A stretch of DNA of 48,929 nt from Nitratireductor alexandrii. GTDB lineage: Bacteria > Pseudomonadota > Alphaproteobacteria > Rhizobiales > Rhizobiaceae. The notes below the pieces were generated by a model. The model saw nothing but the letters and a program-made list of their open reading frames with translations. It was not told the DNA's origin and made no database searches. This document shows positions 1 to 48,929 of the stretch, in pieces. The position numbers were made by a program, and so were the translations under genes. The stretch's first letter is position 1; each line of letters begins with the position of its first letter. The stretch is taken from contig NZ_RBVY01000013.1 in NCBI RefSeq assembly GCF_004000215.1, positions 1 to 48,929 of the forward strand, in the 5' to 3' direction.

Positions 1-211
1 CACTCAATGCGCGAGTCTCGGTTTCAAACCTAAATCGACAGGTATCCTCGACGTGAGCGGTGATCCAGCGGCCAAGACGCTTGCCGTCACCTTCGATCCC
101 AGGCGCCTCGCGTCCCGGAATATCTCGGACGCGATCACCCGGCTCGGCCACCGGGTCAGCGGACAGGTCGAATCGCAGCGAAAACAAACGAAGGGAAAGC
201 AGACCGTATGA
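1..211 (+). CDS. C-terminal end of a heavy-metal-associated (HMA-like) domain protein, partial
   Basis: The reading frame enters from the left edge (codons from base 2) and ends at TGA 209-211. It gives about 69 residues with no start in the window. The stretch TGILDVSGDPAAKTLAVTF followed by DPRRLASRNISDAITRLGH looks like the second half of a ferredoxin-like HMA fold (beta strand, then helix pairing residues with 'DAITRLGH'), as in small MerP/CopZ-type metal-binding proteins; the CxxC part, if present, lies outside. The tail is basic (RKQTKGKQT). Its stop overlaps the next start as ATGA, so it was translationally coupled to a CcdA-like membrane protein. Metal identity cannot be read from this fragment. 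Confidence 0.55.
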   Translation, partial: TQCASLGFKPKSTGILDVSGDPAAKTLAVTFDPRRLASRNISDAITRLGHRVSGQVESQRKQTKGKQTV

Positions 212-665
212 GCGGGATCGAAACGCTCCTGCAAAACATCGACGGCCTTACCCCGCTGACGGTCGCCCTCGTGCTTCTGGCGGGCCTTGTCGTCGGGATC
301 GCGCCGAGTTCGTTTCCACTTATCGCCGTGGCCACCGGTCTTGGCGCTGGCGAAGGAACGAACGCAACAGACAATGCGCGTATGCGCGGGTTTGCCTGTC
401 GGCCGGTTTCGCGCTCGGGATCGTCACGGTCGATATCATTCTGGGCGGCCTTTTCGGTCTTGCCGGCTTCGCGGTGTTGCGCTTGCTGACGTCCGCGCTG
501 GCCTATGTCTATGGGCTGCTGGCCCTCGTGCTGGCAGGGACCGCACTGGCGTTGTGGCGTGTCATTCACATTGCCATCCCGATGCTTCGTCCCTCGGCAG
601 GATCGGCGAGCACGTTTTTCGGCGCCTATGCCCTGGGTTTGCCGTTCGGCCTTTCCACGCGATAT
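208..665 (+). pseudogene. CcdA-like (DsbD-family) membrane protein, frameshifted and 3'-truncated
   Basis: The ATG at 208 opens MSGIETLLQNIDGLTPLTV and a first membrane segment ending in GIAPSSFPLIAVATGLGAGE, typical of the CcdA/DsbD transmembrane electron-transfer family in metal-linked clusters. Near 385-400 the homology moves to another frame, where LSAGFALGIVTVDIILGGLF and later FFGAYALGLPFGLST continue the protein. That last motif is normally followed by a Cys-Pro-x-Cys segment, but here the sequence breaks off at about 660 and runs into unrelated DNA. One frameshift and the missing C-terminal half make this a pseudogene. Intact relatives pass electrons across the membrane to periplasmic thiol proteins. 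Confidence 0.7.
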
Positions 666-927
666 TCCCCGATCGTTGCTGGATCGCACGCATCTTTGTC
701 CAAAGGCGCATCGCGCCTCTGGATTTCACATCGTCTTTGCTTGCAAAATGCTGATAGAAGGTCGAGCGCCCGACGCCCGCTTCCTCGCAGAGTTCATCAA
801 CTCGGATATCCCGGTACTCCTTCTGGCAAGCCAGCGTGATCAACGCATCCTGCACGGCCTCGCGGGTGCGTCTTGCGTCCCGCCTCAGCGGACCTGTCGT
901 CCGCGCGTTCGTCGTTAAGTCAGACAT
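562..927 (-). pseudogene. TetR-family repressor, N-terminal DNA-binding part only (chimeric C-terminus)
   Basis: Reading leftward from ATG 927, residues about 20-66 form a TetR helix-turn-helix: RREAVQ-like start of helix 1, then DIRVDELCEEAGVGRSTFYQHF, which is the family signature. After ASKDDVK (about base 735) similarity stops and the frame runs through the antisense of the truncated ccdA-like gene to a stop at 562. The ligand-binding/dimerisation domain (normally about 130 residues more) is therefore lost. It faces away from the small membrane genes at 1015 and 1200, which an intact copy could have controlled. Without its dimerisation domain it is unlikely to be a working repressor. Confidence 0.65.
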
Positions 928-1014
928 TCAGGGCAGCCTGTCTGTTTGCGGCACGAGATTCACGCACGGCAACAAGCTATTGTCCAGCGGGTTGAAAACA
1001 AAGAGGAGCGAAGA

Positions 1015-1188
1015 GTGACGCGCGATCGTGATCAATCCACAGCGATGCCCCGTTGGGTCAAAGGCTCGCTTGCCCTTGCCTGCATCCTCGGCCTCATCTT
1101 GGTCGTCGTCGCATTAAGCGGCGTTGGTGGACCGCACGGTCCGGGCCGCCACCTCCCGGCGCAGCCCGGTGCGGCTCATCCCAATTAG
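1015..1188 (+). CDS. Small single-pass membrane protein
   Basis: 57 residues from GTG 1015, preceded by AAGAGGAG at a good distance; ATG 1045 inside the frame is an alternative start. The sequence has a basic N-terminus (MPRWVKGS), one hydrophobic helix (LALACILGLILVVVALSGV) and a Gly/His/Pro-rich tail (GGPHGPGRHLP). I recognise no enzymatic domain. The stop is 11 bases before the start of the next membrane protein, so the two probably form an operon, divergent from the truncated tetR. The His/Pro tail would lie outside the membrane; a metal role is only a guess from context. Confidence 0.55.
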   Translation: MTRDRDQSTAMPRWVKGSLALACILGLILVVVALSGVGGPHGPGRHLPAQPGAAHPN

Positions 1189-1199
1189 GAACGGGCCAA

Positions 1200-1712
1200 T
1201 TGATCTTGCCATCCGCGGCGCAACGCAAATTCCTGCTGGTTGTCCACGTCGCCACATCCGTGGGATCGCTTGGCGCAATTGCGGTGTTCTTGCTTCTGGC
1301 GATCATCGGCACAGTCGATAGGCGGCTGCCGCCGCTCGCCATTTATCCGGCGCTGAGCCAAGTGGCATGGTGGATCATTGTACCCCTTGTCTCGGGCGCG
1401 CTATTGATCGGGATCATCCAGTCTCTCGTGACGCCTTGGGGATTGTTCCGGCATTACTGGATCATCGCCAAGCTAGTGCTGACCGTCTTCGCGCTCGGCG
1501 TCTTGCTGCTCCAGCTGAGCGGGATCGATCAACTCGCCCGCGCGGCGGCAGATGGCTCGTTCACCACGGATGCGTTCGCCTCGGTACAGGCCTCGCTGAT
1601 CCTTCACGCATCCGGCGGCCTTGTCGTGGTTCTTCTGGCACTGGTGCTCTCCATCTATAAGCCGCGCGGGCTGACACCTTATGGCGCACGGCGGCTGCGT
1701 AGCGGTCAATGA
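1200..1712 (+). CDS. Four-helix integral membrane protein, DUF2269-like
   Basis: The best start is TTG 1200 with AGGAACGG upstream, giving 170 residues; the open frame continues upstream only through out-of-frame overlap with the preceding gene. Four hydrophobic helices are visible: around VHVATSVGSLGAIAVFLLL, YPALSQVAWWIIVPLVSGALL, WIIAKLVLTVFALGVLLL and ILHASGGLVVVLLALVLS. The first helix carries a histidine in HVATSVG, as in heme-like or DUF2269-type membrane proteins, but this resemblance is weak. A short basic tail ends the protein. It likely forms an operon with the small protein at 1015. Function unknown. Confidence 0.6.
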   Translation: MILPSAAQRKFLLVVHVATSVGSLGAIAVFLLLAIIGTVDRRLPPLAIYPALSQVAWWIIVPLVSGALLIGIIQSLVTPWGLFRHYWIIAKLVLTVFALGVLLLQLSGIDQLARAAADGSFTTDAFASVQASLILHASGGLVVVLLALVLSIYKPRGLTPYGARRLRSGQ

Positions 1713-1837
1713 TCGGAGGTCTCCTGCCTTCGTCATTGAAATGCAGCGTCAATGGGTGATGGTGGCATGTGGCCACGTTAACCGTCCTGCCAATCACCAG
1801 AAGCTCGCACTTGAGCGATATGTTAGAAGTCGCGCAC

Positions 1838-3013
1838 ATGACGGGTACCAATGATGGGTTCAGGCAGGTCATGGGCGGCAAATCATTGTCTCTTTCGGCG
1901 TTCGCCAACAAGGACGCTAACAGCTATGGCGTGATCCGGCTGGCGGCTGCTATCGCGGTGATTTTCACCCATGCATTTGGCGTCGTTGGCGGCTGGGAAG
2001 CCGCCGAGCCGCTTGCTGCGGCGACCGGATGGTCGCTAGCGGCGCATGCCGTGCATGTGTTTTTCGTGCTCTCCGGCTTTATGGTCGCGGCAAGCTGGGA
2101 ACGCGCGGCGGGCTGGGTCGATTTCGTGGTGGCCCGCGCGCTGCGCATCATGCCGGCGCTGATCTGCGTAAACCTCGCCATCGTTCTTATCGGCGGCCTG
2201 TGGCTAACCTCGGCCGCCCCCGCCGACTACTGGACGCTCGACAACATCGGCACGTTCCTGGTGAAGGCAACCCTACTGTTCTCGGTCGGGGCCGCTCTTG
2301 ACGGTGTCTTCACGGACAATCCGATGGGAAGCTCCACCAATATTCCCATCTGGACAATCCGTTTCGAGGTCATCTGCTACGCAACGCTGGTTGCGTTCAT
2401 GTCCGCGCTGGCAGCGCTGCGGTTGCGGGGGCTGCGACGGCTCGTCCCCGTGCTGCCGGTGCTGGCGGTGGCGGCGGTCGTAATCAGCATTGCAGGCGAT
2501 CCGGAACAGTTCAGCTTCGCAGCGCAACTCGCCAGATTTACGCTCGCCTTCTATCTCGGCGTTGCATGCTGGATTGCGCGCGATCACGTTCCGGTTCGGC
2601 GCGACATCGCTCTTGCCTTCGCCGTGGCGGTTCTCGCGGTCCTGCTCAGCGGTCTGGCTATCCGCTACCCCGTAATAATCGTCGCGACGGCCTATTGGAG
2701 CCTGTGGCTGGGCAGCATCCAGATGGGCAGGCTCCAGAGCTGGACCGCTCGCATCGACCTTTCCTACGGCGCCTACATAACCGGCTTCTTCATCCAGCAA
2801 TGGCTGGTGCAGGCGATGCCCTGGATGAGCGTGGCACAGAACGCGCTCTTCGCGACTGTGCTTGCCCTCACCGCAGCCTGGTTTTCCTGGACTCTGGTCG
2901 AGGCACCGGCGCTTCGCCTGCGCCGACCGCTTCTGCGGCGCATCGGCATGAGCGGTCCGGTTGCAACGCGCGCGCGAAAGGGCGCGGCGAGCCTAGAGGT
3001 AACCTATCGTTAG
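1838..3013 (+). CDS. Acyltransferase-3 family (OafA/YrhL-like) membrane O-acyltransferase
   Basis: About 391 residues from ATG 1838; ATG 1820 or 1871 are also possible, none with a strong ribosome site. Early in the protein, NSYGVIRLAAAIAVIFTHAF gives the conserved R-x10-H pair of acyltransferase-3 enzymes, in which the histidine sits in the first helix. HAVHVFFVLSGFMVAASWER is the second conserved motif (FFVLSGF). About ten hydrophobic segments follow, with a basic cytoplasmic tail. These enzymes transfer acyl groups to sugars or lipids of the cell envelope. Length (about 390) fits the transmembrane-only class without a periplasmic SGNH domain. Its substrate is not evident. The PAP2 phosphatase gene follows 23 bases later on the same strand. 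Confidence 0.85.
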   Translation: MTGTNDGFRQVMGGKSLSLSAFANKDANSYGVIRLAAAIAVIFTHAFGVVGGWEAAEPLAAATGWSLAAHAVHVFFVLSGFMVAASWERAAGWVDFVVARALRIMPALICVNLAIVLIGGLWLTSAAPADYWTLDNIGTFLVKATLLFSVGAALDGVFTDNPMGSSTNIPIWTIRFEVICYATLVAFMSALAALRLRGLRRLVPVLPVLAVAAVVISIAGDPEQFSFAAQLARFTLAFYLGVACWIARDHVPVRRDIALAFAVAVLAVLLSGLAIRYPVIIVATAYWSLWLGSIQMGRLQSWTARIDLSYGAYITGFFIQQWLVQAMPWMSVAQNALFATVLALTAAWFSWTLVEAPALRLRRPLLRRIGMSGPVATRARKGAASLEVTYR

Positions 3014-3036
3014 TGGGCATCGAGTAGCTTTGGGCA

Positions 3037-3810
3037 ATGTTCAGCGGCATGTACAAAAAACACATTGCCGACGACAGTCGGATCATCGGAGCAAGTGCTC
3101 GGATCTCACGTCGCGCACTGTTGGCCGATCCCGTTTTCCGGCGGGCATTGATATCCGCGGCCATCACCTTCTCTGTCCTCACTTTGGTCATGTCTTCGTA
3201 CTGGTTTCTGACGGGCAACCACGAGGTGGACGGATTTTTGCTCTTTGGCCATCCCAACCCAGCTGGCGCGCCGCGGGCTGATGAGCACGGCGCGTCGATC
3301 GCATGGAGTTTCTCCGCGATCGGTAGCCCTAAAATCGTTTTCGTCGGCGCATCCTCACTCTTAGGGTTTTTTCTTGTTGCCGGTTGTCGTTCGGCGGCGG
3401 GACTCGTTGTGATATCCATCGGCGGAGGGGCTTTCGGTGGCTATCTCATGAAGTCGGTCTTCGGCTACTTCCGACCACATCACCTCCCCGGCTCGGCCGA
3501 AATGCTCAACACGAGCTTCCCGAGCGGCCATGCGTTGCTGGCTACTTTGTTTGTCGGTACGGCAGCGCTAATTGCGTCGAGATCGCTGAATAACGCAACC
3601 GCAAAGGCTTACATCTGGATATCGGCTGCCGTACTGGCATTTCTATCAGGTGCAAGCCGAATTTACCTTGGGACGCATTGGCCTAGCGATGTGCTCGCAG
3701 GGTGGTCTGCCGGGTTCCTCTGGATAATTGTGGCCGATCTGATCTGCCAAAGCATCTTTGGCCCAAAAGGAATGGGTCGAAACTTGCGACGGTCTTCAAG
3801 CGGCGCGTGA
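3037..3810 (+). CDS. PAP2-family membrane phosphatase
   Basis: 257 residues (ATG 3037; ATG 3049 also possible). The three phosphatase motifs are all visible in order: K-x6-RP as KSVFGYFRP, PSGH as SFPSGHALLATL, and SR-x5-H-x3-D as SRIYLGTHWPSDVLAGW. Five or six hydrophobic helices place it in the inner membrane with the active site facing the periplasm, as in PgpB/BacA-type lipid phosphatases acting on phosphatidate, undecaprenyl pyrophosphate or lipid A phosphate. An N-terminal extension of about 45 residues precedes the first helix. It follows the acyltransferase closely, so a joint role in envelope lipid modification is plausible. The exact substrate is unknown. Confidence 0.88.
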   Translation: MFSGMYKKHIADDSRIIGASARISRRALLADPVFRRALISAAITFSVLTLVMSSYWFLTGNHEVDGFLLFGHPNPAGAPRADEHGASIAWSFSAIGSPKIVFVGASSLLGFFLVAGCRSAAGLVVISIGGGAFGGYLMKSVFGYFRPHHLPGSAEMLNTSFPSGHALLATLFVGTAALIASRSLNNATAKAYIWISAAVLAFLSGASRIYLGTHWPSDVLAGWSAGFLWIIVADLICQSIFGPKGMGRNLRRSSSGA

Positions 3811-3989
3811 AGTTAGGCCCACCGCTCCGACCGCCGAGTGTGAAAGGCACGTTGAAAATGCGTGCTGTCGTAGCGTACCCCACGCCCGTTATAGCGTGTC
3901 GGCGAGACCTTCGGTTTTCCTACCCAGTATCGGGAGGACACGGACGTAGACGAGTTCGGCAAGCAGCTCGACGATCCGATTGTCGAAGA

Positions 3990-4129
3990 CCCAGCACGAC
4001 CAATAGCTATGCCAAGATCGACCTCACGATGAAAGCCAATGCCGTCGCGCTTTGCGAGGTTGGGCAGCCAAGGCCCGGGCGCTCGTGGAGGTGGACAAGG
4101 ATCTGATGGCCTTCCCGAAATCCCTGTGA
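3990..4129 (+). pseudogene. Tyrosine recombinase/integrase C-terminal remnant
   Basis: From about 3993 the frame reads STTNSYAKIDLTMKANAVAL then CEVGQPRPGRSW. This matches the usual end of plasmid/transposon tyrosine recombinases, where the catalytic tyrosine lies in a TTxxYAxxDLxxKAxALxxCE block. After RSWR the frame shifts by one base and continues as VDKDLMAFPKSL before TGA 4127-4129, again like the family end (WRxDxxLMAFLxSL). Everything upstream of the C-terminal 45-50 residues is missing or unrecognisable. This is an inference from motif recall and needs an alignment. It marks old integration or recombination between the PAP2 gene and the fluoride/chrB-like operon. Confidence 0.5.
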
Positions 4130-4139
4130 ATCTGAAGTT

Positions 4140-4162
4140 GGCGCGGCGTTCTTCGCCGCGCC
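4140..4162 (+). terminator. Perfect 9-bp GC hairpin with 5-nt loop
   Basis: GGCGCGGCG at 4140-4148 pairs perfectly with CGCCGCGCC at 4154-4162 around the loop TTCTT. No clear run of T follows (CTCGGCTTTG), so it is a hairpin that could end or pause transcription rather than a classical intrinsic terminator. It isolates the recombinase remnant from the downstream promoter. Confidence 0.5.
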
Positions 4163-4244
4163 CTCGGCTTTGTCAACTCTTGTCCTGCACGGGCTGATTG
4201 CTTTCTTGGCCGTCGGCAACAGGCAATCTGTGCCAATTGGTCTA

Positions 4245-4273
4245 TTGACATGTTACCATTGTAACATCAATAG
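4245..4273 (+). promoter_or_regulatory. Promoter with internal dyad upstream of the chrB-like operon
   Basis: A consensus -35 TTGACA lies at 4245-4250. Directly after it is a perfect dyad, TGTTAC-CATT-GTAACA (4251-4266), and a weak -10 (CAATAG, 4268-4273) follows at 17 bp. The dyad fills the spacer, so a repressor there would block polymerase. The ATG of the chrB-like gene is at 4281, so the leader would be nearly absent. ChrB proteins are reported transcriptional regulators of chromate operons; autoregulation here is an inference. Confidence 0.6.
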
Positions 4274-4280
4274 TGAACGC

Positions 4281-4823
4281 ATGACCGATATTGCATGGCT
4301 CCTTCTCACATACAAGGTTCCGCCCGAGCCGGCGGCGAAGCGGATCAGCATCTGGCGTCGGCTCAAGGGAATGGGCGCTGTCTATCTCCAGAGCGGCGTC
4401 TGCCTGCTGCCGAAGACCGACGACCATGTGCGCCGGCTTAAGATGATCGAAAACGACATCGGCGAGGCGAAGGGGGAGTGCGTGATCCTCGAGACCGTCG
4501 CGCTGGACCGCGGTCAGGAGGAGAAGGTGATCGGCCGGTTCAAGGCGGATCGTGACGACGCCTATGAAGAGTTCATCGACAAGTGCGACGACTTCGAACG
4601 CGAGGTCGCCAAGGAAGTCACGGCGAACCATTTCACCTATGCCGAGCTCGAGGAGAACGACGTCGATCTGAAGAAACTTCAGGGCTGGCTCGGCAAGATC
4701 CGCAAGCTCGACTTCTATGGCGGCGCCCGTGCAGCCGAGGCCGAGGAGCGGCTGAAAGGGTGCGAGGCTGTCCTGGACGATTACGCCCGGCGCGTCTTCG
4801 ATGCTCATGACGAGAACGGGTGA
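4281..4823 (+). CDS. ChrB N-terminal-domain protein (chromate-resistance-type regulator)
   Basis: 180 residues from ATG 4281. The opening, MTDIAWLLLTYKVPPEPAAK then RISIWRRLKGMGAVYLQSGV, is the conserved ChrB N-terminal domain; YLQSGVCLLP is its most typical stretch. The remainder (CVILETVALD, EEFIDKCDDFEREV, a charged helical tail) matches the size of stand-alone ChrB_N proteins and lacks the separate C-terminal ChrB domain of full ChrB (about 300 residues). ChrB regulates chromate transporter genes, but no chrA transporter is present; the operon instead holds CrcB fluoride channels. It may therefore be a sensor recruited for another anion. It is the first gene of the operon running to 7891, with a dyad in its own promoter. 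Confidence 0.75.
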   Translation: MTDIAWLLLTYKVPPEPAAKRISIWRRLKGMGAVYLQSGVCLLPKTDDHVRRLKMIENDIGEAKGECVILETVALDRGQEEKVIGRFKADRDDAYEEFIDKCDDFEREVAKEVTANHFTYAELEENDVDLKKLQGWLGKIRKLDFYGGARAAEAEERLKGCEAVLDDYARRVFDAHDENG

Positions 4824-4827
4824 CGGC

Positions 4828-5037
4828 ATGGGCATGCTTCAAACCGGGATTAGCTCACCCACTATCTTCTTTCCGCACTTCCCGCCCCAGGCGGTGCGGC
4901 AGGCACCGTCGCGGGTGCTGCGCTGGCTCGACCGCCAGCGCCAGCGTGCCGCGCTAGCGGAACTCGACGACCGGTTGCTGGACGACATTGGCGTGAGCCG
5001 TTGGGCAGCCGAAACGGAGGCCAGGAGATGGGACTGA
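4828..5037 (+). CDS. DUF1127 small protein
   Basis: 69 residues from ATG 4828, four bases after the chrB-like stop. The C-terminal 40 residues, with LRWLDRQRQRAALAELDDRL followed by LDDIGVSRWAAETEARR, form the DUF1127 motif (arginine-rich helix, then LDDRxLxDIGxSR). Alphaproteobacterial DUF1127 proteins are small and often bind RNA or affect phosphate/carbon regulation; the role here is unknown. The N-terminal 25 residues (GISSPTIFFPHFPPQAV) are hydrophobic and unlike the usual leader. Co-transcription with the chrB-like gene is implied by spacing. Confidence 0.8.
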   Translation: MGMLQTGISSPTIFFPHFPPQAVRQAPSRVLRWLDRQRQRAALAELDDRLLDDIGVSRWAAETEARRWD

Positions 5038-5067
5038 AATGATTGCAACACGAAAGGATCGGCGACG

Positions 5068-5817
5068 ATGATTGAATGGTCCACAGCCGCCCCAGCCATC
5101 GGCTCGGCCTTCCTCGCCTCCGTGGTCGAGATCGTCGAGGCCTTCACCATCATCCTTGCGGTGGCAACGCTGCGCGGCTGGCGCCCGGCGGTACTTGGAA
5201 CCGCGGCTGCGCTGGCCGTTCTGGCGGCGGTCGTGCTGTCCCTCGGCCCTCTGCTCGACCGCGTACCGTTGCACGCGCTGCAACTGGTGATCGGCGTTCT
5301 CCTGCTCCTCTTCGGCATCGGCTGGCTTCGCAAGGCTGCGCTGCGCATGGCTGGCGTGATTCCGCTCCATGACGAGGAGGCGATCTTCGCGGCCGAAACC
5401 GCGCATCTCGGCGAGGAAGCCCAGCGGAAGAAGACATCGCTCGAATGGATCGCCGGCATCACCGCGTTCAAGGCGGTGCTGCTCGAAGGGTTGGAGGTGG
5501 TGTTCATCGTCATCGCCGTCGGCGCCGGGCGTGGCCTTTTGTGGCCCGCAAGCCTCGGCGCGCTCGCGGCCTGTACGCTTGTCCTGTTGGTCGGCGCCAT
5601 CGTCCACCGGCCGCTCTCGCGGGTTCCAGAGAACACCCTCAAGTTTGGCGTCGGAGTGATGCTGTCGGCCTTCGGAGTGTTCTGGACCGGCGAGGGTCTG
5701 GGCGTGGAATGGCCGGGCGCAGACCTTGCCCTCTTTGTTTTTGCCGCACTCTTCCTCGCTACAGGATTTCTCGCCGCAAACCTTGTCCGCACCTCGACCA
5801 GGGAGGCCGTGCAATGA
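5068..5817 (+). CDS. COG4280-type integral membrane protein (FTR1/Gdt1-like ExxE motifs)
   Basis: 249 residues, about six or seven hydrophobic helices. Two acidic intramembrane motifs stand out: VVEIVEAFTIILAVATL near the N-terminus and LLEGLEVVFIVIAVG in the middle. Each has E-x2-E in a helix, a pattern shared by iron permease FTR1 and the Gdt1/TMEM165 cation exchangers. A charged cytoplasmic loop (EEAIFAAETAHLGEEAQRKK) separates the halves, which suggests an internal duplication. The stop overlaps the next start (ATGA). Genes of this type often neighbour crcB. A metal or proton-coupled ion transport role is an inference; the substrate is unknown. Confidence 0.75.
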   Translation: MIEWSTAAPAIGSAFLASVVEIVEAFTIILAVATLRGWRPAVLGTAAALAVLAAVVLSLGPLLDRVPLHALQLVIGVLLLLFGIGWLRKAALRMAGVIPLHDEEAIFAAETAHLGEEAQRKKTSLEWIAGITAFKAVLLEGLEVVFIVIAVGAGRGLLWPASLGALAACTLVLLVGAIVHRPLSRVPENTLKFGVGVMLSAFGVFWTGEGLGVEWPGADLALFVFAALFLATGFLAANLVRTSTREAVQ

Positions 5818-6050
5818 CCATTCTCAGGGACGTCTTCGCGGAACTCTTCGGCATGTTCGTGGGCGATGCGCGGCTGACGGTGGCCGTGCTTGCGGTCGTG
5901 GGCGTCGCCGCCGCGCTGATCGATATCGGCGATCTTTCACCGCTGCTCGGTGGTTGCGTTCTGTTCGTCGGGTGCCTTGTCGTGCTCATGGGCGCCGTCC
6001 TGCGTGCAGCACGCCATCAGAAAGCGGTGACGGCTTCCCGCACGGCCTGA
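5814..6050 (+). CDS. Small two-helix membrane protein
   Basis: 78 residues from ATG 5814, overlapping the preceding stop by four bases and itself ending at the A of the next start (TGATG). Two hydrophobic segments, LTVAVLAVVGVAAALIDIG and LLGGCVLFVGCLVVLMGAVL, are joined by a short loop with a cysteine in the second helix. The N-terminus is MTILRDVFAELFGMFVGDAR. I do not recognise a named family. The strict overlaps on both sides show it is expressed with the COG4280 protein and the fluoride channels and may be an accessory subunit of one of them. Confidence 0.7.
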   Translation: MTILRDVFAELFGMFVGDARLTVAVLAVVGVAAALIDIGDLSPLLGGCVLFVGCLVVLMGAVLRAARHQKAVTASRTA

Positions 6051-6457
6051 TGACGAACCTCTGGACATTGCTCGCGCTAGTCGCGGCGGGAAGTGCCCTA
6101 GGCGGCATGGTCCGTTTCTTCGTCTCGGGTTTCGTCGCCCGCGCTATCGGCGAAACCTTTCCCTGGGGCACATTCGTCGTGAACGTCACGGGGGCGTTCT
6201 CGATCGGCATCCTCGCCTGTCTCGCCGACAACAATCTTCTCGCGAACTGGCCACAGGTCTGGCCGCTCGTGGTCACCGGATTCCTCGGGAGCTACACGAC
6301 CGTCTCCTCGTTCAGTCTCCAAACGCTTGCATTGGCGCGTGATGGCGAATGGCGGCGGGCGGCGAGGAACGTTATTCTGTCGCTCGCCTTTTGTCTTGGC
6401 GCCGTGACGCTGGGCGTGCTCGCTGGCCGTGCAGCCATTGCGGCGGGTGCGGCATGA
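6050..6457 (+). CDS. crcB: CrcB/Fluc fluoride channel, first tandem copy
   Basis: 135 residues, ATG 6050. Family marks are GGMVRFFVS (usually GAxxRY), FPWGTFVVNVTGAFSIGIL with the conserved pore asparagine, and GFLGSYTTVSSFSLQTLAL with the TT/S-F pore residues. Four hydrophobic helices fit the Fluc fold, which forms antiparallel dimers that export fluoride. A second crcB starts inside its stop (ATGA), and tandem unequal copies usually build a heterodimeric channel with fixed opposite topologies. No fluoride riboswitch consensus was found in front of the operon; the promoter dyad at 4251-4266 may supply control instead. Confidence 0.93.
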   Translation: MTNLWTLLALVAAGSALGGMVRFFVSGFVARAIGETFPWGTFVVNVTGAFSIGILACLADNNLLANWPQVWPLVVTGFLGSYTTVSSFSLQTLALARDGEWRRAARNVILSLAFCLGAVTLGVLAGRAAIAAGAA

Positions 6458-7284
6458 GTCCGCTCAGATCGGCTCGGTGGCGGAGCTTCCGCAGCGGATT
6501 GCTGATGTACCTGGCGGTGGGCTTCGGCACGGCGATCGGCGGCGTGATGCGCGCCGCCGTCTCACTGGCTTCCCTCGAGATGCTGGGTCCGGGGTTCCCC
6601 TGGGGCACGCTGGCGGCAAACGGGATCGGATCGTTTGTGATCGGAGCCTATGCGGCGCTGACCGGGCCGGATGGTCGACTCTTCGTCAGCGGGCGCCAGC
6701 GCCAGTTCGTGATGACGGGCATCTGCGGCGGGTTCACCACCTTCTCCGTGTTCAGCCTGGAAACGCTCCGGTTCGCGATGGCGAAAGATTATCGGTTTGC
6801 GGGACTGAATATCGGTGCATCCGTCGTCATATGGCTATTGGCCGTGTGGGTGGGACATACATTGGCCATGCGTCTCAACCGCCTGGATGGCCGACGCCGA
6901 CTGGCACAATCAAATCAGGAAAGGACGGACGACATGCAGGTACCGGAACAGGCGCTCGCCCTGCGAATCTTCATCGGCGAGAATGACAAAGACGACGGCC
7001 GGCCGCTTTACGAGGCGATTGTACTAAAGGCCCGGGAGATGCATCTCGCCGGAGCGACGGTGCTCAGAGGGGCGCTCGGCTACGGACATTCGAGCCGGGT
7101 GCACACGTCGAAGATCCTGCGGCTATCCGAGGACCTGCCGCTCGTCATCGAAATCGTCGAGAGCGAGGACAAGATCAACGCATTCCTGCCGGAACTCGAC
7201 CGCCTCATGACGAGCGGCCTGATCACGCTCGAGAATGTGCGCGTGCTCCAATACGGCACCAATGGTCGCAAGGCCGGCATCTGA
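6454..7284 (+). CDS. crcB: CrcB fluoride channel fused in frame to a DUF190 (PII-like) domain
   Basis: 276 residues from ATG 6454. Residues about 10-145 are the second CrcB: GFGTAIGGVMRAAVS, FPWGTLAANGIGSFVIG and GICGGFTTFSVFSLETLRF. After a basic linker (LNRLDGRRRLAQSNQERTDD) residues 161-276 form a DUF190 domain: ALRIFIGENDKDDGRPLYEA, GATVLRGALGYGHSSRVHTS and LPLVIEIVESEDKI, which match DUF190 from start to end. DUF190 has a PII-like ferredoxin fold and usually is a separate gene beside crcB. An internal ATG at 6934 with AGGAAAGGA upstream could still start the DUF190 part alone. The fusion, if real, would place a possible nucleotide-sensing domain on the channel. Confidence 0.88.
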   Translation: MSPLRSARWRSFRSGLLMYLAVGFGTAIGGVMRAAVSLASLEMLGPGFPWGTLAANGIGSFVIGAYAALTGPDGRLFVSGRQRQFVMTGICGGFTTFSVFSLETLRFAMAKDYRFAGLNIGASVVIWLLAVWVGHTLAMRLNRLDGRRRLAQSNQERTDDMQVPEQALALRIFIGENDKDDGRPLYEAIVLKAREMHLAGATVLRGALGYGHSSRVHTSKILRLSEDLPLVIEIVESEDKINAFLPELDRLMTSGLITLENVRVLQYGTNGRKAGI

Positions 7285-7294
7285 TCACAGACGA

Positions 7295-7891
7295 ATGGAC
7301 ATGTCATCGCATGATCAGGGTTTGCGACGGGCGGTTTGGTTGGTCGCCCTTCTCAATCTCGCCTATTTCGGCGTCGAGTTTGCCGTCGCGCTCGCCATCG
7401 GCTCCGTGTCGCTCTTCGCCGACAGCGTCGACTTTCTGGAGGACACGTCGGTCAACTTCCTGATCCTTGCGGCGCTCGGATGGTCCGCCCGCCGCCGCGC
7501 CAAAGTCGGAATGGCGCTCGCCGGTATCCTGCTCATCCCCGGCCTCGCAACGCTCTGGACAGCGTGGGACAAGTTCGTCGCACCGACACCTCCAGAGCCC
7601 CTCGCGCTGTCATTGACCGGCCTCGGGGCTCTTGCGGTCAACCTCTCCTGCGCCCTCATGCTGACCCGGTTCCGGCGCCATAGCGGCAGTCTGACGAAGG
7701 CCGCCTTCCTTTCGGCGCGCAACGATGCGCTGGCGAACATCGCGATCATCGCGGCCGGCCTGCTCACCGTTTACACCCTGTCCGCTTGGCCGGACCTGAT
7801 CGTCGGCCTGGGCATCGCCGCGATCAACGCCGATGCGGCGCGGGAGGTCTGGCAGGCGGCGCGTCAAGAACACCGTGCTACAGAAGCGTGA
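7295..7891 (+). CDS. CDF-like cation transporter, short form
   Basis: 198 residues from ATG 7295, ten bases after the fusion gene. The N-terminal helix pair has the CDF-like block SLFADSVDFLEDTSVNFLIL, similar to the S-x3-D-x3-D metal-site motif of cation diffusion facilitators. A second helix repeat near KAAFLSARNDALANIAIIAA carries the paired N-D residues of helix V. It lacks the roughly 90-residue cytoplasmic C-terminal domain, and LEDTS replaces the usual HxxxD. Such short CDF-like proteins occur widely in proteobacteria; the substrate is uncertain. It is the last gene of the fluoride operon. Confidence 0.75.
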   Translation: MDMSSHDQGLRRAVWLVALLNLAYFGVEFAVALAIGSVSLFADSVDFLEDTSVNFLILAALGWSARRRAKVGMALAGILLIPGLATLWTAWDKFVAPTPPEPLALSLTGLGALAVNLSCALMLTRFRRHSGSLTKAAFLSARNDALANIAIIAAGLLTVYTLSAWPDLIVGLGIAAINADAAREVWQAARQEHRATEA

Positions 7892-8059
7892 TCTCCGCTA
7901 TGGCAACGTTTGAACGAACTCGAGCATATGAGTTTTTCCTGTGAATGCCACGTATATTTCGCCCTGCTTGCGCATTGTCTTGTCACGCTCTTTCGCAGTC
8001 CTTCTCTTCGTCACGCTCGACTATGAATGCCTGGAGCCAGGCGGCTGCTCTTCTTGGAG

Positions 8060-8174
8060 CATAGCTTGTCCCTGATCGGGTGGGTTCTGGTCGCAGTCGG
8101 CGTGATGGGTTGGCTTTGGTGCGGCGCTCACATCAGTGGGCCCAAGAACGCCGAACTGGTCATCGTAGGCGTTT
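8060..8174 (+). pseudogene. Isoprenylcysteine methyltransferase-family remnant
   Basis: About 37 residues, LIGWVLVAVGVMGWLWCGAH followed by ISGPKNAELVIVGV, then TGA. This resembles the LGR-LWC-x2-YIGGRK-x-ELV-x2-GPYS segment of membrane methyltransferases, but the start, the helices before it and the catalytic GPYxxxRNP motif are gone or out of frame. Bases 7892-8059 contain no supported gene, though one frame reads FAVLLFVTLDYE, which may be the preceding helix. Similarity is by motif recall only. Confidence 0.35.
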
Positions 8175-8387
8175 GAGGTCTGCTGCGCACGAATTCCGCG
8201 GTTCTTGCAACAATTCAGCCTGATCATCGAACCGGACAGCTACAGGGTTTCGGCAGCTCATTTCCGCAAGGAGACGCCAAGCGGTTCATCATCACCGGCG
8301 GCGTCATCAAGTTCCTGGAAGGGTCGCATGCTGCGGGTTCTCTGCGATGTTATTGCGCATATATAGAGGCCGTCGAGCCTGGGTGGG

Positions 8388-8472
8388 CTACTGCGCTGCA
8401 GTCAGTCCAGGCTCGGCGGTTTTGAACTCCGCCTTGAACTCGACTGGCGGCCTGTAGGCGAGGGCCGCATTG
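8388..8472 (-). pseudogene. IS3-type transposase C-terminal remnant
   Basis: On the minus strand the frame LNAALAYRPPVEFKAEFKTA followed by EPGLTAAQ ends at a stop at 8388-8390. N-A-A-L-x-YRPP is the normal ending of IS3-family (DDE) transposases. The upstream part is replaced by unrelated sequence beyond 8474, so only about 28 codons survive. It shows past insertion-sequence activity between the fluoride operon and the copper/thiol operon. Confidence 0.5.
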
Positions 8473-8647
8473 AGACGTGGTCAGTTTAGATCAAGATTAT
8501 GTGACGAGGCCAAAAACATCGTCGCCAGATTTTCAGCTCCGAAACTGCATCGTTCGGTTCGATCATTGATCAACACTTGGATCAGTGCGGCAGATGCGAC
8601 AGAAACGCATATCGACAGGCCATATGGTTTCGGGTATTCAATATGCC

Positions 8648-8986
8648 ATGGCAAGGTATGTTCGCATTTTCATGATCATGATGCTCGCCGCTTTCGCGGC
8701 GGGGACGGTCGTGCATGCCGCGAATGCCGCCACCATGAGCGCGAAGATGACGCTTGCCGTGATCGATGGTGCGGACATGGGCGACTGCCAGGATTGCTCG
8801 GACGGTAACGGCGATATGCCTCCGTGCGACAATGTCTGCGTATCGCCGATCCTGGCCGTCGTGCCGTCGGGCCAGACAAGCTTGCCGGGCGCTGAGACGA
8901 CTACCGACAGCTTTGTCCTCCAAAGCGTGACCGGGCGCACCGGCCCGCCCGACCCTTATCCTCCCCGAACCACCATTCTGAGCTGA
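8648..8986 (+). CDS. Secreted cysteine-containing small protein
   Basis: 112 residues from ATG 8648 (GTG or ATG codons upstream could extend it by about 20). A signal peptide is clear: MARYVRIFMIMMLAAFAAGT ending near HAANA. The mature part contains GDCQDCSDGNGDMPPCDNVC, giving four cysteines in C-x2-C and C-x3-C, then a proline-rich tail (GPPDPYPPRTTIL). This resembles DUF2946-like short secreted proteins found beside copper genes; I cannot assign it firmly. It opens the long co-directional copper/thiol gene set. The protein at 36528-36878 has a comparable plan (signal, CxxxC, proline tail). Confidence 0.6.
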   Translation: MARYVRIFMIMMLAAFAAGTVVHAANAATMSAKMTLAVIDGADMGDCQDCSDGNGDMPPCDNVCVSPILAVVPSGQTSLPGAETTTDSFVLQSVTGRTGPPDPYPPRTTILS

Positions 8987-9119
8987 CGCCGCCCGGAGTT
9001 CTTCCGGTTCGCGGTGCCTGACATCATGCGCGGTCAGACTGACCACCCATGATTCCGCTTCGCATCGCGCGGTCAGCGCGCTGCGGTCTCAAGCGCCCTC
9101 TCAGGATGGTTGGAACATC

Positions 9120-9926
9120 ATGGTTTTATATCTACCGACGCCGGGGCGTCGGGCTTTTCGCACATCCGCCGTGACCTTAGCGGCCAGTGCGGTACTCCCG
9201 ATCTTGGGGTTTCGGGCCACTTTCGGCGCGCTCGCCTTCGCCGCAATGAGCCTTTTGTCGGTCAGTTCGGCCGCACTTGCCGACGGGGATGCGCGGCGCG
9301 GCGCACAGGTCTATCGCGCCTGCGTTGCCTGCCATGCCCTCGCACCCGGCCTGCACCTCAGCGGTCCGAGCCTTGACGGCTTCATGGAGCGTATTGCGGG
9401 CACAGCGGACGGGTTCGTGCGCTATTCGAGCGGACTGCGGGAAGCGGGCTTCTCCTGGAACGCGGCCGCGCTCGACGGTTGGCTGAAAGACCCGGCGGGC
9501 ATGATCCCCGACACCTACATGACGTTCCGCGGAATCGACGATCCTCAGGCGCGCGCAGACCTCGTCGCCTTCCTCGAAATCGCCGGCCAGCCCGGCGGCG
9601 GCAGGAAGGTCGTCGACGAAGGTCTCATCCCGGCCGGCTGGCTGCGGGCCGGAGCGCCGGGGCCGATCGGCGATCCACCGCCTGAAATGCGCGTCACGGC
9701 AATCCGCCATTGCGGGGACAGCTATTTCATCACCACCGGCGACGGCCAGGAAACGCCCTATTGGGAGAAAAACATCCGGCTCAAGATCGACAGCGTCGAA
9801 ACCGGCCCGCCGGCGGGCGTCGCGGTGATCCTTGGGGCCGGCATGGGCGGTGACCGCTTCTCGGTAATCTTCTCCAGCCTTGCCGACCTCAATCATCTCG
9901 TCACGGAACGCTGTGAGGCGCGCTGA
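9120..9926 (+). CDS. Periplasmic c-type cytochrome with C-terminal extension
   Basis: 268 residues from ATG 9120. The N-terminal 54 residues hold a long hydrophobic signal ending at SSAALADGD. A heme c site CVACH is at 68-72, and TYMTFRG at about 137 supplies the likely methionine ligand, giving a class I cytochrome c of about 95 residues. The following 110 residues have no heme motif and include VTAIRHCGDSYFITTGDGQE, a separate small beta-rich domain of unknown role. Three bases later a Tat-exported beta-propeller begins, so the two are likely partners. Electron transfer in the periplasm is assured by the heme site; the donor and acceptor are unknown. Confidence 0.85.
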   Translation: MVLYLPTPGRRAFRTSAVTLAASAVLPILGFRATFGALAFAAMSLLSVSSAALADGDARRGAQVYRACVACHALAPGLHLSGPSLDGFMERIAGTADGFVRYSSGLREAGFSWNAAALDGWLKDPAGMIPDTYMTFRGIDDPQARADLVAFLEIAGQPGGGRKVVDEGLIPAGWLRAGAPGPIGDPPPEMRVTAIRHCGDSYFITTGDGQETPYWEKNIRLKIDSVETGPPAGVAVILGAGMGGDRFSVIFSSLADLNHLVTERCEAR

Positions 9927-9928
9927 AC

Positions 9929-10879
9929 ATGAAAGACACCGACATGACAACCACGCCCGAATATTCCGCTCGTCTTTCCAGACGTGCCTTCCTTGGCGCA
10001 CTGGCGGCGGGCGCCGGGCTGATCGGCCTGCCGTTCAGCCTTCGCGCCGCACCCGGGGCAAGCGGCCCCGCCATCGCCTTCGATGGCGAAGCGTTGATCC
10101 TGGCCGAAGGCGCCCTTTCCCGCAGCGAAGGCGCCGGCGGCTGGATAGATCTGTCCGCCCCAGCCGGAGGCGGTATCCTCTCGCTCGCGACGCATCCGGG
10201 CCGGCCCGGCCGGATAGTGGCGGGCCTCACGAGCGGCGGCGTCGCCGTCTCTGAAGATGGCGGAAATAACTGGGAGGCGAGAAGCCAAGGCTTGCCCGCT
10301 GCTACGGTGACCGCCGTCACCGTAGCAGCGGCTGAACCGGATGCCATCTATGCCGCCATTCGCGGCGACGGGCTATGGCAAAGCGAGGATGCCGGCGAGT
10401 CCTGGGCGTTCGCGATGGATCGCCCGTGGCTAGCAGACGCCGAGCGTGATCTGACGGCATTGGCCTCGGTCGATCTGGCAACGGGCATGGGCGGCATCTG
10501 GATTTATGCCGGGACCGAACTGGGTCTCACCCGCGTGCCGGATTGCTTCTGCCGCTGGCAGGACGTGCAGCCGGGCGATGCGATGGACGCGCTTGTCTCG
10601 GGGAAGCCGGCACAAATGGAGGCGCCGCTTCCCGCAGGCGAGGCGATAAACGCGTTGGTCAGCGCGGCTTCATTGCCCACTCGGCTTTACGCCGCACTGC
10701 CTTCGGGCATCTGGGAATCGCAGGATGCCGGAGTCGTGTGGTCGCAAAAGTCGAACACGCGCGCGCTGGCCATCGCTGTCCACCCCACCAATGCCGATCA
10801 TGTCGTCGCCATCACCGGCGATGGCCTCGCCCGGAGCCGCGATGGCGGCGCGAACTGGACCGCGCTCGCGCGCGCATAA
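9929..10879 (+). CDS. Tat-exported BNR/VPS10-type beta-propeller protein
   Basis: 316 residues. The N-terminus LSRRAFLGALAAGAGLIGLP is a twin-arginine signal. The mature chain repeats the BNR/sialidase-type aspartate box (S-x-D-x-G-x-x-W): VSEDGGNNWEA, QSEDAGESWAF, ESQDAGVVWSQ and RSRDGGANWTA, spaced about 50-150 residues apart, so four or more propeller blades. Such proteins are usually binding or scaffold proteins (photosystem assembly Ycf48-like, sortilin-like), not necessarily glycosidases. Tat export implies folding, perhaps with cofactor, before export. Location between a cytochrome c and DUF411 suggests a role in metalloprotein assembly; that is inference. The gene contains a long perfect palindrome (10296-10331). 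Confidence 0.8.
   Translation: MKDTDMTTTPEYSARLSRRAFLGALAAGAGLIGLPFSLRAAPGASGPAIAFDGEALILAEGALSRSEGAGGWIDLSAPAGGGILSLATHPGRPGRIVAGLTSGGVAVSEDGGNNWEARSQGLPAATVTAVTVAAAEPDAIYAAIRGDGLWQSEDAGESWAFAMDRPWLADAERDLTALASVDLATGMGGIWIYAGTELGLTRVPDCFCRWQDVQPGDAMDALVSGKPAQMEAPLPAGEAINALVSAASLPTRLYAALPSGIWESQDAGVVWSQKSNTRALAIAVHPTNADHVVAITGDGLARSRDGGANWTALARA
10296..10331. repeat. Perfect 16-bp inverted repeat with 4-nt loop inside the propeller gene
   Basis: The arm CCGCTGCTACGGTGAC (10296-10311) is followed by CGCC and the exact reverse complement (10316-10331). It encodes a near-symmetric peptide (AATVTAVTVAAA). In RNA this would be a very stable hairpin inside the coding sequence. Confidence 0.9.
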
Positions 10880-10890
10880 TGGAGAATGTC

Positions 10891-11376
10891 ATGAACAGGA
10901 AAACAATTGCCGTAGCCGTCGTCGCCGTGGTTGCCGTTGGCGGTATCGCCTACTGGTCGCTGGGTTCGGCGAGCTCGCCTCAAGGTTCCGCCGTCGCGGC
11001 AGCGTCGGACAACAAGACGATCACGATCTGGCGCGATCCGGGCTGCGGGTGCTGCGATGCCTATGCCGACTATCTGGAGGGCAATGGCTACACAGTGACG
11101 CGCGTCGACGACACCAACTTCGACAAGCGCTCGATCGAGGCCGGGGTTCCGCGGCAAGGAATCGGATGCCACTTGGCCGAGATCGACGGCTATGTCGTGA
11201 GCGGGCTCGTGCCGGTCGAGATCATCGAGCGGCTTGTCGCCGAACGGCCAGACATCACCGGGATCACACTGCCCGGCATGCCGGCCAACGCTCCCGGCAT
11301 GGCGCCGGCAAAAACCGGCACGCTAAAGACCTACGCCTTCGGCGAGGGCGGGGTCTCCGTTTATTCCGATGAATGA
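10891..11376 (+). CDS. DUF411 periplasmic metal-associated protein
   Basis: 161 residues, ATG 10891 with GGAGAATGTC upstream. An N-terminal membrane anchor/signal (KTIAVAVVAVVAVGGIAYWS) precedes the DUF411 domain: TITIWRDPGCGCCDAYADYL (Cys 52, 54, 55), a variable middle, then GIGCHLAEIDGYVVSGLVP (Cys 93, His 94) and a C-terminal GMPANAPGM segment rich in Met/Pro. DUF411 has a thioredoxin-like start with a Cys cluster and is regularly coded with copper-resistance genes; copper binding is the usual proposal. It sits between the propeller and a tiny membrane protein whose start overlaps its stop. Confidence 0.9.
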   Translation: MNRKTIAVAVVAVVAVGGIAYWSLGSASSPQGSAVAAASDNKTITIWRDPGCGCCDAYADYLEGNGYTVTRVDDTNFDKRSIEAGVPRQGIGCHLAEIDGYVVSGLVPVEIIERLVAERPDITGITLPGMPANAPGMAPAKTGTLKTYAFGEGGVSVYSDE

Positions 11377-11506
11377 GTTCATGGGCGGAATGGAGGGCTT
11401 GATGGGTTGGATGATGGTCGGCAGCGGTCTCGTAGCGCTTCTGGTCCTTGCTGTCCTGATCCTCGGCCTCTTCGCGCTGGTGAAATATCTGCGGGGGCCG
11501 CAATGA
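11369..11506 (+). CDS. 45-residue Met-rich single-pass membrane protein
   Basis: ATG 11369 overlaps the last codons of the DUF411 gene, and the TGA at 11504-11506 overlaps the start of the next cytochrome gene. The peptide begins MNEFMGGMEGLMGWMMVGSG and then has one helix (LVALLVLAVLILGLFALVKY) before LRGPQ. Seven methionines in the first sixteen residues on the likely periplasmic face suggest soft-metal (copper) contact. No named family is known to me. Its tight overlap on both sides supports it as real despite its size. Confidence 0.7.
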   Translation: MNEFMGGMEGLMGWMMVGSGLVALLVLAVLILGLFALVKYLRGPQ

Positions 11507-11988
11507 GGCGCAACGTGATCCTCCTTTCCGCTGTCGCCGTTTCGACGTTGGCAGCCATCGTCTCGTTTGCGCAAGTACAGGGTGGCAATGCGCGAGCGGC
11601 GGACGTGACGTTCCTTGGCCAGCCCGTGACGAGCGAACAAATCGCCCGCGGCAAGGAGATCTATGCCGAGAACTGTGCCTCCTGCCACGGCGCAAACCTT
11701 GAAGGCCAACCGAACTGGAAACGCCGGCTGGAGAACGGCCGCATGCCGGCGCCGCCGCACGATGAAAGCGGACACACCTGGCACCACTCGGACCAGGACC
11801 TGTTCGCCATCACCAAGCTCGGCGTCGGCGGTGTCGTCCCGGGCTATGAGAGCGACATGCTTGCCTTCGGGGAAATCCTGAGCGACGAGGAAATCGCCGC
11901 CGCGCTCGCCTTTATCAAGAGCACCTGGCCCGAGCGCCAGCGGGACGTCCAGGCTCGAATTACGGCCAGCGACGGGGACGGCTCATGA
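11503..11988 (+). CDS. Periplasmic c-type cytochrome
   Basis: 161 residues, ATG 11503. The signal peptide runs to about ARAADV. EIYAENCASCHGANLEGQPN gives the heme c motif at Cys 58-Cys 61-His 62, and later methionines (MPAPPHDESG, ESDMLAFGEIL) supply candidate axial ligands. LSDEEIAAALAFIKSTWPER is the normal C-terminal helix of class I cytochromes c. HTWHHSDQDLF adds four clustered histidines not usual for the family. The last four bases overlap the next gene (ATGA), a CcmG-like thioredoxin. It would carry electrons in the periplasm, perhaps linked to the thiol proteins downstream. Confidence 0.9.
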   Translation: MRRNVILLSAVAVSTLAAIVSFAQVQGGNARAADVTFLGQPVTSEQIARGKEIYAENCASCHGANLEGQPNWKRRLENGRMPAPPHDESGHTWHHSDQDLFAITKLGVGGVVPGYESDMLAFGEILSDEEIAAALAFIKSTWPERQRDVQARITASDGDGS

Positions 11989-12590
11989 GCAGAACCGACG
12001 AATATCCCACGGTTCCGATGCGCCGCCGCAATGTCCTGGCCTTCCTGCCTCTTGCTGTAGCGGCCGTGCTCGGCGTGGTGCTGGCCTGGGGGCTCACGCG
12101 TGATCCAGGCAACCTGCCGTCTACGCTGATCGGCAAGGCGGTGCCCGACTTCGCGCTGCCGCCGGTCAAGGGCCGGACGCTTGGCCTGTCGAGCACCGAT
12201 CTCAAGGGCGAAGTCTCGCTGGTCAATGTCTTCGCCTCCTGGTGCGTTGCCTGCCGCGCGGAGCACCCCTTGTTCATGAAGCTTGCGGCGCAAGGCGCCG
12301 TGCCGCTGCACGGCCTCAACTACAAGGACCAGCCGGACGATGCGGCGAAATGGCTGGACAGCCTTGGCGATCCCTACACGCGCACCGGGGCCGACATCAG
12401 CGGACGCGTGGCCATCGATTGGGGTGTCTACGGCGTGCCCGAGACATTCGTCATCGGCGCGGACGGACGTGTTGCCTACAAGCATATCGGCCCGGTGAGC
12501 GAAGAGGCACTCACGGGCACCATCCTGCCGCTCGTGGAGGAACTGCGCCGTCAGGCGGAAGGCGATAAAGACCTGGGAGACGGCCAATGA
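11985..12590 (+). CDS. CcmG/DsbE-like membrane-anchored thioredoxin
   Basis: 201 residues. An N-terminal anchor (FLPLAVAAVLGVVLAWGL) is followed by IGKAVPDFALPPVKGRTLGL and the active site FASWCVACRAEHP (Cys 87 and 90). GVYGVPETFVIGADGRVAYK is the CcmG-specific 'GVPETF' loop that contacts apocytochrome. CcmG reduces the heme-binding cysteines of apocytochrome c before heme attachment. Here it lies directly behind a cytochrome c gene and overlaps the next, TlpA-like gene, so it may serve the two cytochromes of this cluster instead of, or in addition to, the general ccm system. Its reductant would be CcdA at 16584. Confidence 0.9.
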   Translation: MSRTDEYPTVPMRRRNVLAFLPLAVAAVLGVVLAWGLTRDPGNLPSTLIGKAVPDFALPPVKGRTLGLSSTDLKGEVSLVNVFASWCVACRAEHPLFMKLAAQGAVPLHGLNYKDQPDDAAKWLDSLGDPYTRTGADISGRVAIDWGVYGVPETFVIGADGRVAYKHIGPVSEEALTGTILPLVEELRRQAEGDKDLGDGQ

Positions 12591-13195
12591 GGAACCTCCT
12601 GCAGGGACAGCGCACAATCGTATTTCTGGCGGCAGGCACGCTAACCCTGGCCGCGATCGCGATCGTCGGCGTGATCTATTTCAGCGGAGGCACGCCAGTG
12701 CGTGCGCCTCAAGGCGGAGGACAGGCTGAGACGGCCTCGTCCCGGTCCTTCGTGATGCACGAGGCGCCGCGGCCGCTCCCCGAAATCGAGTTTGAGGACG
12801 GGAACGGTGAGGCTCTTACGCTGGCCGATTTGAGGGGCAAGACCGTGTTGCTCAACGTCTGGGCGACGTGGTGCGTGCCCTGCCGCGAGGAGATGCCGAC
12901 GCTCGATGCACTTGAAGCGGAACTCGGTGGCCCTGGCTTCGAGGTCGTGCCGCTCTCGGTCGACCGGGCCGGGCCGGAGGTGGTTCGGAAGTTCTACGCC
13001 GAAATCGGCATCGAGCATCTCGGCCTCTACATCGACGCCTCCATGCGGGCTTCGTTCGACCTCCAGGCGCCAGGACTGCCGACGACGCTTCTGATCGACA
13101 GCGAGGGCCGAGAATTGGGAAGGCTCGTCGGTCCGGCCGAGTGGGACACGCCCGAGATGATTGCATTTCTCAAAAACAATCTGACGTCAAACTGA
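12587..13195 (+). CDS. TlpA-family membrane-anchored thioredoxin
   Basis: 202 residues, ATG 12587 overlapping the previous stop. After an N-terminal anchor (TIVFLAAGTLTLAAIAIVGV) and a linker, LTLADLRGKTVLLNVWATWC then VPCREEMPTLDAL is the TlpA motif with Cys 96/Cys 99. APGLPTTLLIDSEGRELGRL carries the cis-proline loop. TlpA proteins reduce the Cu ligands of SCO and of cytochrome oxidase CoxB in rhizobia, which fits the SCO and PCuAC genes further down this same gene set. It differs from the upstream CcmG in having LPTT rather than VPET at the cis-proline. Confidence 0.9.
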   Translation: MRNLLQGQRTIVFLAAGTLTLAAIAIVGVIYFSGGTPVRAPQGGGQAETASSRSFVMHEAPRPLPEIEFEDGNGEALTLADLRGKTVLLNVWATWCVPCREEMPTLDALEAELGGPGFEVVPLSVDRAGPEVVRKFYAEIGIEHLGLYIDASMRASFDLQAPGLPTTLLIDSEGRELGRLVGPAEWDTPEMIAFLKNNLTSN

Positions 13196-13208
13196 GAAGG
13201 AAGCCTCC

Positions 13209-13643
13209 ATGGCCGATACACAACAGTCACAATCTCAAGACGGCTCGCTCGGTCGCGACCTGCTCTATGCCCTTCGCTACTACCTCGGCGGCCGACGCGG
13301 CCTGCTCGTGCTCGCCGGACTGGCGATCGCGGCCGGTCTGGCGTTGAACTGGAGTTGGTTGGCCGCTGTCGGCACCGCGCCGATCCTGATCAGCGTGTTG
13401 CCTTGCCTCGCCATGTGCGCCCTCGGCCTGTGCATGAACCGGTCGGGCGGCAAGTCCTGCTCGACCGGCGCGAGTAACTCCGACCCGGCGGCGATCGAGG
13501 ACGCAGGGGCAGACACGCAGGAAGTTGCTCTCGACGCACCGCCTGACCGCGCGGCGCGCAATCCACCAATCAGAGGCGACGCCGCCGTTCTTGCAAGCCC
13601 CGAACCGCAACCCTCCAAGGAAAGGAGACCGACCGATGCGTAA
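13209..13643 (+). CDS. Two-helix membrane protein with conserved cysteines and disordered tail
   Basis: 144 residues from ATG 13209 (AAGGAAG upstream). Residues about 30-75 form two hydrophobic helices: GLLVLAGLAIAAGLALNWSW and GTAPILISVLPCLAMCALGL, continuing CMNRSGGKSC. Four cysteines lie in or just after helix 2 (LPCLAMCALGLCMNRSGGKSC spacing). This resembles the short 'DUF2933-type' membrane proteins of metal clusters, without certainty. The last 75 residues are Pro/Ala/Glu-rich and probably unstructured. Its stop overlaps the following Met-rich gene. A role in membrane copper or thiol transfer is only suggested by cysteines and neighbours. Confidence 0.7.
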   Translation: MADTQQSQSQDGSLGRDLLYALRYYLGGRRGLLVLAGLAIAAGLALNWSWLAAVGTAPILISVLPCLAMCALGLCMNRSGGKSCSTGASNSDPAAIEDAGADTQEVALDAPPDRAARNPPIRGDAAVLASPEPQPSKERRPTDA

Positions 13644-13881
13644 ATCGATCAAAGCGCTTGCCATCACTTCCACCGTCATCGCGGGCCTCGCGGCTGCACC
13701 CGCGCTGTATGCCCATGACTCAGAGGAGTCCGGCGGCTCCATGATGGGCATGATGAATATGATGGGCCAGATGAGCGAGATGATGGAGGGCTGCAACAAG
13801 ATGATGCAGTCCATGAGCCATGACGGCTCCGGACGGCCCAACGAGCAGTGGCGCGAGAAATCACCCGACAACAACGGCTAA
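13636..13881 (+). CDS. Met-rich periplasmic protein
   Basis: 81 residues, ATG 13636 with AAAGGAGA upstream. The signal peptide (ALAITSTVIAGLAAAPALYA) is followed by HDSEESGGSMMGMMNMMGQM then SEMMEGCNKMMQSMSHDG. Twelve methionines, one cysteine and two histidines in about 40 residues form a soft-metal binding stretch like those of CopA/CopB/PcoA Met-rich segments. The C-terminal 20 residues are polar. It overlaps the previous gene and is followed by a strong hairpin, which may end or attenuate the upstream part of the operon. Copper buffering in the periplasm is likely; no fold family is assigned. Confidence 0.8.
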   Translation: MRKSIKALAITSTVIAGLAAAPALYAHDSEESGGSMMGMMNMMGQMSEMMEGCNKMMQSMSHDGSGRPNEQWREKSPDNNG

Positions 13882-13894
13882 GCCGCCCAATCCC

Positions 13895-13923
13895 GGCCCG
13901 CCCTCCATCCCGGAGGGTGGGCC
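13895..13923 (+). terminator. 12-bp GC hairpin between the Met-rich and SCO genes
   Basis: GGCCCGCCCTCC (13895-13906), loop ATCCC, GGAGGGTGGGCC (13912-13923), paired throughout with one G-T wobble. No T-run follows, so it could be an attenuator, an RNA-stabilising structure or a Rho-assisted stop that divides the long gene set in two. Confidence 0.55.
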
Positions 13924-14015
13924 GGTCACAGCCTGGCATCGCAACGTGCCCAGATAATCGAGGGGCCATATCGCGATGGGCCGTGCTTGGACAGGGCCTT
14001 TCGAGGAAGACTGAT

Positions 14016-14660
14016 ATGACATCAACCAAAACAACGCAGCTCAGGCGCATACGCTTCAGCTTATGGATCCTCGTGGCCGCTGCTGCGCTGGCGCTCGGTG
14101 GCGCCTATTTCGTCCGGACGATCGGCATCCGTGAGCCGCCGCCGCCGGTCACCGTCGGCGAAGCCGCGATTCGCTCCGAGTTTTCGTTGATCGACCACAA
14201 TGGAAATCGCGTAACCGAGGCCGACTTCCTCGGACGCTGGCAACTCGTGTTCTTCGGATTCACCCATTGCCCGGACGTCTGCCCGACCACGCTCGCCTAT
14301 ATGGCGAATGTGCTGGATCGGCTTGGGGAGGAGGTCGAGCGCGTCGCACCGATCTTCATCACGGTCGACCCGTCCCGCGACACGCCGGAGGTGATGGCGG
14401 AATACGTCCAGGCCTTTCACCCGAAGCTGGTCGGACTGACCGGCTCCGAAGCCGAGGTCGCCGCGGCTGCCCAATCCTTCCGCGTCTACTACGAGAAGAT
14501 GGAAGAGGAAACGGCTCCGGACGGATACCTGATGGCTCACTCCGGGCACATCTACCTGATGACACCCGAAGGGCGCTTTGAGGATGTCTTCCGGGAAGGT
14601 GACCAGTCCGCGGAAGAGATGGCCACCGATATCCTTCCAAGAATGAACAGGAAACAATGA
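14016..14660 (+). CDS. SCO1/SenC-family copper chaperone
   Basis: 214 residues, ATG 14016. One N-terminal anchor (LWILVAAAALALGGAYFV) is followed by the SCO thioredoxin fold: FSLIDHNGNRVTEADFLGRW, then VFFGFTHCPDVCPTTLAYMA with the copper pair Cys 85/Cys 89. DPSRDTPEVMAEYVQAF and YLMAHSGHIYLMTPEG with the third ligand histidine are present as well. SCO proteins deliver Cu to the CuA site of cytochrome oxidase CoxB, or act as thiol reductants. Its stop overlaps the PCuAC gene, the usual partner. A second classical SCO lies at 30741 in a differently regulated operon, so the two may serve different oxidases or metal states. Confidence 0.95.
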   Translation: MTSTKTTQLRRIRFSLWILVAAAALALGGAYFVRTIGIREPPPPVTVGEAAIRSEFSLIDHNGNRVTEADFLGRWQLVFFGFTHCPDVCPTTLAYMANVLDRLGEEVERVAPIFITVDPSRDTPEVMAEYVQAFHPKLVGLTGSEAEVAAAAQSFRVYYEKMEEETAPDGYLMAHSGHIYLMTPEGRFEDVFREGDQSAEEMATDILPRMNRKQ

Positions 14661-15109
14661 TGAGAAAACTGATTGCAATAGTGGTGGCGGTCTGGGCGGT
14701 AGCATCGCCGGCACTCGCTGAGGAGACTGTCCGCGTCTTCGATGCGTGGGCGCGCGCGACCATCCTCGCGTCTCGTCCCGGCGCCGCCTATCTCACGATC
14801 GAGAGTGCCGCGGAAGATCGGCTCCTCGGTGTGACCACGCCTGTTGCCGGGCAGGTCATGATTCACGCAGTCGAAAAGGACGGCGACGTAAGCCGCATGA
14901 AGCACATCGAAACGCTTGAATTGCCGGCGGGTGAGCGGATCACGTTAGCACCCGGCGGCATGCACCTGATGCTGATGGGACTGCAAGACAAGCTCAGTGA
15001 GGGCACGGCGTTTCCGATGACGCTCAGCTTCGAAAAGGCGGGAGAGATTACGGTGGACGTCTCCGTGCTCGGAATAGCGGCCGAGGGGCCACGGGAGGCT
15101 GCTGAATGA
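14657..15109 (+). CDS. PCuAC periplasmic copper chaperone
   Basis: 150 residues with a signal peptide (LIAIVVAVWAVASPALAE). DAWARATILASRPGAAYLTI is the PCuAC entry motif. The copper site H-x10-M-x21-H-x-M is complete: His in MIHAVEKDG, Met in VSRMKHIE, and HLM in APGGMHLMLMGL. PCuAC hands Cu(I) to SCO and CuA assembly. The gene overlaps SCO upstream and a divergent SCO-like gene downstream (both ATGA-type overlaps). This is the only one of the four PCuAC-like proteins in the window, besides 31418, with a full ligand set. Confidence 0.95.
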   Translation: MMRKLIAIVVAVWAVASPALAEETVRVFDAWARATILASRPGAAYLTIESAAEDRLLGVTTPVAGQVMIHAVEKDGDVSRMKHIETLELPAGERITLAPGGMHLMLMGLQDKLSEGTAFPMTLSFEKAGEITVDVSVLGIAAEGPREAAE

Positions 15110-15729
15110 AGCGCTTGCTGATCCTAGCTTTCCTGCTGGTCGCACAGCCGGCATTTGCAAACCATCCCGGTGAGCGCATTGACGAGGTGATGACCGCACA
15201 GGAGCCGGCCTTCGAGGTCGCGGATCGCCCTTCCACGCCCAATCTGAATGTCGAAGAACCGGGCGGTGACGTCCTGCGCCTCGGCGATCTCCATGATCAG
15301 ATCATCGTGCTGAGCTTTGTGCCAACGGACTGTGGCGGTCCATGCGTCGAACAGCAGGCCCTTCTCGCAGGCGTGCAAGGACAGGTGAATGTTTCGCCCA
15401 TGAAGGAAATGGTCACGTTCGTAACCGTTCACGACGCAGATGCCTCGATCGAGGCGCCGTGGGACGAGGCGAACTGGCGGCTCGTGATCCCATCGGACGA
15501 CGAAACAACTGCCGCTGCGGATCGTTTCGCCGCGCTGAGTAGCCGCAGCCAGGAGTTGCCGATGGCGCATGTCATCGACCGCAACGGACGGCATGCCGGA
15601 ATTTTCCATGGTTCCGATTTCAGCAAGACAAATCTAACGCTCTACATCAATCAGCTCATCAACAACGCGCATGCGCCAAAGCCGCCTGCCGAAAAGGGGT
15701 GGTGGGAATGGCTGACAGGCTGGTTCTGA
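15106..15729 (+). CDS. Divergent SCO-like thioredoxin-fold protein
   Basis: 207 residues with a signal peptide (LLILAFLLVAQPAFANHPGE). The core reads LNVEEPGGDVLRLGDLHDQI, IIVLSFVPTDCGGPCVEQQA with a C-x3-C pair as in SCO, MVTFVTVHDAD in the peroxiredoxin-like strand, and PMAHVIDRNGRHAGIFHGSD with a possible ligand histidine. The CPxxC proline is replaced (CGGPC), and the DPxRDTP motif is missing, so it is a side branch of the SCO/AhpC-TSA group. The C-terminus ends in a tryptophan-rich amphipathic helix (KGWWEWLTGWF), possibly membrane-associated. Copper binding or thiol transfer to the DsbA-like neighbour are both possible. Confidence 0.8.
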   Translation: MKRLLILAFLLVAQPAFANHPGERIDEVMTAQEPAFEVADRPSTPNLNVEEPGGDVLRLGDLHDQIIVLSFVPTDCGGPCVEQQALLAGVQGQVNVSPMKEMVTFVTVHDADASIEAPWDEANWRLVIPSDDETTAAADRFAALSSRSQELPMAHVIDRNGRHAGIFHGSDFSKTNLTLYINQLINNAHAPKPPAEKGWWEWLTGWF

Positions 15730-15746
15730 ACGGCAGGAGAAGGAAG

Positions 15747-16553
15747 TTGACGCAATTTTCGAGATTCACGGGGCGCCGCTTTGGCTTTCTCCTCCTGCCC
15801 CTGCTGCTGATCATCGCGGCAGGCGCCTGGTATCTGCTCGATCCAGGGTTCAGGGCAGGCCAGCAGCCTCTTACAACCGCGTCGGAGAACCTGCCGCAGG
15901 ACGCTTTCGAGCGGCGGGTGCGCGACTATCTTGTCGCCAACCCGGAGGTCATCGTCGAGGCCATGCAGAACCTCGAACGCAAGCAACGGGAGGCGGAGCA
16001 GACGGAAGCTCAGGCGGCCCTTGCCACGCACCGTGATGAACTGCTCAACAGCCCCGAAAGCCCGGTCGGCGGCAATCCGCAAGGCGACGTCACGATGGTC
16101 GAGTTTTTCGACTACAATTGCCCCTATTGCCGGCAGGTCGCGCCCGCGATGGTAGAGGCCGAAGACGGCGATCCCCAATTGCGGATCGTCTATAAGGAGT
16201 TTCCTATTCTGGGGCCGAATTCCGTGTTCGCGGCAAGGGCGGCGCTCGCGGCCCGCAGGCAGAACCTCTACCCACAGTTCCACAAGGCGATGATGCAGGT
16301 GTCAGGAGCCGCCGGCGAAGCGCAGGTCATCGCTGTCGCTGAAGAGATCGGCCTCAATGTCGAACAACTCCGGACCGACATGCAAGATCCCGCGATCGAC
16401 GCCGAGATCGAGCGCAATCTCGCGCTCGCCCGGGCATTGCGGATCAATGGCACGCCGGGCTTCGTGATCGGAGACGAGATCCTGCGCGGCGCCACCGACC
16501 TGCAGACCATGCAGCGGCTGATCAACCAAGCCCGGAAGGAACAGAATCGATGA
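15747..16553 (+). CDS. DsbA/DsbG-family membrane-anchored thiol oxidoreductase
   Basis: 268 residues from TTG 15747, chosen because GGAGAAGGA lies just upstream; ATG 15708 would add 13 residues and overlap the previous gene. An anchor (FGFLLLPLLLIIAAGAWYLL) is followed by a Com1/ScsC-type helical N-domain (FERRVRDYLVANPEVIVEAM). The DsbA domain then shows VTMVEFFDYNCPYCRQVAPA (Cys 125/128, CPYC) and RINGTPGFVIGDEILRGATD with the cis-proline. Com1/ScsC-type proteins act as disulfide isomerases and belong to copper-tolerance loci such as scsABCD. Here it sits between an SCO-like protein and CcdA, its probable electron donor. Confidence 0.92.
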   Translation: MTQFSRFTGRRFGFLLLPLLLIIAAGAWYLLDPGFRAGQQPLTTASENLPQDAFERRVRDYLVANPEVIVEAMQNLERKQREAEQTEAQAALATHRDELLNSPESPVGGNPQGDVTMVEFFDYNCPYCRQVAPAMVEAEDGDPQLRIVYKEFPILGPNSVFAARAALAARRQNLYPQFHKAMMQVSGAAGEAQVIAVAEEIGLNVEQLRTDMQDPAIDAEIERNLALARALRINGTPGFVIGDEILRGATDLQTMQRLINQARKEQNR

Positions 16554-16583
16554 AGCCGGAGCCGCCTCTGAAAGTTTGTCCAA

Positions 16584-17324
16584 ATGCCTGAACTCTCCAA
16601 TATCGGTATCCTCAGCGCCTTCGTGGCCGGCATTATTTCGTTCCTGTCGCCTTGCGTGCTGCCGCTGGTGCCGGGATATGTTTCCTATGTCGCTGGCCGG
16701 TCGACCTTTGCTTCCCCGTCCGGCGAGATCGCTGTCGCCCGAAGCGCGACGCTGGGTCTCAGCCTCTGCTTCGTGCTCGGTTTCACCACCGTCTTCGTGA
16801 TTCTCGGAGCCAGCGCCTCGGCGCTTGGCCAGTTGCTGCTCAGTTACCGGTTCGAGTTGAACATCGTCGGGGGCGGGATCGTCACGCTGTTCGGGCTGTT
16901 CATGCTCGGAACGATCCGCCCGGCATGGATGATGCGCGAGGCACGCTTCCACCTTGATCTGCCCGGCGGACGAACCGTCTCGGCCTATGTCCTCGGCCTG
17001 GCCTTCGCCTTTGGTTGGACACCGTGCATCGGTCCGATCCTCGGCGCCATCCTGACAGTCGGCGCCGCGTCGGCGACGCTCGCTGACGGCGTCGCGCTGC
17101 TCACGATCTATTCGCTGGGTCTCGGCGTGCCGTTCCTGCTTGCCGCGCTGTTCACCGACACGCTGTCCGCCAAGTTGAAAGCGTTCGGACGCCTCGGACG
17201 CAGTCTGCGAGTGCTGGCCGGAGTGGTCATGATCGCGATGGGCATCGCCATGATGACCGGCTACCTCTCCACCTTTGCCTTCTGGCTGCTGGAGACGTTT
17301 CCGGTGCTGTCTACGATCGGCTAA
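16584..17324 (+). CDS. ccdA: CcdA cytochrome c biogenesis/thiol-reduction membrane protein
   Basis: 246 residues, six helices. The two redox cysteines are in the classic motifs ISFLSPCVLPLVPGYVSYVA (Cys 24) and AFGWTPCIGPILGAILT. CcdA moves electrons from cytoplasmic thioredoxin to periplasmic thiol proteins such as CcmG, TlpA and DsbD-type isomerases. It ends the co-directional set 30 bases after the DsbA-like gene and can supply reducing power to the five thioredoxin-fold proteins encoded upstream. The window's other ccdA-like gene (208) is broken, so this is the only working copy here. Confidence 0.95.
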   Translation: MPELSNIGILSAFVAGIISFLSPCVLPLVPGYVSYVAGRSTFASPSGEIAVARSATLGLSLCFVLGFTTVFVILGASASALGQLLLSYRFELNIVGGGIVTLFGLFMLGTIRPAWMMREARFHLDLPGGRTVSAYVLGLAFAFGWTPCIGPILGAILTVGAASATLADGVALLTIYSLGLGVPFLLAALFTDTLSAKLKAFGRLGRSLRVLAGVVMIAMGIAMMTGYLSTFAFWLLETFPVLSTIG

Positions 17325-17560
17325 TCCAGCTCAAATCTTCGGCAACAGGCTGTTCGCCTCCTGTCGGACCGGGGATCGGCTCAAATTCGAGATGTCGATC
17401 AGGCTTGTCCTCTGCCTCAATGTCCGAGCGTGATCTGGCCGACGACCGCGGTATTGACGGCCTTCTCGAACCGCTCTCGCGTGAATCGGTAGAGGCCAGT
17501 TGTTCTTGATCGAAGCTGTCTTGGCTCAATTTGCTGCTGGTCGGTACGGTATCGCGGTCA

Positions 17561-17588
17561 TTGACCATATCCCCCCAGGGAGGATATC
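17561..17588 (+). promoter_or_regulatory. CsoR-type G/C-tract dyad in the csoR-like promoter
   Basis: The imperfect palindrome ATATCC-CCCCAGGGA-GGATAT (17567-17587) follows a -35-like TTGACC (17561-17566) and overlaps a weak -10. AT-flanked G/C tracts of this kind are the operators of CsoR/RcnR-family repressors. It lies 8 bases before the ATG at 17596, consistent with autorepression. The 236 bases before it (17325-17560) hold no gene I can support. Confidence 0.7.
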
Positions 17589-17595
17589 GTGAGGC

Positions 17596-17871
17596 ATGTC
17601 CGACCCTATCCATTCCACACATCCCGCCGTCATCAAGCGCCTCAAACGCGCTGAAGGTCATCTGCGTGGCGTGATCGGAATGATCGAGGACGGCCGACCG
17701 TGCCTCGAACTGGCTCAGCAGCTCCACGCGGTCGAAAAAGCGATTGCCGAAGCCAAGAAAACGCTGATCCGGGATCATCTCGACCATTGTCTCGCCGAAG
17801 CCGCTGAGGGCTTGCCGGAAGTGCAGAAGCGCTCGATCGCCGAATTCAAGGCGATCACGAAATATCTGTGA
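17596..17871 (+). CDS. CsoR/RcnR-family metal-sensing repressor
   Basis: 91 residues, ATG 17596. The all-helical fold is clear from VIKRLKRAEGHLRGVIGMIE, then DGRPCLELAQQLHAVEKAIA and DHLDHCLAEA. The metal ligands of CsoR are all present: Cys 36, His 61, Cys 65 with the right spacings (25 and 4). His 6/His 9 near the N-terminus and His 64 are extra and could complete an RcnR/InrS-like Ni/Co site. So copper is the default by ligand set, nickel or cobalt an alternative by neighbour. In the apo form the protein would bind the G/C-tract dyad at 17567-17587. The MFS exporter starts 7 bases after its stop. Confidence 0.92.
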   Translation: MSDPIHSTHPAVIKRLKRAEGHLRGVIGMIEDGRPCLELAQQLHAVEKAIAEAKKTLIRDHLDHCLAEAAEGLPEVQKRSIAEFKAITKYL

Positions 17872-17878
17872 AACGCCG

Positions 17879-19198
17879 ATGCTCGAAATCCTGGCGAACC
17901 GCACTTATCGGCATCTCTTCAGCGCACAGGTCATCGCCCTGATCGGCACGGGACTGGCAACCGTTGCGCTTGGGTTGCTGGCATTCGATCTGGCAGGAGC
18001 CGATGCCGGGGCGGTCCTCGGTACCGCGCTCGCCATCAAGATGATCGCTTATGTCGGCGTTGCGCCGGTTGCGGCAGCGTTCGCCGAACGCCTTCCCCGG
18101 CGCGCCATGCTGGTCAGCCTCGATCTGGTGCGCGCGGCAATCGCGGTGTTATTGCCATTCATCACCGAGGTCTGGCAGGTCTATGTGCTGATCTTCCTGC
18201 TGCAATCGGCATCGGCGGCATTCACCCCAACGTTCCAGGCGACGATCCCCGATGTTCTGCCCGACGAGAAGGACTATACACGTGCCTTGTCCCTGTCGCG
18301 GCTGGCCTACGATCTTGAAAGCCTGGTGAGTCCGATGCTGGCCGCGCTGCTGCTCACGCTGATGAGCTTTCATACGTTGTTCGCAGGCACCGTCATCGGC
18401 TTCCTCGCATCGGCCGCCCTGGTTGTCTCGGTCTTGCTGCCCAGCCCGAAACCGACCACGCCGCGGCCGATATACGAACGAACCACGCGTGGGATGCGCA
18501 TCTATCTGGCAACACCGCGGTTGCGCGGCCTGCTGGCAATTAACATGGCCGTCGCCGCGGCCGGTGCGATGGTGATCGTCAACACTGTGGTCATTGTACA
18601 AGGCGCATTCGGTCTTTCTCAGCAATCGACAGCCTTGGCGCTTGCGGCTTTCGGTGGCGGGTCGATGCTGGCCGCGCTTGCCCTGCCGAAGCTGCTCGAA
18701 ACCATCTCCGACCGTGTAGCGATGCTCGCTGGCGTCGCGGTCATGATCGCAGGCCTCATTGCGGGAACCGTTGTCCCAGGCTTTGCTGTCCTTCTGCCGC
18801 TCTGGTTCGTGATCGGGATCGGCTATTCCACCGCGCAAACGCCTTCCGGCCGATTGCTGCGGCGCTCCTCGCATCCCGAGGATCGACCGGCCCTTTTTGC
18901 CGCGCAATTTGCCCTGTCGCATGCCTGTTGGCTTGCTACCTATCCGTTGGCGGGTTGGCTGGGCGCCACAATTGGACTGGTCCCGACATTCCTGGTTCTT
19001 GCCGTCATCGCCGCTGCAGCATTGGCGGCGGCGCTGTTTCTCTGGCCGGCGACCGACAAGGAGACGATCCCGCACAGACATCCCGAACTGCCTGCCGATG
19101 ACCCGCATTGGAAAGAGGGCATACCCAGCGGCGGCCTGCGCCACGCCCATGCTTTCGTCATCGACGATCTGCATCCGCAATGGCCGCGCGAGCCCTGA
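17879..19198 (+). CDS. MFS exporter with His-rich C-terminal tail (NreB/NrsD-like)
   Basis: 439 residues with twelve hydrophobic helices in two halves. The first half has RTYRHLFSAQVIALIGTGLA and the loop AERLPRRAMLVSLDLVRAAI, as in the enterobactin-exporter/MFS_3 group. The C-terminal 45 residues are cytoplasmic and carry HRHPELPADDPHW and LRHAHAFVIDDLHPQW, seven histidines in all. His-rich tails mark the nickel/cobalt exporters NreB and NrsD. Together with the CsoR/RcnR-type regulator just upstream this supports export of a divalent or Cu ion, nickel being most likely; it is not proven. No close downstream gene shares the operon. Confidence 0.85.
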   Translation: MLEILANRTYRHLFSAQVIALIGTGLATVALGLLAFDLAGADAGAVLGTALAIKMIAYVGVAPVAAAFAERLPRRAMLVSLDLVRAAIAVLLPFITEVWQVYVLIFLLQSASAAFTPTFQATIPDVLPDEKDYTRALSLSRLAYDLESLVSPMLAALLLTLMSFHTLFAGTVIGFLASAALVVSVLLPSPKPTTPRPIYERTTRGMRIYLATPRLRGLLAINMAVAAAGAMVIVNTVVIVQGAFGLSQQSTALALAAFGGGSMLAALALPKLLETISDRVAMLAGVAVMIAGLIAGTVVPGFAVLLPLWFVIGIGYSTAQTPSGRLLRRSSHPEDRPALFAAQFALSHACWLATYPLAGWLGATIGLVPTFLVLAVIAAAALAAALFLWPATDKETIPHRHPELPADDPHWKEGIPSGGLRHAHAFVIDDLHPQWPREP

Positions 19199-19281
19199 GC
19201 GGGGGATGGGACGATTCATGACGGCATGTCGATCCCGACTGCCACTTTCCCGCTTCCCCGAACACCCGGAATTAGATCAAG

Positions 19282-20493
19282 TCAGATCTTCACCAGCATG
19301 GCCGTGGCGTACATGAACGCCACCCCGAAGGCGGCTCCGGACAGGACAGGCCACGAGGACAGGGCCGCGACGCCACGCCCGTCGGATTTCATGAGATAGG
19401 CGGCAACCTCAATGACGACCTGAAGGATGGCGCCCGCCCCAATCGCCAGCGCCAGCGCCGACCATTGCGGCGCATGGGCGAGGCTTCCGATCCAGAGTCC
19501 GAGTACCGCCGGGCCGCCGGCAAGCAGCGTCAGCGCCGGAAATATCCACAGAGCGGGTCGCCCCTTTAGCATCGGGGCGGCAATCCCGATCCCCTCGGTG
19601 ATATTGTGAAGCGTGAAGCCGAGGACCAGGAAGGTACCGAGACCCGCCGCCCCAGACGCGAAGGCCGCGCCAATGGCGAGGCCCTCGCCGAGATTGTGCA
19701 GGCCGATGCCGAGGGCGATGAATGTCGCGAGCGCCAGCCCGGCCGGTGTGCCGTCGCGGCGGCCGATCGCCATGAGCAGCAGAAAGCTTGCCGCAGCCGC
19801 CAGAACAACCATCGCCTGGCCCTGGAAGATGGCCGCGGCTTCGTCCGCAAGCTCGAATGCCTCCCCTCCGGCGTCTATCATCAGGAAGACCAGCAGGCCC
19901 ACGGTCATGGCGAGAAGGAAGTTCATGCCGCCGCGCCCGATGCCGCGCAGCGCCGGATAGAACATAAGCCCGATCGCAACGGGAACGATGCCGACAAAGG
20001 CGCCCAGGAGCGCCTGATTGACGAGGCTTCCCGTGGTGGGCACCGGCGTCGGCACGGCGACCGGGATTTCGTGCTCGAAGGTTGCACCGGTACTGGTGAT
20101 GATCTTCACCGCGTGCGCTTCACCCTGAACCCAGGGATAGGGCAGATGGATCCAGGCGGTCTCCCCGCGCGCGAGTGGTCCTGACGGATCCTGGGAAAAC
20201 TCCCAATAGGCATCGTCGACAAGGACCTGGGCGATGGTCATCGGTTCCGAGCCGCCGGCGCGGACGAGTACGTCGATGCCGCCCGACGACAGGACCGTTC
20301 GCTCGAATGTCAGGTTCTCCACGGGGGGCGCACCGTTGTCGAAACTTCTCAACGGGTCGGCCGCGACAAGCCATGCAACCGCAAGCGCTAGCACGGCGAG
20401 CGGCAAAACGAGCCAGACGAGGGGTGCGCGGGAGCGCGGCGCTTCTTCGGCCGGAGTCGATCCTGCTTCGGTGACGGGGTGCGCTTCATTCAT
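19282..20493 (-). CDS. ZIP-family metal transporter with large periplasmic N-terminal domain
   Basis: 403 residues from ATG 20493, which overlaps the stop of the multicopper oxidase (ATGA). An N-terminal helix (LVWLVLPLAVLALAVAWLVA) precedes about 120 residues of beta-rich extracytoplasmic sequence (ENLTFERTVLSSGGIDVLVR; WIHLPYPWVQGEAHAVKI), not found in ordinary ZIPs. Eight ZIP helices follow, with the metal-site motifs LGIGLHNLGEGLAIGAAFAS in TM4 and GFTLHNITEGIGIAAPML in TM5. ZIPs usually import Zn, Fe or Mn. The added domain looks cupredoxin-like in strand pattern, but I see no copper ligand set. Coupling to a secreted oxidase suggests oxidation-linked metal handling. Confidence 0.88.
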   Translation of the reverse strand: MNEAHPVTEAGSTPAEEAPRSRAPLVWLVLPLAVLALAVAWLVAADPLRSFDNGAPPVENLTFERTVLSSGGIDVLVRAGGSEPMTIAQVLVDDAYWEFSQDPSGPLARGETAWIHLPYPWVQGEAHAVKIITSTGATFEHEIPVAVPTPVPTTGSLVNQALLGAFVGIVPVAIGLMFYPALRGIGRGGMNFLLAMTVGLLVFLMIDAGGEAFELADEAAAIFQGQAMVVLAAAASFLLLMAIGRRDGTPAGLALATFIALGIGLHNLGEGLAIGAAFASGAAGLGTFLVLGFTLHNITEGIGIAAPMLKGRPALWIFPALTLLAGGPAVLGLWIGSLAHAPQWSALALAIGAGAILQVVIEVAAYLMKSDGRGVAALSSWPVLSGAAFGVAFMYATAMLVKI

Positions 20494-21620
20494 GCCACGG
20501 CCTCCTGAACATCGAAGAAGCTCATCCAGCCGAGCTCGGCAAACTCCGACTGGTGCGCATGGAACATATAGAGCCCCGGCTCGTGGTCCTTGAAGGAGAA
20601 CTCGAGAATGCCGCGCTGGGCCTGGCACTGCATGACCGTATCGACCGTTCGAAGCGTCGGCGTCAGCGTCGTACCGTGATCGTAGTAGTCAAAGAAATTC
20701 GCATGAAGGTGGAGGGAATTGATCGGATCGAATTCGACGGCGTTCACGAGGTAGACCCGCACCGGCTTGTCGCGCCGTATCGGGATCGGCCGCTTCATGT
20801 AGGTATGCGCGACCGTGTTGACGGCATAGACCTCATTCTCGTCGTCGAAATTGGTGTCGAAGGCGTTCATCACCATCGCCAGTTCCTGCCACTCCGCATT
20901 CTCCGGCGTGCCGAGCAGGCGAGACCGGGCGACATCGGCGTGTTCCGGGTGAAGCGCGGGGTCGGGGTCAATGACGAAGAGCCCGTAGAGCCCCTTGTGG
21001 ATGTGCCGTTTCAGCGGCAGCGCATGGCAATGATAGAGGTGGCAGCCGAAGGGTACGGCGTCGAACTCGTAGACGAACTCCTCGCCCGGCGCGATCACGC
21101 CGGCGCCGGGAATGCCGTCCATGCGCGCGGAATGGATATTGTGACAGTGGATCGAATGTGGGTGAGAGCCGAAGTTACGAAAGACGATCTTCAGCCTCTC
21201 GCCTTCTGTGGCGCGCAGCGCCGGCCCCGGTACCCGGCCGTTATAGGTCCATGCCGGGAACATGACGCCGGGGGCGATCTCGATCTCCTTGTCGACGGCA
21301 TCGATCTCGAAGGTGCGCAGAACCCGCCCGCCGGGCAGGCGCGAGACGGTGCCGGTCTCCCAGTCAGTCAGCATCTTCATGGTGTCGAAGCCGTTGCGCT
21401 CCTCATCGACCTCGCCGACGGTCATCATCGCGCCGTGGCTCGAGCCGTGACCGGCTGAGCCCAATCCGTCGTGCCCCGAGCCGCTGGAACGCTCCGCTGG
21501 GGCGGGCTGCTGCGCGGCGCCGGTGGCAGCTACGGCCGATCCCCCAGCCGCCAGGATACCAGCGCCCAGCATGCCGCGCCTGCTCAATTTTACCCTGAAC
21601 CAATCGGTGATCTCGCCCAT
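20490..21620 (-). CDS. Two-domain multicopper oxidase, Tat-exported
   Basis: 376 residues. LSRRGMLGAGILAAGGSAVA is a Tat signal; a His/Met/Ser-rich segment (HDGLGSAGHGSSHGAMM) follows. Copper motifs are SHPHSIHCHNIHS (153-163), CHLYHCHALPLKRHIHKG (193-210), SLHLHANFF (303-310) and MFHAHQSEFAEL (352-363). The Cys-His of a type 1 site sits in domain 1 only, so with two cupredoxin domains this is a two-domain oxidase that should work as a trimer. Substrates may be Cu(I), Fe(II) or Mn(II). It is translationally coupled to the ZIP gene. AGGAA precedes ATG 21620, and a TGCAAA dyad lies upstream. Confidence 0.9.
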   Translation of the reverse strand: MGEITDWFRVKLSRRGMLGAGILAAGGSAVAATGAAQQPAPAERSSGSGHDGLGSAGHGSSHGAMMTVGEVDEERNGFDTMKMLTDWETGTVSRLPGGRVLRTFEIDAVDKEIEIAPGVMFPAWTYNGRVPGPALRATEGERLKIVFRNFGSHPHSIHCHNIHSARMDGIPGAGVIAPGEEFVYEFDAVPFGCHLYHCHALPLKRHIHKGLYGLFVIDPDPALHPEHADVARSRLLGTPENAEWQELAMVMNAFDTNFDDENEVYAVNTVAHTYMKRPIPIRRDKPVRVYLVNAVEFDPINSLHLHANFFDYYDHGTTLTPTLRTVDTVMQCQAQRGILEFSFKDHEPGLYMFHAHQSEFAELGWMSFFDVQEAVA

Positions 21621-21636
21621 CTTTCATTCCTGCAAA

Positions 21637-21651
21637 TGCAAACGATTTGCA
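21637..21651 (-). promoter_or_regulatory. TGCAAA-CGA-TTTGCA dyad upstream of the oxidase
   Basis: A perfect 6-3-6 inverted repeat, with a further TGCAAA at 21631, 17 bases before the oxidase start on the minus strand. It overlaps the expected leader or core promoter. AT-rich TGCAAA dyads are used by Fur-superfamily repressors in rhizobia, but this assignment is not secure. Confidence 0.4.
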
Positions 21652-21786
21652 ATTTAGCATCGCAGTTGTCCCAGTGCAAGCGCGGGTCACGGCCCGGAAG
21701 AGACCCTGGTTGAATCGGGAGATCGAGAAGTTATTTCGGAACGGAATTGACCTCAGAGCGGAAGCGAGAACAGGAGATGCGAGCGC

Positions 21787-22034
21787 ATGCAATGTCCCGT
21801 TGACAATGAAACACTCGTCATGCCCGAACGCAGCGGTGTCGAGATCGATTATTGCCCGAAGTGCCGCGGCGTGTGGCTGGACCGTGGCGAGTTGGACAAG
21901 ATCATGGAGCGATCGGCGACATAGTCGGCTCCTTTACCAAGCCGAGAGGCGCCCCGCCGCAAGGTCACGGGCACGGCGGCAAGCCGTATCGCAAGAAGAA
22001 GGAATCGTTCCTGAGCGAGTTGTTCGACTTCTGA
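21787..22034 (+). pseudogene. TFIIB-type zinc-ribbon protein split by a frameshift
   Basis: From ATG 21787 the frame reads MQCPVDNETLVMPERSGVEI followed by DYCPKCRGVWLDRGELDKIM, a zinc ribbon (C-P...C-P-x-C-RGVWLDxGEL) of the zf-TFIIB family, and stops at 21922-21924. The normal C-terminal part, with GHGHGGKPYRKKKESFLSEL and FDF, continues in another frame and ends at 22034. Both halves match one known protein plan of about 80-90 residues, so a single frameshift near 21915 broke it. The ribbon alone (45 residues) could still be made. Function of the family is unknown; it is common in Rhizobiales. Bases 22035-22189 hold no supported gene. Confidence 0.75.
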
Positions 22035-22189
22035 CGATCATGCCGACGCGGTTCTCGCTGCCGCGAGCAGCCAGTCGATCCGCAGGTGCGCTGGTAACGA
22101 CAGACAGCCGGACAAGGGTGATCAGCAGAACAAGGAGCACCCAGATCGGCCGCGACCGCCCGGCTAGTGCCTGCCGACAACAGAATGGA

Positions 22190-22552
22190 TCAGCCTCTGC
22201 GAGCCCACTCGGCAGCCGCTTCCTTTTCGCCGGGCCCGAACCAGCGCATCTCAGAACGCGTCAGAAGCCCGGCCAGCGACGTTCCCCATTCCATCCATTT
22301 GCTGTCGCCGACGACGGCGATACGGCGAAAGTCGTTGCGGTGGGTCGTGTCCATCTTCATGTCCTCGCGCAGCGCGGCGAGCCCCTCGTAACCTTCGAAT
22401 CCTGTGAGATCGACGACAAGGCCAGGCTCGGCTTCCGCCTGCAGCCGCTCGTGCAGCAGCGCGTGCATCCGTTTCAGGTCGTCTTCGGTCAGCTTGCCTT
22501 CGCAGGCAATCCCCACGACGTCATCCTGCGCTGTCAGCGTTTCGGTGAACAT
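22190..22552 (-). CDS. SpoIIAA-like STAS/SEC14-type protein
   Basis: 120 residues from ATG 22552 with GGAGAACG upstream on the minus strand. DDVVGIACEGKLTEDDLKRM, PGLVVDLTGFEGYEGLAALR and FRRIAVVGDSKWMEWGTSLA follow the SpoIIAA-like (PF11964) pattern; WFGPGEKEAAAEWARR is the usual end. These small soluble proteins have an alpha/beta STAS-like fold and bind hydrophobic ligands; no reaction is known. Its start lies 31 bases inside the end of the CDF exporter gene, so it is the third gene of a ZIP-CDF-STAS operon. Confidence 0.85.
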   Translation of the reverse strand: MFTETLTAQDDVVGIACEGKLTEDDLKRMHALLHERLQAEAEPGLVVDLTGFEGYEGLAALREDMKMDTTHRNDFRRIAVVGDSKWMEWGTSLAGLLTRSEMRWFGPGEKEAAAEWARRG

Positions 22553-23489
22553 GGTCGTTCTCCTTTCCCACCGCCCCGTCATGTCCATAGAGATCGGCGT
22601 CACTGTGTGCGGAATCGACGTGCTCGAACTCCAGGCTGGAATGGGTGATGCCGAAGCCGTTCTTCAAGCGCTCCTTGATGTCGGCCTTGACAGATTCAAT
22701 GCGCTTCCAGCCATTCGCTGCCAGGACCACGTGGCAGTCAAGCGCCGCCTCGTGCTCCTGCATCTGCCAGAGATGCACGTGATGAACGTCTCGGACCCCG
22801 GCGACGTTTCGCATCGAGTCGATCACGGCGTCGCTGTCGATATCCGGCGGGCTCCCCAGCATCAGCGTCCGGATTGGGCCACTGATTTCGGTGAAGGCAA
22901 GATACAAGATGTAGAGCGCGATACCGATCGTGATCGCGGGGTCAACCCAGCGCATGTCGTAAAGGATAATGAGGGAGCCGCCGATAATCACGGCGACCGA
23001 TGCAAGCGCGTCCGACAGGTTGTGCAGGAAGAGCGCGCGTATGTTCACGCTGCCTTTCTGCATCGAGTAGGTGAGGAGGGCCGTCAGCGTATCTACTGCG
23101 AGGGCGATGCTGCCGAAGATCACCACGGTCCAACCCTGGACCTCAGGAGGATCGATCATCCGCATGCCGCCCTCATAGATCAGGTAGAAGCCGACGAGTA
23201 TGAGCGTGGTATAGTTGATCAGGGCGGCGACAATCTCGATGCGGCCATAGCCGAATGTCATGCGTTTGTCGGCCGGGCGGCGCGCAATCTTGCGTGCCGC
23301 GAAGGCAATGACGAGCGAGGCCATGTCCGAGAAGTTGTGCAGCGCGTCGGCGATCAGCGCGAGACTGCCAGCCAGGATGCCGCCGACGATCTGCGCGACG
23401 GTCAGGAGGCCATTCGCCCAAATGGCGACGGAGACCCGCCGGTCCCCCGATTTCGGATCTATGTGGGCGTGGCCGTGATCATGAGGCAT
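22521..23489 (-). CDS. CDF-family Zn/Co/Cd efflux protein (CzcD-like)
   Basis: 322 residues from ATG 23489. A His-rich start (MPHDHGHAHID) is followed by six helices. The tetrahedral metal site is ADALHNFSDMASL in TM2 (H-x3-D) and FLHNLSDALASVAV in TM5 (H-x3-D), the Zn/Cd/Co pattern. A cytoplasmic C-terminal domain of about 90 residues has VHHVHLWQMQEHEAALDCHV, as in CzcD and YiiP. It exports divalent metal by proton exchange across the inner membrane. The gene overlaps the ZIP gene upstream by 11 bases and the STAS gene downstream by 32. A second, much shorter CDF-like protein is at 7295. Confidence 0.94.
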   Translation of the reverse strand: MPHDHGHAHIDPKSGDRRVSVAIWANGLLTVAQIVGGILAGSLALIADALHNFSDMASLVIAFAARKIARRPADKRMTFGYGRIEIVAALINYTTLILVGFYLIYEGGMRMIDPPEVQGWTVVIFGSIALAVDTLTALLTYSMQKGSVNIRALFLHNLSDALASVAVIIGGSLIILYDMRWVDPAITIGIALYILYLAFTEISGPIRTLMLGSPPDIDSDAVIDSMRNVAGVRDVHHVHLWQMQEHEAALDCHVVLAANGWKRIESVKADIKERLKNGFGITHSSLEFEHVDSAHSDADLYGHDGAVGKENDHVHRNADSAG

Positions 23490-24288
23490 AGATCATCTGA
23501 TCCTTCAACGTGGAAATTCCTGCGGTGCCTCCCCCTGGCGAACCGTCTTTGCCGAGGAGGGAGCTGAGTCCGGCGGACACGAGCGCGAAAAGCGCAAAGC
23601 CGCAGACGAAGGCGAGCGTAGAGCTTCGCGTATCTCCCGCGGCCTCATGCGCTTCCTCCAGCATATCCTCCACAGCGGCGACCGTCAGCAGGCCGGCGAC
23701 GAAGCTCAGGGCGACGTACTTGGCGGCGTCGGGCGCGTTCCGCAGAAGGAACCAGGCAATCAGGGCCGCCCCTATGCAATAGAGGGGGAAGGAGAGCGAG
23801 ACGAGAATTCGCCGGCCCCGGGACACCTTCTTCTCCCTCAAATTCGCTACCACCGAATAGCCTTCGGGAAAATCCGCCAGCACCTGCCCGGCCGCTAGGA
23901 CGATGGCGAGCGACGTCGCGACCGCCGAGCCCGATCCAATCATCAACCCGTCCCCCGAAAGGTCGACAGCGACTGCGACATAGATCATCCACATTGGGCT
24001 GCCGCCGCGGCCGCCTCCCGACGTCACCCGCTCGATTAATGTCTCGGCTCCAACATAGGCCGCGCCTCCTGCGGCGAAGGAGACTGCGATCCACCAGCCG
24101 GCAAGATTGTCGAGCGCCTCGGGCATCAGTTCGATGGCGACGACGCCGATGACGATGCCAGAGGCCGCGTGCAGCGCGAGGTTGAGGAGACGCGGCGTCG
24201 TGCGGACGAACTCTGCCACCATTCCCCCGGCTAAGTTGCCCAGCCCCGGAAGCAGAGCGAGACCTATGACCAGCCACAGATTGTTCAC
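23479..24288 (-). CDS. ZIP-family metal transporter
   Basis: 269 residues from GTG 24288 (AAAGGAGCGAGA upstream). Eight helices with ZIP marks: LNLALHAASGIVIGVVAIEL with histidine in TM2, AVDLSGDGLMIGSGSAVATS in TM4 and LADFPEGYSVVANLREKKV in TM5. The TM4 motif has D-x3-D in place of the usual H-N-x2-E-G, and TM5 has D-F-P-E-G, so the binuclear site differs from zinc ZIPs and suits harder or mixed metals. GufA-like ZIPs use similar variants. It is coded with an exporter (CDF), so opposed fluxes or a two-way buffering role are possible. Confidence 0.85.
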   Translation of the reverse strand: MNNLWLVIGLALLPGLGNLAGGMVAEFVRTTPRLLNLALHAASGIVIGVVAIELMPEALDNLAGWWIAVSFAAGGAAYVGAETLIERVTSGGGRGGSPMWMIYVAVAVDLSGDGLMIGSGSAVATSLAIVLAAGQVLADFPEGYSVVANLREKKVSRGRRILVSLSFPLYCIGAALIAWFLLRNAPDAAKYVALSFVAGLLTVAAVEDMLEEAHEAAGDTRSSTLAFVCGFALFALVSAGLSSLLGKDGSPGGGTAGISTLKDQMIYAS

Positions 24289-24635
24289 TCTCGCTCCTTT
24301 GACATGACATTTCCATATTTGTTGGAGGCATCACGTGAAGCCGACGCCGCCAAAGCTTGCCTAGCCCATCCAACGCCGAGCGCAATATTGCTTTTCCCCA
24401 AGCCAAATTCTCTGCGCAGGTATTTTCGCGGAATACCGCGAGGCGAATTGCCTTTGCGATGCAGTGAGTGGATGCACATGGACCCTTGCGAGCGCCAATC
24501 AGCCGGAGATGCGGGCAATCCTGCCGCTGCACCGGCGAGGCAGATTGCATCCCGAACTGTGGCCCATCTGCAATGGTCAGCCGCCCGTTGCGTTGTTAAC
24601 GTATTGGTAACGAATCGGGCGAAGGGGTGGAAACG
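24289..24635. other. Divergent intergenic region
   Basis: 347 bases between the ZIP operon (minus) and the BTLCP gene (plus). It must hold both promoters. A -35-like TTGACA is at 24299, and a short CGCGG-AATA-CCGCG hairpin near 24430. GTTAACGTATTGGTAAC at about 24595-24612 is an imperfect repeat just before the BTLCP leader. I see no gene in it and no MerR-type dyad. Confidence 0.5.
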
Positions 24636-25235
24636 ATGCCGAGCAAGAGATTGCTGGGAATCCTCGCTACATTGTTGGGTATAGCCTCTTCGGGGGCGGC
24701 GTCGGCGCATCCGAGCCAAATGGTGACTGGAGGCCAGACCTCGCAGCCGATCGGACACTATGAACTGTGCAAGCGCATGCCGAAGGAGTGCTCGGTACGA
24801 TCGAATGACGTCAGTCCTATAGCGTGGAGCAATGATTTTCGGCGACGCCTCGCCAGTCTATCAGAGTCGATCAATAAGGCGATCAAGCCGATGTATGACA
24901 CCGACATCTACGGCAAGGACGAATTCTGGACCTATCCGACCGACAGGGGTGATTGCGAGGACTATGCGCTCCAAAAGCGCCGCGTCCTGATGAATGAGGG
25001 CGTTTCGCCCGCAAACCTACTGCTCACGGTTCTCAAGAAATCCAACGGAGAGGGGCATGCCGTCCTCACCGTCAGAACGGAAGTCGGCGACTACATCCTC
25101 GACAATCTTACCGATGACATTCTCCCCTGGGACGAGACCGGCTACCTGTTTTTGAAGAGGCAGGCGACCTATCACACTGGACGGTGGGTGAGCATCCGCG
25201 ACGGCGATGCACCGCTGGTGGGCGCACTGCATTGA
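24636..25235 (+). CDS. Transglutaminase-like cysteine peptidase (BTLCP), copy 1
   Basis: 199 residues from ATG 24636 (GTG 24627 in frame is less likely). A signal peptide ends at GAASAHP. The catalytic triad is visible as Cys in YPTDRGDCEDYALQKRRVLM, His in SNGEGHAVLTVRTEVGD and Asp in YILDNLTDDI. This is the bacterial transglutaminase-like cysteine proteinase family (DUF920/COG3672), whose best known member, LapG, cleaves a periplasmic adhesin under c-di-GMP control. No LapD or adhesin gene is nearby. GHYELCKRMPKECSV is the family's N-terminal Cys pair. A second member is at 39414-40004 on the other strand, sharing the same plan. Confidence 0.93.
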   Translation: MPSKRLLGILATLLGIASSGAASAHPSQMVTGGQTSQPIGHYELCKRMPKECSVRSNDVSPIAWSNDFRRRLASLSESINKAIKPMYDTDIYGKDEFWTYPTDRGDCEDYALQKRRVLMNEGVSPANLLLTVLKKSNGEGHAVLTVRTEVGDYILDNLTDDILPWDETGYLFLKRQATYHTGRWVSIRDGDAPLVGALH

Positions 25236-25397
25236 TCCGCCGCTGCATCCCCGGCCGCACCCTGGTGGCGGGGATTGGCGCGAGATTGTCCGACCAAACG
25301 CGTGGGACGCCCGAAGCTGTTGCTCGTTGCCATGTACTCATTGGCAGCGACGGCAGTTCTTAGCTTTCCACTGAAAGTCAGCCGTGCCATACAGCCC

Positions 25398-25428
25398 TTG
25401 AACCTCTAGCCTCTATAGGGACTACACC
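25398..25428 (+). promoter_or_regulatory. MerR-type operator/promoter, site 1
   Basis: -35 TTGAAC (25398-25403), 19-bp spacer, -10-like TACACC (25423-25428). The dyad ACCTCTAG-CCT-CTATAGGG (25402-25420) sits in the spacer. It precedes the methyltransferase-like gene by about 80 bases. The long spacer is the hallmark of MerR-activated promoters. The -10 is weak. Confidence 0.75.
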
Positions 25429-25507
25429 CTCCGCCAATGCACAAGGCTGCATTTGTGCTGGCTTCCAGCGTAGGGAACGCCCCTGCGCCATTTGCGGGGT
25501 GTCCGAA

Positions 25508-26059
25508 ATGCTCACCATTACCTTCTTCATCACCGTCACATCCGCAGCGCTTCTGGTTGCGCTGCTGTTCTGGTCCATCGCGAAACCGGCCCAGCGTGTG
25601 TGGCCGCCTCCCTCCGGGCAGGCGGGATGGCAGTTCTGGCTGGTGTGGGTGCTGATCGGCCTGTTGATCATCGGAACGCTTTACATCGGTATCGTCGACT
25701 ACGGCAGTCTAGGACTGGCTGCATTGCACTGGCGCGTTGCCGGCGGCGTGTTGCTGGTTCTGGGCAATGGGTTGGCCTGGTGGGGTGTCGTCGTCCTCGG
25801 TGCAAGGCCGACCACCGGACTGGCCGGCGAACTCGTGACTGGCGGCCCCTACCGGTTCACACGCAATCCCCAATACATCGGCGACATCCTCATCATCGCC
25901 GGCTTTGTGCTTGCGGCTAATTCCTTGCTCGCATTGTGGCCGGCGCTTTTGGCGATGATCAGCGCATTCATCGCGCCGTTTGCCGAGGAACCCTGGCTTG
26001 AAGCGCGGCTTGGCAACGCCTACTCCGACTATAAGCGGCGCGTTCGACGCTTCATCTGA
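25508..26059 (+). CDS. Isoprenylcysteine carboxyl methyltransferase-family membrane protein
   Basis: 183 residues from ATG 25508 (GTG 25499 adds three). Four or five hydrophobic helices, then the catalytic region LVTGGPYRFTRNPQYIGDIL with the GPY-x-x-x-RNP-x-Y motif and EEPWLEARLGNAYSDYKRRV near the C-terminus; all are standard for the ICMT/PEMT group, which uses S-adenosylmethionine. Bacterial members often lie in metal-resistance loci, with unknown substrates, probably small molecules or lipids. A MerR-type operator (25398) precedes it and another (26087) separates it from the P-type ATPase, so each has its own metal-responsive promoter. A decayed relative is at 8060. Confidence 0.85.
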   Translation: MLTITFFITVTSAALLVALLFWSIAKPAQRVWPPPSGQAGWQFWLVWVLIGLLIIGTLYIGIVDYGSLGLAALHWRVAGGVLLVLGNGLAWWGVVVLGARPTTGLAGELVTGGPYRFTRNPQYIGDILIIAGFVLAANSLLALWPALLAMISAFIAPFAEEPWLEARLGNAYSDYKRRVRRFI

Positions 26060-26086
26060 GACCGCTTGAAAACTTCGCATCGGGTC

Positions 26087-26117
26087 TTGAACCTACAGTT
26101 GCTAGAGGTCCTATCTT
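26087..26117 (+). promoter_or_regulatory. MerR-type operator/promoter, site 2 (zntA)
   Basis: -35 TTGAAC (26087-26092), 19-bp spacer, -10 TATCTT (26112-26117). The dyad is ACCTACAG-TTG-CTAGAGGT (26091-26109). Start of transcription would be near 26125, about 65 bases before zntA. Confidence 0.88.
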
Positions 26118-26188
26118 GGAAGGACCAATCAGAGTCGACCGCGGAACGGTGAAACGCAACCTCAGCCGACGCGGGACAGGAGACAACG

Positions 26189-28528
26189 ATGCTCACCGAA
26201 AAAGAACACAATCACGAAAGCCCTCAAGGGCACGAGCGTAGGCATTCTCACGACGGCCAAGCGTGCTGCGCTACCGACATGCCTGAGGCCTCGATGGATG
26301 CCAATGGGCGCAGCTTTCAGGTCAGCGGTCTCGACTGTGCCGAGGAAGTGGCGATCCTGAACCGCGTTGTCGGACCGGTGGTCGGCGGTGCCGAGCATTT
26401 GGCCTTCGACGTGATCAACGGTCGGATGACGGTGCTGGAGACGGCAAATCCCGCCTCCGACGATAAGATCATAAAGGCGGTTGCGGGAACCGGGATGGGC
26501 GCGCGACCTTGGAACGCCGACAATGCCGAGGCCGACCGCGCCGTGCACCTAAGAAAACAGGCGCGGTTCACCGCGGTCAGTGGCGGCTTCTGGGCGGCAG
26601 GGTTCCTGTATCACATTGTGGAGACCGGGCTGGGCGGTGCGCTGGGGCTGTTCGCGGGCCACGGCGAGGCGGCGATGCCGCTGGTCGAAGCAGGTCTGTT
26701 CGGCCTCGCTATCGTATTCGGCGTCTGGCTGGTGGCGTCCAAGGCATGGTCCTCGGCGCGGCGTCTGTCGCCGGACATGAACCTGTTGATGGTCATTGCC
26801 GTTGCCGGCGCCGTCGGCCTGGGCGAATATTTCGAGGCCGCGACTGTCGCTTTCTTCTTCGCGCTGTCGCTCTATCTCGAAAGCTGGAGCGTGGGGCGCG
26901 CGCGCAATGCCGTCGCGGCGCTTCTCGACCTTGCGCCGGCCACGGCGCGGGTGATCCGCAGCGACGGCACCGAGGCGGACGTGCCCGCGGCCGAGGTTGT
27001 CGTGGGTGACCGATTCGTAGTGCGCGGCGGCGACCGCATCCCGCTCGACGGCGAGGTGACGGATGGGGCGGGTGCGGTCGATCAGGCTCCGATCACGGGC
27101 GAGAGCGCGCTGGTCCCAAAGGAGGCGGGCGACGAGGTCTATGCCGGCACCATCAACGGCGAGGGCACGCTGACGGTGCGCGCTACCAAACCCGCATCGG
27201 ACAGCACCCTGGCAAAAATCATCCGCATGGTCGGCGACGCGCATTCGCGCCGGGCGCCGGTGGAGCAGTGGGTGTCGAAATTCGCTCGCATCTATACCCC
27301 GATAGTGATGGTGGCCGCCGTCGCCATCGCGCTGCTGCCGCCGCTCCTTATGGGTGCGGCGTGGAGCTTCTGGATCTACAATGCGCTCGTGCTGCTGGTC
27401 ATCGCCTGCCCGTGCGCGCTGGTGATCTCGACGCCGGTCTCCATCGTGGCGGCGCTCACTGCCTCGGCACGGGCGGGCGTGTTGATCAAGGGCGGCGCCT
27501 ACGTCGAGGCGCCGGGACGCACCACGGCGCTGGCGCTCGACAAGACCGGCACGATCACCGAAGGCAAGCCCGAAGTGGCCGCCGTGCATCCGCTGGGCGG
27601 CACGTCGGAAGCCGACCTGGTGGCCGTTGCCGCGTCGCTCGAGGCCAGGTCGTCGCATCCGCTCGCGCAGGCGATCCTCGCCCATGCAGGCAAGGACGTG
27701 ACCGCCGCCGAGGATACCCGCACCGTGCCAGGCCGTGGCATCGAAGGCCGATTCGACGGCCGCACCGTCTGGCTCGGGTCTGACAGGTTCGCCGCCGAAA
27801 AGAGTTTTGGCGCCGCAATCCCCGTCGACCTGCGCGACCGCATCGAAGGGGCGGGCGCAACCATGGTCGCCGTCGGCGACGACTCCGGCGTTCTGGGCCT
27901 GCTGGAACTGCGTGATCGGATCCGGCCGGATGCACGCGGAATCGTTGCACAGCTGCACAAACAGGGCGTGAAGAAGATCGTCATGCTTACCGGCGACAAC
28001 GACCGCACCGCCCGCGCCGTCGCCGCCGAGGTTGACATCGACGAGGTTCGCGCCGAACTGCTGCCCGAGGACAAGGTCGCCGCCATTACGGAGCTGGTGA
28101 CGACCCACGACATGGTCGCCATGATCGGCGACGGGGTGAATGACGCCCCGGCCATGGCCCGCGCCCACTACGGCATTGCTATGGGCGCGGTGGGCTCGGA
28201 CGCGGCGATCGAGACGGCGGATATCGCGCTGATGACTGACGACATCGGAAAAGTGCCATGGCTAATCGGCCATTCGCGGCGCACCATGTCCATCATCCAC
28301 CAAAACATCGGTGTCTCGCTGGCGACCAAGGCCGTCTTTGTCGGCCTGACCGCCTTCGGCATGGCCTCGATGTGGGGCGCGATCGCGGCGGATGTCGGCG
28401 TGTCGCTGCTCGTGGTGGCAAATGCGCTACGTCTGCTGCGGCCTAGCGCGGAGACGATGTTCACGAGGGAACGTCTGGAGGGCGCCGTCGATTCCATGGT
28501 CGTCGGCCAGATCACGCACGGCCACTAG
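26189..28528 (+). CDS. zntA: ZntA-type P1B-2 ATPase (Zn/Cd/Pb export)
   Basis: 779 residues, ATG 26189 with ACAGGAGA upstream. The N-terminus is His-rich (HNHESPQGHERRHSHDGQAC), followed by an HMA-like domain with VSGLDCAEEVAILNRVVG, which keeps one cysteine instead of CxxC. Eight helices follow with TGES in the actuator domain, CPC at 407-409, DKTGT at 451 and GDGVNDAPAMAR at about 647. The last helix pair has DVGVSLLVVANALRLLR, the P1B-2 aspartate that marks zinc, cadmium and lead pumps rather than Cu(I). The MerR-type operator upstream is typical of zntA/cadA/pbrA. It drives divalent metals from cytoplasm to periplasm. Confidence 0.95.
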   Translation: MLTEKEHNHESPQGHERRHSHDGQACCATDMPEASMDANGRSFQVSGLDCAEEVAILNRVVGPVVGGAEHLAFDVINGRMTVLETANPASDDKIIKAVAGTGMGARPWNADNAEADRAVHLRKQARFTAVSGGFWAAGFLYHIVETGLGGALGLFAGHGEAAMPLVEAGLFGLAIVFGVWLVASKAWSSARRLSPDMNLLMVIAVAGAVGLGEYFEAATVAFFFALSLYLESWSVGRARNAVAALLDLAPATARVIRSDGTEADVPAAEVVVGDRFVVRGGDRIPLDGEVTDGAGAVDQAPITGESALVPKEAGDEVYAGTINGEGTLTVRATKPASDSTLAKIIRMVGDAHSRRAPVEQWVSKFARIYTPIVMVAAVAIALLPPLLMGAAWSFWIYNALVLLVIACPCALVISTPVSIVAALTASARAGVLIKGGAYVEAPGRTTALALDKTGTITEGKPEVAAVHPLGGTSEADLVAVAASLEARSSHPLAQAILAHAGKDVTAAEDTRTVPGRGIEGRFDGRTVWLGSDRFAAEKSFGAAIPVDLRDRIEGAGATMVAVGDDSGVLGLLELRDRIRPDARGIVAQLHKQGVKKIVMLTGDNDRTARAVAAEVDIDEVRAELLPEDKVAAITELVTTHDMVAMIGDGVNDAPAMARAHYGIAMGAVGSDAAIETADIALMTDDIGKVPWLIGHSRRTMSIIHQNIGVSLATKAVFVGLTAFGMASMWGAIAADVGVSLLVVANALRLLRPSAETMFTRERLEGAVDSMVVGQITHGH

Positions 28529-28638
28529 GAGCGGCGGCGGCCAATAAATTGCCTATCCTGCGACGAAAGGGAACTTTGATTTAACGGCTCATTAAGGTTA
28601 ACGACCCAGGCTGCTCGGGAGGGAAGCGGAAGGATAGC

Positions 28639-29652
28639 ATGCAGGGGCGCAGCCGAAAACGATGCTTTGGAGCGAGAAACCTCACCAAAGCCGTTTTCGC
28701 CGTGATCTGGCTCGTCGTTGGTATGGCGGGCACAGATCCTGCGGTAAATCCAGTAGGGCGCGCTCCTCACATCGTGACGAACGAATTCGTCTTCGAGGAC
28801 CAGTCGAACCATGCTCGGCATGTTTCCGACGAGCCGCACGTGGTACGAGGCGACAAGCAGGACAGGGTATCTGCTGGAGCAGGTAAGCGCCAATTGGCCG
28901 AAGTTGCATTGGGCCTTCGCTTAGGATTGCGTCCCCAGGCGGTCAACGCGCAGCGTCTCGCACCGTTTGATGTGGGCGACGCGAAGCGACCCACGAAGCG
29001 AATGCTTTTTCACAGCGCCGAAATGGATCGGCTTGCAGGCGTCCCGGCAAAGCTGGCCGATCTGGTCACCAATGATGGCGCGGATATCCTAGCGACAGCT
29101 TACGCGCCAACGGATCCCTTCCACGACCCTTCATCCCCCTTTGATGCTCTACTCGGAACCAAGCGGAAAGGACGGTTCGTTCCTCCTGTTGTTGAGGGGG
29201 ACCACGTGTGGATGAAGGACCCTTTACCGCCTAAGGTCTTCTCTTCTGAAGAACAGAAGTGCCTGTCGACAGCCATTTATTTCGAGGCCCGGGGGGAGAG
29301 CCTGAAAGGGCAGGCAGCAGTAGCCCAAGTGATCCTGAACAGGGTGCGCAACCCCACATATCCCAATGAAGTGTGCAATGTCGTCTATCAAAACGCTGAC
29401 TGGTATAAACGATGCCAATTTTCGTTCGCTTGTGACGGCCTTCCCGAGCGCATCGTCAACCGCCGTGCCTATCGGACCGCCCGCGAAGTGGCTATGGCCG
29501 TGACCGGGGGAAAGATCTTCCTGCGGGAAGTTGGCTCATCGACACATTACAATGCGACCTACGTCAATCCCGAATGGGCTGATGGGATGGAAGAGATGAC
29601 GCAAATCGGTAGCCACATCTTTTACCGGACATACAACGGCGGGTGGAGCTGA
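28639..29652 (+). CDS. SleB-type cell wall hydrolase (Hydrolase_2)
   Basis: 337 residues from ATG 28639 with GGAAGGATAG upstream. An N-terminal membrane segment (TKAVFAVIWLVVGMAGTDPA) is followed by about 190 residues of low-conservation linker. The C-terminal 130 residues form the Hydrolase_2 domain: LSTAIYFEARGESLKGQAAV with the catalytic glutamate, VILNRVRNPTYPNEVCNVVY, and CQFSFACDGLPE. SleB-like hydrolases in alphaproteobacteria cut peptidoglycan glycan strands as lytic transglycosylases. It is in a neighbourhood with three L,D-transpeptidases, so the region holds both cutting and cross-linking activities. No MerR-type site precedes it. Confidence 0.92.
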   Translation: MQGRSRKRCFGARNLTKAVFAVIWLVVGMAGTDPAVNPVGRAPHIVTNEFVFEDQSNHARHVSDEPHVVRGDKQDRVSAGAGKRQLAEVALGLRLGLRPQAVNAQRLAPFDVGDAKRPTKRMLFHSAEMDRLAGVPAKLADLVTNDGADILATAYAPTDPFHDPSSPFDALLGTKRKGRFVPPVVEGDHVWMKDPLPPKVFSSEEQKCLSTAIYFEARGESLKGQAAVAQVILNRVRNPTYPNEVCNVVYQNADWYKRCQFSFACDGLPERIVNRRAYRTAREVAMAVTGGKIFLREVGSSTHYNATYVNPEWADGMEEMTQIGSHIFYRTYNGGWS

Positions 29653-29680
29653 GCGCTAGCCGTCCATAGCGGTCAGGCTC

Positions 29681-29905
29681 ATGGAGATCGGTCCAGGATC
29701 ACGTCCTGCAAGTCTGGTGGATCGCCTCCTCGGCTATTCCGTAGTGCTCCAAATTATCCAATCTGCTTTTCAATCCCGAATCCGGCAGAGCAACAGAGCA
29801 ACCGGACCTGAGCGGGTCTTGCTCAGGAATCATATGAGGACAGCGGGAGTGCCGGCCGAACTCGCCGCACGACGCGAAGCATTCGTTAAAGGTCTGACGA
29901 GGTGA
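29681..29905 (+). CDS. Possible small hypothetical protein
   Basis: 74 residues from ATG 29681 in the otherwise non-coding 29653-30090. The N-terminal half has a mildly hydrophobic stretch (LLGYSVVLQIIQSAF), and the end is charged (AELAARREAFVKGLTR). No family is recognised, and there is no clear ribosome site. It could be chance. The rest of this gap holds the MerR-type promoter of the ctaG operon and a leader of about 125 bases. Confidence 0.25.
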   Translation: MEIGPGSRPASLVDRLLGYSVVLQIIQSAFQSRIRQSNRATGPERVLLRNHMRTAGVPAELAARREAFVKGLTR

Positions 29906-29925
29906 AACGGTCGCACAGCGGATGC

Positions 29926-29956
29926 TTGAACCTAAAGCCGCTAGAGGTTGTACGAT
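29926..29956 (+). promoter_or_regulatory. MerR-type operator/promoter, site 3 (ctaG operon)
   Basis: -35 TTGAAC (29926-29931), 19-bp spacer, -10 TACGAT (29951-29956). Dyad ACCTAAAG-CCG-CTAGAGGT (29930-29948). It leaves a leader of about 125 bases before the ctaG start at 30091, in which I see no convincing structure. Confidence 0.88.
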
Positions 29957-30090
29957 CCTCTTCGGATCCGTAGCGTCAAGGAGGGGACCTGCAGCTCTGC
30001 TGCGTCAAAGCGGCGCGCGTGGTGGTGTCGCGTTGAACGAAATGCTGGAGCGCGAGACGATTGCAAGAGAATGATTATTGAGTTGGACCG

Positions 30091-30744
30091 ATGACCACTT
30101 TACGCGGCAAGAATATACGCGTGCTCACCCTCAGTGTAACGCTATTGGGGGCCATGACCGGCTTGGTGGCCTACTCGCCCACGCTTTACCAGATGTTCTG
30201 CGACCTGACCGGCTACGGCGGAACGGTACAGCGCGCTGTTGCGAAGCAGCCGTCCGCCACAACCACAGACGAAACGGTCAAAGTTCATTTCGACGCCAAT
30301 GTTGCGCCAGGCCTGCCTTGGGAGTTTCGCCCCGAGCAACGAAGCGTCGAAACCCGCTTCGGGGAGCCGACAAGGGTTTACTACTACGCTGAGAACAAGT
30401 CCGACGAAACGATCGTCGCGCGCGCCACGTTCAATGTCACCCCGTACCCAACGGCGCCATACTTCTTCAAGATTGAGTGCTTCTGCTTCACGGAAGAAAA
30501 ACTCGGGCCGGGCGAGAGCGCGAGAATGCCGCTCGTCCTCTACCTCGACGAGCAGATGCTGAAGGACAAGAACGCGAAAATGTTCCGCGAGGTCACGCTT
30601 TCCTACACCTTCTTCAGGCAAAAGGATTTATCGAGCGAGGAAATCGACGCTGCTCGCGATCTGAAGGCTGGCTCGAAAGCAACCGATGCAAGGCTGGATG
30701 GCGCCCGCTCGGTGGAATTCGAGAACGACGCGCCAAGACGATGA
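30091..30744 (+). CDS. ctaG: CtaG/Cox11 copper-insertion protein for cytochrome oxidase
   Basis: 217 residues. A single N-terminal helix (LTLSVTLLGAMTGLVAYSPT) leads into YQMFCDLTGYGGTVQRA (Cys 37), the conserved Cox11 juxtamembrane motif. The periplasmic immunoglobulin-like domain carries PYFFKIECFCFTEEKLGPGE with the Cu(I)-binding pair Cys 130/Cys 132. CtaG delivers copper to CuB of the aa3-type oxidase. Here it begins a four-gene operon (ctaG, SCO, PCuAC, PCuAC-like) with no oxidase subunit genes, under a MerR-type promoter. That is unusual, since ctaG normally lies in the ctaCDGE cluster. It is probably a metal-induced second copy. Confidence 0.95.
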   Translation: MTTLRGKNIRVLTLSVTLLGAMTGLVAYSPTLYQMFCDLTGYGGTVQRAVAKQPSATTTDETVKVHFDANVAPGLPWEFRPEQRSVETRFGEPTRVYYYAENKSDETIVARATFNVTPYPTAPYFFKIECFCFTEEKLGPGESARMPLVLYLDEQMLKDKNAKMFREVTLSYTFFRQKDLSSEEIDAARDLKAGSKATDARLDGARSVEFENDAPRR

Positions 30745-31421
30745 GCAGCAGGGGTTTGAGAGTCCTTTCGGGTTTTCTGGCCGCTGTCGCTTTGGTGCTG
30801 GCGGTTGCCCTCGGTGCTGCATACGTAATGCGCGGGCCGTCGCCAGGCTTGATGGCCAGCCAGCCGAAGCAGGACACATTTGCAGAGCCGGGCTCAGTCC
30901 CCATAGGCGGACAGTTTTCCCTCGTCGATCACACGGGCAAGACCGTCACCAACGACGACTTCGCCGGAAAGCTACGCCTCGTCTTTTTCGGCTTCACGAA
31001 CTGTCCCGACATATGTCCGACTACGTTGGCCGAAATCGCGCGAACTATCGAACTGTTGAAGGACGATGCCGATGCCGTGGCATATCTTTTCGTAAGCCTC
31101 GATCCGGATCGCGACACGCCGGAGGTCATGGCTGAGTATGTGAAGGCATTCGACAGGCGCATCACCGGTCTAACCGGGACGGTTGATCAGGTCGACGCCA
31201 TGGCGGGCACATATCGGGTGGCGTATGAGAAGGTCGGAATGGACGGCGAAGCCTATCAGGGCAGTGGCGATTACCTCGTGAGCCATCAAGGCAACACATA
31301 TCTGATGTCGAGATCCGGCGATTATCTCACGCATTTCAGCTACGGCACCGCTCCGGAGGAGATGGCCGAGACGATCCGCGAGGCCATTGCCAGATTCGGC
31401 GGTGCGGGTGGGGAGACATGA
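30741..31421 (+). CDS. SCO1/SenC-family copper chaperone, second copy
   Basis: 226 residues from ATG 30741 (overlaps the ctaG stop). The anchor is LVLAVALGAAYVM, then FSLVDHTGKTVTNDDFAGKL, VFFGFTNCPDICPTTLAEIA with Cys 88/Cys 92, DPDRDTPEVMAEYVKAF and YLVSHQGNTYLMSRSGDYLT with the ligand histidine. All SCO copper residues are kept. The related copy at 14016 lies in a separately controlled operon. Being between ctaG and PCuAC it should load CuA of the terminal oxidase, completing a set that serves both CuA and CuB. Confidence 0.95.
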   Translation: MSSRGLRVLSGFLAAVALVLAVALGAAYVMRGPSPGLMASQPKQDTFAEPGSVPIGGQFSLVDHTGKTVTNDDFAGKLRLVFFGFTNCPDICPTTLAEIARTIELLKDDADAVAYLFVSLDPDRDTPEVMAEYVKAFDRRITGLTGTVDQVDAMAGTYRVAYEKVGMDGEAYQGSGDYLVSHQGNTYLMSRSGDYLTHFSYGTAPEEMAETIREAIARFGGAGGET

Positions 31422-31885
31422 CCGTGCGCGCGCATCCTATCGGCTTGCTGAGCTTGTTTGTGCTCGCGTTCGCGATTCCGGCGTGGGGACAGGATGGAGC
31501 TGCCATCTTCGTCCAGCAGCCGTGGGCGCGCGCCTCCATCCTGGCCTCGCGACCTGCGGCGGCCTACTTGACCATCCTGAACAAGGATGATCGCCCCGCC
31601 ACTCTCGTTGCGCTGGAGACTCCCGTCGCAGGCCGCGCGGAGGTTCACCGCACGGTCAAGCAAGGCGATGTCATGAAGATGGTGCCGGCCGGACCAATCG
31701 AGGTGCCTGCCGGTGGGAGCGTTCGCATGGAGCCGGGCGGGTATCATGTCATGCTCATGGATCTGGAGCGGCCGATTGAGAAGGGAGAAACACTCAAGCT
31801 CACGCTGCGTTTTGCGAACGCATCTCCAATCGCGGTTTCCGTGCCGGTTTTGGGGCCAGGCGCCAGAGGACCGGAGGACGATTAG
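31418..31885 (+). CDS. PCuAC periplasmic copper chaperone, second copy
   Basis: 155 residues with a signal peptide (IGLLSLFVLAFAIPAWGQDG). QQPWARASILASRPAAAYLT is the entry motif. The ligand set H-x10-M-x21-H-x-M is complete: VHRTVKQGDVMKM and EPGGYHVMLMDL. It overlaps the SCO stop by four bases and abuts the next gene. As in the 14 kb operon it should pass Cu(I) to SCO or directly to CuA. Confidence 0.95.
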   Translation: MTVRAHPIGLLSLFVLAFAIPAWGQDGAAIFVQQPWARASILASRPAAAYLTILNKDDRPATLVALETPVAGRAEVHRTVKQGDVMKMVPAGPIEVPAGGSVRMEPGGYHVMLMDLERPIEKGETLKLTLRFANASPIAVSVPVLGPGARGPEDD

Positions 31886-32386
31886 ATGACGGCGATGGAG
31901 TTTTGGCACGCGGTCGCCCGCAGTGGCGGAGCGCGGTTCAAAAAGGCGGTCCCGGCGCTAGCGGCGGGCCTCGTCTTTGTGCTCCAGCAGACGCCGTCTC
32001 AAACACTGGCGCACAGTTACAAGCTCGACGATATCGCGGTCGGTCATGTCTGGGCATCCCCACCCGAGGAGGGTGCCGGGGGTATCGCGGTGTACGGCCC
32101 GATCCTCAATCGTGGCGACAAGAGCGCGCGGCTCGTCGGAGCCTCGAGCCCACTGGCTGAGGATGTTGGCTTTCGCATTTCAAAGGACGGTGAGGTAAAC
32201 TGGCTCGAATTCATCGAGTTGCGTCCAAACAAGCCCGTGTCACTTGCCGCGTGGCGAGAACACATCTGGTTGTCCGGAATGCGCGACTCCGTCGAGCAAG
32301 GCGACAGCTTCGAGGTGATCCTGGATTTCGGGGATGAAGGTAAGCTGCCGGTCAAAGTTATCGTTGAAGATGAGGGTGGACATTAG
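31886..32386 (+). CDS. PCuAC-fold protein lacking most copper ligands
   Basis: 166 residues; the ATG follows the TAG of the PCuAC gene directly. A signal segment (FKKAVPALAAGLVFVLQQTP) ends near TLAHSYK. The fold matches PCuAC: DDIAVGHVWASPPEEGAGGI, then IAVYGPILNRGDKSARLVGA and REHIWLSGM. Aligned by eye to its neighbour, the first His and Met of the site are gone (region EDVGFRISKDGEVNWL) and H-x-M has become H-I-W, so only one of four ligands remains. It may act as a partner or scaffold of the true PCuAC, or bind something else. The conserved gene order argues it is functional, not decayed. Confidence 0.8.
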   Translation: MTAMEFWHAVARSGGARFKKAVPALAAGLVFVLQQTPSQTLAHSYKLDDIAVGHVWASPPEEGAGGIAVYGPILNRGDKSARLVGASSPLAEDVGFRISKDGEVNWLEFIELRPNKPVSLAAWREHIWLSGMRDSVEQGDSFEVILDFGDEGKLPVKVIVEDEGGH

Positions 32387-32431
32387 CGCGAGTTTTTCAC
32401 GCATATCCGCGGTCGACGGGAAATCTGGCTA

Positions 32432-33487
32432 CTATATCCGTTCGGAAATCAGTTTCACGATGGCACCAGCATCGCGACCGGCGCCCATGATGAGGGCCGA
32501 GGCGCGATTGCGCTGCCATGGTCTGCCGACGAAGAACAAGTTCGGGACCGGCGAAACGCCGTTCGTGTGGGCGAAAGAGCCGTCCGGGTTCTTGGCGGCC
32601 GAAATCTGCACCCAATCGCTATCATCGCGGTAGCCTACGGCCCAGATGACGGAGCCAATTTCAGCTTCGCCGCCGTCAGCGAATTTCGCGCGCGTTCCCG
32701 CAGCTTCCGTGAGACGGGGCTTCAGTCGAACGCCCTTGCGTGCGAGGCTGTCGAGGCTGCGGTCGCGATCGGGAAACGGATCGGTCCGCCGCATCAGCCG
32801 CCCGACAGCCGAGCCCGCAGGCGCACGCATGAGCCCAGACCAATGGAGCCACCACCAGATGCTCTTTCCCAATAGGCGTTCCGGGAACAGCTTGCGCGGC
32901 CTCCCTACCGCAAGCAAGGTCGGGCGACTGGGGACAAGCTCGGCGGCAATGTCCCGACCGCTTGCGCCGTCACCAACGATCAGGGCCACCCCCTCGGGCA
33001 CTGAGGCCGGATCGCGATAGGTGTCGGCAGCCAATTGCGTCACCGCAGTCCCGAAGCCAGCGGCGATTTTCGGGACGAGAGGAATCTGAAATCCGCCCGT
33101 CGCGATGACGACATACGTGGCTGCCAGAACCTCGCCACTCTCCAAAGTGGCCTCGAATTCCCCGCCACCCGACCGCTGCAGCCTGACGACGCGTGAATTC
33201 AGCCGCAACGGCAGATTGAACAGACGCGCATACGCTTCAAGGTAGTCGGCGAACTCGTCGCGAGTCGGATAAAGTTCGCGGTTGCCTGGAATAGTCGCTC
33301 CCGGCAGCGCGCTGAACTGGCGCGGCGTGAACAGCGTCAGCGACGTATATCTCCTGCGCCAGCTGTCTCCGACGCGGTCGTTGCCGTCGACGATAACGAA
33401 CGGAATGCCTGCCCTGCGCAAGTGGTAGCCAGCAGCGAGCCCGGCCTGACCGGCACCTACAACCAGCACGAAAGGAGGCTTTGTCAA
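32432..33487 (-). CDS. Flavin-dependent monooxygenase-like protein (CzcO/ArsO-like)
   Basis: 351 residues if started at TTG 33487, which overlaps the TGA of the L,D-transpeptidase gene; an in-frame upstream start at 33562 would run far into that gene. FVLVVGAGQAGLAAGYHLRR is the FAD-binding Rossmann motif, ALIVGDGASGRDIAAELV the NADPH-binding one, and SVIWAVGYRDDSDWVQIS the usual ATG-like loop. This is the CzcO/ArsO group of pyridine-nucleotide flavoproteins common in metal-resistance islands, substrate unknown. It is the last gene of the dsbA-PPIase-L,D-transpeptidase operon on the minus strand. Confidence 0.85.
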   Translation of the reverse strand: MTKPPFVLVVGAGQAGLAAGYHLRRAGIPFVIVDGNDRVGDSWRRRYTSLTLFTPRQFSALPGATIPGNRELYPTRDEFADYLEAYARLFNLPLRLNSRVVRLQRSGGGEFEATLESGEVLAATYVVIATGGFQIPLVPKIAAGFGTAVTQLAADTYRDPASVPEGVALIVGDGASGRDIAAELVPSRPTLLAVGRPRKLFPERLLGKSIWWWLHWSGLMRAPAGSAVGRLMRRTDPFPDRDRSLDSLARKGVRLKPRLTEAAGTRAKFADGGEAEIGSVIWAVGYRDDSDWVQISAAKNPDGSFAHTNGVSPVPNLFFVGRPWQRNRASALIMGAGRDAGAIVKLISERI

Positions 33488-34044
33488 TCGACAACAACCT
33501 TTGCTCCAACCGGGACGCGCTCGAACAGGTCTTCGACATGTTCGTTCAGCATTCGGAAGCACCCGTTGGACACGGCTTTACCGATCGACGACGGTTCGGT
33601 GGTGCCGTGGATGCGGTACAAAGTGTCCTGGCCGTCGCGATAGAGGTACAGCGCGCGTGAACCGAGCGGATTGTTCGGGCCGCCCGGTACACCATCCGCA
33701 TATCGCGCATATTTTCCGGGATTGCGTCTGATCATGTTGTCGGTCGGACGCCAACTGGGCCACTTCGCCTTGCGGCCGATTTCGGCAGTGCCGGAAAAGG
33801 CGAGACCCGCCCGGCCGACCCCTATCCCGTAGCGTCGAGCGATATTCTTCGACTCGATCAGATAGAGGAAGCGGTTCGCCGTATCGACGACGATCGTGCC
33901 GACAGGATATTCCCGTGCGAAATCGACCTCTTGTGGCAGGAATTGAGGGGCAAGCGCAGTCCCTGTTTCCGGATGGGCCGCCGCGCCCTGCACGGCGGCG
34001 AACAGCGCGAAAGAGGTGAGCAGGAATTGCCTTCGATTGAGCAT
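33484..34044 (-). CDS. L,D-transpeptidase (YkuD), secreted
   Basis: 186 residues, ATG 34044 with GGGGGAC upstream. Signal peptide at FLLTSFALFAAVQGAAAH, preceded by RR (Tat-like). The YkuD domain includes GTIVVDTANRFLYLIESKNI, RRYGIGVGRAGLAFSG, and the catalytic pair His 146 and Cys 162 in LYRIHGTTE and AVSNGCFRML. These enzymes make 3-3 peptidoglycan cross-links or attach proteins to it. The gene sits after a PPIase and DsbA in one operon behind a MerR-type promoter. L,D-transpeptidases have a copper-sensitive catalytic cysteine, so extra copies in a metal island are notable. Confidence 0.94.
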   Translation of the reverse strand: MLNRRQFLLTSFALFAAVQGAAAHPETGTALAPQFLPQEVDFAREYPVGTIVVDTANRFLYLIESKNIARRYGIGVGRAGLAFSGTAEIGRKAKWPSWRPTDNMIRRNPGKYARYADGVPGGPNNPLGSRALYLYRDGQDTLYRIHGTTEPSSIGKAVSNGCFRMLNEHVEDLFERVPVGAKVVVD

Positions 34045-34076
34045 GATGTCCCCCCGGAACCGCCAATGAAATGTGG

Positions 34077-34961
34077 TTAGTGGTCGTGACCGTCGTCCGC
34101 GGCTGGCGGCGTCACGTCTGGCACCAGCTTTTCGACTTCGGCTTCTGCCCGAAGCTCCCCAATGATGCGCTGCTGCTCCGCCGCCTGAAGCGATTGACGA
34201 ATCTGAGGTGCGACGGTTTCGAACTCCGGCGCCGGCTGCTGCCGCCTCTCTTCCGCCTTCAGCACATGGTAGCCGAAGGAACTGCGGACCGGCTCGGCGG
34301 TGTATTCATCGACCTGCAGTTTCGCGGCGGCGGCGTCGATCTCCGGAAGCGACTGGCCGGCCGCGACGAAACCCAGATCACCCCCTTTAGGCTTCGAGAC
34401 CGTGTCCTTGGAACGTTCGCGCGCGAGAACGGCGAAGTCCTCGCCGGCGTTCAGCGCCTCGATGACCGCGGCCGCAGCCTCTTTGGTATCCAGCAGGATG
34501 TGCCGAATCCGGGTTTCCTCAACGCGGGGCATGCGCGCGACTTGCGCCTCGTAGGCGGTCCTCACCGCCTCTTCCGTTACAGACGCGGAGATCTGCTCGC
34601 TGATGAAAACGGAACGCAGCGTTTGCTGCTCCAGGAACGCCATTCTGCGCTTGAAGGACTCGTCGCCGGCAATTCCCCGATCTCGCGCCTCGTTTGCGAC
34701 GATGCGCAGGTCTATCAGTGCATCGACGAGAACCGAGCGCCTTGCATCATCGGGCATGGAGCCCAGTTGCTGCGCGTACATCTCTTCGGCAACTGCCAGC
34801 TCCGACGCTGTGATGTCTTGGCCGTCGACACGCGCCACAATCTCCTCCTGCTGAGCAAGGACGGCGGGGCTGGCCGTCATGGCCGCAGCGAATACGATTG
34901 TTGCAGCAATGATGCCGCGCGATGCGGAGCCGAATCCGGAAATGATCGTCATCTCATGCAT
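34077..34961 (-). CDS. Periplasmic parvulin-type peptidyl-prolyl isomerase
   Basis: 294 residues from ATG 34961 (AAGGAG upstream). Signal peptide ends at SPAVLAQQ. A SurA-like N-domain (IVARVDGQDITASELAVAEE) precedes the parvulin domain: EETRIRHILLDTKEAAAAVI, FAVLARERSKDTVSKPKGGD and RSSFGYHVLKAEERR. The C-terminus ends in DDGHDH, a possible metal-binding tip. PpiD/SurA/PrsA-type proteins help folding of outer-membrane and secreted proteins. It lies 11 bases after dsbA and 32 before the L,D-transpeptidase, so probably assists folding of exported enzymes under metal stress. Confidence 0.93.
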   Translation of the reverse strand: MHEMTIISGFGSASRGIIAATIVFAAAMTASPAVLAQQEEIVARVDGQDITASELAVAEEMYAQQLGSMPDDARRSVLVDALIDLRIVANEARDRGIAGDESFKRRMAFLEQQTLRSVFISEQISASVTEEAVRTAYEAQVARMPRVEETRIRHILLDTKEAAAAVIEALNAGEDFAVLARERSKDTVSKPKGGDLGFVAAGQSLPEIDAAAAKLQVDEYTAEPVRSSFGYHVLKAEERRQQPAPEFETVAPQIRQSLQAAEQQRIIGELRAEAEVEKLVPDVTPPAADDGHDH

Positions 34962-34972
34962 TTGTCCGCTCC

Positions 34973-35599
34973 TTATTCGGCAACCAAGAGAGGGTCGATG
35001 ATTTCGCTGAATCGCTCGAGGCTGAGCACGCCCTTGAACATTTCGCCGTTGACGAAGAAGGTCGGTGTCGAGTCGACGCCGTACGACTTGCCCGTGTCAG
35101 CGATGGCCGTGATCTTGTCCAGCAGGTCTTGATCCTGGAGACAGGCTTCAACCTGCTCACCCTCCATGCCCGTCATGCCCATGATCGACTTCAGAGCCGA
35201 GGTCGCGTCGGAAACCCGGGCCCAGCGGTCCTGCGAGCGATAGAGCAGGTCGAGCGTCGGGTACCATTTGTCCTCGCCGGCGCACCGTGCCAGCATGAAA
35301 CCGGCCGAGGCGCGCGGGTCGAACGGGAACTCGCGTATGATGAAGCGGACCTTGCCCGTGTCGACGTACTTGACCTTGAAGTCGGGCCAGACCGTCATAT
35401 GGAAATTGCGGCAATGACCGCAGGTCAGCGACGCGTATTCAATGACGGTCACGGGTGCGCCCGCATCTCCGAAACTTTTCTCGGGAAGCGGACCGGGTGC
35501 CAGCAACTGCTGCTGCGTGGGCTGAGCGAACAGCGGAAGCGGATTAATGCCGGCGACAGCAAATACGGACGCACCTGCAAGAAAATGACGGCGTTTCAT
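34973..35599 (-). CDS. DsbA-like thiol oxidoreductase
   Basis: 208 residues from ATG 35599 with GGAGATG upstream. MKRRHFLAGASVFAVAGI is a Tat-type or Sec signal. The thioredoxin domain has VTVIEYASLTCGHCRNFHMT (Cys 60/Cys 63, CGHC) and YGVDSTPTFFVNGEMFKGVL with the cis-proline. CGHC with a helical insert is the alphaproteobacterial DsbA2/DSBA-like group (as ScsC or BdbD). It is the first gene after a MerR-type promoter (35625-35655), followed by the PPIase and L,D-transpeptidase. Confidence 0.93.
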   Translation of the reverse strand: MKRRHFLAGASVFAVAGINPLPLFAQPTQQQLLAPGPLPEKSFGDAGAPVTVIEYASLTCGHCRNFHMTVWPDFKVKYVDTGKVRFIIREFPFDPRASAGFMLARCAGEDKWYPTLDLLYRSQDRWARVSDATSALKSIMGMTGMEGEQVEACLQDQDLLDKITAIADTGKSYGVDSTPTFFVNGEMFKGVLSLERFSEIIDPLLVAE

Positions 35600-35624
35600 G
35601 ACATCTCCATAACTGCGATCCCGA

Positions 35625-35655
35625 TTTGTAAAACCTCCAGCAGCTAGAGGGGCAA
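35625..35655 (-). promoter_or_regulatory. MerR-type operator/promoter, site 4 (dsbA operon)
   Basis: On the minus strand: -35 TTGCCC (35655-35650), 19-bp spacer, -10 TACAAA (35630-35625). Dyad on the plus strand ACCTCCAG-CAG-CTAGAGGG (35633-35651). Transcription would start about 20 bases before the dsbA ATG. Confidence 0.85.
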
Positions 35656-35667
35656 GCGCGTTTCTCT

Positions 35668-36396
35668 CTAGACAATGGAACGGGCGCCATGGCGAACGAT
35701 GATGGGCGAGGGGGTGGGCACGCGCTTGTACAAATCTATGATGTCCTGGTTCATAAGGCGCACGCAGCCACTCGAAACCGCCTTTCCGATCGTCCAGTAT
35801 TCGGGCGTGCCGTGGACTCGGTAGAGGGTGTCCTCGCCGTCCTGGAAAATATACAAGGCGCGTGCGCCGAGCGGATTGAGGAGGCTCGGTGCCATTCCCC
35901 CATTCTCAGCGCTGTATTTCTCCAGTTCCGGCTGTCGCGCTATCATCTCGGCTGGCGGCGTCCATGACGGCCATTTCTGCTTCCATTGGATCACGCCGCG
36001 TCCCGACCATTCGAACCCGGCACGACCCAGGCCGACGCCATAGCGCATGGCCTTGCCTCGGGGCTGGACCAGATAAAGAAAAAAGCGTCGCGTATCGACA
36101 ACGATCGTCCCCGGCCGTTCGCCGGTGGGGTCATCGACGAGTTGGCGGTAAAATCGCTTGTTGACCTTCGAGATATCCACCGCGGGTATCGGAAACCTCT
36201 CGTTCGGCATCGCCGCATACATTGAAACATAGGACCGGTCCGGCTGTGGCTCCGGCTCGGCCGTGTTCTCGCCGTTCGTTGTCGTACAGCCTGAAACGAC
36301 GAATGCACCTGCGGTACTTGTTATGCCGGCGAGGAAGGCGCGGCGCTTCGGGTCGAAGTGGATGTCTTTGCTGCTTTTCACGATTTTTCTGCTCAC
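35668..36396 (-). CDS. L,D-transpeptidase (YkuD), lipoprotein-like
   Basis: About 242 residues from GTG 36396 (GTG 36381 is an alternative; no clear ribosome site). RRAFLAGITSTAGAFVVSGC combines a twin-arginine signal with a lipobox-like VSGC, so it may be a Tat-exported lipoprotein. The YkuD domain includes GTIVVDTRRFFLYLVQPRGK, AMRYGVGLGRAGFEWSGRGV, and YRVHGTPEYWTIGKAVSSGC then VRLMNQDIIDLYKRVP, with catalytic His and Cys. It is a close paralogue of the enzyme at 33484 (shared GTIVVDT, RYG-GVGRAG and HGT blocks). Its stop lies 13 bases left of the operator at 35655, on the far side from dsbA, so it is not controlled by it. Confidence 0.9.
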   Translation of the reverse strand: MSRKIVKSSKDIHFDPKRRAFLAGITSTAGAFVVSGCTTTNGENTAEPEPQPDRSYVSMYAAMPNERFPIPAVDISKVNKRFYRQLVDDPTGERPGTIVVDTRRFFLYLVQPRGKAMRYGVGLGRAGFEWSGRGVIQWKQKWPSWTPPAEMIARQPELEKYSAENGGMAPSLLNPLGARALYIFQDGEDTLYRVHGTPEYWTIGKAVSSGCVRLMNQDIIDLYKRVPTPSPIIVRHGARSIV

Positions 36397-36527
36397 GATG
36401 CACTGCGGCTTGCCGCAAGCGGGAACTGTTATCCCGGATGATGACCAGCCTGCGGCGCTCCGGATGGGCCGCGAGACGGGACGTTCGTGTGATCTGGGCA
36501 AGAAGGCCTCGCCCGCGGCGATCGCGT

Positions 36528-36878
36528 TTATTGCGGCGGCGGGAGGGAAACCTCGAAGGGAACGGGCGCGGGAGAGGGTGATCCGGCGAGTGCGCGCAGG
36601 CTGCTGACCGCGCGAGATAGGGGCTCAAGAGCTTGTACCAACCACACACAATGATCCGGACATGTCGAAAGCCGCGGGAGGGCTGCATCCGGCGCAACAT
36701 TCCGTTGCTGCTGCCAATTTCCGGCGTTGCCTGCCGCGTCGCAATTTTCGGAGACCAACGTCGCATTCCGGCTCGGTTCGCCCGCTTCTATAGTCGACCC
36801 CGCGGCAATGACCGGTGCGGCGGCCACGTGCATGAGCACGAACAACAGGAACGCTATAGTGGAAAGCATCCGGAACAT
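36528..36878 (-). CDS. Secreted small protein with conserved cysteines
   Basis: 116 residues from ATG 36878 (others upstream in frame). Signal peptide MFRMLSTIAFLLFVLMHVAA ending near PVIAAG. The mature part has LVSENCDAAGNAGNW and LSTCPDHCVWLVQALEPLSR, three cysteines, and a proline-rich end (SPSPAPVPFEVSLPPPQ). The plan resembles the protein at 8648-8986. I do not know the family. It is divergent from the acyltransferase at 36951, with about 70 bases between starts. Confidence 0.55.
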   Translation of the reverse strand: MFRMLSTIAFLLFVLMHVAAAPVIAAGSTIEAGEPSRNATLVSENCDAAGNAGNWQQQRNVAPDAALPRLSTCPDHCVWLVQALEPLSRAVSSLRALAGSPSPAPVPFEVSLPPPQ

Positions 36879-36950
36879 GCCTCCATTTAATGCACCGGGA
36901 TGGTTAAGCAAAGCCAAATCAATGTGAGATTGGGTGATCGAACGGGAAAT

Positions 36951-37742
36951 ATGGGGTTGAACCTCCAGCGGGATGAGCTCTTACACGAACCTGAAATACA
37001 GACCGGAGATCACTCCTTGGCAGGGACGCAACGCCTCATTGCTGTCGACATCGTTCGTGGCCTCGCGATTGCGGGCGTGGTCCTGTTCCATCTCGTCTGG
37101 GATTTTGAGTTCACCGGCATCATCTCAGGTGTCGCGCAGCATCCCGCTTGGCTGATGTTCGGTCGCAGTCTGGCCGGCACCTTCATGATCCTCGTCGGCG
37201 TCAGCCTCGTTCTTGCACATCGAACGCAGATCAGATGGTCGCCATTCATGCGGCGTCTGAGTATCATCGCCCTCGCAGCGGCGGCCGTCACCGTAGTGAC
37301 GTACCTCGTGTTCCCGGCCAGCTTCGTCTATTTCGGCATCCTTCATGCAATCGCAGCAGCGACGCTGATAGGGGCCCTGTTCATTCGCGCTCCCGCGTCA
37401 CTATGTTTGGCGGCCGGGACTGCAATTTTTGCGCTTCCGTTTTTCTACGAGTCGACAGCTTTCGACACCAGACTGACGGCCTGGATCGGCTTTTTTACCC
37501 AGCCCCCGCCGAGCAATGATTTCGTGCCGATATTCCCATGGGTCGGCCTCACGCTTTTTGGCATGGCGGCGACGAAATGGCTGCTGACCTTTGATCTGGA
37601 ACGATATCTGTCGAGATCGGCGCCGCAGGGTCAGACAGCACGATTCCTGGCGTGGTGCGGGCGCACAAGCCTCGTGATCTATCTCGTGCACCAGCCCGTT
37701 CTGTTGGCTGTCATCGTACCGGTTTCCAGGCTACTGACCTGA
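36951..37742 (+). CDS. HGSNAT-type (DUF1624) membrane acyltransferase
   Basis: 263 residues from ATG 36951; ATG 36900 would add 17 residues but leave almost no promoter space. RLIAVDIVRGLAIAGVVLFH then LVWDFEF is the family opening, with the conserved D-x2-RG and H. Eight or so helices follow; FPWVGLTLFGMAATKWLL and LAWCGRTSLVIYLVHQPVLL are the conserved end motifs. Members are related to heparan-alpha-glucosaminide N-acetyltransferase and move acetyl groups across the membrane to sugars. Together with the L,D-transpeptidases this suggests envelope glycan modification. Substrate unknown. Confidence 0.88.
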   Translation: MGLNLQRDELLHEPEIQTGDHSLAGTQRLIAVDIVRGLAIAGVVLFHLVWDFEFTGIISGVAQHPAWLMFGRSLAGTFMILVGVSLVLAHRTQIRWSPFMRRLSIIALAAAAVTVVTYLVFPASFVYFGILHAIAAATLIGALFIRAPASLCLAAGTAIFALPFFYESTAFDTRLTAWIGFFTQPPPSNDFVPIFPWVGLTLFGMAATKWLLTFDLERYLSRSAPQGQTARFLAWCGRTSLVIYLVHQPVLLAVIVPVSRLLT

Positions 37743-37754
37743 ACCGGGGAACGT

Positions 37755-38765
37755 CTATTCTTCGTTTGGGGCGTGAGGATCGGCAAGAGCGGCATCGGGA
37801 CGGCTGATCGGTACCGCGTCCACAGAAACCCGCTCGGCAAGCGCCTTGTCGCCAAGGCGCCCCAGCAGCTCGCGGAATTTCGGGTGCATTCCTCCGTCCG
37901 AATAGGCGTGCGCCCGCACAGCCGAGCCTTCCTCGACGATCCGGTTCATTTCCCGCAGATCCGATTGCGAGCGCGCCGCGACGACGGGATTTGGCATGGA
38001 GATGGCCGGTGGACATGCCGCGAGGGGATCCCTCGGCTCGCCACCTTCAAACTCGGTGTTGAACGCGTAGCGGCCTGCGCAGTAGGAGACGCGAGGCTGC
38101 AGGCGCGTAACTTCGAAAATATCGTAACCCCTCTTGAGGTTCATCCAGTAATCGAAACTCGGATGGTTTCGGTTCTTCGCCATGTTTTCAGGTGTCATGC
38201 GGAACGGAAAAGCCTGAACCTGGAACGCCGTCTGGCCGCCCTTCAGCGCTTCGCGCGCCACCGCGTAAATCTCGGCCACGCCCTCGTCCGTCATTGCGAA
38301 GCAGCCGGACGACGAGCATGCCCCGTGCACCATCAGCGCTTCCCCGGTATGGCCGAGTGCGGATTCGAGCCTGTTGGGATATCCGAGATTGAAGGAAAGG
38401 TAGTATTGCGAGTTCGGGTTAAGCATGCCGGCGCTGACATGATAGAAGCCTTCGGGTGCCTGCCGGTCGCCCTCGCGCGTCTTCGGCCCAAGCTTTCCCG
38501 ACCAGCGGCACATAGGATAGGTCTTGAGGAGCGCGAACTTGCCGCTTTTGTCGCGCTTCCAGATCTCCAGCTCGCTCTCCTGCTTGAAGATCCGAATCAG
38601 GATCGGCGCTGACCGCGACATTGATTTGCGATTCATTTCCGCGACAAGCGCAGCCGGAACCGGCTGGACTGACCTCCCGTCCACGTCGAGCACCGTTGAA
38701 ACGCACGCGGACGTTGCTAGGCCCATGAGCGAAACCAGCGCGAATGCTATGATCAATCGAACCAT
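37755..38765 (-). CDS. YafK/DpaA-type L,D-transpeptidase-family lipoprotein
   Basis: 336 residues from ATG 38765. LIIAFALVSLMGLATSAC is a lipoprotein signal (lipobox TSAC). The YkuD-like domain carries PILIRIFKQESELEIWKRDK, TREGDRQAPEGFYHVSAGML, NLGYPNRLESALGHTGEALM and VHGACSSSGCFAMTDEGVAE with the catalytic histidine and cysteine. In E. coli this group (DpaA/LdtF) releases Lpp from peptidoglycan. The C-terminal 120 residues hold an additional region with two cysteines. It is the third YkuD-type protein within 6 kb. Confidence 0.92.
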   Translation of the reverse strand: MVRLIIAFALVSLMGLATSACVSTVLDVDGRSVQPVPAALVAEMNRKSMSRSAPILIRIFKQESELEIWKRDKSGKFALLKTYPMCRWSGKLGPKTREGDRQAPEGFYHVSAGMLNPNSQYYLSFNLGYPNRLESALGHTGEALMVHGACSSSGCFAMTDEGVAEIYAVAREALKGGQTAFQVQAFPFRMTPENMAKNRNHPSFDYWMNLKRGYDIFEVTRLQPRVSYCAGRYAFNTEFEGGEPRDPLAACPPAISMPNPVVAARSQSDLREMNRIVEEGSAVRAHAYSDGGMHPKFRELLGRLGDKALAERVSVDAVPISRPDAALADPHAPNEE

Positions 38766-38959
38766 AATCTAGAACCTGATCCACGGCGATGCATTCCAAG
38801 CTGGTGAATCGGTCAGACACTCGCCAATCATGATTAATGGCGCGTTTACGTGACTCATCCAAGGGGCGGCAAACCGCCGCAGCACTGCGAACCGAATGCC
38901 CTCTTCACCGCCGCATCCGGTCTCCTTAACACAGGTCGCACAAAGGGAGATACATCACA

Positions 38960-39154
38960 GTGACTGAAGCACCCGAACGTCTCACTATTCGCGAGAGTGC
39001 TGCCCTTGCAAGCAGTCGCCGGTCCCGCAACGTCGTGGTCATGCTGGCGCTGGTTGCATTCGTGGCAGCCGCTTTCGCGTTTAGCTTTTGGCACATGGAA
39101 GCGGAACTTAGCGCGAGCAATGCAGGGTCGCCGGAAGCGATCACCGACCAGTGA
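38960..39154 (+). CDS. Small single-pass membrane protein, CoxF-like
   Basis: 64 residues from GTG 38960. An N-terminal cytoplasmic stretch with basic residues (TEAPERLTIRESAALASSRR) is followed by one helix (NVVVMLALVAFVAAAFAFSF). This is the usual plan of the CoxF/hypothetical subunit in rhizobial cox clusters, though the sequence match is loose. CoxF-like proteins are linked to cytochrome oxidase assembly, in keeping with the ctaG operon, but no cox structural genes are here. Confidence 0.5.
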   Translation: MTEAPERLTIRESAALASSRRSRNVVVMLALVAFVAAAFAFSFWHMEAELSASNAGSPEAITDQ

Positions 39155-39217
39155 ATGGCGCGGGAGCGCGATGAACCTTAGTAGTTGACGGTGTGAATCC
39201 AAATCGTCGGAGCGACC

Positions 39218-39412
39218 ATGATCGCACGCATCGCCACCTTTCTGGTTGCCGGCGTGGCCGTCTACCCTGTCCTGGCGACCGTATTCTGGGCTTACTGCCT
39301 GCTCGGAGGACACAACGTCATGGAAATGGTCTATGGAAACGCCGCAACCTATGTGCTTTCCGTAGCTGCGGCGTTCGAATTCGCGTGGCTCAGACCGATC
39401 GGATCGGACTGA
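39218..39412 (+). CDS. Small two-helix membrane protein
   Basis: 64 residues from ATG 39218. Two hydrophobic segments (TFLVAGVAVYPVLATVFWAY and TYVLSVAAAFEFAWL). I do not know a family. It lies two bases from the end of the convergent BTLCP gene and 63 bases after the CoxF-like gene; the two may be co-transcribed. Confidence 0.5.
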   Translation: MIARIATFLVAGVAVYPVLATVFWAYCLLGGHNVMEMVYGNAATYVLSVAAAFEFAWLRPIGSD

Positions 39413-39413
39413 G

Positions 39414-40004
39414 TCAGCTGGAGGCGAGACTGACCCACCTGTTTGGATCGTCTGGCGACTGCCGCTTGAGATAGTACAGTTCGGCGTCCTTCCACAGAAG
39501 TACCCGCGGCTCAACGTTGTCGAGGACGAAGTCGCCGTGATCGGTCACCACTGTAAGGACTGCGTGGCCGCCGCCGTCGGCATCCCGGCCAACGGTCATC
39601 AGCAGCGCCCCCAGCGGCACGCCCTTCTCGTTCAAAATTCGCCGTTTCTCCAGCGCAAAATCTTCGCAATCGCCGACCTGGTCCGGATAGTCCCAGCGTT
39701 CCTCGACGCCGAAAATCTCCCTGTCCGTCAGAGGCTCCACGGTGGTGTTCACCTCGTTATTGACCTCGATGATTGTTTTCCAGAGTTCCCGTGTCAGCTC
39801 GACCTTGGATCTCTCCGGCTGACGGGCGCAGCGCTCACGGTAGCGCTGGCAGTACTCGTAGTAACCGATCGGAATTGACGTGTTGCCGAAAGTTTCCATG
39901 TTCTTCGCCAGCGCCGACTGCGATGGATTGAGATGCAGTGCGTTGGCTCCAGCCGAAGCGCACGAGACGGCGAGCGCGACCGCGCCCAGAACAAGTCGAT
40001 GCAT
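39414..40004 (-). CDS. Transglutaminase-like cysteine peptidase (BTLCP), copy 2
   Basis: 196 residues from ATG 40004 (GGGAGAG upstream). Signal peptide ends near SAGANALH. PIGYYEYCQRYRERCAR is the N-terminal Cys pair. The triad is Cys in YPDQVGDCEDFALEKRRILN, His in DGGGHAVLTVVTDHGD and Asp in FVLDNVEPRVLLW. It is a paralogue of the protein at 24636 (same motifs, about half the residues similar by eye). Two copies around one metal island suggest that periplasmic proteolysis or transamidation belongs to the same stress programme. No LapD partner is visible. Confidence 0.93.
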   Translation of the reverse strand: MHRLVLGAVALAVSCASAGANALHLNPSQSALAKNMETFGNTSIPIGYYEYCQRYRERCARQPERSKVELTRELWKTIIEVNNEVNTTVEPLTDREIFGVEERWDYPDQVGDCEDFALEKRRILNEKGVPLGALLMTVGRDADGGGHAVLTVVTDHGDFVLDNVEPRVLLWKDAELYYLKRQSPDDPNRWVSLASS

Positions 40005-40216
40005 TGTGACACTCTCCCCAAATTTGCGGGAGAGACGTTAGCTGTTGGAGCTGAAAATCACGCGAAAACAAAGAGTTATAGTTTAATTGAATGAAAATCA
40101 AAGCCCGGCTGTTATCTAAGTCCGTCGTTAACCACGGGTAAGTGCCCTCGAATTCCGTCTATTCGGACTAGCAGCATTGGTCGCCCGTCAAACTGTCCCT
40201 TTAGGTGACCTTTGGT

Positions 40217-40741
40217 TCAAAGACGACCGCTACCTTGGACGCCATCCCCGTTGCCATGGTGATGATCTGTCACAGACGTGCCGGCAGCCAGAAGTGTGGC
40301 GGTTGCCGCAATACGTTTTCCGCTATCGAAAACCAGCGTCAACTCGACAGCATCTCCGGACGAGAGCGCTTCTTTCGGCTGGGTGAGCAATAGATGCACG
40401 CCGCCGGGTCGCATTAAAAGCTCCGCGTTACCGGGAATGGGTAATATACCTTCCACCCGGCGCTTTCTCGCGATACCGTCGTCTTGCTCCATCTTGTAGA
40501 TGGCGACGGACTCGAAAGCAGGGCTTTCAACAGACACGAGGTTTGCCTGCAAGCGTTTCCCGTTCCAGACAACCAAATAGCCCGCTGCGCTCGCCCGTCC
40601 GATAGTTGGCAAGACGATCTCTGCGTGCTCGACCGAGAGCTCGTCGGATGCAGCCTTATGCGATGGCGCTCCTTCGGTAGCGTGTGCCGACGCGATCGGT
40701 ATCAGGAGCCCAAAGACGAGTGTTGGCAAGAGACGTATCAT
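40217..40741 (-). CDS. PCuAC-like protein with altered copper site and His-rich tail
   Basis: 174 residues from ATG 40741 (GGGAGAGC upstream). Signal peptide ends at ASAHAT. The fold follows PCuAC (IVLPTIGRASAAGYLVVWNG; LLMRPGGVHLLLTQPKEALS). At the site, the first His is Tyr (IYKMEQ), the first Met is Lys (IARKRRV) and HxM is HLL, so one classical ligand is left. A terminal HHHGNGDG and an N-terminal SHKAASDELSVEH provide other histidines. It starts about 25 bases after a MerR-type promoter (40771-40801) divergent from merR. A different metal (for example Zn) may be bound by the tail. Confidence 0.8.
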   Translation of the reverse strand: MIRLLPTLVFGLLIPIASAHATEGAPSHKAASDELSVEHAEIVLPTIGRASAAGYLVVWNGKRLQANLVSVESPAFESVAIYKMEQDDGIARKRRVEGILPIPGNAELLMRPGGVHLLLTQPKEALSSGDAVELTLVFDSGKRIAATATLLAAGTSVTDHHHGNGDGVQGSGRL

Positions 40742-40770
40742 GACAGCTCTCCCTCTATGTAATTGGGGTA

Positions 40771-40801
40771 ATCATGTGACCTCAAGCTGCTGGAGGGTCA
40801 A
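40771..40801 (-). promoter_or_regulatory. MerR-type operator/promoter, site 5
   Basis: Minus strand: -35 TTGACC (40801-40796), 19-bp spacer, -10 CATGAT (40776-40771). Plus-strand dyad ACCTCAAG-CTG-CTGGAGGG (40779-40797). Drives the PCuAC-like gene at 40741. Confidence 0.83.
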
Positions 40802-40878
40802 GGTTCATCACGAACTCTGCGGCTTGATAAACGCGTAATCTGTTGCGGCAAATGTTCCCATTGCGGGGTGCCTGCTAT

Positions 40879-40897
40879 ACCTCTAGGTTCTATAGAA
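40879..40897 (+). promoter_or_regulatory. MerR-type dyad, site 6, in front of merR
   Basis: Dyad ACCTCTAG-GTT-CTATAGAA, 27 bases before the merR ATG. The flanking -35 and -10 elements are weak. Similar in bases to site 1. Probably autoregulation of the regulator. Confidence 0.6.
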
Positions 40898-40923
40898 ATC
40901 ATGGAATTGCTGTGAGATCTGTC

Positions 40924-41337
40924 ATGTTGACGATTGGAGACCTGTCCCGGCGCACCGGCGTCAAGATACCGACCATACGTTATTACGAGCAGATGGGGCT
41001 TCTGGCTCCACCCGAGCGCTCGGAAGGGAACCAGCGCCGATACACTCCAGAGGAACGCGACCGCCTTGCATTCATCAAGCATGCCCGCGATCTCGGGCTG
41101 AAGATCGAGGCAATACGCGAGCTGATTGAACTCAGCGGACACCCGAACCGGCAGTGCGTCGATGCGGACCGGATAGCAGCGGAGCAGTTGCAGGCGGTGC
41201 GCGACAAGATCAACAGGCTTCGCCGATTGGAACGCGAACTAGCGCGAATCGCTACCGGCTGCGAAGGCGAGCAGATCAAGGACTGCTACGTGTTCCGCGC
41301 GCTCGCCAGCCATGATCTATGCGACGACGAGCACTAG
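40924..41337 (+). CDS. MerR-family regulator, divalent-metal type (ZntR/CadR/PbrR-like)
   Basis: 137 residues, ATG 40924. MLTIGDLSRRTGVKIPTIRY then YEQMGLLAPPERSEGNQRRY is the MerR helix-turn-helix. Metal cysteines are Cys 78 in NRQCVDADRI (the position that is serine in Cu(I) sensors), and Cys 113 and Cys 121 (ATGCEGEQIKDC, C-x7-C), plus Cys 133 near the end. The set fits ZntR/CadR/PbrR divalent sensors rather than CueR. It is the likely regulator of the ACCTnnAG dyads in this window. The PCuAC-like gene is divergent, sharing the intergenic space with sites 5 and 6. Confidence 0.92.
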   Translation: MLTIGDLSRRTGVKIPTIRYYEQMGLLAPPERSEGNQRRYTPEERDRLAFIKHARDLGLKIEAIRELIELSGHPNRQCVDADRIAAEQLQAVRDKINRLRRLERELARIATGCEGEQIKDCYVFRALASHDLCDDEH

Positions 41338-41402
41338 CTTGGTTGTTGTCTCCTTCACGGGGGTTCGCCGGCTAGGCCGCAGCAAGGGTACAAGTGGCGG
41401 CC

Positions 41403-41915
41403 ATGTCCGAACGAAGCTTCCGAACTGGCGAACTTCTTGTGATGCTGTGTCTGGCAACGCCCGGTGCCTTCGCTGCACCGGGACCCTTCGGTGTCTATCT
41501 GTGGTATCCCGGACCTGGCGTTCCCACGGACGCAGATTGTCGCGACCTGGTGGCCGAGGTCAAACCTTCCATTGCCAAGGCGGAGGATTGGCTGTGGGGG
41601 AGAGTTCCGAACTTCGAGACGGACGAGCTCGAACTGTATCTCATCGTTACGCCAACTCGGATCGAGACGACCTATTCCGCCGAAGGTGATTACGATCGCG
41701 GGAGTGTGACCTGGACAGACAGCGAAGGAGGGGCATACCGGTTCACGCTCGTTCCGGATGAGCATCCCGAAACGAAAATAGCGGGAACGATCGTTTCGCC
41801 GCCGTCCACTCAGGTTACAACGCTGACCCTCAATGGCATTCCGGCGGATCGGGGTACAGTCGTCGAACGAATGACCTACTATTGCCGTTTTCCGGCGAGC
41901 GGACCGGCAATTTGA
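41403..41915 (+). CDS. Secreted protein of unknown function
   Basis: 170 residues from ATG 41403. Signal peptide ends at PGAFAAPG. The mature sequence (FGVYLWYPGPGVPTDADCRD; SEGGAYRFTLVPDEHPETKI; RMTYYCRFPASGP) is beta-rich with two cysteines that may form a disulfide. I recognise no family. It follows the merR gene by 65 bases on the same strand and may be co-transcribed. Confidence 0.6.
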   Translation: MSERSFRTGELLVMLCLATPGAFAAPGPFGVYLWYPGPGVPTDADCRDLVAEVKPSIAKAEDWLWGRVPNFETDELELYLIVTPTRIETTYSAEGDYDRGSVTWTDSEGGAYRFTLVPDEHPETKIAGTIVSPPSTQVTTLTLNGIPADRGTVVERMTYYCRFPASGPAI

Positions 41916-41992
41916 GCCGGCACGCTGGGTGGTCAGGCAACTTGAGTGACGGGGAGGCGGGTCCGACCCATGTCGGCTCACGACTTATATTG

Positions 41993-42457
41993 TCACGTTC
42001 CGCGGGCGCCACGAGCATCTTTTCCCGGCAGATACATGTCCAGCCCCCAAAGCAGCAATCCGAAGAGCAAGTGAGGCACGAAGGACGCGACGATCAGTTT
42101 CGGGCTGATGGACAGGCCGGCAAGGCCCCATCCGACGATAGGGAAGAACACCACCAGGATCACGATCCAAAGTAAGGCGGCGAGACCCAACGCGGCCCAG
42201 ACATCTCGTCGCGGAAGATACCGTACAAAGATCACCGACCAGAAGGTCACGTATACGGTGTGAAACAGCAGCCCGATCGGCAGGGGCAAGGTCCGTCCGA
42301 GCGCGGTCTCCGCAAAAGCTAGCGAGGGCGGCTTCGGGAACGGCGATACACCGGCGGCTGTCAGTGCGAGCATCACCGCGGCGGTGAGAGCGGAAACGAG
42401 GATGCCGATCCCGATAGCTCTCAGCCAGGACCGTCCGGCGTGTTCAGTTGCAGCCAT
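41993..42457 (-). CDS. Four-helix membrane protein of unknown function
   Basis: 154 residues from ATG 42457 with AAGGAGACTCG upstream. Four hydrophobic segments (GIGILVSALTAAVMLALTAA; LLFHTVYVTFWSVIFVRYLP; LGLAALLWIVILVVFFPIVG; LIVASFVPHLLFGLLLWGLD). The start overlaps the end of the small Cys protein gene by 14 bases, so they form an operon under site 7, divergent from the second merR. No known family; a transporter partner of the Cys-rich protein is a guess. Confidence 0.65.
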   Translation of the reverse strand: MAATEHAGRSWLRAIGIGILVSALTAAVMLALTAAGVSPFPKPPSLAFAETALGRTLPLPIGLLFHTVYVTFWSVIFVRYLPRRDVWAALGLAALLWIVILVVFFPIVGWGLAGLSISPKLIVASFVPHLLFGLLLWGLDMYLPGKDARGARGT

Positions 42458-42836
42458 GATCGAGTCTCCTTGTGTCACGCGTTGCCGTGCAACCGCAACC
42501 GGCGTTGCCGGTTTCGCTCGGCAGGAATGGTTCAAAGACCGCGTCCAGCGCGTCGGCGGCGCTCTCGGGCGCCGCGATGGCGAGTGTCACGCTGTCATCC
42601 CCCACTTGGAGCTCGAATCCGAGAAAGGCGCAGCATTGCTGCTCCCGCCGTACCATCTCGCGCACCTGATCAGCATGGTCGCGTCGGTAGGTCAGGATCA
42701 ATCGCAAGCCTTCGCGTTGCGCGTCCAGCAACGCCGCTCGGTTGAGGTCAGCAATCCATGCGAGACGCTCCCTGAACGCGCCGCTCTCCAGCGAGCAGGC
42801 TATTGGAGCCTCCGCCGAAATGTCGGTATTTTCCAT
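42444..42836 (-). CDS. Small cysteine-containing protein under a MerR-type promoter
   Basis: 130 residues from ATG 42836 (AAAGGGATCG upstream); an in-frame ATG at 42869 lies beside the -10 of the promoter and would be upstream of the transcript start, so it is rejected. LRLILTYRRDHADQVREMVR then REQQCCAFLGFELQVGDDSV is a conserved-looking alpha/beta core with a Cys-Cys pair, and the tail carries NAGCGCTATRD. Cys pairs in a metal-regulated gene suggest thiol metal binding. I recall relatives beside merR genes but cannot name a family. Co-transcribed with the membrane protein downstream. Confidence 0.65.
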   Translation of the reverse strand: MENTDISAEAPIACSLESGAFRERLAWIADLNRAALLDAQREGLRLILTYRRDHADQVREMVRREQQCCAFLGFELQVGDDSVTLAIAAPESAADALDAVFEPFLPSETGNAGCGCTATRDTRRLDHGCN

Positions 42837-42869
42837 GACGATCCCTTTCAATTCACATTCGCCATCCAT

Positions 42870-42900
42870 AACCTAGTCCTTCAAGTGACTTTAAGTTCAA
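42870..42900 (-). promoter_or_regulatory. MerR-type operator/promoter, site 7
   Basis: Minus strand: -35 TTGAAC (42900-42895), 19-bp spacer, -10 TAGGTT (42875-42870). Plus-strand dyad CCTTCAAG-TGA-CTTTAAGT (42878-42896). The half-site ACTTnAAG differs from sites 1-6, so the second MerR (42919) may be its own regulator. Confidence 0.75.
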
Positions 42901-42918
42901 CCCTTTGGGATCATCCCG

Positions 42919-43368
42919 ATGACATTCAGAATTGGCGACCTTGCCCGCTGCACCCGCACCAATCCGCCCACCATCCGCTATTACGAGGAGATCGGCCTGT
43001 TGCCGCCGGCCGACCGGCGTGATGGCGGCCAGCGGTGCTACGGGGAAGAGGATCGCCGTCGCCTGACCTTCATCCGTCAATGCCGCGAGTTCGGCTTCCC
43101 GATCGACCAGGTCCGCTCGCTAGTGGCGCTCACGCAGGACAGCGACCGCTCCTGCATGGAAGCGCGCGCCATCGCTGTCGACCATCTGGGCGCGGTGCGG
43201 GACAAGATCGCGGAATTGAGGAAGCTGCAGAGCAATCTCGCGGATTTCGTGCGCCGCTGCGACGCCGCCTGCGCCGGCGGCCCCGGACCTGATTGCACCA
43301 TCCTTCACGACATGGCCGAACCTGTCGCCGGTGCCTCGCGGTCGCCGGGGCGGGAGCAACGCCAGTGA
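42919..43368 (+). CDS. MerR-family regulator, second copy, divalent-metal type
   Basis: 149 residues from ATG 42919. [20 protein letters not shown] then [20 protein letters not shown] is the DNA-binding part. Metal cysteines are Cys 79 ([12 protein letters not shown]), Cys 114, Cys 118 and Cys 126 ([19 protein letters not shown]), the divalent class as well, with an extra cysteine. It faces away from the Cys-protein operon and is followed by a UPF0060 gene whose GTG overlaps its stop. Its dyad differs from that of the regulator at 40924, so the two probably have separate targets. Confidence 0.9.
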
Positions 43369-43697
43369 GCAAGACCGCCGTCGTCTATGCAGCCGCCGCC
43401 TTCTTCGAGATCGCCGGGTGTTTCAGCCTCTGGCTGTGGCTGCGCGAGGGAAAGACCGCATTGTGGATAGCGCCCGGTGCGATATCGCTCCTGTTGTTCG
43501 GCTGGCTGTTGACGCTGGTCGACACAAGCGCTGCCGGTCGAGCTTACGCCGCCTATGGCGGTGTCTATATCTGCGCGTCGCTTCTCTGGCTATGGACGAT
43601 CGAAGGAGTGCGACCTGACCGATGGGATACGTTAGGCGCCGCCATCTGTCTGGTCGGCGCAACAGTAATCCTGTTCGGACCGCGAACGGCTTCCTGA
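43365..43697 (+). CDS. UPF0060/YnfA-family membrane protein
   Basis: 110 residues from GTG 43365, overlapping the merR stop (GTGA). Four helices; [40 protein letters not shown] and [20 protein letters not shown] are the family's conserved blocks ([14 protein letters not shown], RWDxxGA). Related to small multidrug-resistance exporters; some members have been tested as drug transporters. Found often with merR genes, thus metal or cation export is possible. It is the last clear gene before the conjugative-element side. Confidence 0.93.
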
Positions 43698-43709
43698 ACT
43701 CGACGGCTC

Positions 43710-43740
43710 TTGCATCTCAAGCTGCTTGAAGGTTCAGAAT
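43710..43740 (+). promoter_or_regulatory. Orphan MerR-type operator, site 8, at the element boundary
   Basis: Plus strand: -35 TTGCAT (43710-43715), 19-bp spacer, -10 CAGAAT (43735-43740). Dyad ATCTCAAG-CTG-CTTGAAGG (43714-43732). It points right, into 43741-44013, where no metal gene follows; the next gene is a conjugative-element protein at 44014. 43741-44013 holds no supported gene. Confidence 0.6.
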
Positions 43741-44013
43741 CGCACTTTGCCCGGAATTCCAGGACCATTCGGAGATGCAGCGCAGAGGAAGAGAGACGCA
43801 GCGGTTGACGTGCGGGTCTAGGTGCCGCTTGCGCGCTGCGCCCGGCAAGGGAGGCTTCGCCGCGGCAGGCCAGATCGGTCCGTCCCTGCAAATCTGCCGG
43901 GTTGCCCGCCGCGCCCTTGCCCGTCTTGCTCTTCGCGGCATGCCGATCCTCGTTCCGGCAGAGACTGGGAGCGGGAATCGGATAAGAGGAGCGCGCGAAG
44001 GCGCAGGCGAGAC

Positions 44014-44982
44014 ATGGAAAAAGCAGACCTGGAAGAGCTGAGAAGAAAGGTGCCCTGCAGCGCCGTGCTGGAGGACGCGGGGTTCGCGCTCGATCTCAAG
44101 GAGAGCAGCCGCAAGGCGATGAAGTATCGCCGCGCCAGCGAGATCATCATCGTGATCCATGACGGCAAGGGCTGGTTCGATCCCTTGTCCGATGCGAAGG
44201 GCGACGTCTTCTCCCTGGTGGAACATCTCGACGGCGTTCCTTTTGCCGCCGCGCTCCATGTCGTTGCCGAACTGGTCGGCTTTGTCCCGACCGAACCGGT
44301 CTGGACACGCGAGGCCAGGGACCGCGCGCCCGACTTGACGATCATGGAACGCTGGCGGGTCCGGCGCCAACCATGGCCCGGCTCGGCGACATGGCGTTAT
44401 CTCCGCGACACGCGCCATATCCCTGAGCGTGTTATCCGGAAGGCCATTGCCGGGAACCTCCTGCGCGAAGGCCCGAAGGGTAGCATGTGGGCCGGCCACA
44501 CCGATTCCGCCGGTGAGGTGACCGGCTGGGAGGAGCGCGGTCCCGATTGGCGCGGCTTCGCGACCGGCGGCACCAAGACGCTGTTCCGTCTTGGCCGGCC
44601 CGATGCGCTCCGATTTTGTGTAACCGAGGCGGCGATCGACGCCATGAGCCTCGCCGCGATCGAGGATGTGCAAGCGAATACCCTCTATCTCAGCACCGGC
44701 GGCGGCTGGGCCCCGGCCACGGCACAAGCCCTTCACGCACAGGCCTGCCGGCCGGGCGCCCATCTTGTGGCGGCCACCGACAACAACGCGCAGGGCGAGA
44801 TCTATGCAAGCCGCCTGGAGGCCCTTGCGGACGAAGCAAAATGCCGGTTCGAGCGGATCTGTCCGCTGGAAGACGATTGGAACACGGAATTGGTGAGGAA
44901 GCAGGAATCGATTGGGAAGGATAGGAAGGACGGCTGCCGCATGCCCGCCGGCCGCCTCAAGGGTGACGCTTCGCCCGGCTGA
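44014..44982 (+). CDS. DUF3991 and TOPRIM domain protein of a conjugative element
   Basis: 322 residues from ATG 44014. MEKADLEELRRKVPCSAVLE and IVIHDGKGWFDPLSDAKGDV then FSLVEHL resemble the zinc-less CHC2/DUF3991 primase-like start. The TOPRIM part has LRFCVTEAAIDAMSLAAIED (acidic E), then AHLVAATDNNAQGEIYASRL with D-x-N in place of DxD. Such proteins are carried by Rhizobiales integrative elements and plasmids and act near transfer DNA replication. It opens the backbone (44.0-48.9 kb) with DUF1419, DUF3085 and methylase-helicase in the same order as in many ICEs. Confidence 0.88.
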   Translation: MEKADLEELRRKVPCSAVLEDAGFALDLKESSRKAMKYRRASEIIIVIHDGKGWFDPLSDAKGDVFSLVEHLDGVPFAAALHVVAELVGFVPTEPVWTREARDRAPDLTIMERWRVRRQPWPGSATWRYLRDTRHIPERVIRKAIAGNLLREGPKGSMWAGHTDSAGEVTGWEERGPDWRGFATGGTKTLFRLGRPDALRFCVTEAAIDAMSLAAIEDVQANTLYLSTGGGWAPATAQALHAQACRPGAHLVAATDNNAQGEIYASRLEALADEAKCRFERICPLEDDWNTELVRKQESIGKDRKDGCRMPAGRLKGDASPG

Positions 44983-45106
44983 CGCCGGCCCTTGACCCGG
45001 CCGGACGGAGAGGCGGCCGCTTGAGAGGGGTCCGGAAGGGCTGAAGACGATGGCGACGTCGAGAGGATGAGCCGCGCTCCAGCCCCGGAGGCCAAGGAGC
45101 CCAACA

Positions 45107-45706
45107 ATGACCCTCTCTCCCATCCGCAAGATCTACTTCGGGGTAGCCGATCGCCGGCAGATGTTCCGTCTGTTCGATCGCCACGCCCAGCGCCCGAACC
45201 GCTGGCAGAACGACGATGGCGCCCTCTTCGCGGGCGAATGGTTCGAGATCGCCCGGCCCGAGCACGATTACATGCTCGATATCCTGCCGCCGCTCTGGAT
45301 GCGCGGTGAGATGTTCGCCCTGGGCGAATTCCTGACCGGCAGCATCACCAGCGTGTTCTACGCGCTGCGCATCAATGGGGCGGACCGCTGCTTCCATGCA
45401 TATTGCGATCTCGCCCGGCCGGGTTCGCCGGTCGAGATGCGCGACGCCATCGTCGAGCGGGAGCGCCGCCCGGTCAAGGCGATGACCCGCGAGGAGCGGA
45501 TCGAGCATATCTGGAGCGCCACCGAGGACCGGTATCGCGGCTATGCCGGGGCGGGTTATCCGCCCGAGCATCGGGGCAAGCGCACCGTCATCGTCTATGG
45601 CAGGCATGGAAGCAGCTTAGCGCTGCTGGATCATCTGACCGACGCGCAAATCTCGGAGAAGCTCCCGGTTCATCTGCGCCACCTGCCGTTCGCCGAGGCC
45701 GCGTGA
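45107..45706 (+). CDS. DUF1419 protein
   Basis: 199 residues from ATG 45107. IRKIYFGVADRRQMFRLFDR, HDYMLDILPPLWMRGEMFAL, ITSVFYALRINGADRCFHAY and EDRYRGYAGAGYPPEHRGKR are conserved DUF1419 blocks known from Rhizobiales plasmids and ICEs. Soluble, no signal, no catalytic motif known. It is 8 bases from the DUF3085 gene and belongs to the element backbone. Confidence 0.85.
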   Translation: MTLSPIRKIYFGVADRRQMFRLFDRHAQRPNRWQNDDGALFAGEWFEIARPEHDYMLDILPPLWMRGEMFALGEFLTGSITSVFYALRINGADRCFHAYCDLARPGSPVEMRDAIVERERRPVKAMTREERIEHIWSATEDRYRGYAGAGYPPEHRGKRTVIVYGRHGSSLALLDHLTDAQISEKLPVHLRHLPFAEAA

Positions 45707-45713
45707 GGCCGCC

Positions 45714-46112
45714 ATGTTCACCTTCCCGATCATGGCCGTGCGCAAGGTCATCGCGCGCGGGGAAGCCGACGCGGCCGCCAATGGCGGCTTCCGCGACCCC
45801 TATTACGGCTTGAAACCCGGCCAGGGCGAAAAGCCCGGCCTGTGGCTCGTTGGCGACGAGGGCGTCTACATCATCTCCAACGGCAAGCTCGCCGATGGGC
45901 AGAGGCCGCTCGTCGTCTATTCCGCCGAATGCCATCCGAAGGGCAATCCGGACTGGTGGGACTACAAGCGCCGGCATTTCGGTGGCGATGACGGCGTCGA
46001 ATTCATCGATGCCGGCCTGCTGATCCCGAGTTTCAACCGGAACTTCGGGGCCACGCATCTGAGGGTGCAGCTCACCGAGCACGACATCTCGTTCGCGCTG
46101 ATCACCCGCTGA
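45714..46112 (+). CDS. DUF3085 protein
   Basis: 132 residues from ATG 45714. FRDPYYGLKPGQGEKPGLWL, VGDEGVYIISNGKLADGQRP and VVYSAECHPKGNPDWWDYKR, then FGGDDGVEFID, match DUF3085 throughout its usual length (about 115-135). Function unknown; always in plasmid or ICE backbones next to DUF1419 and the large methylase-helicase. Confidence 0.85.
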   Translation: MFTFPIMAVRKVIARGEADAAANGGFRDPYYGLKPGQGEKPGLWLVGDEGVYIISNGKLADGQRPLVVYSAECHPKGNPDWWDYKRRHFGGDDGVEFIDAGLLIPSFNRNFGATHLRVQLTEHDISFALITR

Positions 46113-46198
46113 CCCCATCCCGAATCTGTCACGCGCGTCGCGCCACCGGCCAAACCGGCGGCGGGCGGGCGTGCATCTCAACACATGGAGAACAACCG

Positions 46199-48929
46199 AT
46201 GTCCAATGACGACCCCTTCACGCTCGTGTCTCTAGCCAACACCTCCCTTTCATCCGGTCTCGGCCTTGGCGTCACCGCGTTCGGCACGACGATCGAACCG
46301 CCGGAGGATCATGATAATACGCCTGAAGAACCGGCGGCCTCACAACGCGCCGGCAAGACCGCCGACAGCGCACGCGGCGAGAACTTCCATCTCGCCGGCG
46401 ATCGCGGGCTGGCCCGTGGCTGGAGGCAGCGCGCCCAGGACAATATCGCCGCCATCGCGCTCGCCCTGACGATCGAAGCCGAGGCCCGTTCGGCGACGGC
46501 CGAGGAGCAGGCGGCCCTCATCAAGTTCACCGGGTTCGGGGCCTCGGAACTGGCCAATGCGGTGTTCCGGCGCCCGGGCGAGGAGGCGTTTCGCAAGGGT
46601 TGGCAGGAGATCGGCGCCGATCTGCAGGATGCCACCACCGAGCAGGAATACGCTTCGCTCGCCCGCTGCACGCAGTATGCGCATTTCACGCCCGAATTTA
46701 TCGTCCGGGCCATCTGGTCGGGCTTGCTGCGGCTCGGCTGGCGCGGCGGCCGGGTGCTCGAACCTGGTATCGGCACGGGGCTGTTTCCCGCTCTGATGCC
46801 CGAGGACCTACGCCCGGTCTCGCATGTCACGGGGGTCGAGCTCGACCCGGTCACGGCGCGGATCGCCCGCCTGCTCCAGCCCCGCGCCCGCATCGTCAAT
46901 GGCGATTTCGCCCGTATCGATCTGCCGGCCCATTTCGATCTGGCGATCGGCAATCCGCCCTTTTCCGATCGCACGGTGCGCTCGGACCGGGCCTATCGCG
47001 GCCTCGGCCTGCGGCTGCATGATTATTTCATCGTCAAGGCCATCGACCGGCTGAAGCCCGGCGGGCTTGCGGCTTTCGTCACCTCCAGCGGCACCATGGA
47101 CAAGGCCGATGCAGCCGCCCGGGATACGATCGCCAGACAGGCCGATCGTGTCGCTGCCATCCGCCTGCCGGAGGGCAGTTTCCGGGCCGAGGCCGGCACG
47201 AATGTGGTGGCCGACATCCTCTTTTTCCGGAAGCGCAGGCCAGACGACGCCGAGGGCGACATGTCCTGGCTGGAAACAGAAGAGGTCCGGCCTGCAACCG
47301 AGGACGAGGGCCCCATCCGGGTCAATCGCTGGTTCGCGCAGCATCCGGATCGCGTGTTGGGACTCCATGCCACGACGTCCGGACCGTTCGGTGAAACCTA
47401 TACTTGCCTGCCCCGGCCCCATGTCGATCTGGAGCAGGCGCTTGGCGCCGCCATCCGTCTTCTTCCGGAAGCGATCTATGACGGCGAGCCCGAAGCCGTC
47501 GGTCCGGAAACCGATGCCGGCGACGCCCACGAACTCGATGAGCCCGAAGGGCAGGGCATCCGCGAGGGCAGCTTCTTTGTCGGCAACAACCAGGCGCTGA
47601 TGCAGATGCGCGGCGGTGAACCCGTCACCATCACGGTGCGCAAGGGCCGCTCCGCTGACGGCATCTCCGACAAGCACGCCAGAATCATCCGAAAGCTGAT
47701 CCCGATCCGCGATGCGGCGCGCGAGGTCCTGAAGGCCCAGGAGCGCGACCAGTCCTTCAAACAGCATCAGGTCAAACTGCGCATCGCCTGGTCGAACTTC
47801 GTGCGCGCCTTCGGTCCGGTCAATTCCACCACCGTATCGGTGAAGGAGGATCTTGAGACCGGCGAAATCCGCGAGGCGCACCGTCGTCCCAATCTCCAGC
47901 CCTTCCTAGACGACCCCGATTGCTGGCTCGTCGCCTCGATCGAGGATTACGACCTCGAGTCGAACACGGCGCGCCCCGGTCCGATCTTTACCGAGCGGGT
48001 GATCGCCCCGCCCTCGACGCCGGTCATCGCTTCAGCCGCCGATGCGCTGGCCGTGGTGCTCAACGAGCGCGGTTATGTCGAAGTCGACCACATTGCCGAG
48101 CTCATGCATGCCGATGTGGACACCGTCGTCGCCGAGCTCGGCGACGCCGTTTTCCGCGACCCCGAGACCGGGTCCTGGCAGACCGCCGACGCCTATCTCT
48201 CGGGGAAGGTGCGCGACAAGCTCAGGGCGGCGGAAGCCGCTTCGGCGCTCGATCCGGTGTTCGAACGCAATGTCAGGGCGCTGCGTGATGTCCAGCCGGC
48301 CGACCTCAGCCCGTCCGATATCACGGCACGTCTGGGTGCCCCCTGGATTCCGGCCGACGACGTGGTCGCCTTCGTCAAGGAGATGATGGGCGTCGAAATC
48401 AAGATCCGCCACATGCCGGAGCTTGCCTCTTGGACGGTCGAGGCGCGCCAACTCGGATATACCGCCGCGGGGACCTCGGAATGGGGCACGGATCGGCGGC
48501 ACGCCGGCGAGCTTCTCGCCGATGCGCTCAACAGCCGGGTTCCGCAGATTTACGATACCGTGAAGGAGGGCGACAGCGAGAAGCGCGTCCTCAATGTGGT
48601 CGACACCGAGGCGGCCAAGGAGAAGCTCACAAAGATCAAGACGGCCTTCCAGGCATGGATCTGGTCCGATCCAGACCGCACTGATCGGCTTGCCCGGGAC
48701 TATAACGACCGGTTCAACAACATCGCCCCGCGAACGTTCAACGGCGATCACCTTCAGCTTCCAGGCGCCTCGGGCGCCTTTTCTCTTTATGGGCACCAGA
48801 AACGCGGCATCTGGCGAATCATCTCGGCGGGCTCGACCTATCTCGCCCACGCCGTCGGCGCCGGCAAGACCATGACGATGGCGGCCGCCATCATGGAGCA
48901 GAAGCGGCTCGGGCTGATCGCCAAGGCGA
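46199..48929 (+). CDS. Large DNA methylase-helicase of a conjugative element, N-terminal part (runs off the window)
   Basis: From ATG 46199 the frame is open to the edge (910 residues seen; such proteins run to about 1,500-1,700). Residues about 170-330 form an N6-adenine methylase-like domain: GGRVLEPGIGTGLFPALMPE (SAM loop), VELDPVTARIARLL, and FDLAIGNPPFSDRTVRSDRA with the catalytic NPPF. Near the end, GAFSLYGHQKRGIWRIISAG and AHAVGAGKTMTMAAAIMEQK give a Q-like motif and Walker A of an SF2/SNF2 helicase. This is the strawberry-notch/methylase-helicase type carried by Rhizobiales ICEs, probably protecting or processing transfer DNA. A ribosome site is GGAG at 46187. Confidence 0.92.
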   Translation, partial: MSNDDPFTLVSLANTSLSSGLGLGVTAFGTTIEPPEDHDNTPEEPAASQRAGKTADSARGENFHLAGDRGLARGWRQRAQDNIAAIALALTIEAEARSATAEEQAALIKFTGFGASELANAVFRRPGEEAFRKGWQEIGADLQDATTEQEYASLARCTQYAHFTPEFIVRAIWSGLLRLGWRGGRVLEPGIGTGLFPALMPEDLRPVSHVTGVELDPVTARIARLLQPRARIVNGDFARIDLPAHFDLAIGNPPFSDRTVRSDRAYRGLGLRLHDYFIVKAIDRLKPGGLAAFVTSSGTMDKADAAARDTIARQADRVAAIRLPEGSFRAEAGTNVVADILFFRKRRPDDAEGDMSWLETEEVRPATEDEGPIRVNRWFAQHPDRVLGLHATTSGPFGETYTCLPRPHVDLEQALGAAIRLLPEAIYDGEPEAVGPETDAGDAHELDEPEGQGIREGSFFVGNNQALMQMRGGEPVTITVRKGRSADGISDKHARIIRKLIPIRDAAREVLKAQERDQSFKQHQVKLRIAWSNFVRAFGPVNSTTVSVKEDLETGEIREAHRRPNLQPFLDDPDCWLVASIEDYDLESNTARPGPIFTERVIAPPSTPVIASAADALAVVLNERGYVEVDHIAELMHADVDTVVAELGDAVFRDPETGSWQTADAYLSGKVRDKLRAAEAASALDPVFERNVRALRDVQPADLSPSDITARLGAPWIPADDVVAFVKEMMGVEIKIRHMPELASWTVEARQLGYTAAGTSEWGTDRRHAGELLADALNSRVPQIYDTVKEGDSEKRVLNVVDTEAAKEKLTKIKTAFQAWIWSDPDRTDRLARDYNDRFNNIAPRTFNGDHLQLPGASGAFSLYGHQKRGIWRIISAGSTYLAHAVGAGKTMTMAAAIMEQKRLGLIAKA

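Follow-up and report, generated by a model that had tools for sequence, protein, structure and literature searches.

A 48,929-nucleotide stretch of the Nitratireductor alexandrii genome (contig NZ_RBVY01000013.1; hereafter the window) holds a metal-resistance island, probably mobile, in which a rare MerR-type promoter element stands before metal-export genes and before genes for oxidase copper assembly, periplasmic folding and cell-wall cross-linking. Judging from sequence, it is likely that MerR1, a CadR/PbrR-like regulator encoded at 40924, activates this programme of export and envelope repair from several scattered island promoters. In relatives of this Mesorhizobium-related bacterium the boxes are wired to similar genes, a pattern suggesting that envelope repair belongs to the toxic-metal response.

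The element spans 31 bp and consists of a -35, a dyad of the form CTnnAG-3-CTnnAG, a 19-bp spacer and a -10. The initial annotation had listed eight dyads, at 25402, 26091, 29930, 35633, 40779, 40879, 42878 and 43714, all of which are present, and had placed seven of them in 19-bp-spacer promoters; these seven fit the element with up to four mismatches, the dyad being centred in the spacer as in MerR-activated promoters. The dyad at 40879, described there as having weak flanks, lacks the -35/-10 frame. A site that the list had overlooked, TTGAACCTCCAGCGGGATGAGCTCTTACACG at 36957, also fits the element and precedes an HGSNAT-type gene. When both strands of the window were scanned with TTGAACCTNNAGNNNCTNNAGGNNNTANNNT, allowing up to four mismatches, the pattern matched at the promoters and boxes of Table 1 and otherwise gave just mirror readings of four dyads. 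At this threshold, ten Markov-1 simulated windows gave no match, and the reversed pattern, used as a control, gave one match in the real window, with four mismatches. A scan of the whole genome with the pattern returned 12 places with three or fewer mismatches in 4.87 Mb, of which 11 are distinct, since one is the mirror of 29926, and six lie between 25398 and 43740; the reversed pattern gave one forward and one reverse match. The exact dyad ACCTNNAGNNNCTNNAGGT occurs in the genome only at 26091 and 29930. Box matches were found in 59 of 397 genomes at the level of the order, 130 of 394 in the family and 40 of 385 in the class (own genome included), and reversed-pattern matches in these genomes numbered 0, 1 and 1, respectively.

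Table 1. Promoter elements and genes of the island (mm, mismatches to the box pattern)
Feature	Position	Strand	Support
Promoter A, MerR-type, TTGAAC-19-TACACC, before methyltransferase	25398..25428	+	1 mm
PEMT/ICMT-family membrane methyltransferase	25499..26059	+	Pfam PEMT 8.9e-15
Promoter B, MerR-type, before zntA	26087..26117	+	0 mm
ZntA-type P1B ATPase	26189..28528	+	Pfam, NCBIfam
Promoter C, MerR-type, before ctaG	29926..29956	+	0 mm
CtaG/Cox11, second copy in genome	30091..30744	+	Pfam 1.4e-51
SCO1/SenC, start uncertain	30750..31421	+	Pfam 2.9e-47
PCuAC copper chaperone	31418..31885	+	Pfam 6e-37
Divergent PCuAC	31886..32386	+	Pfam 6.5e-14
FAD/NAD(P) flavoprotein, start uncertain, gene 4 after box D	32432..33562	-	Pfam Pyr_redox_3 3.8e-26
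L,D-transpeptidase (YkuD), gene 3 after box D	33484..34044	-	Pfam 4.7e-22
PpiC-type peptidyl-prolyl isomerase	34077..34961	-	Pfam 1.3e-17
DsbA-like thioredoxin (Thioredoxin_4)	34973..35599	-	Pfam 5.5e-40
Promoter D, MerR-type, TTGCCC-19-TACAAA, before dsbA	35625..35655	-	3 mm
Second L,D-transpeptidase, upstream of box D	35668..36501	-	Pfam 6.5e-20
HGSNAT_cat membrane protein	36900..37742	+	Pfam 2.5e-68
Degenerate box before HGSNAT	36957..36987	+	4 mm
PCuAC-family protein, metal motif partly lost	40217..40741	-	Pfam 3.9e-20
Promoter E, MerR-type, before PCuAC gene	40771..40801	-	2 mm
Dyad F before merR1, without 19-bp promoter frame	40879..40897	.	sequence
MerR1, CadR/PbrR-like divalent-metal-type regulator	40924..41337	+	MerR_1 2.4e-21, MerR-DNA-bind 6.2e-17
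u42444 and u41993, MerR2-associated, no Pfam match	41993..42869	-	neighbours of MerR2 in L165-L167
Promoter G of separate MerR2 module	42870..42900	-	2 mm
MerR2, CadR/PbrR-like regulator, separate module	42919..43368	+	profile match, tree
YnfA/UPF0060 membrane protein	43365..43697	+	Pfam 6.3e-36
Orphan box H, faces DUF3991/Toprim gene	43710..43740	+	4 mm on + strand

Pfam agrees with the target identities first assigned (the methyltransferase, zntA, ctaG-SCO-PCuAC-PCuAC-like and dsbA-PPIase-L,D-transpeptidase-flavoprotein), and we take the methyltransferase to be CzcN-like. The PCuAC protein at 40217 had been called degenerate; the protein passes the Pfam cut-off, and we read its Met/His metal motif as incomplete. 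Promoter B is identical in a genome taken as Mesorhizobium sp. Z1-4 (G403), which carries the same island at about 82-97% protein identity, and promoter C is kept in a Stappia MAG, in Z1-4 and in G680; the other ctaG copy of the genome (C1:628858) has no box (best match nine mismatches). The true start of HGSNAT_cat probably lies downstream of the 36957 box, a near-identical element of which occurs in the Stappia MAG; in Pararhizobium haloflavum a box with two mismatches precedes HGSNAT, and in a further genome (G557) a box lies 33 bp before the gene.

MerR1 contains the MerR HTH and MerR-DNA-bind domains. Its C78 aligns with S77 of CueR, and C113 and C121 align with CueR C112 and C120; a cysteine at the Ser77 position together with the C-terminal cysteine pair is presumably the divalent-sensor state, in which MerR1 is found. 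The protein belongs to a clade of 19 (tree support 0.949). In an alignment of this clade plus the L242 protein, residues C78, C121, H130, C133 and H137 are invariant (20/20) and C113 is kept in 19/20. The best NCBIfam match is the CadR-PbrR model TIGR02047, yet its score of 110.5 bits misses the curated cut-off of 151.45, as does that of MerR2, and MerR1 is therefore named CadR/PbrR-like rather than CadR. The CueR model gives a lower score, 103.6 bits against a cut-off of 147.4; this score and the presence of Cys78 instead of Ser led us to reject MerR1 as a CueR/HmrR protein.

We infer binding, the metal, induction and purpose as follows. MerR1 would bind the dyads, which sit in promoter spacers that at 19 bp are over-long; once loaded with Zn, Cd or Pb as a divalent thiophilic metal, the protein would realign the promoter, upon which RNA polymerase would fire. 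The predicted output is zntA export and the methyltransferase, the ctaG-SCO-PCuAC-PCuAC genes and the other PCuAC protein, the dsbA-PPIase-L,D-transpeptidase-flavoprotein genes and perhaps HGSNAT. Most likely, metal would be pumped out while metal-poisoned envelope proteins are re-supplied, that is, disulfide and folding enzymes, oxidase copper delivery and cell-wall cross-linkers with a cysteine active site. MerR1 probably also controls its own gene through dyad F, which is mostly kept in two relatives; judged by eye, similar CTnnAG-3-CTATAG dyads accompany merR1 in L156, L159, L161 and L250.

The initial annotation had assigned the whole set to one metal sensor, a claim that is not supported. 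There are two MerR regulators: the 42878 site belongs to a separate MerR2 module with its own box, and 43714, which fits better on the + strand (TTGCAT-19-CAGAAT), is an orphan lacking a recognisable target. MerR2 would thus be a second, separate switch. Its module recurs as MerR2, u42444, u41993 and often YnfA, and the AAG-TnA-CTTGA core of promoter G also adjoins MerR2 relatives (L108, L165, L166, L167, L184 and L296). Several overlapping sensors, rather than MerR1 alone, might read the boxes, a possibility that we entertain tentatively and that is compatible with activation by MerR1. A chromosomal MerR at C1:662141, beside a CDF gene and 60% identical to MerR1, has a box of the same class, the MerR2 box is related, and the CAAG/CTTG halves of 40779 and 43714 look like those of either box type; such sharing is opposed by the distinct AAG-TnA-CTT core common to MerR2 sites and by the fact that MerR1 relatives travel together with envelope cassettes.

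Dispersed MerR-type promoters linking metal export, copper-chaperone and oxidase assembly, dsbA-PPIase and L,D-transpeptidase (LDT), as first proposed, recur elsewhere: most strongly for dsbA, also for SCO, dsbB, LDT and the methyltransferase, and weakly for ctaG and 40779. In a family sample of selected rather than random loci, all 24 island-type dsbA loci (own included) have their best element match 22-34 bp upstream of the gene, at the same position as promoter D, while the element was found at none of the six housekeeping dsbA loci; the 24 loci hold 19 distinct element sequences and therefore do not represent 24 independent cases. A protein search for close relatives of dsbA gave eight loci, all with a box of at most four mismatches. 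Across seven genomes the dsbA element is 72% identical, as against 32% and 37% for its flanks. Eight of the 24 elements are degenerate, with five to seven mismatches, and these could be weak or dead. A frame-broken dsbA (G494) has no box (best six mismatches). Of 16 distant DsbA relatives, the 11 scanned gave eight to nine mismatches in 600 bp and seven to nine in 1000 bp upstream of the match, and they are weak controls because the DsbA matches are partial. The second L,D-transpeptidase of the island is part of an LDT-box-dsbA-PPIase-LDT order that recurs elsewhere.

Among 139 non-redundant boxes in other genomes, the first gene encodes an LDT in seven cases, SCO in six, DsbA in six, DsbB in two, and PCuAC and CtaG in one each; such envelope-type first genes thus follow 23 boxes, where points placed at random in these loci would lead one to expect 3.9. 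Metal exporters follow as CDF (37) and ZntA (30, with a query that also matches other P1B ATPases), a PEMT-like gene stands behind five boxes, and the gene behind 37 was left unclassified by BLAST. All seven boxes before LDT genes precede the LDT3 type, with borderline YkuD matches (23.5 bits for L164 vs 23.4). In four loci (L044, L046, L048 and L178; Pfam for L044) a SCO-dsbB-dsbA-PCuAC-SCO operon lies behind a box beside a MerR gene, and in L198 a CcdA/DsbD_TM gene directly follows a box. Class-level loci are mostly ordinary CDF/ZntA-MerR pairs; L286 shows the order box-SCO-dsbB-dsbA adjoining a MerR gene, and L289 has a SCO-dsbB pair near a MerR gene, with its box directed at PEMT and CDF genes instead. 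For ctaG, a direct box precedes 3/12 island-type genes, two of the three (own and G403) being from near-identical islands. The 40779 promoter has a counterpart in three of eight other PCuAC/merR1 pairs, two of them in near-identical islands, and the best matches in the other five have five to eight mismatches. A classical CadR regulon, with one or two metal-handling targets, does not describe the island, whose boxes precede dsbA, ctaG, PCuAC and methyltransferase genes, with uneven recurrence. In a megablast search of plasmids, only 2% of the stretch 29900-44000 found a match, spread over four records (Nitratireductor, two; Chelativorans and Pannonibacter, one each), so there is no ready annotated relative.

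The target functions have a copper flavour, and MerR1 or a related sensor might respond to copper, with SCO, PCuAC, CtaG, Dsb and LDT repairing copper damage and zntA as a passenger. In L146, L101 and L066 the genes behind boxes encode DsbA-like proteins with a ScsC_N domain, which is linked to copper resistance, and in Rubrivivax the MerR sensors for Cd and Cu are reported to cross-talk (PMC11591864). In the assays described for Vibrio cholerae LDT activity, copper was the sole inhibitor among the metal salts tested (PMC11390936), so the idea that fresh LDT is supplied to counter Zn or Cd is not directly supported. A copper response nevertheless appears unlikely in view of the invariant Cys78, of the ZntA-like and CDF pumps behind the boxes and of the preference of MerR1 for the CadR-PbrR model. 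It is very unlikely that true regulation is limited to zntA and the methyltransferase, the other boxes having been copied or carried along by a shuffling island, for although a decayed island (L145) keeps its box with the ctaG operon gone, some dsbA elements have degenerated and the ctaG and 40779 boxes are patchy, the element is conserved where its flanks diverge, its distance to dsbA is nearly fixed in all 24 loci, and the gene families and orders behind boxes differ between genomes.

A divalent-metal response driven by MerR1 may be set beside known systems. CadR/PbrR/ZntR regulons usually comprise a transporter and the regulator, with a palindrome in a 19-bp (CadR) or 20-bp (ZntR) spacer, as summarised in Permina et al. 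2006 (PMC1526738). The island shares with them a MerR with metal cysteines, a palindrome in a 19-bp spacer and an exporter behind the box; unlike the regulons outlined there, it also has boxes before operons for Dsb proteins, a PPIase, L,D-transpeptidase and the copper assembly of the oxidase. The CueR/HmrR copper regulons of the same account likewise have dispersed sites, and their candidate targets are not limited to the pump but extend to copper chaperones and cytochromes; however, MerR1 departs from CueR at Cys78, CueR/HmrR half-sites read ACCTTCC, and the island boxes are without copA or cueO. For Pseudomonas aeruginosa CadR, one study (PMC12301328) describes two bound genomic sites and demonstrates binding and induction for a second, non-transport target, a parallel to what is predicted for the island; unlike the island, that network has two targets, the second of which is a zinc-ribbon protein and not an envelope enzyme. 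In a metal-tolerant Mesorhizobium, thiol-disulfide genes, the gene for signal peptidase II and a ccdA located downstream of cadA are induced by Zn and/or Cd (PMC3668242); the portions of that study concerned place a ZntR-like MerR near zntA, mention no shared operator or regulon, and read the thiol genes as metal precipitation or binding. The regulon had been said to be undescribed, and open-licence PMC yielded no description of such an envelope regulon among the matches listed.

More broadly, we see about even chances that a divalent-metal MerR clade controls an alphaproteobacterial envelope repair regulon, in which export is combined with inducible spare thiol-dependent periplasmic machinery (DsbA/DsbB/CcdA/ScsC-like, PpiC, SCO/CtaG/PCuAC, L,D-transpeptidases and LspA) in cassettes that shuffle on mobile islands. 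The usual view of metal-sensing MerR proteins is that of simple pump switches. If the proposal is true, the envelope would be a main target of divalent-metal toxicity, islands would carry replacement parts besides exporters, the periplasmic proteins really damaged by metals would become testable, and the scattered Zn/Cd-induced thiol genes of rhizobia may be accounted for; it would also illustrate how a short operator can bring unrelated genes under one regulator while islands shuffle.

Elsewhere in the N. alexandrii genome, a match with two mismatches at C23:476166, without a sensible target, was taken as chance. Two further places, C1:545448 and C37:189387, have three mismatches each.

A dispersed MerR-type regulon, as proposed by the initial annotation, is well supported by comparative sequence evidence for the zntA, dsbA and SCO-type operons, and less so for ctaG and the promoter at 40779. 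The eight reported dyads were all found at their positions. The pattern TTGAACCTNNAGNNNCTNNAGGNNNTANNNT, which joins promoter and dyad (a 31-bp element with a 19-bp spacer, hereafter the box), was sought on either strand of the whole 48.9-kb window with 4 mismatches allowed. It recovered all of these sites but 40879 and also matched at 36957 and in mirror readings. No match arose at this threshold in ten Markov-1 simulated windows, the reversed pattern matched the window once, at 4 mismatches, and none of 3000 random 430-nt windows of the same contig came under 6 mismatches to the element.

Promoter elements and regulators of the putatively mobile metal-resistance island
Feature	Position	Strand	Associated gene
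Promoter A	25398	+	before PEMT/ICMT-family methyltransferase
Promoter B	26087	+	before ZntA-type ATPase
Promoter C	29926	+	before ctaG-SCO-PCuAC-PCuAC
Promoter D	35625	-	before dsbA-PpiC-L,D-transpeptidase-flavoprotein
Extra site	36957	+	before HGSNAT-type gene
Promoter E	40771	-	before PCuAC gene, divergent from merR1
Dyad F	40879		
MerR1	40924..41337	+	
Promoter G	42870	-	before two unnamed genes, divergent from merR2
MerR2	42919..43368	+	
Box H	43710	+	facing DUF3991/Toprim gene

The whole-genome scan at 19-bp spacing placed the pattern at 12 positions of the 4.87-Mb genome at up to 3 mismatches, 11 of them distinct and 6 inside the proposed interval (25398-43740); reversed controls gave 1 and 1. 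Outside the interval, the box at C1:662141 has a CDF exporter on one side and a MerR gene on the other, that at C15:9953 is flanked by a MerR gene and, by our reading, mer-like genes, and that at C23:476166 has no evident target. The genome holds a second ctaG (C1:628858, best upstream match 9 mismatches), a second dsbA (C1:648099) and 11 L,D-transpeptidase (LDT) matches, 2 of them on the island; none of the off-island copies lies beside a pattern position at up to 3 mismatches. On the same contig, 9120-23489 encodes a cytochrome c, redoxins, another SCO and PCuAC, a multicopper oxidase, a CDF transporter and a ZIP-like protein scoring under its cut-off; none of these metal or redox genes has a box even when 5 mismatches are allowed.

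The dsbA promoter was followed by protein. Among 24 DsbA relatives in genome contigs, all 8 at 57% identity or above (Stappia MAG SP245, Mesorhizobium sp. Z1-4, M. sediminum, Pararhizobium haloflavum, Microvirga splendida, Rhizobiales 2SD, Boseaceae BT-24-1 and Chelativorans intermedius) carry a box with 1-4 mismatches 27-68 bp ahead of dsbA. At family level the protein search had matches in 243 of 394 genomes, for the most part to housekeeping DsbA, and returned 30 loci. In all 24 island-type loci (own included; 19 distinct elements) the best match lies 22-34 bp upstream, with up to 4 mismatches in 16 and 5-7 in 8; the 6 housekeeping loci gave 8-9 mismatches at scattered distances. Across seven dsbA promoters, the element averages 72% ungapped identity, versus 32% and 37% for the flanks. 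A frame-broken dsbA (G494) has no box (best 6 mismatches). Two genomes, Mesorhizobium sp. Z1-4 and the Stappia MAG, share much of the island, with protein identities of about 82-98%; one of the two is labelled as another genus, which points to recent transfer or mis-binning.

The ctaG test covered 12 genomes: a box directly precedes ctaG in three (own, G403, taken as Mesorhizobium sp. Z1-4, and G680), a 3-mismatch box precedes a SCO-PCuAC pair upstream of ctaG in G714, and eight have none. The ctaG box is retained in the Stappia MAG and G680 although the flanks diverge. A decayed island in G646 (L145, 10296) keeps a ctaG-type box with no ctaG operon behind it; the ctaG of this genome lies elsewhere, without a box. 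The PCuAC/merR1 intergenic region has a box in 3 of 8 other genomes (Z1-4, Stappia and G632) and none in five (5-8 mismatches), four of which show, by eye, a CTnnAG-3-CTATAG dyad like 40879 at merR1.

At up to 1 mismatch, the pattern occurs in 59/397 order, 130/394 family and 40/385 class genomes (own included), against 0, 1 and 1 reversed-control matches. Retrieved loci comprised 67 order regions, 60 selected family regions and further stretches, giving 166 boxes at up to 2 mismatches with genes sought within 450 bp, or 139 once near-duplicates were dropped, a set that still holds some relatives. The first gene was CDF in 37, ZntA-like in 30, LDT in 7 (all LDT3-type, a borderline YkuD match), SCO in 6, DsbA in 6, PEMT in 5, u42444 in 4, DsbB in 2, and CtaG, PCuAC and three others once each; a near-identical island (L148) supplied the single CtaG case and one of the DsbA cases. 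LDT, SCO, DsbA, DsbB, PCuAC and CtaG together account for 23 first genes, versus 3.9 expected for points placed at random in these loci. Of the 37 unclassified first genes, some were read individually, revealing further P-type ATPases, a CcdA/DsbD_TM gene (L198), a redoxin (L061), a transglutaminase-like gene (L093), HGSNAT (L150) and DsbA-like proteins with a ScsC_N domain (L066, L101:5073 and L146:5159). A Zn_ribbon_TFIIB protein lies immediately behind the box in L146; a zinc-ribbon protein is likewise among the targets of Pseudomonas aeruginosa CadR (PMC12301328).

CadR-PbrR is the best-scoring model for both regulators (MerR1 110.5, MerR2 100.4), under its cut-off of 151.45. MerR1 aligns Cys78 to the CueR serine, a position at which cysteine marks divalent sensors, and C113/C121 to CueR C112/C120. 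Its clade (19 members, support 0.949) includes many that adjoin LDT, dsb, PCuAC or zntA genes. MerR2 falls in a different clade, whose boxes share an AAG-TnA-CTTGA core and lie mostly ahead of u42444/u41993 or near ynfA; on this basis MerR2 is taken as the regulator of site 42878, and the idea of a single sensor for all sites is not supported.

In the established mechanism of MerR proteins, a metal-bound regulator distorts the promoter spacer and so aligns -35 and -10 (PMC1526738, PMC12301328); by this mechanism MerR1 carrying metal would distort the 19-bp spacer and align the two hexamers. Since the targets share envelope thiol or copper chemistry, the response may combine export with re-supply of poisoned envelope proteins. 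This agrees with a Mesorhizobium study in which Zn and Cd induce ccdA downstream of cadA and Zn induces signal peptidase II (PMC3668242), but not with a study of V. cholerae in which copper alone among the metal salts tested inhibited LDTs (PMC11390936). No published description of such a regulon was found among open-licence PMC papers.

The signal peptidase gene lspA occurs in such cassettes, as in L044, and a near-symmetric box (TTGCACCTCTAG-3-CTAGAGGTGCAA) between lspA-like and LDT3-type genes (L251:3709-3743) could drive both in opposite directions. At the island edge, 220 bases (window 43781-44000) are 89-92% identical to Nitratireductor, Chelativorans and Pannonibacter plasmids, which suggests the start of a plasmid or mobile backbone at this point.
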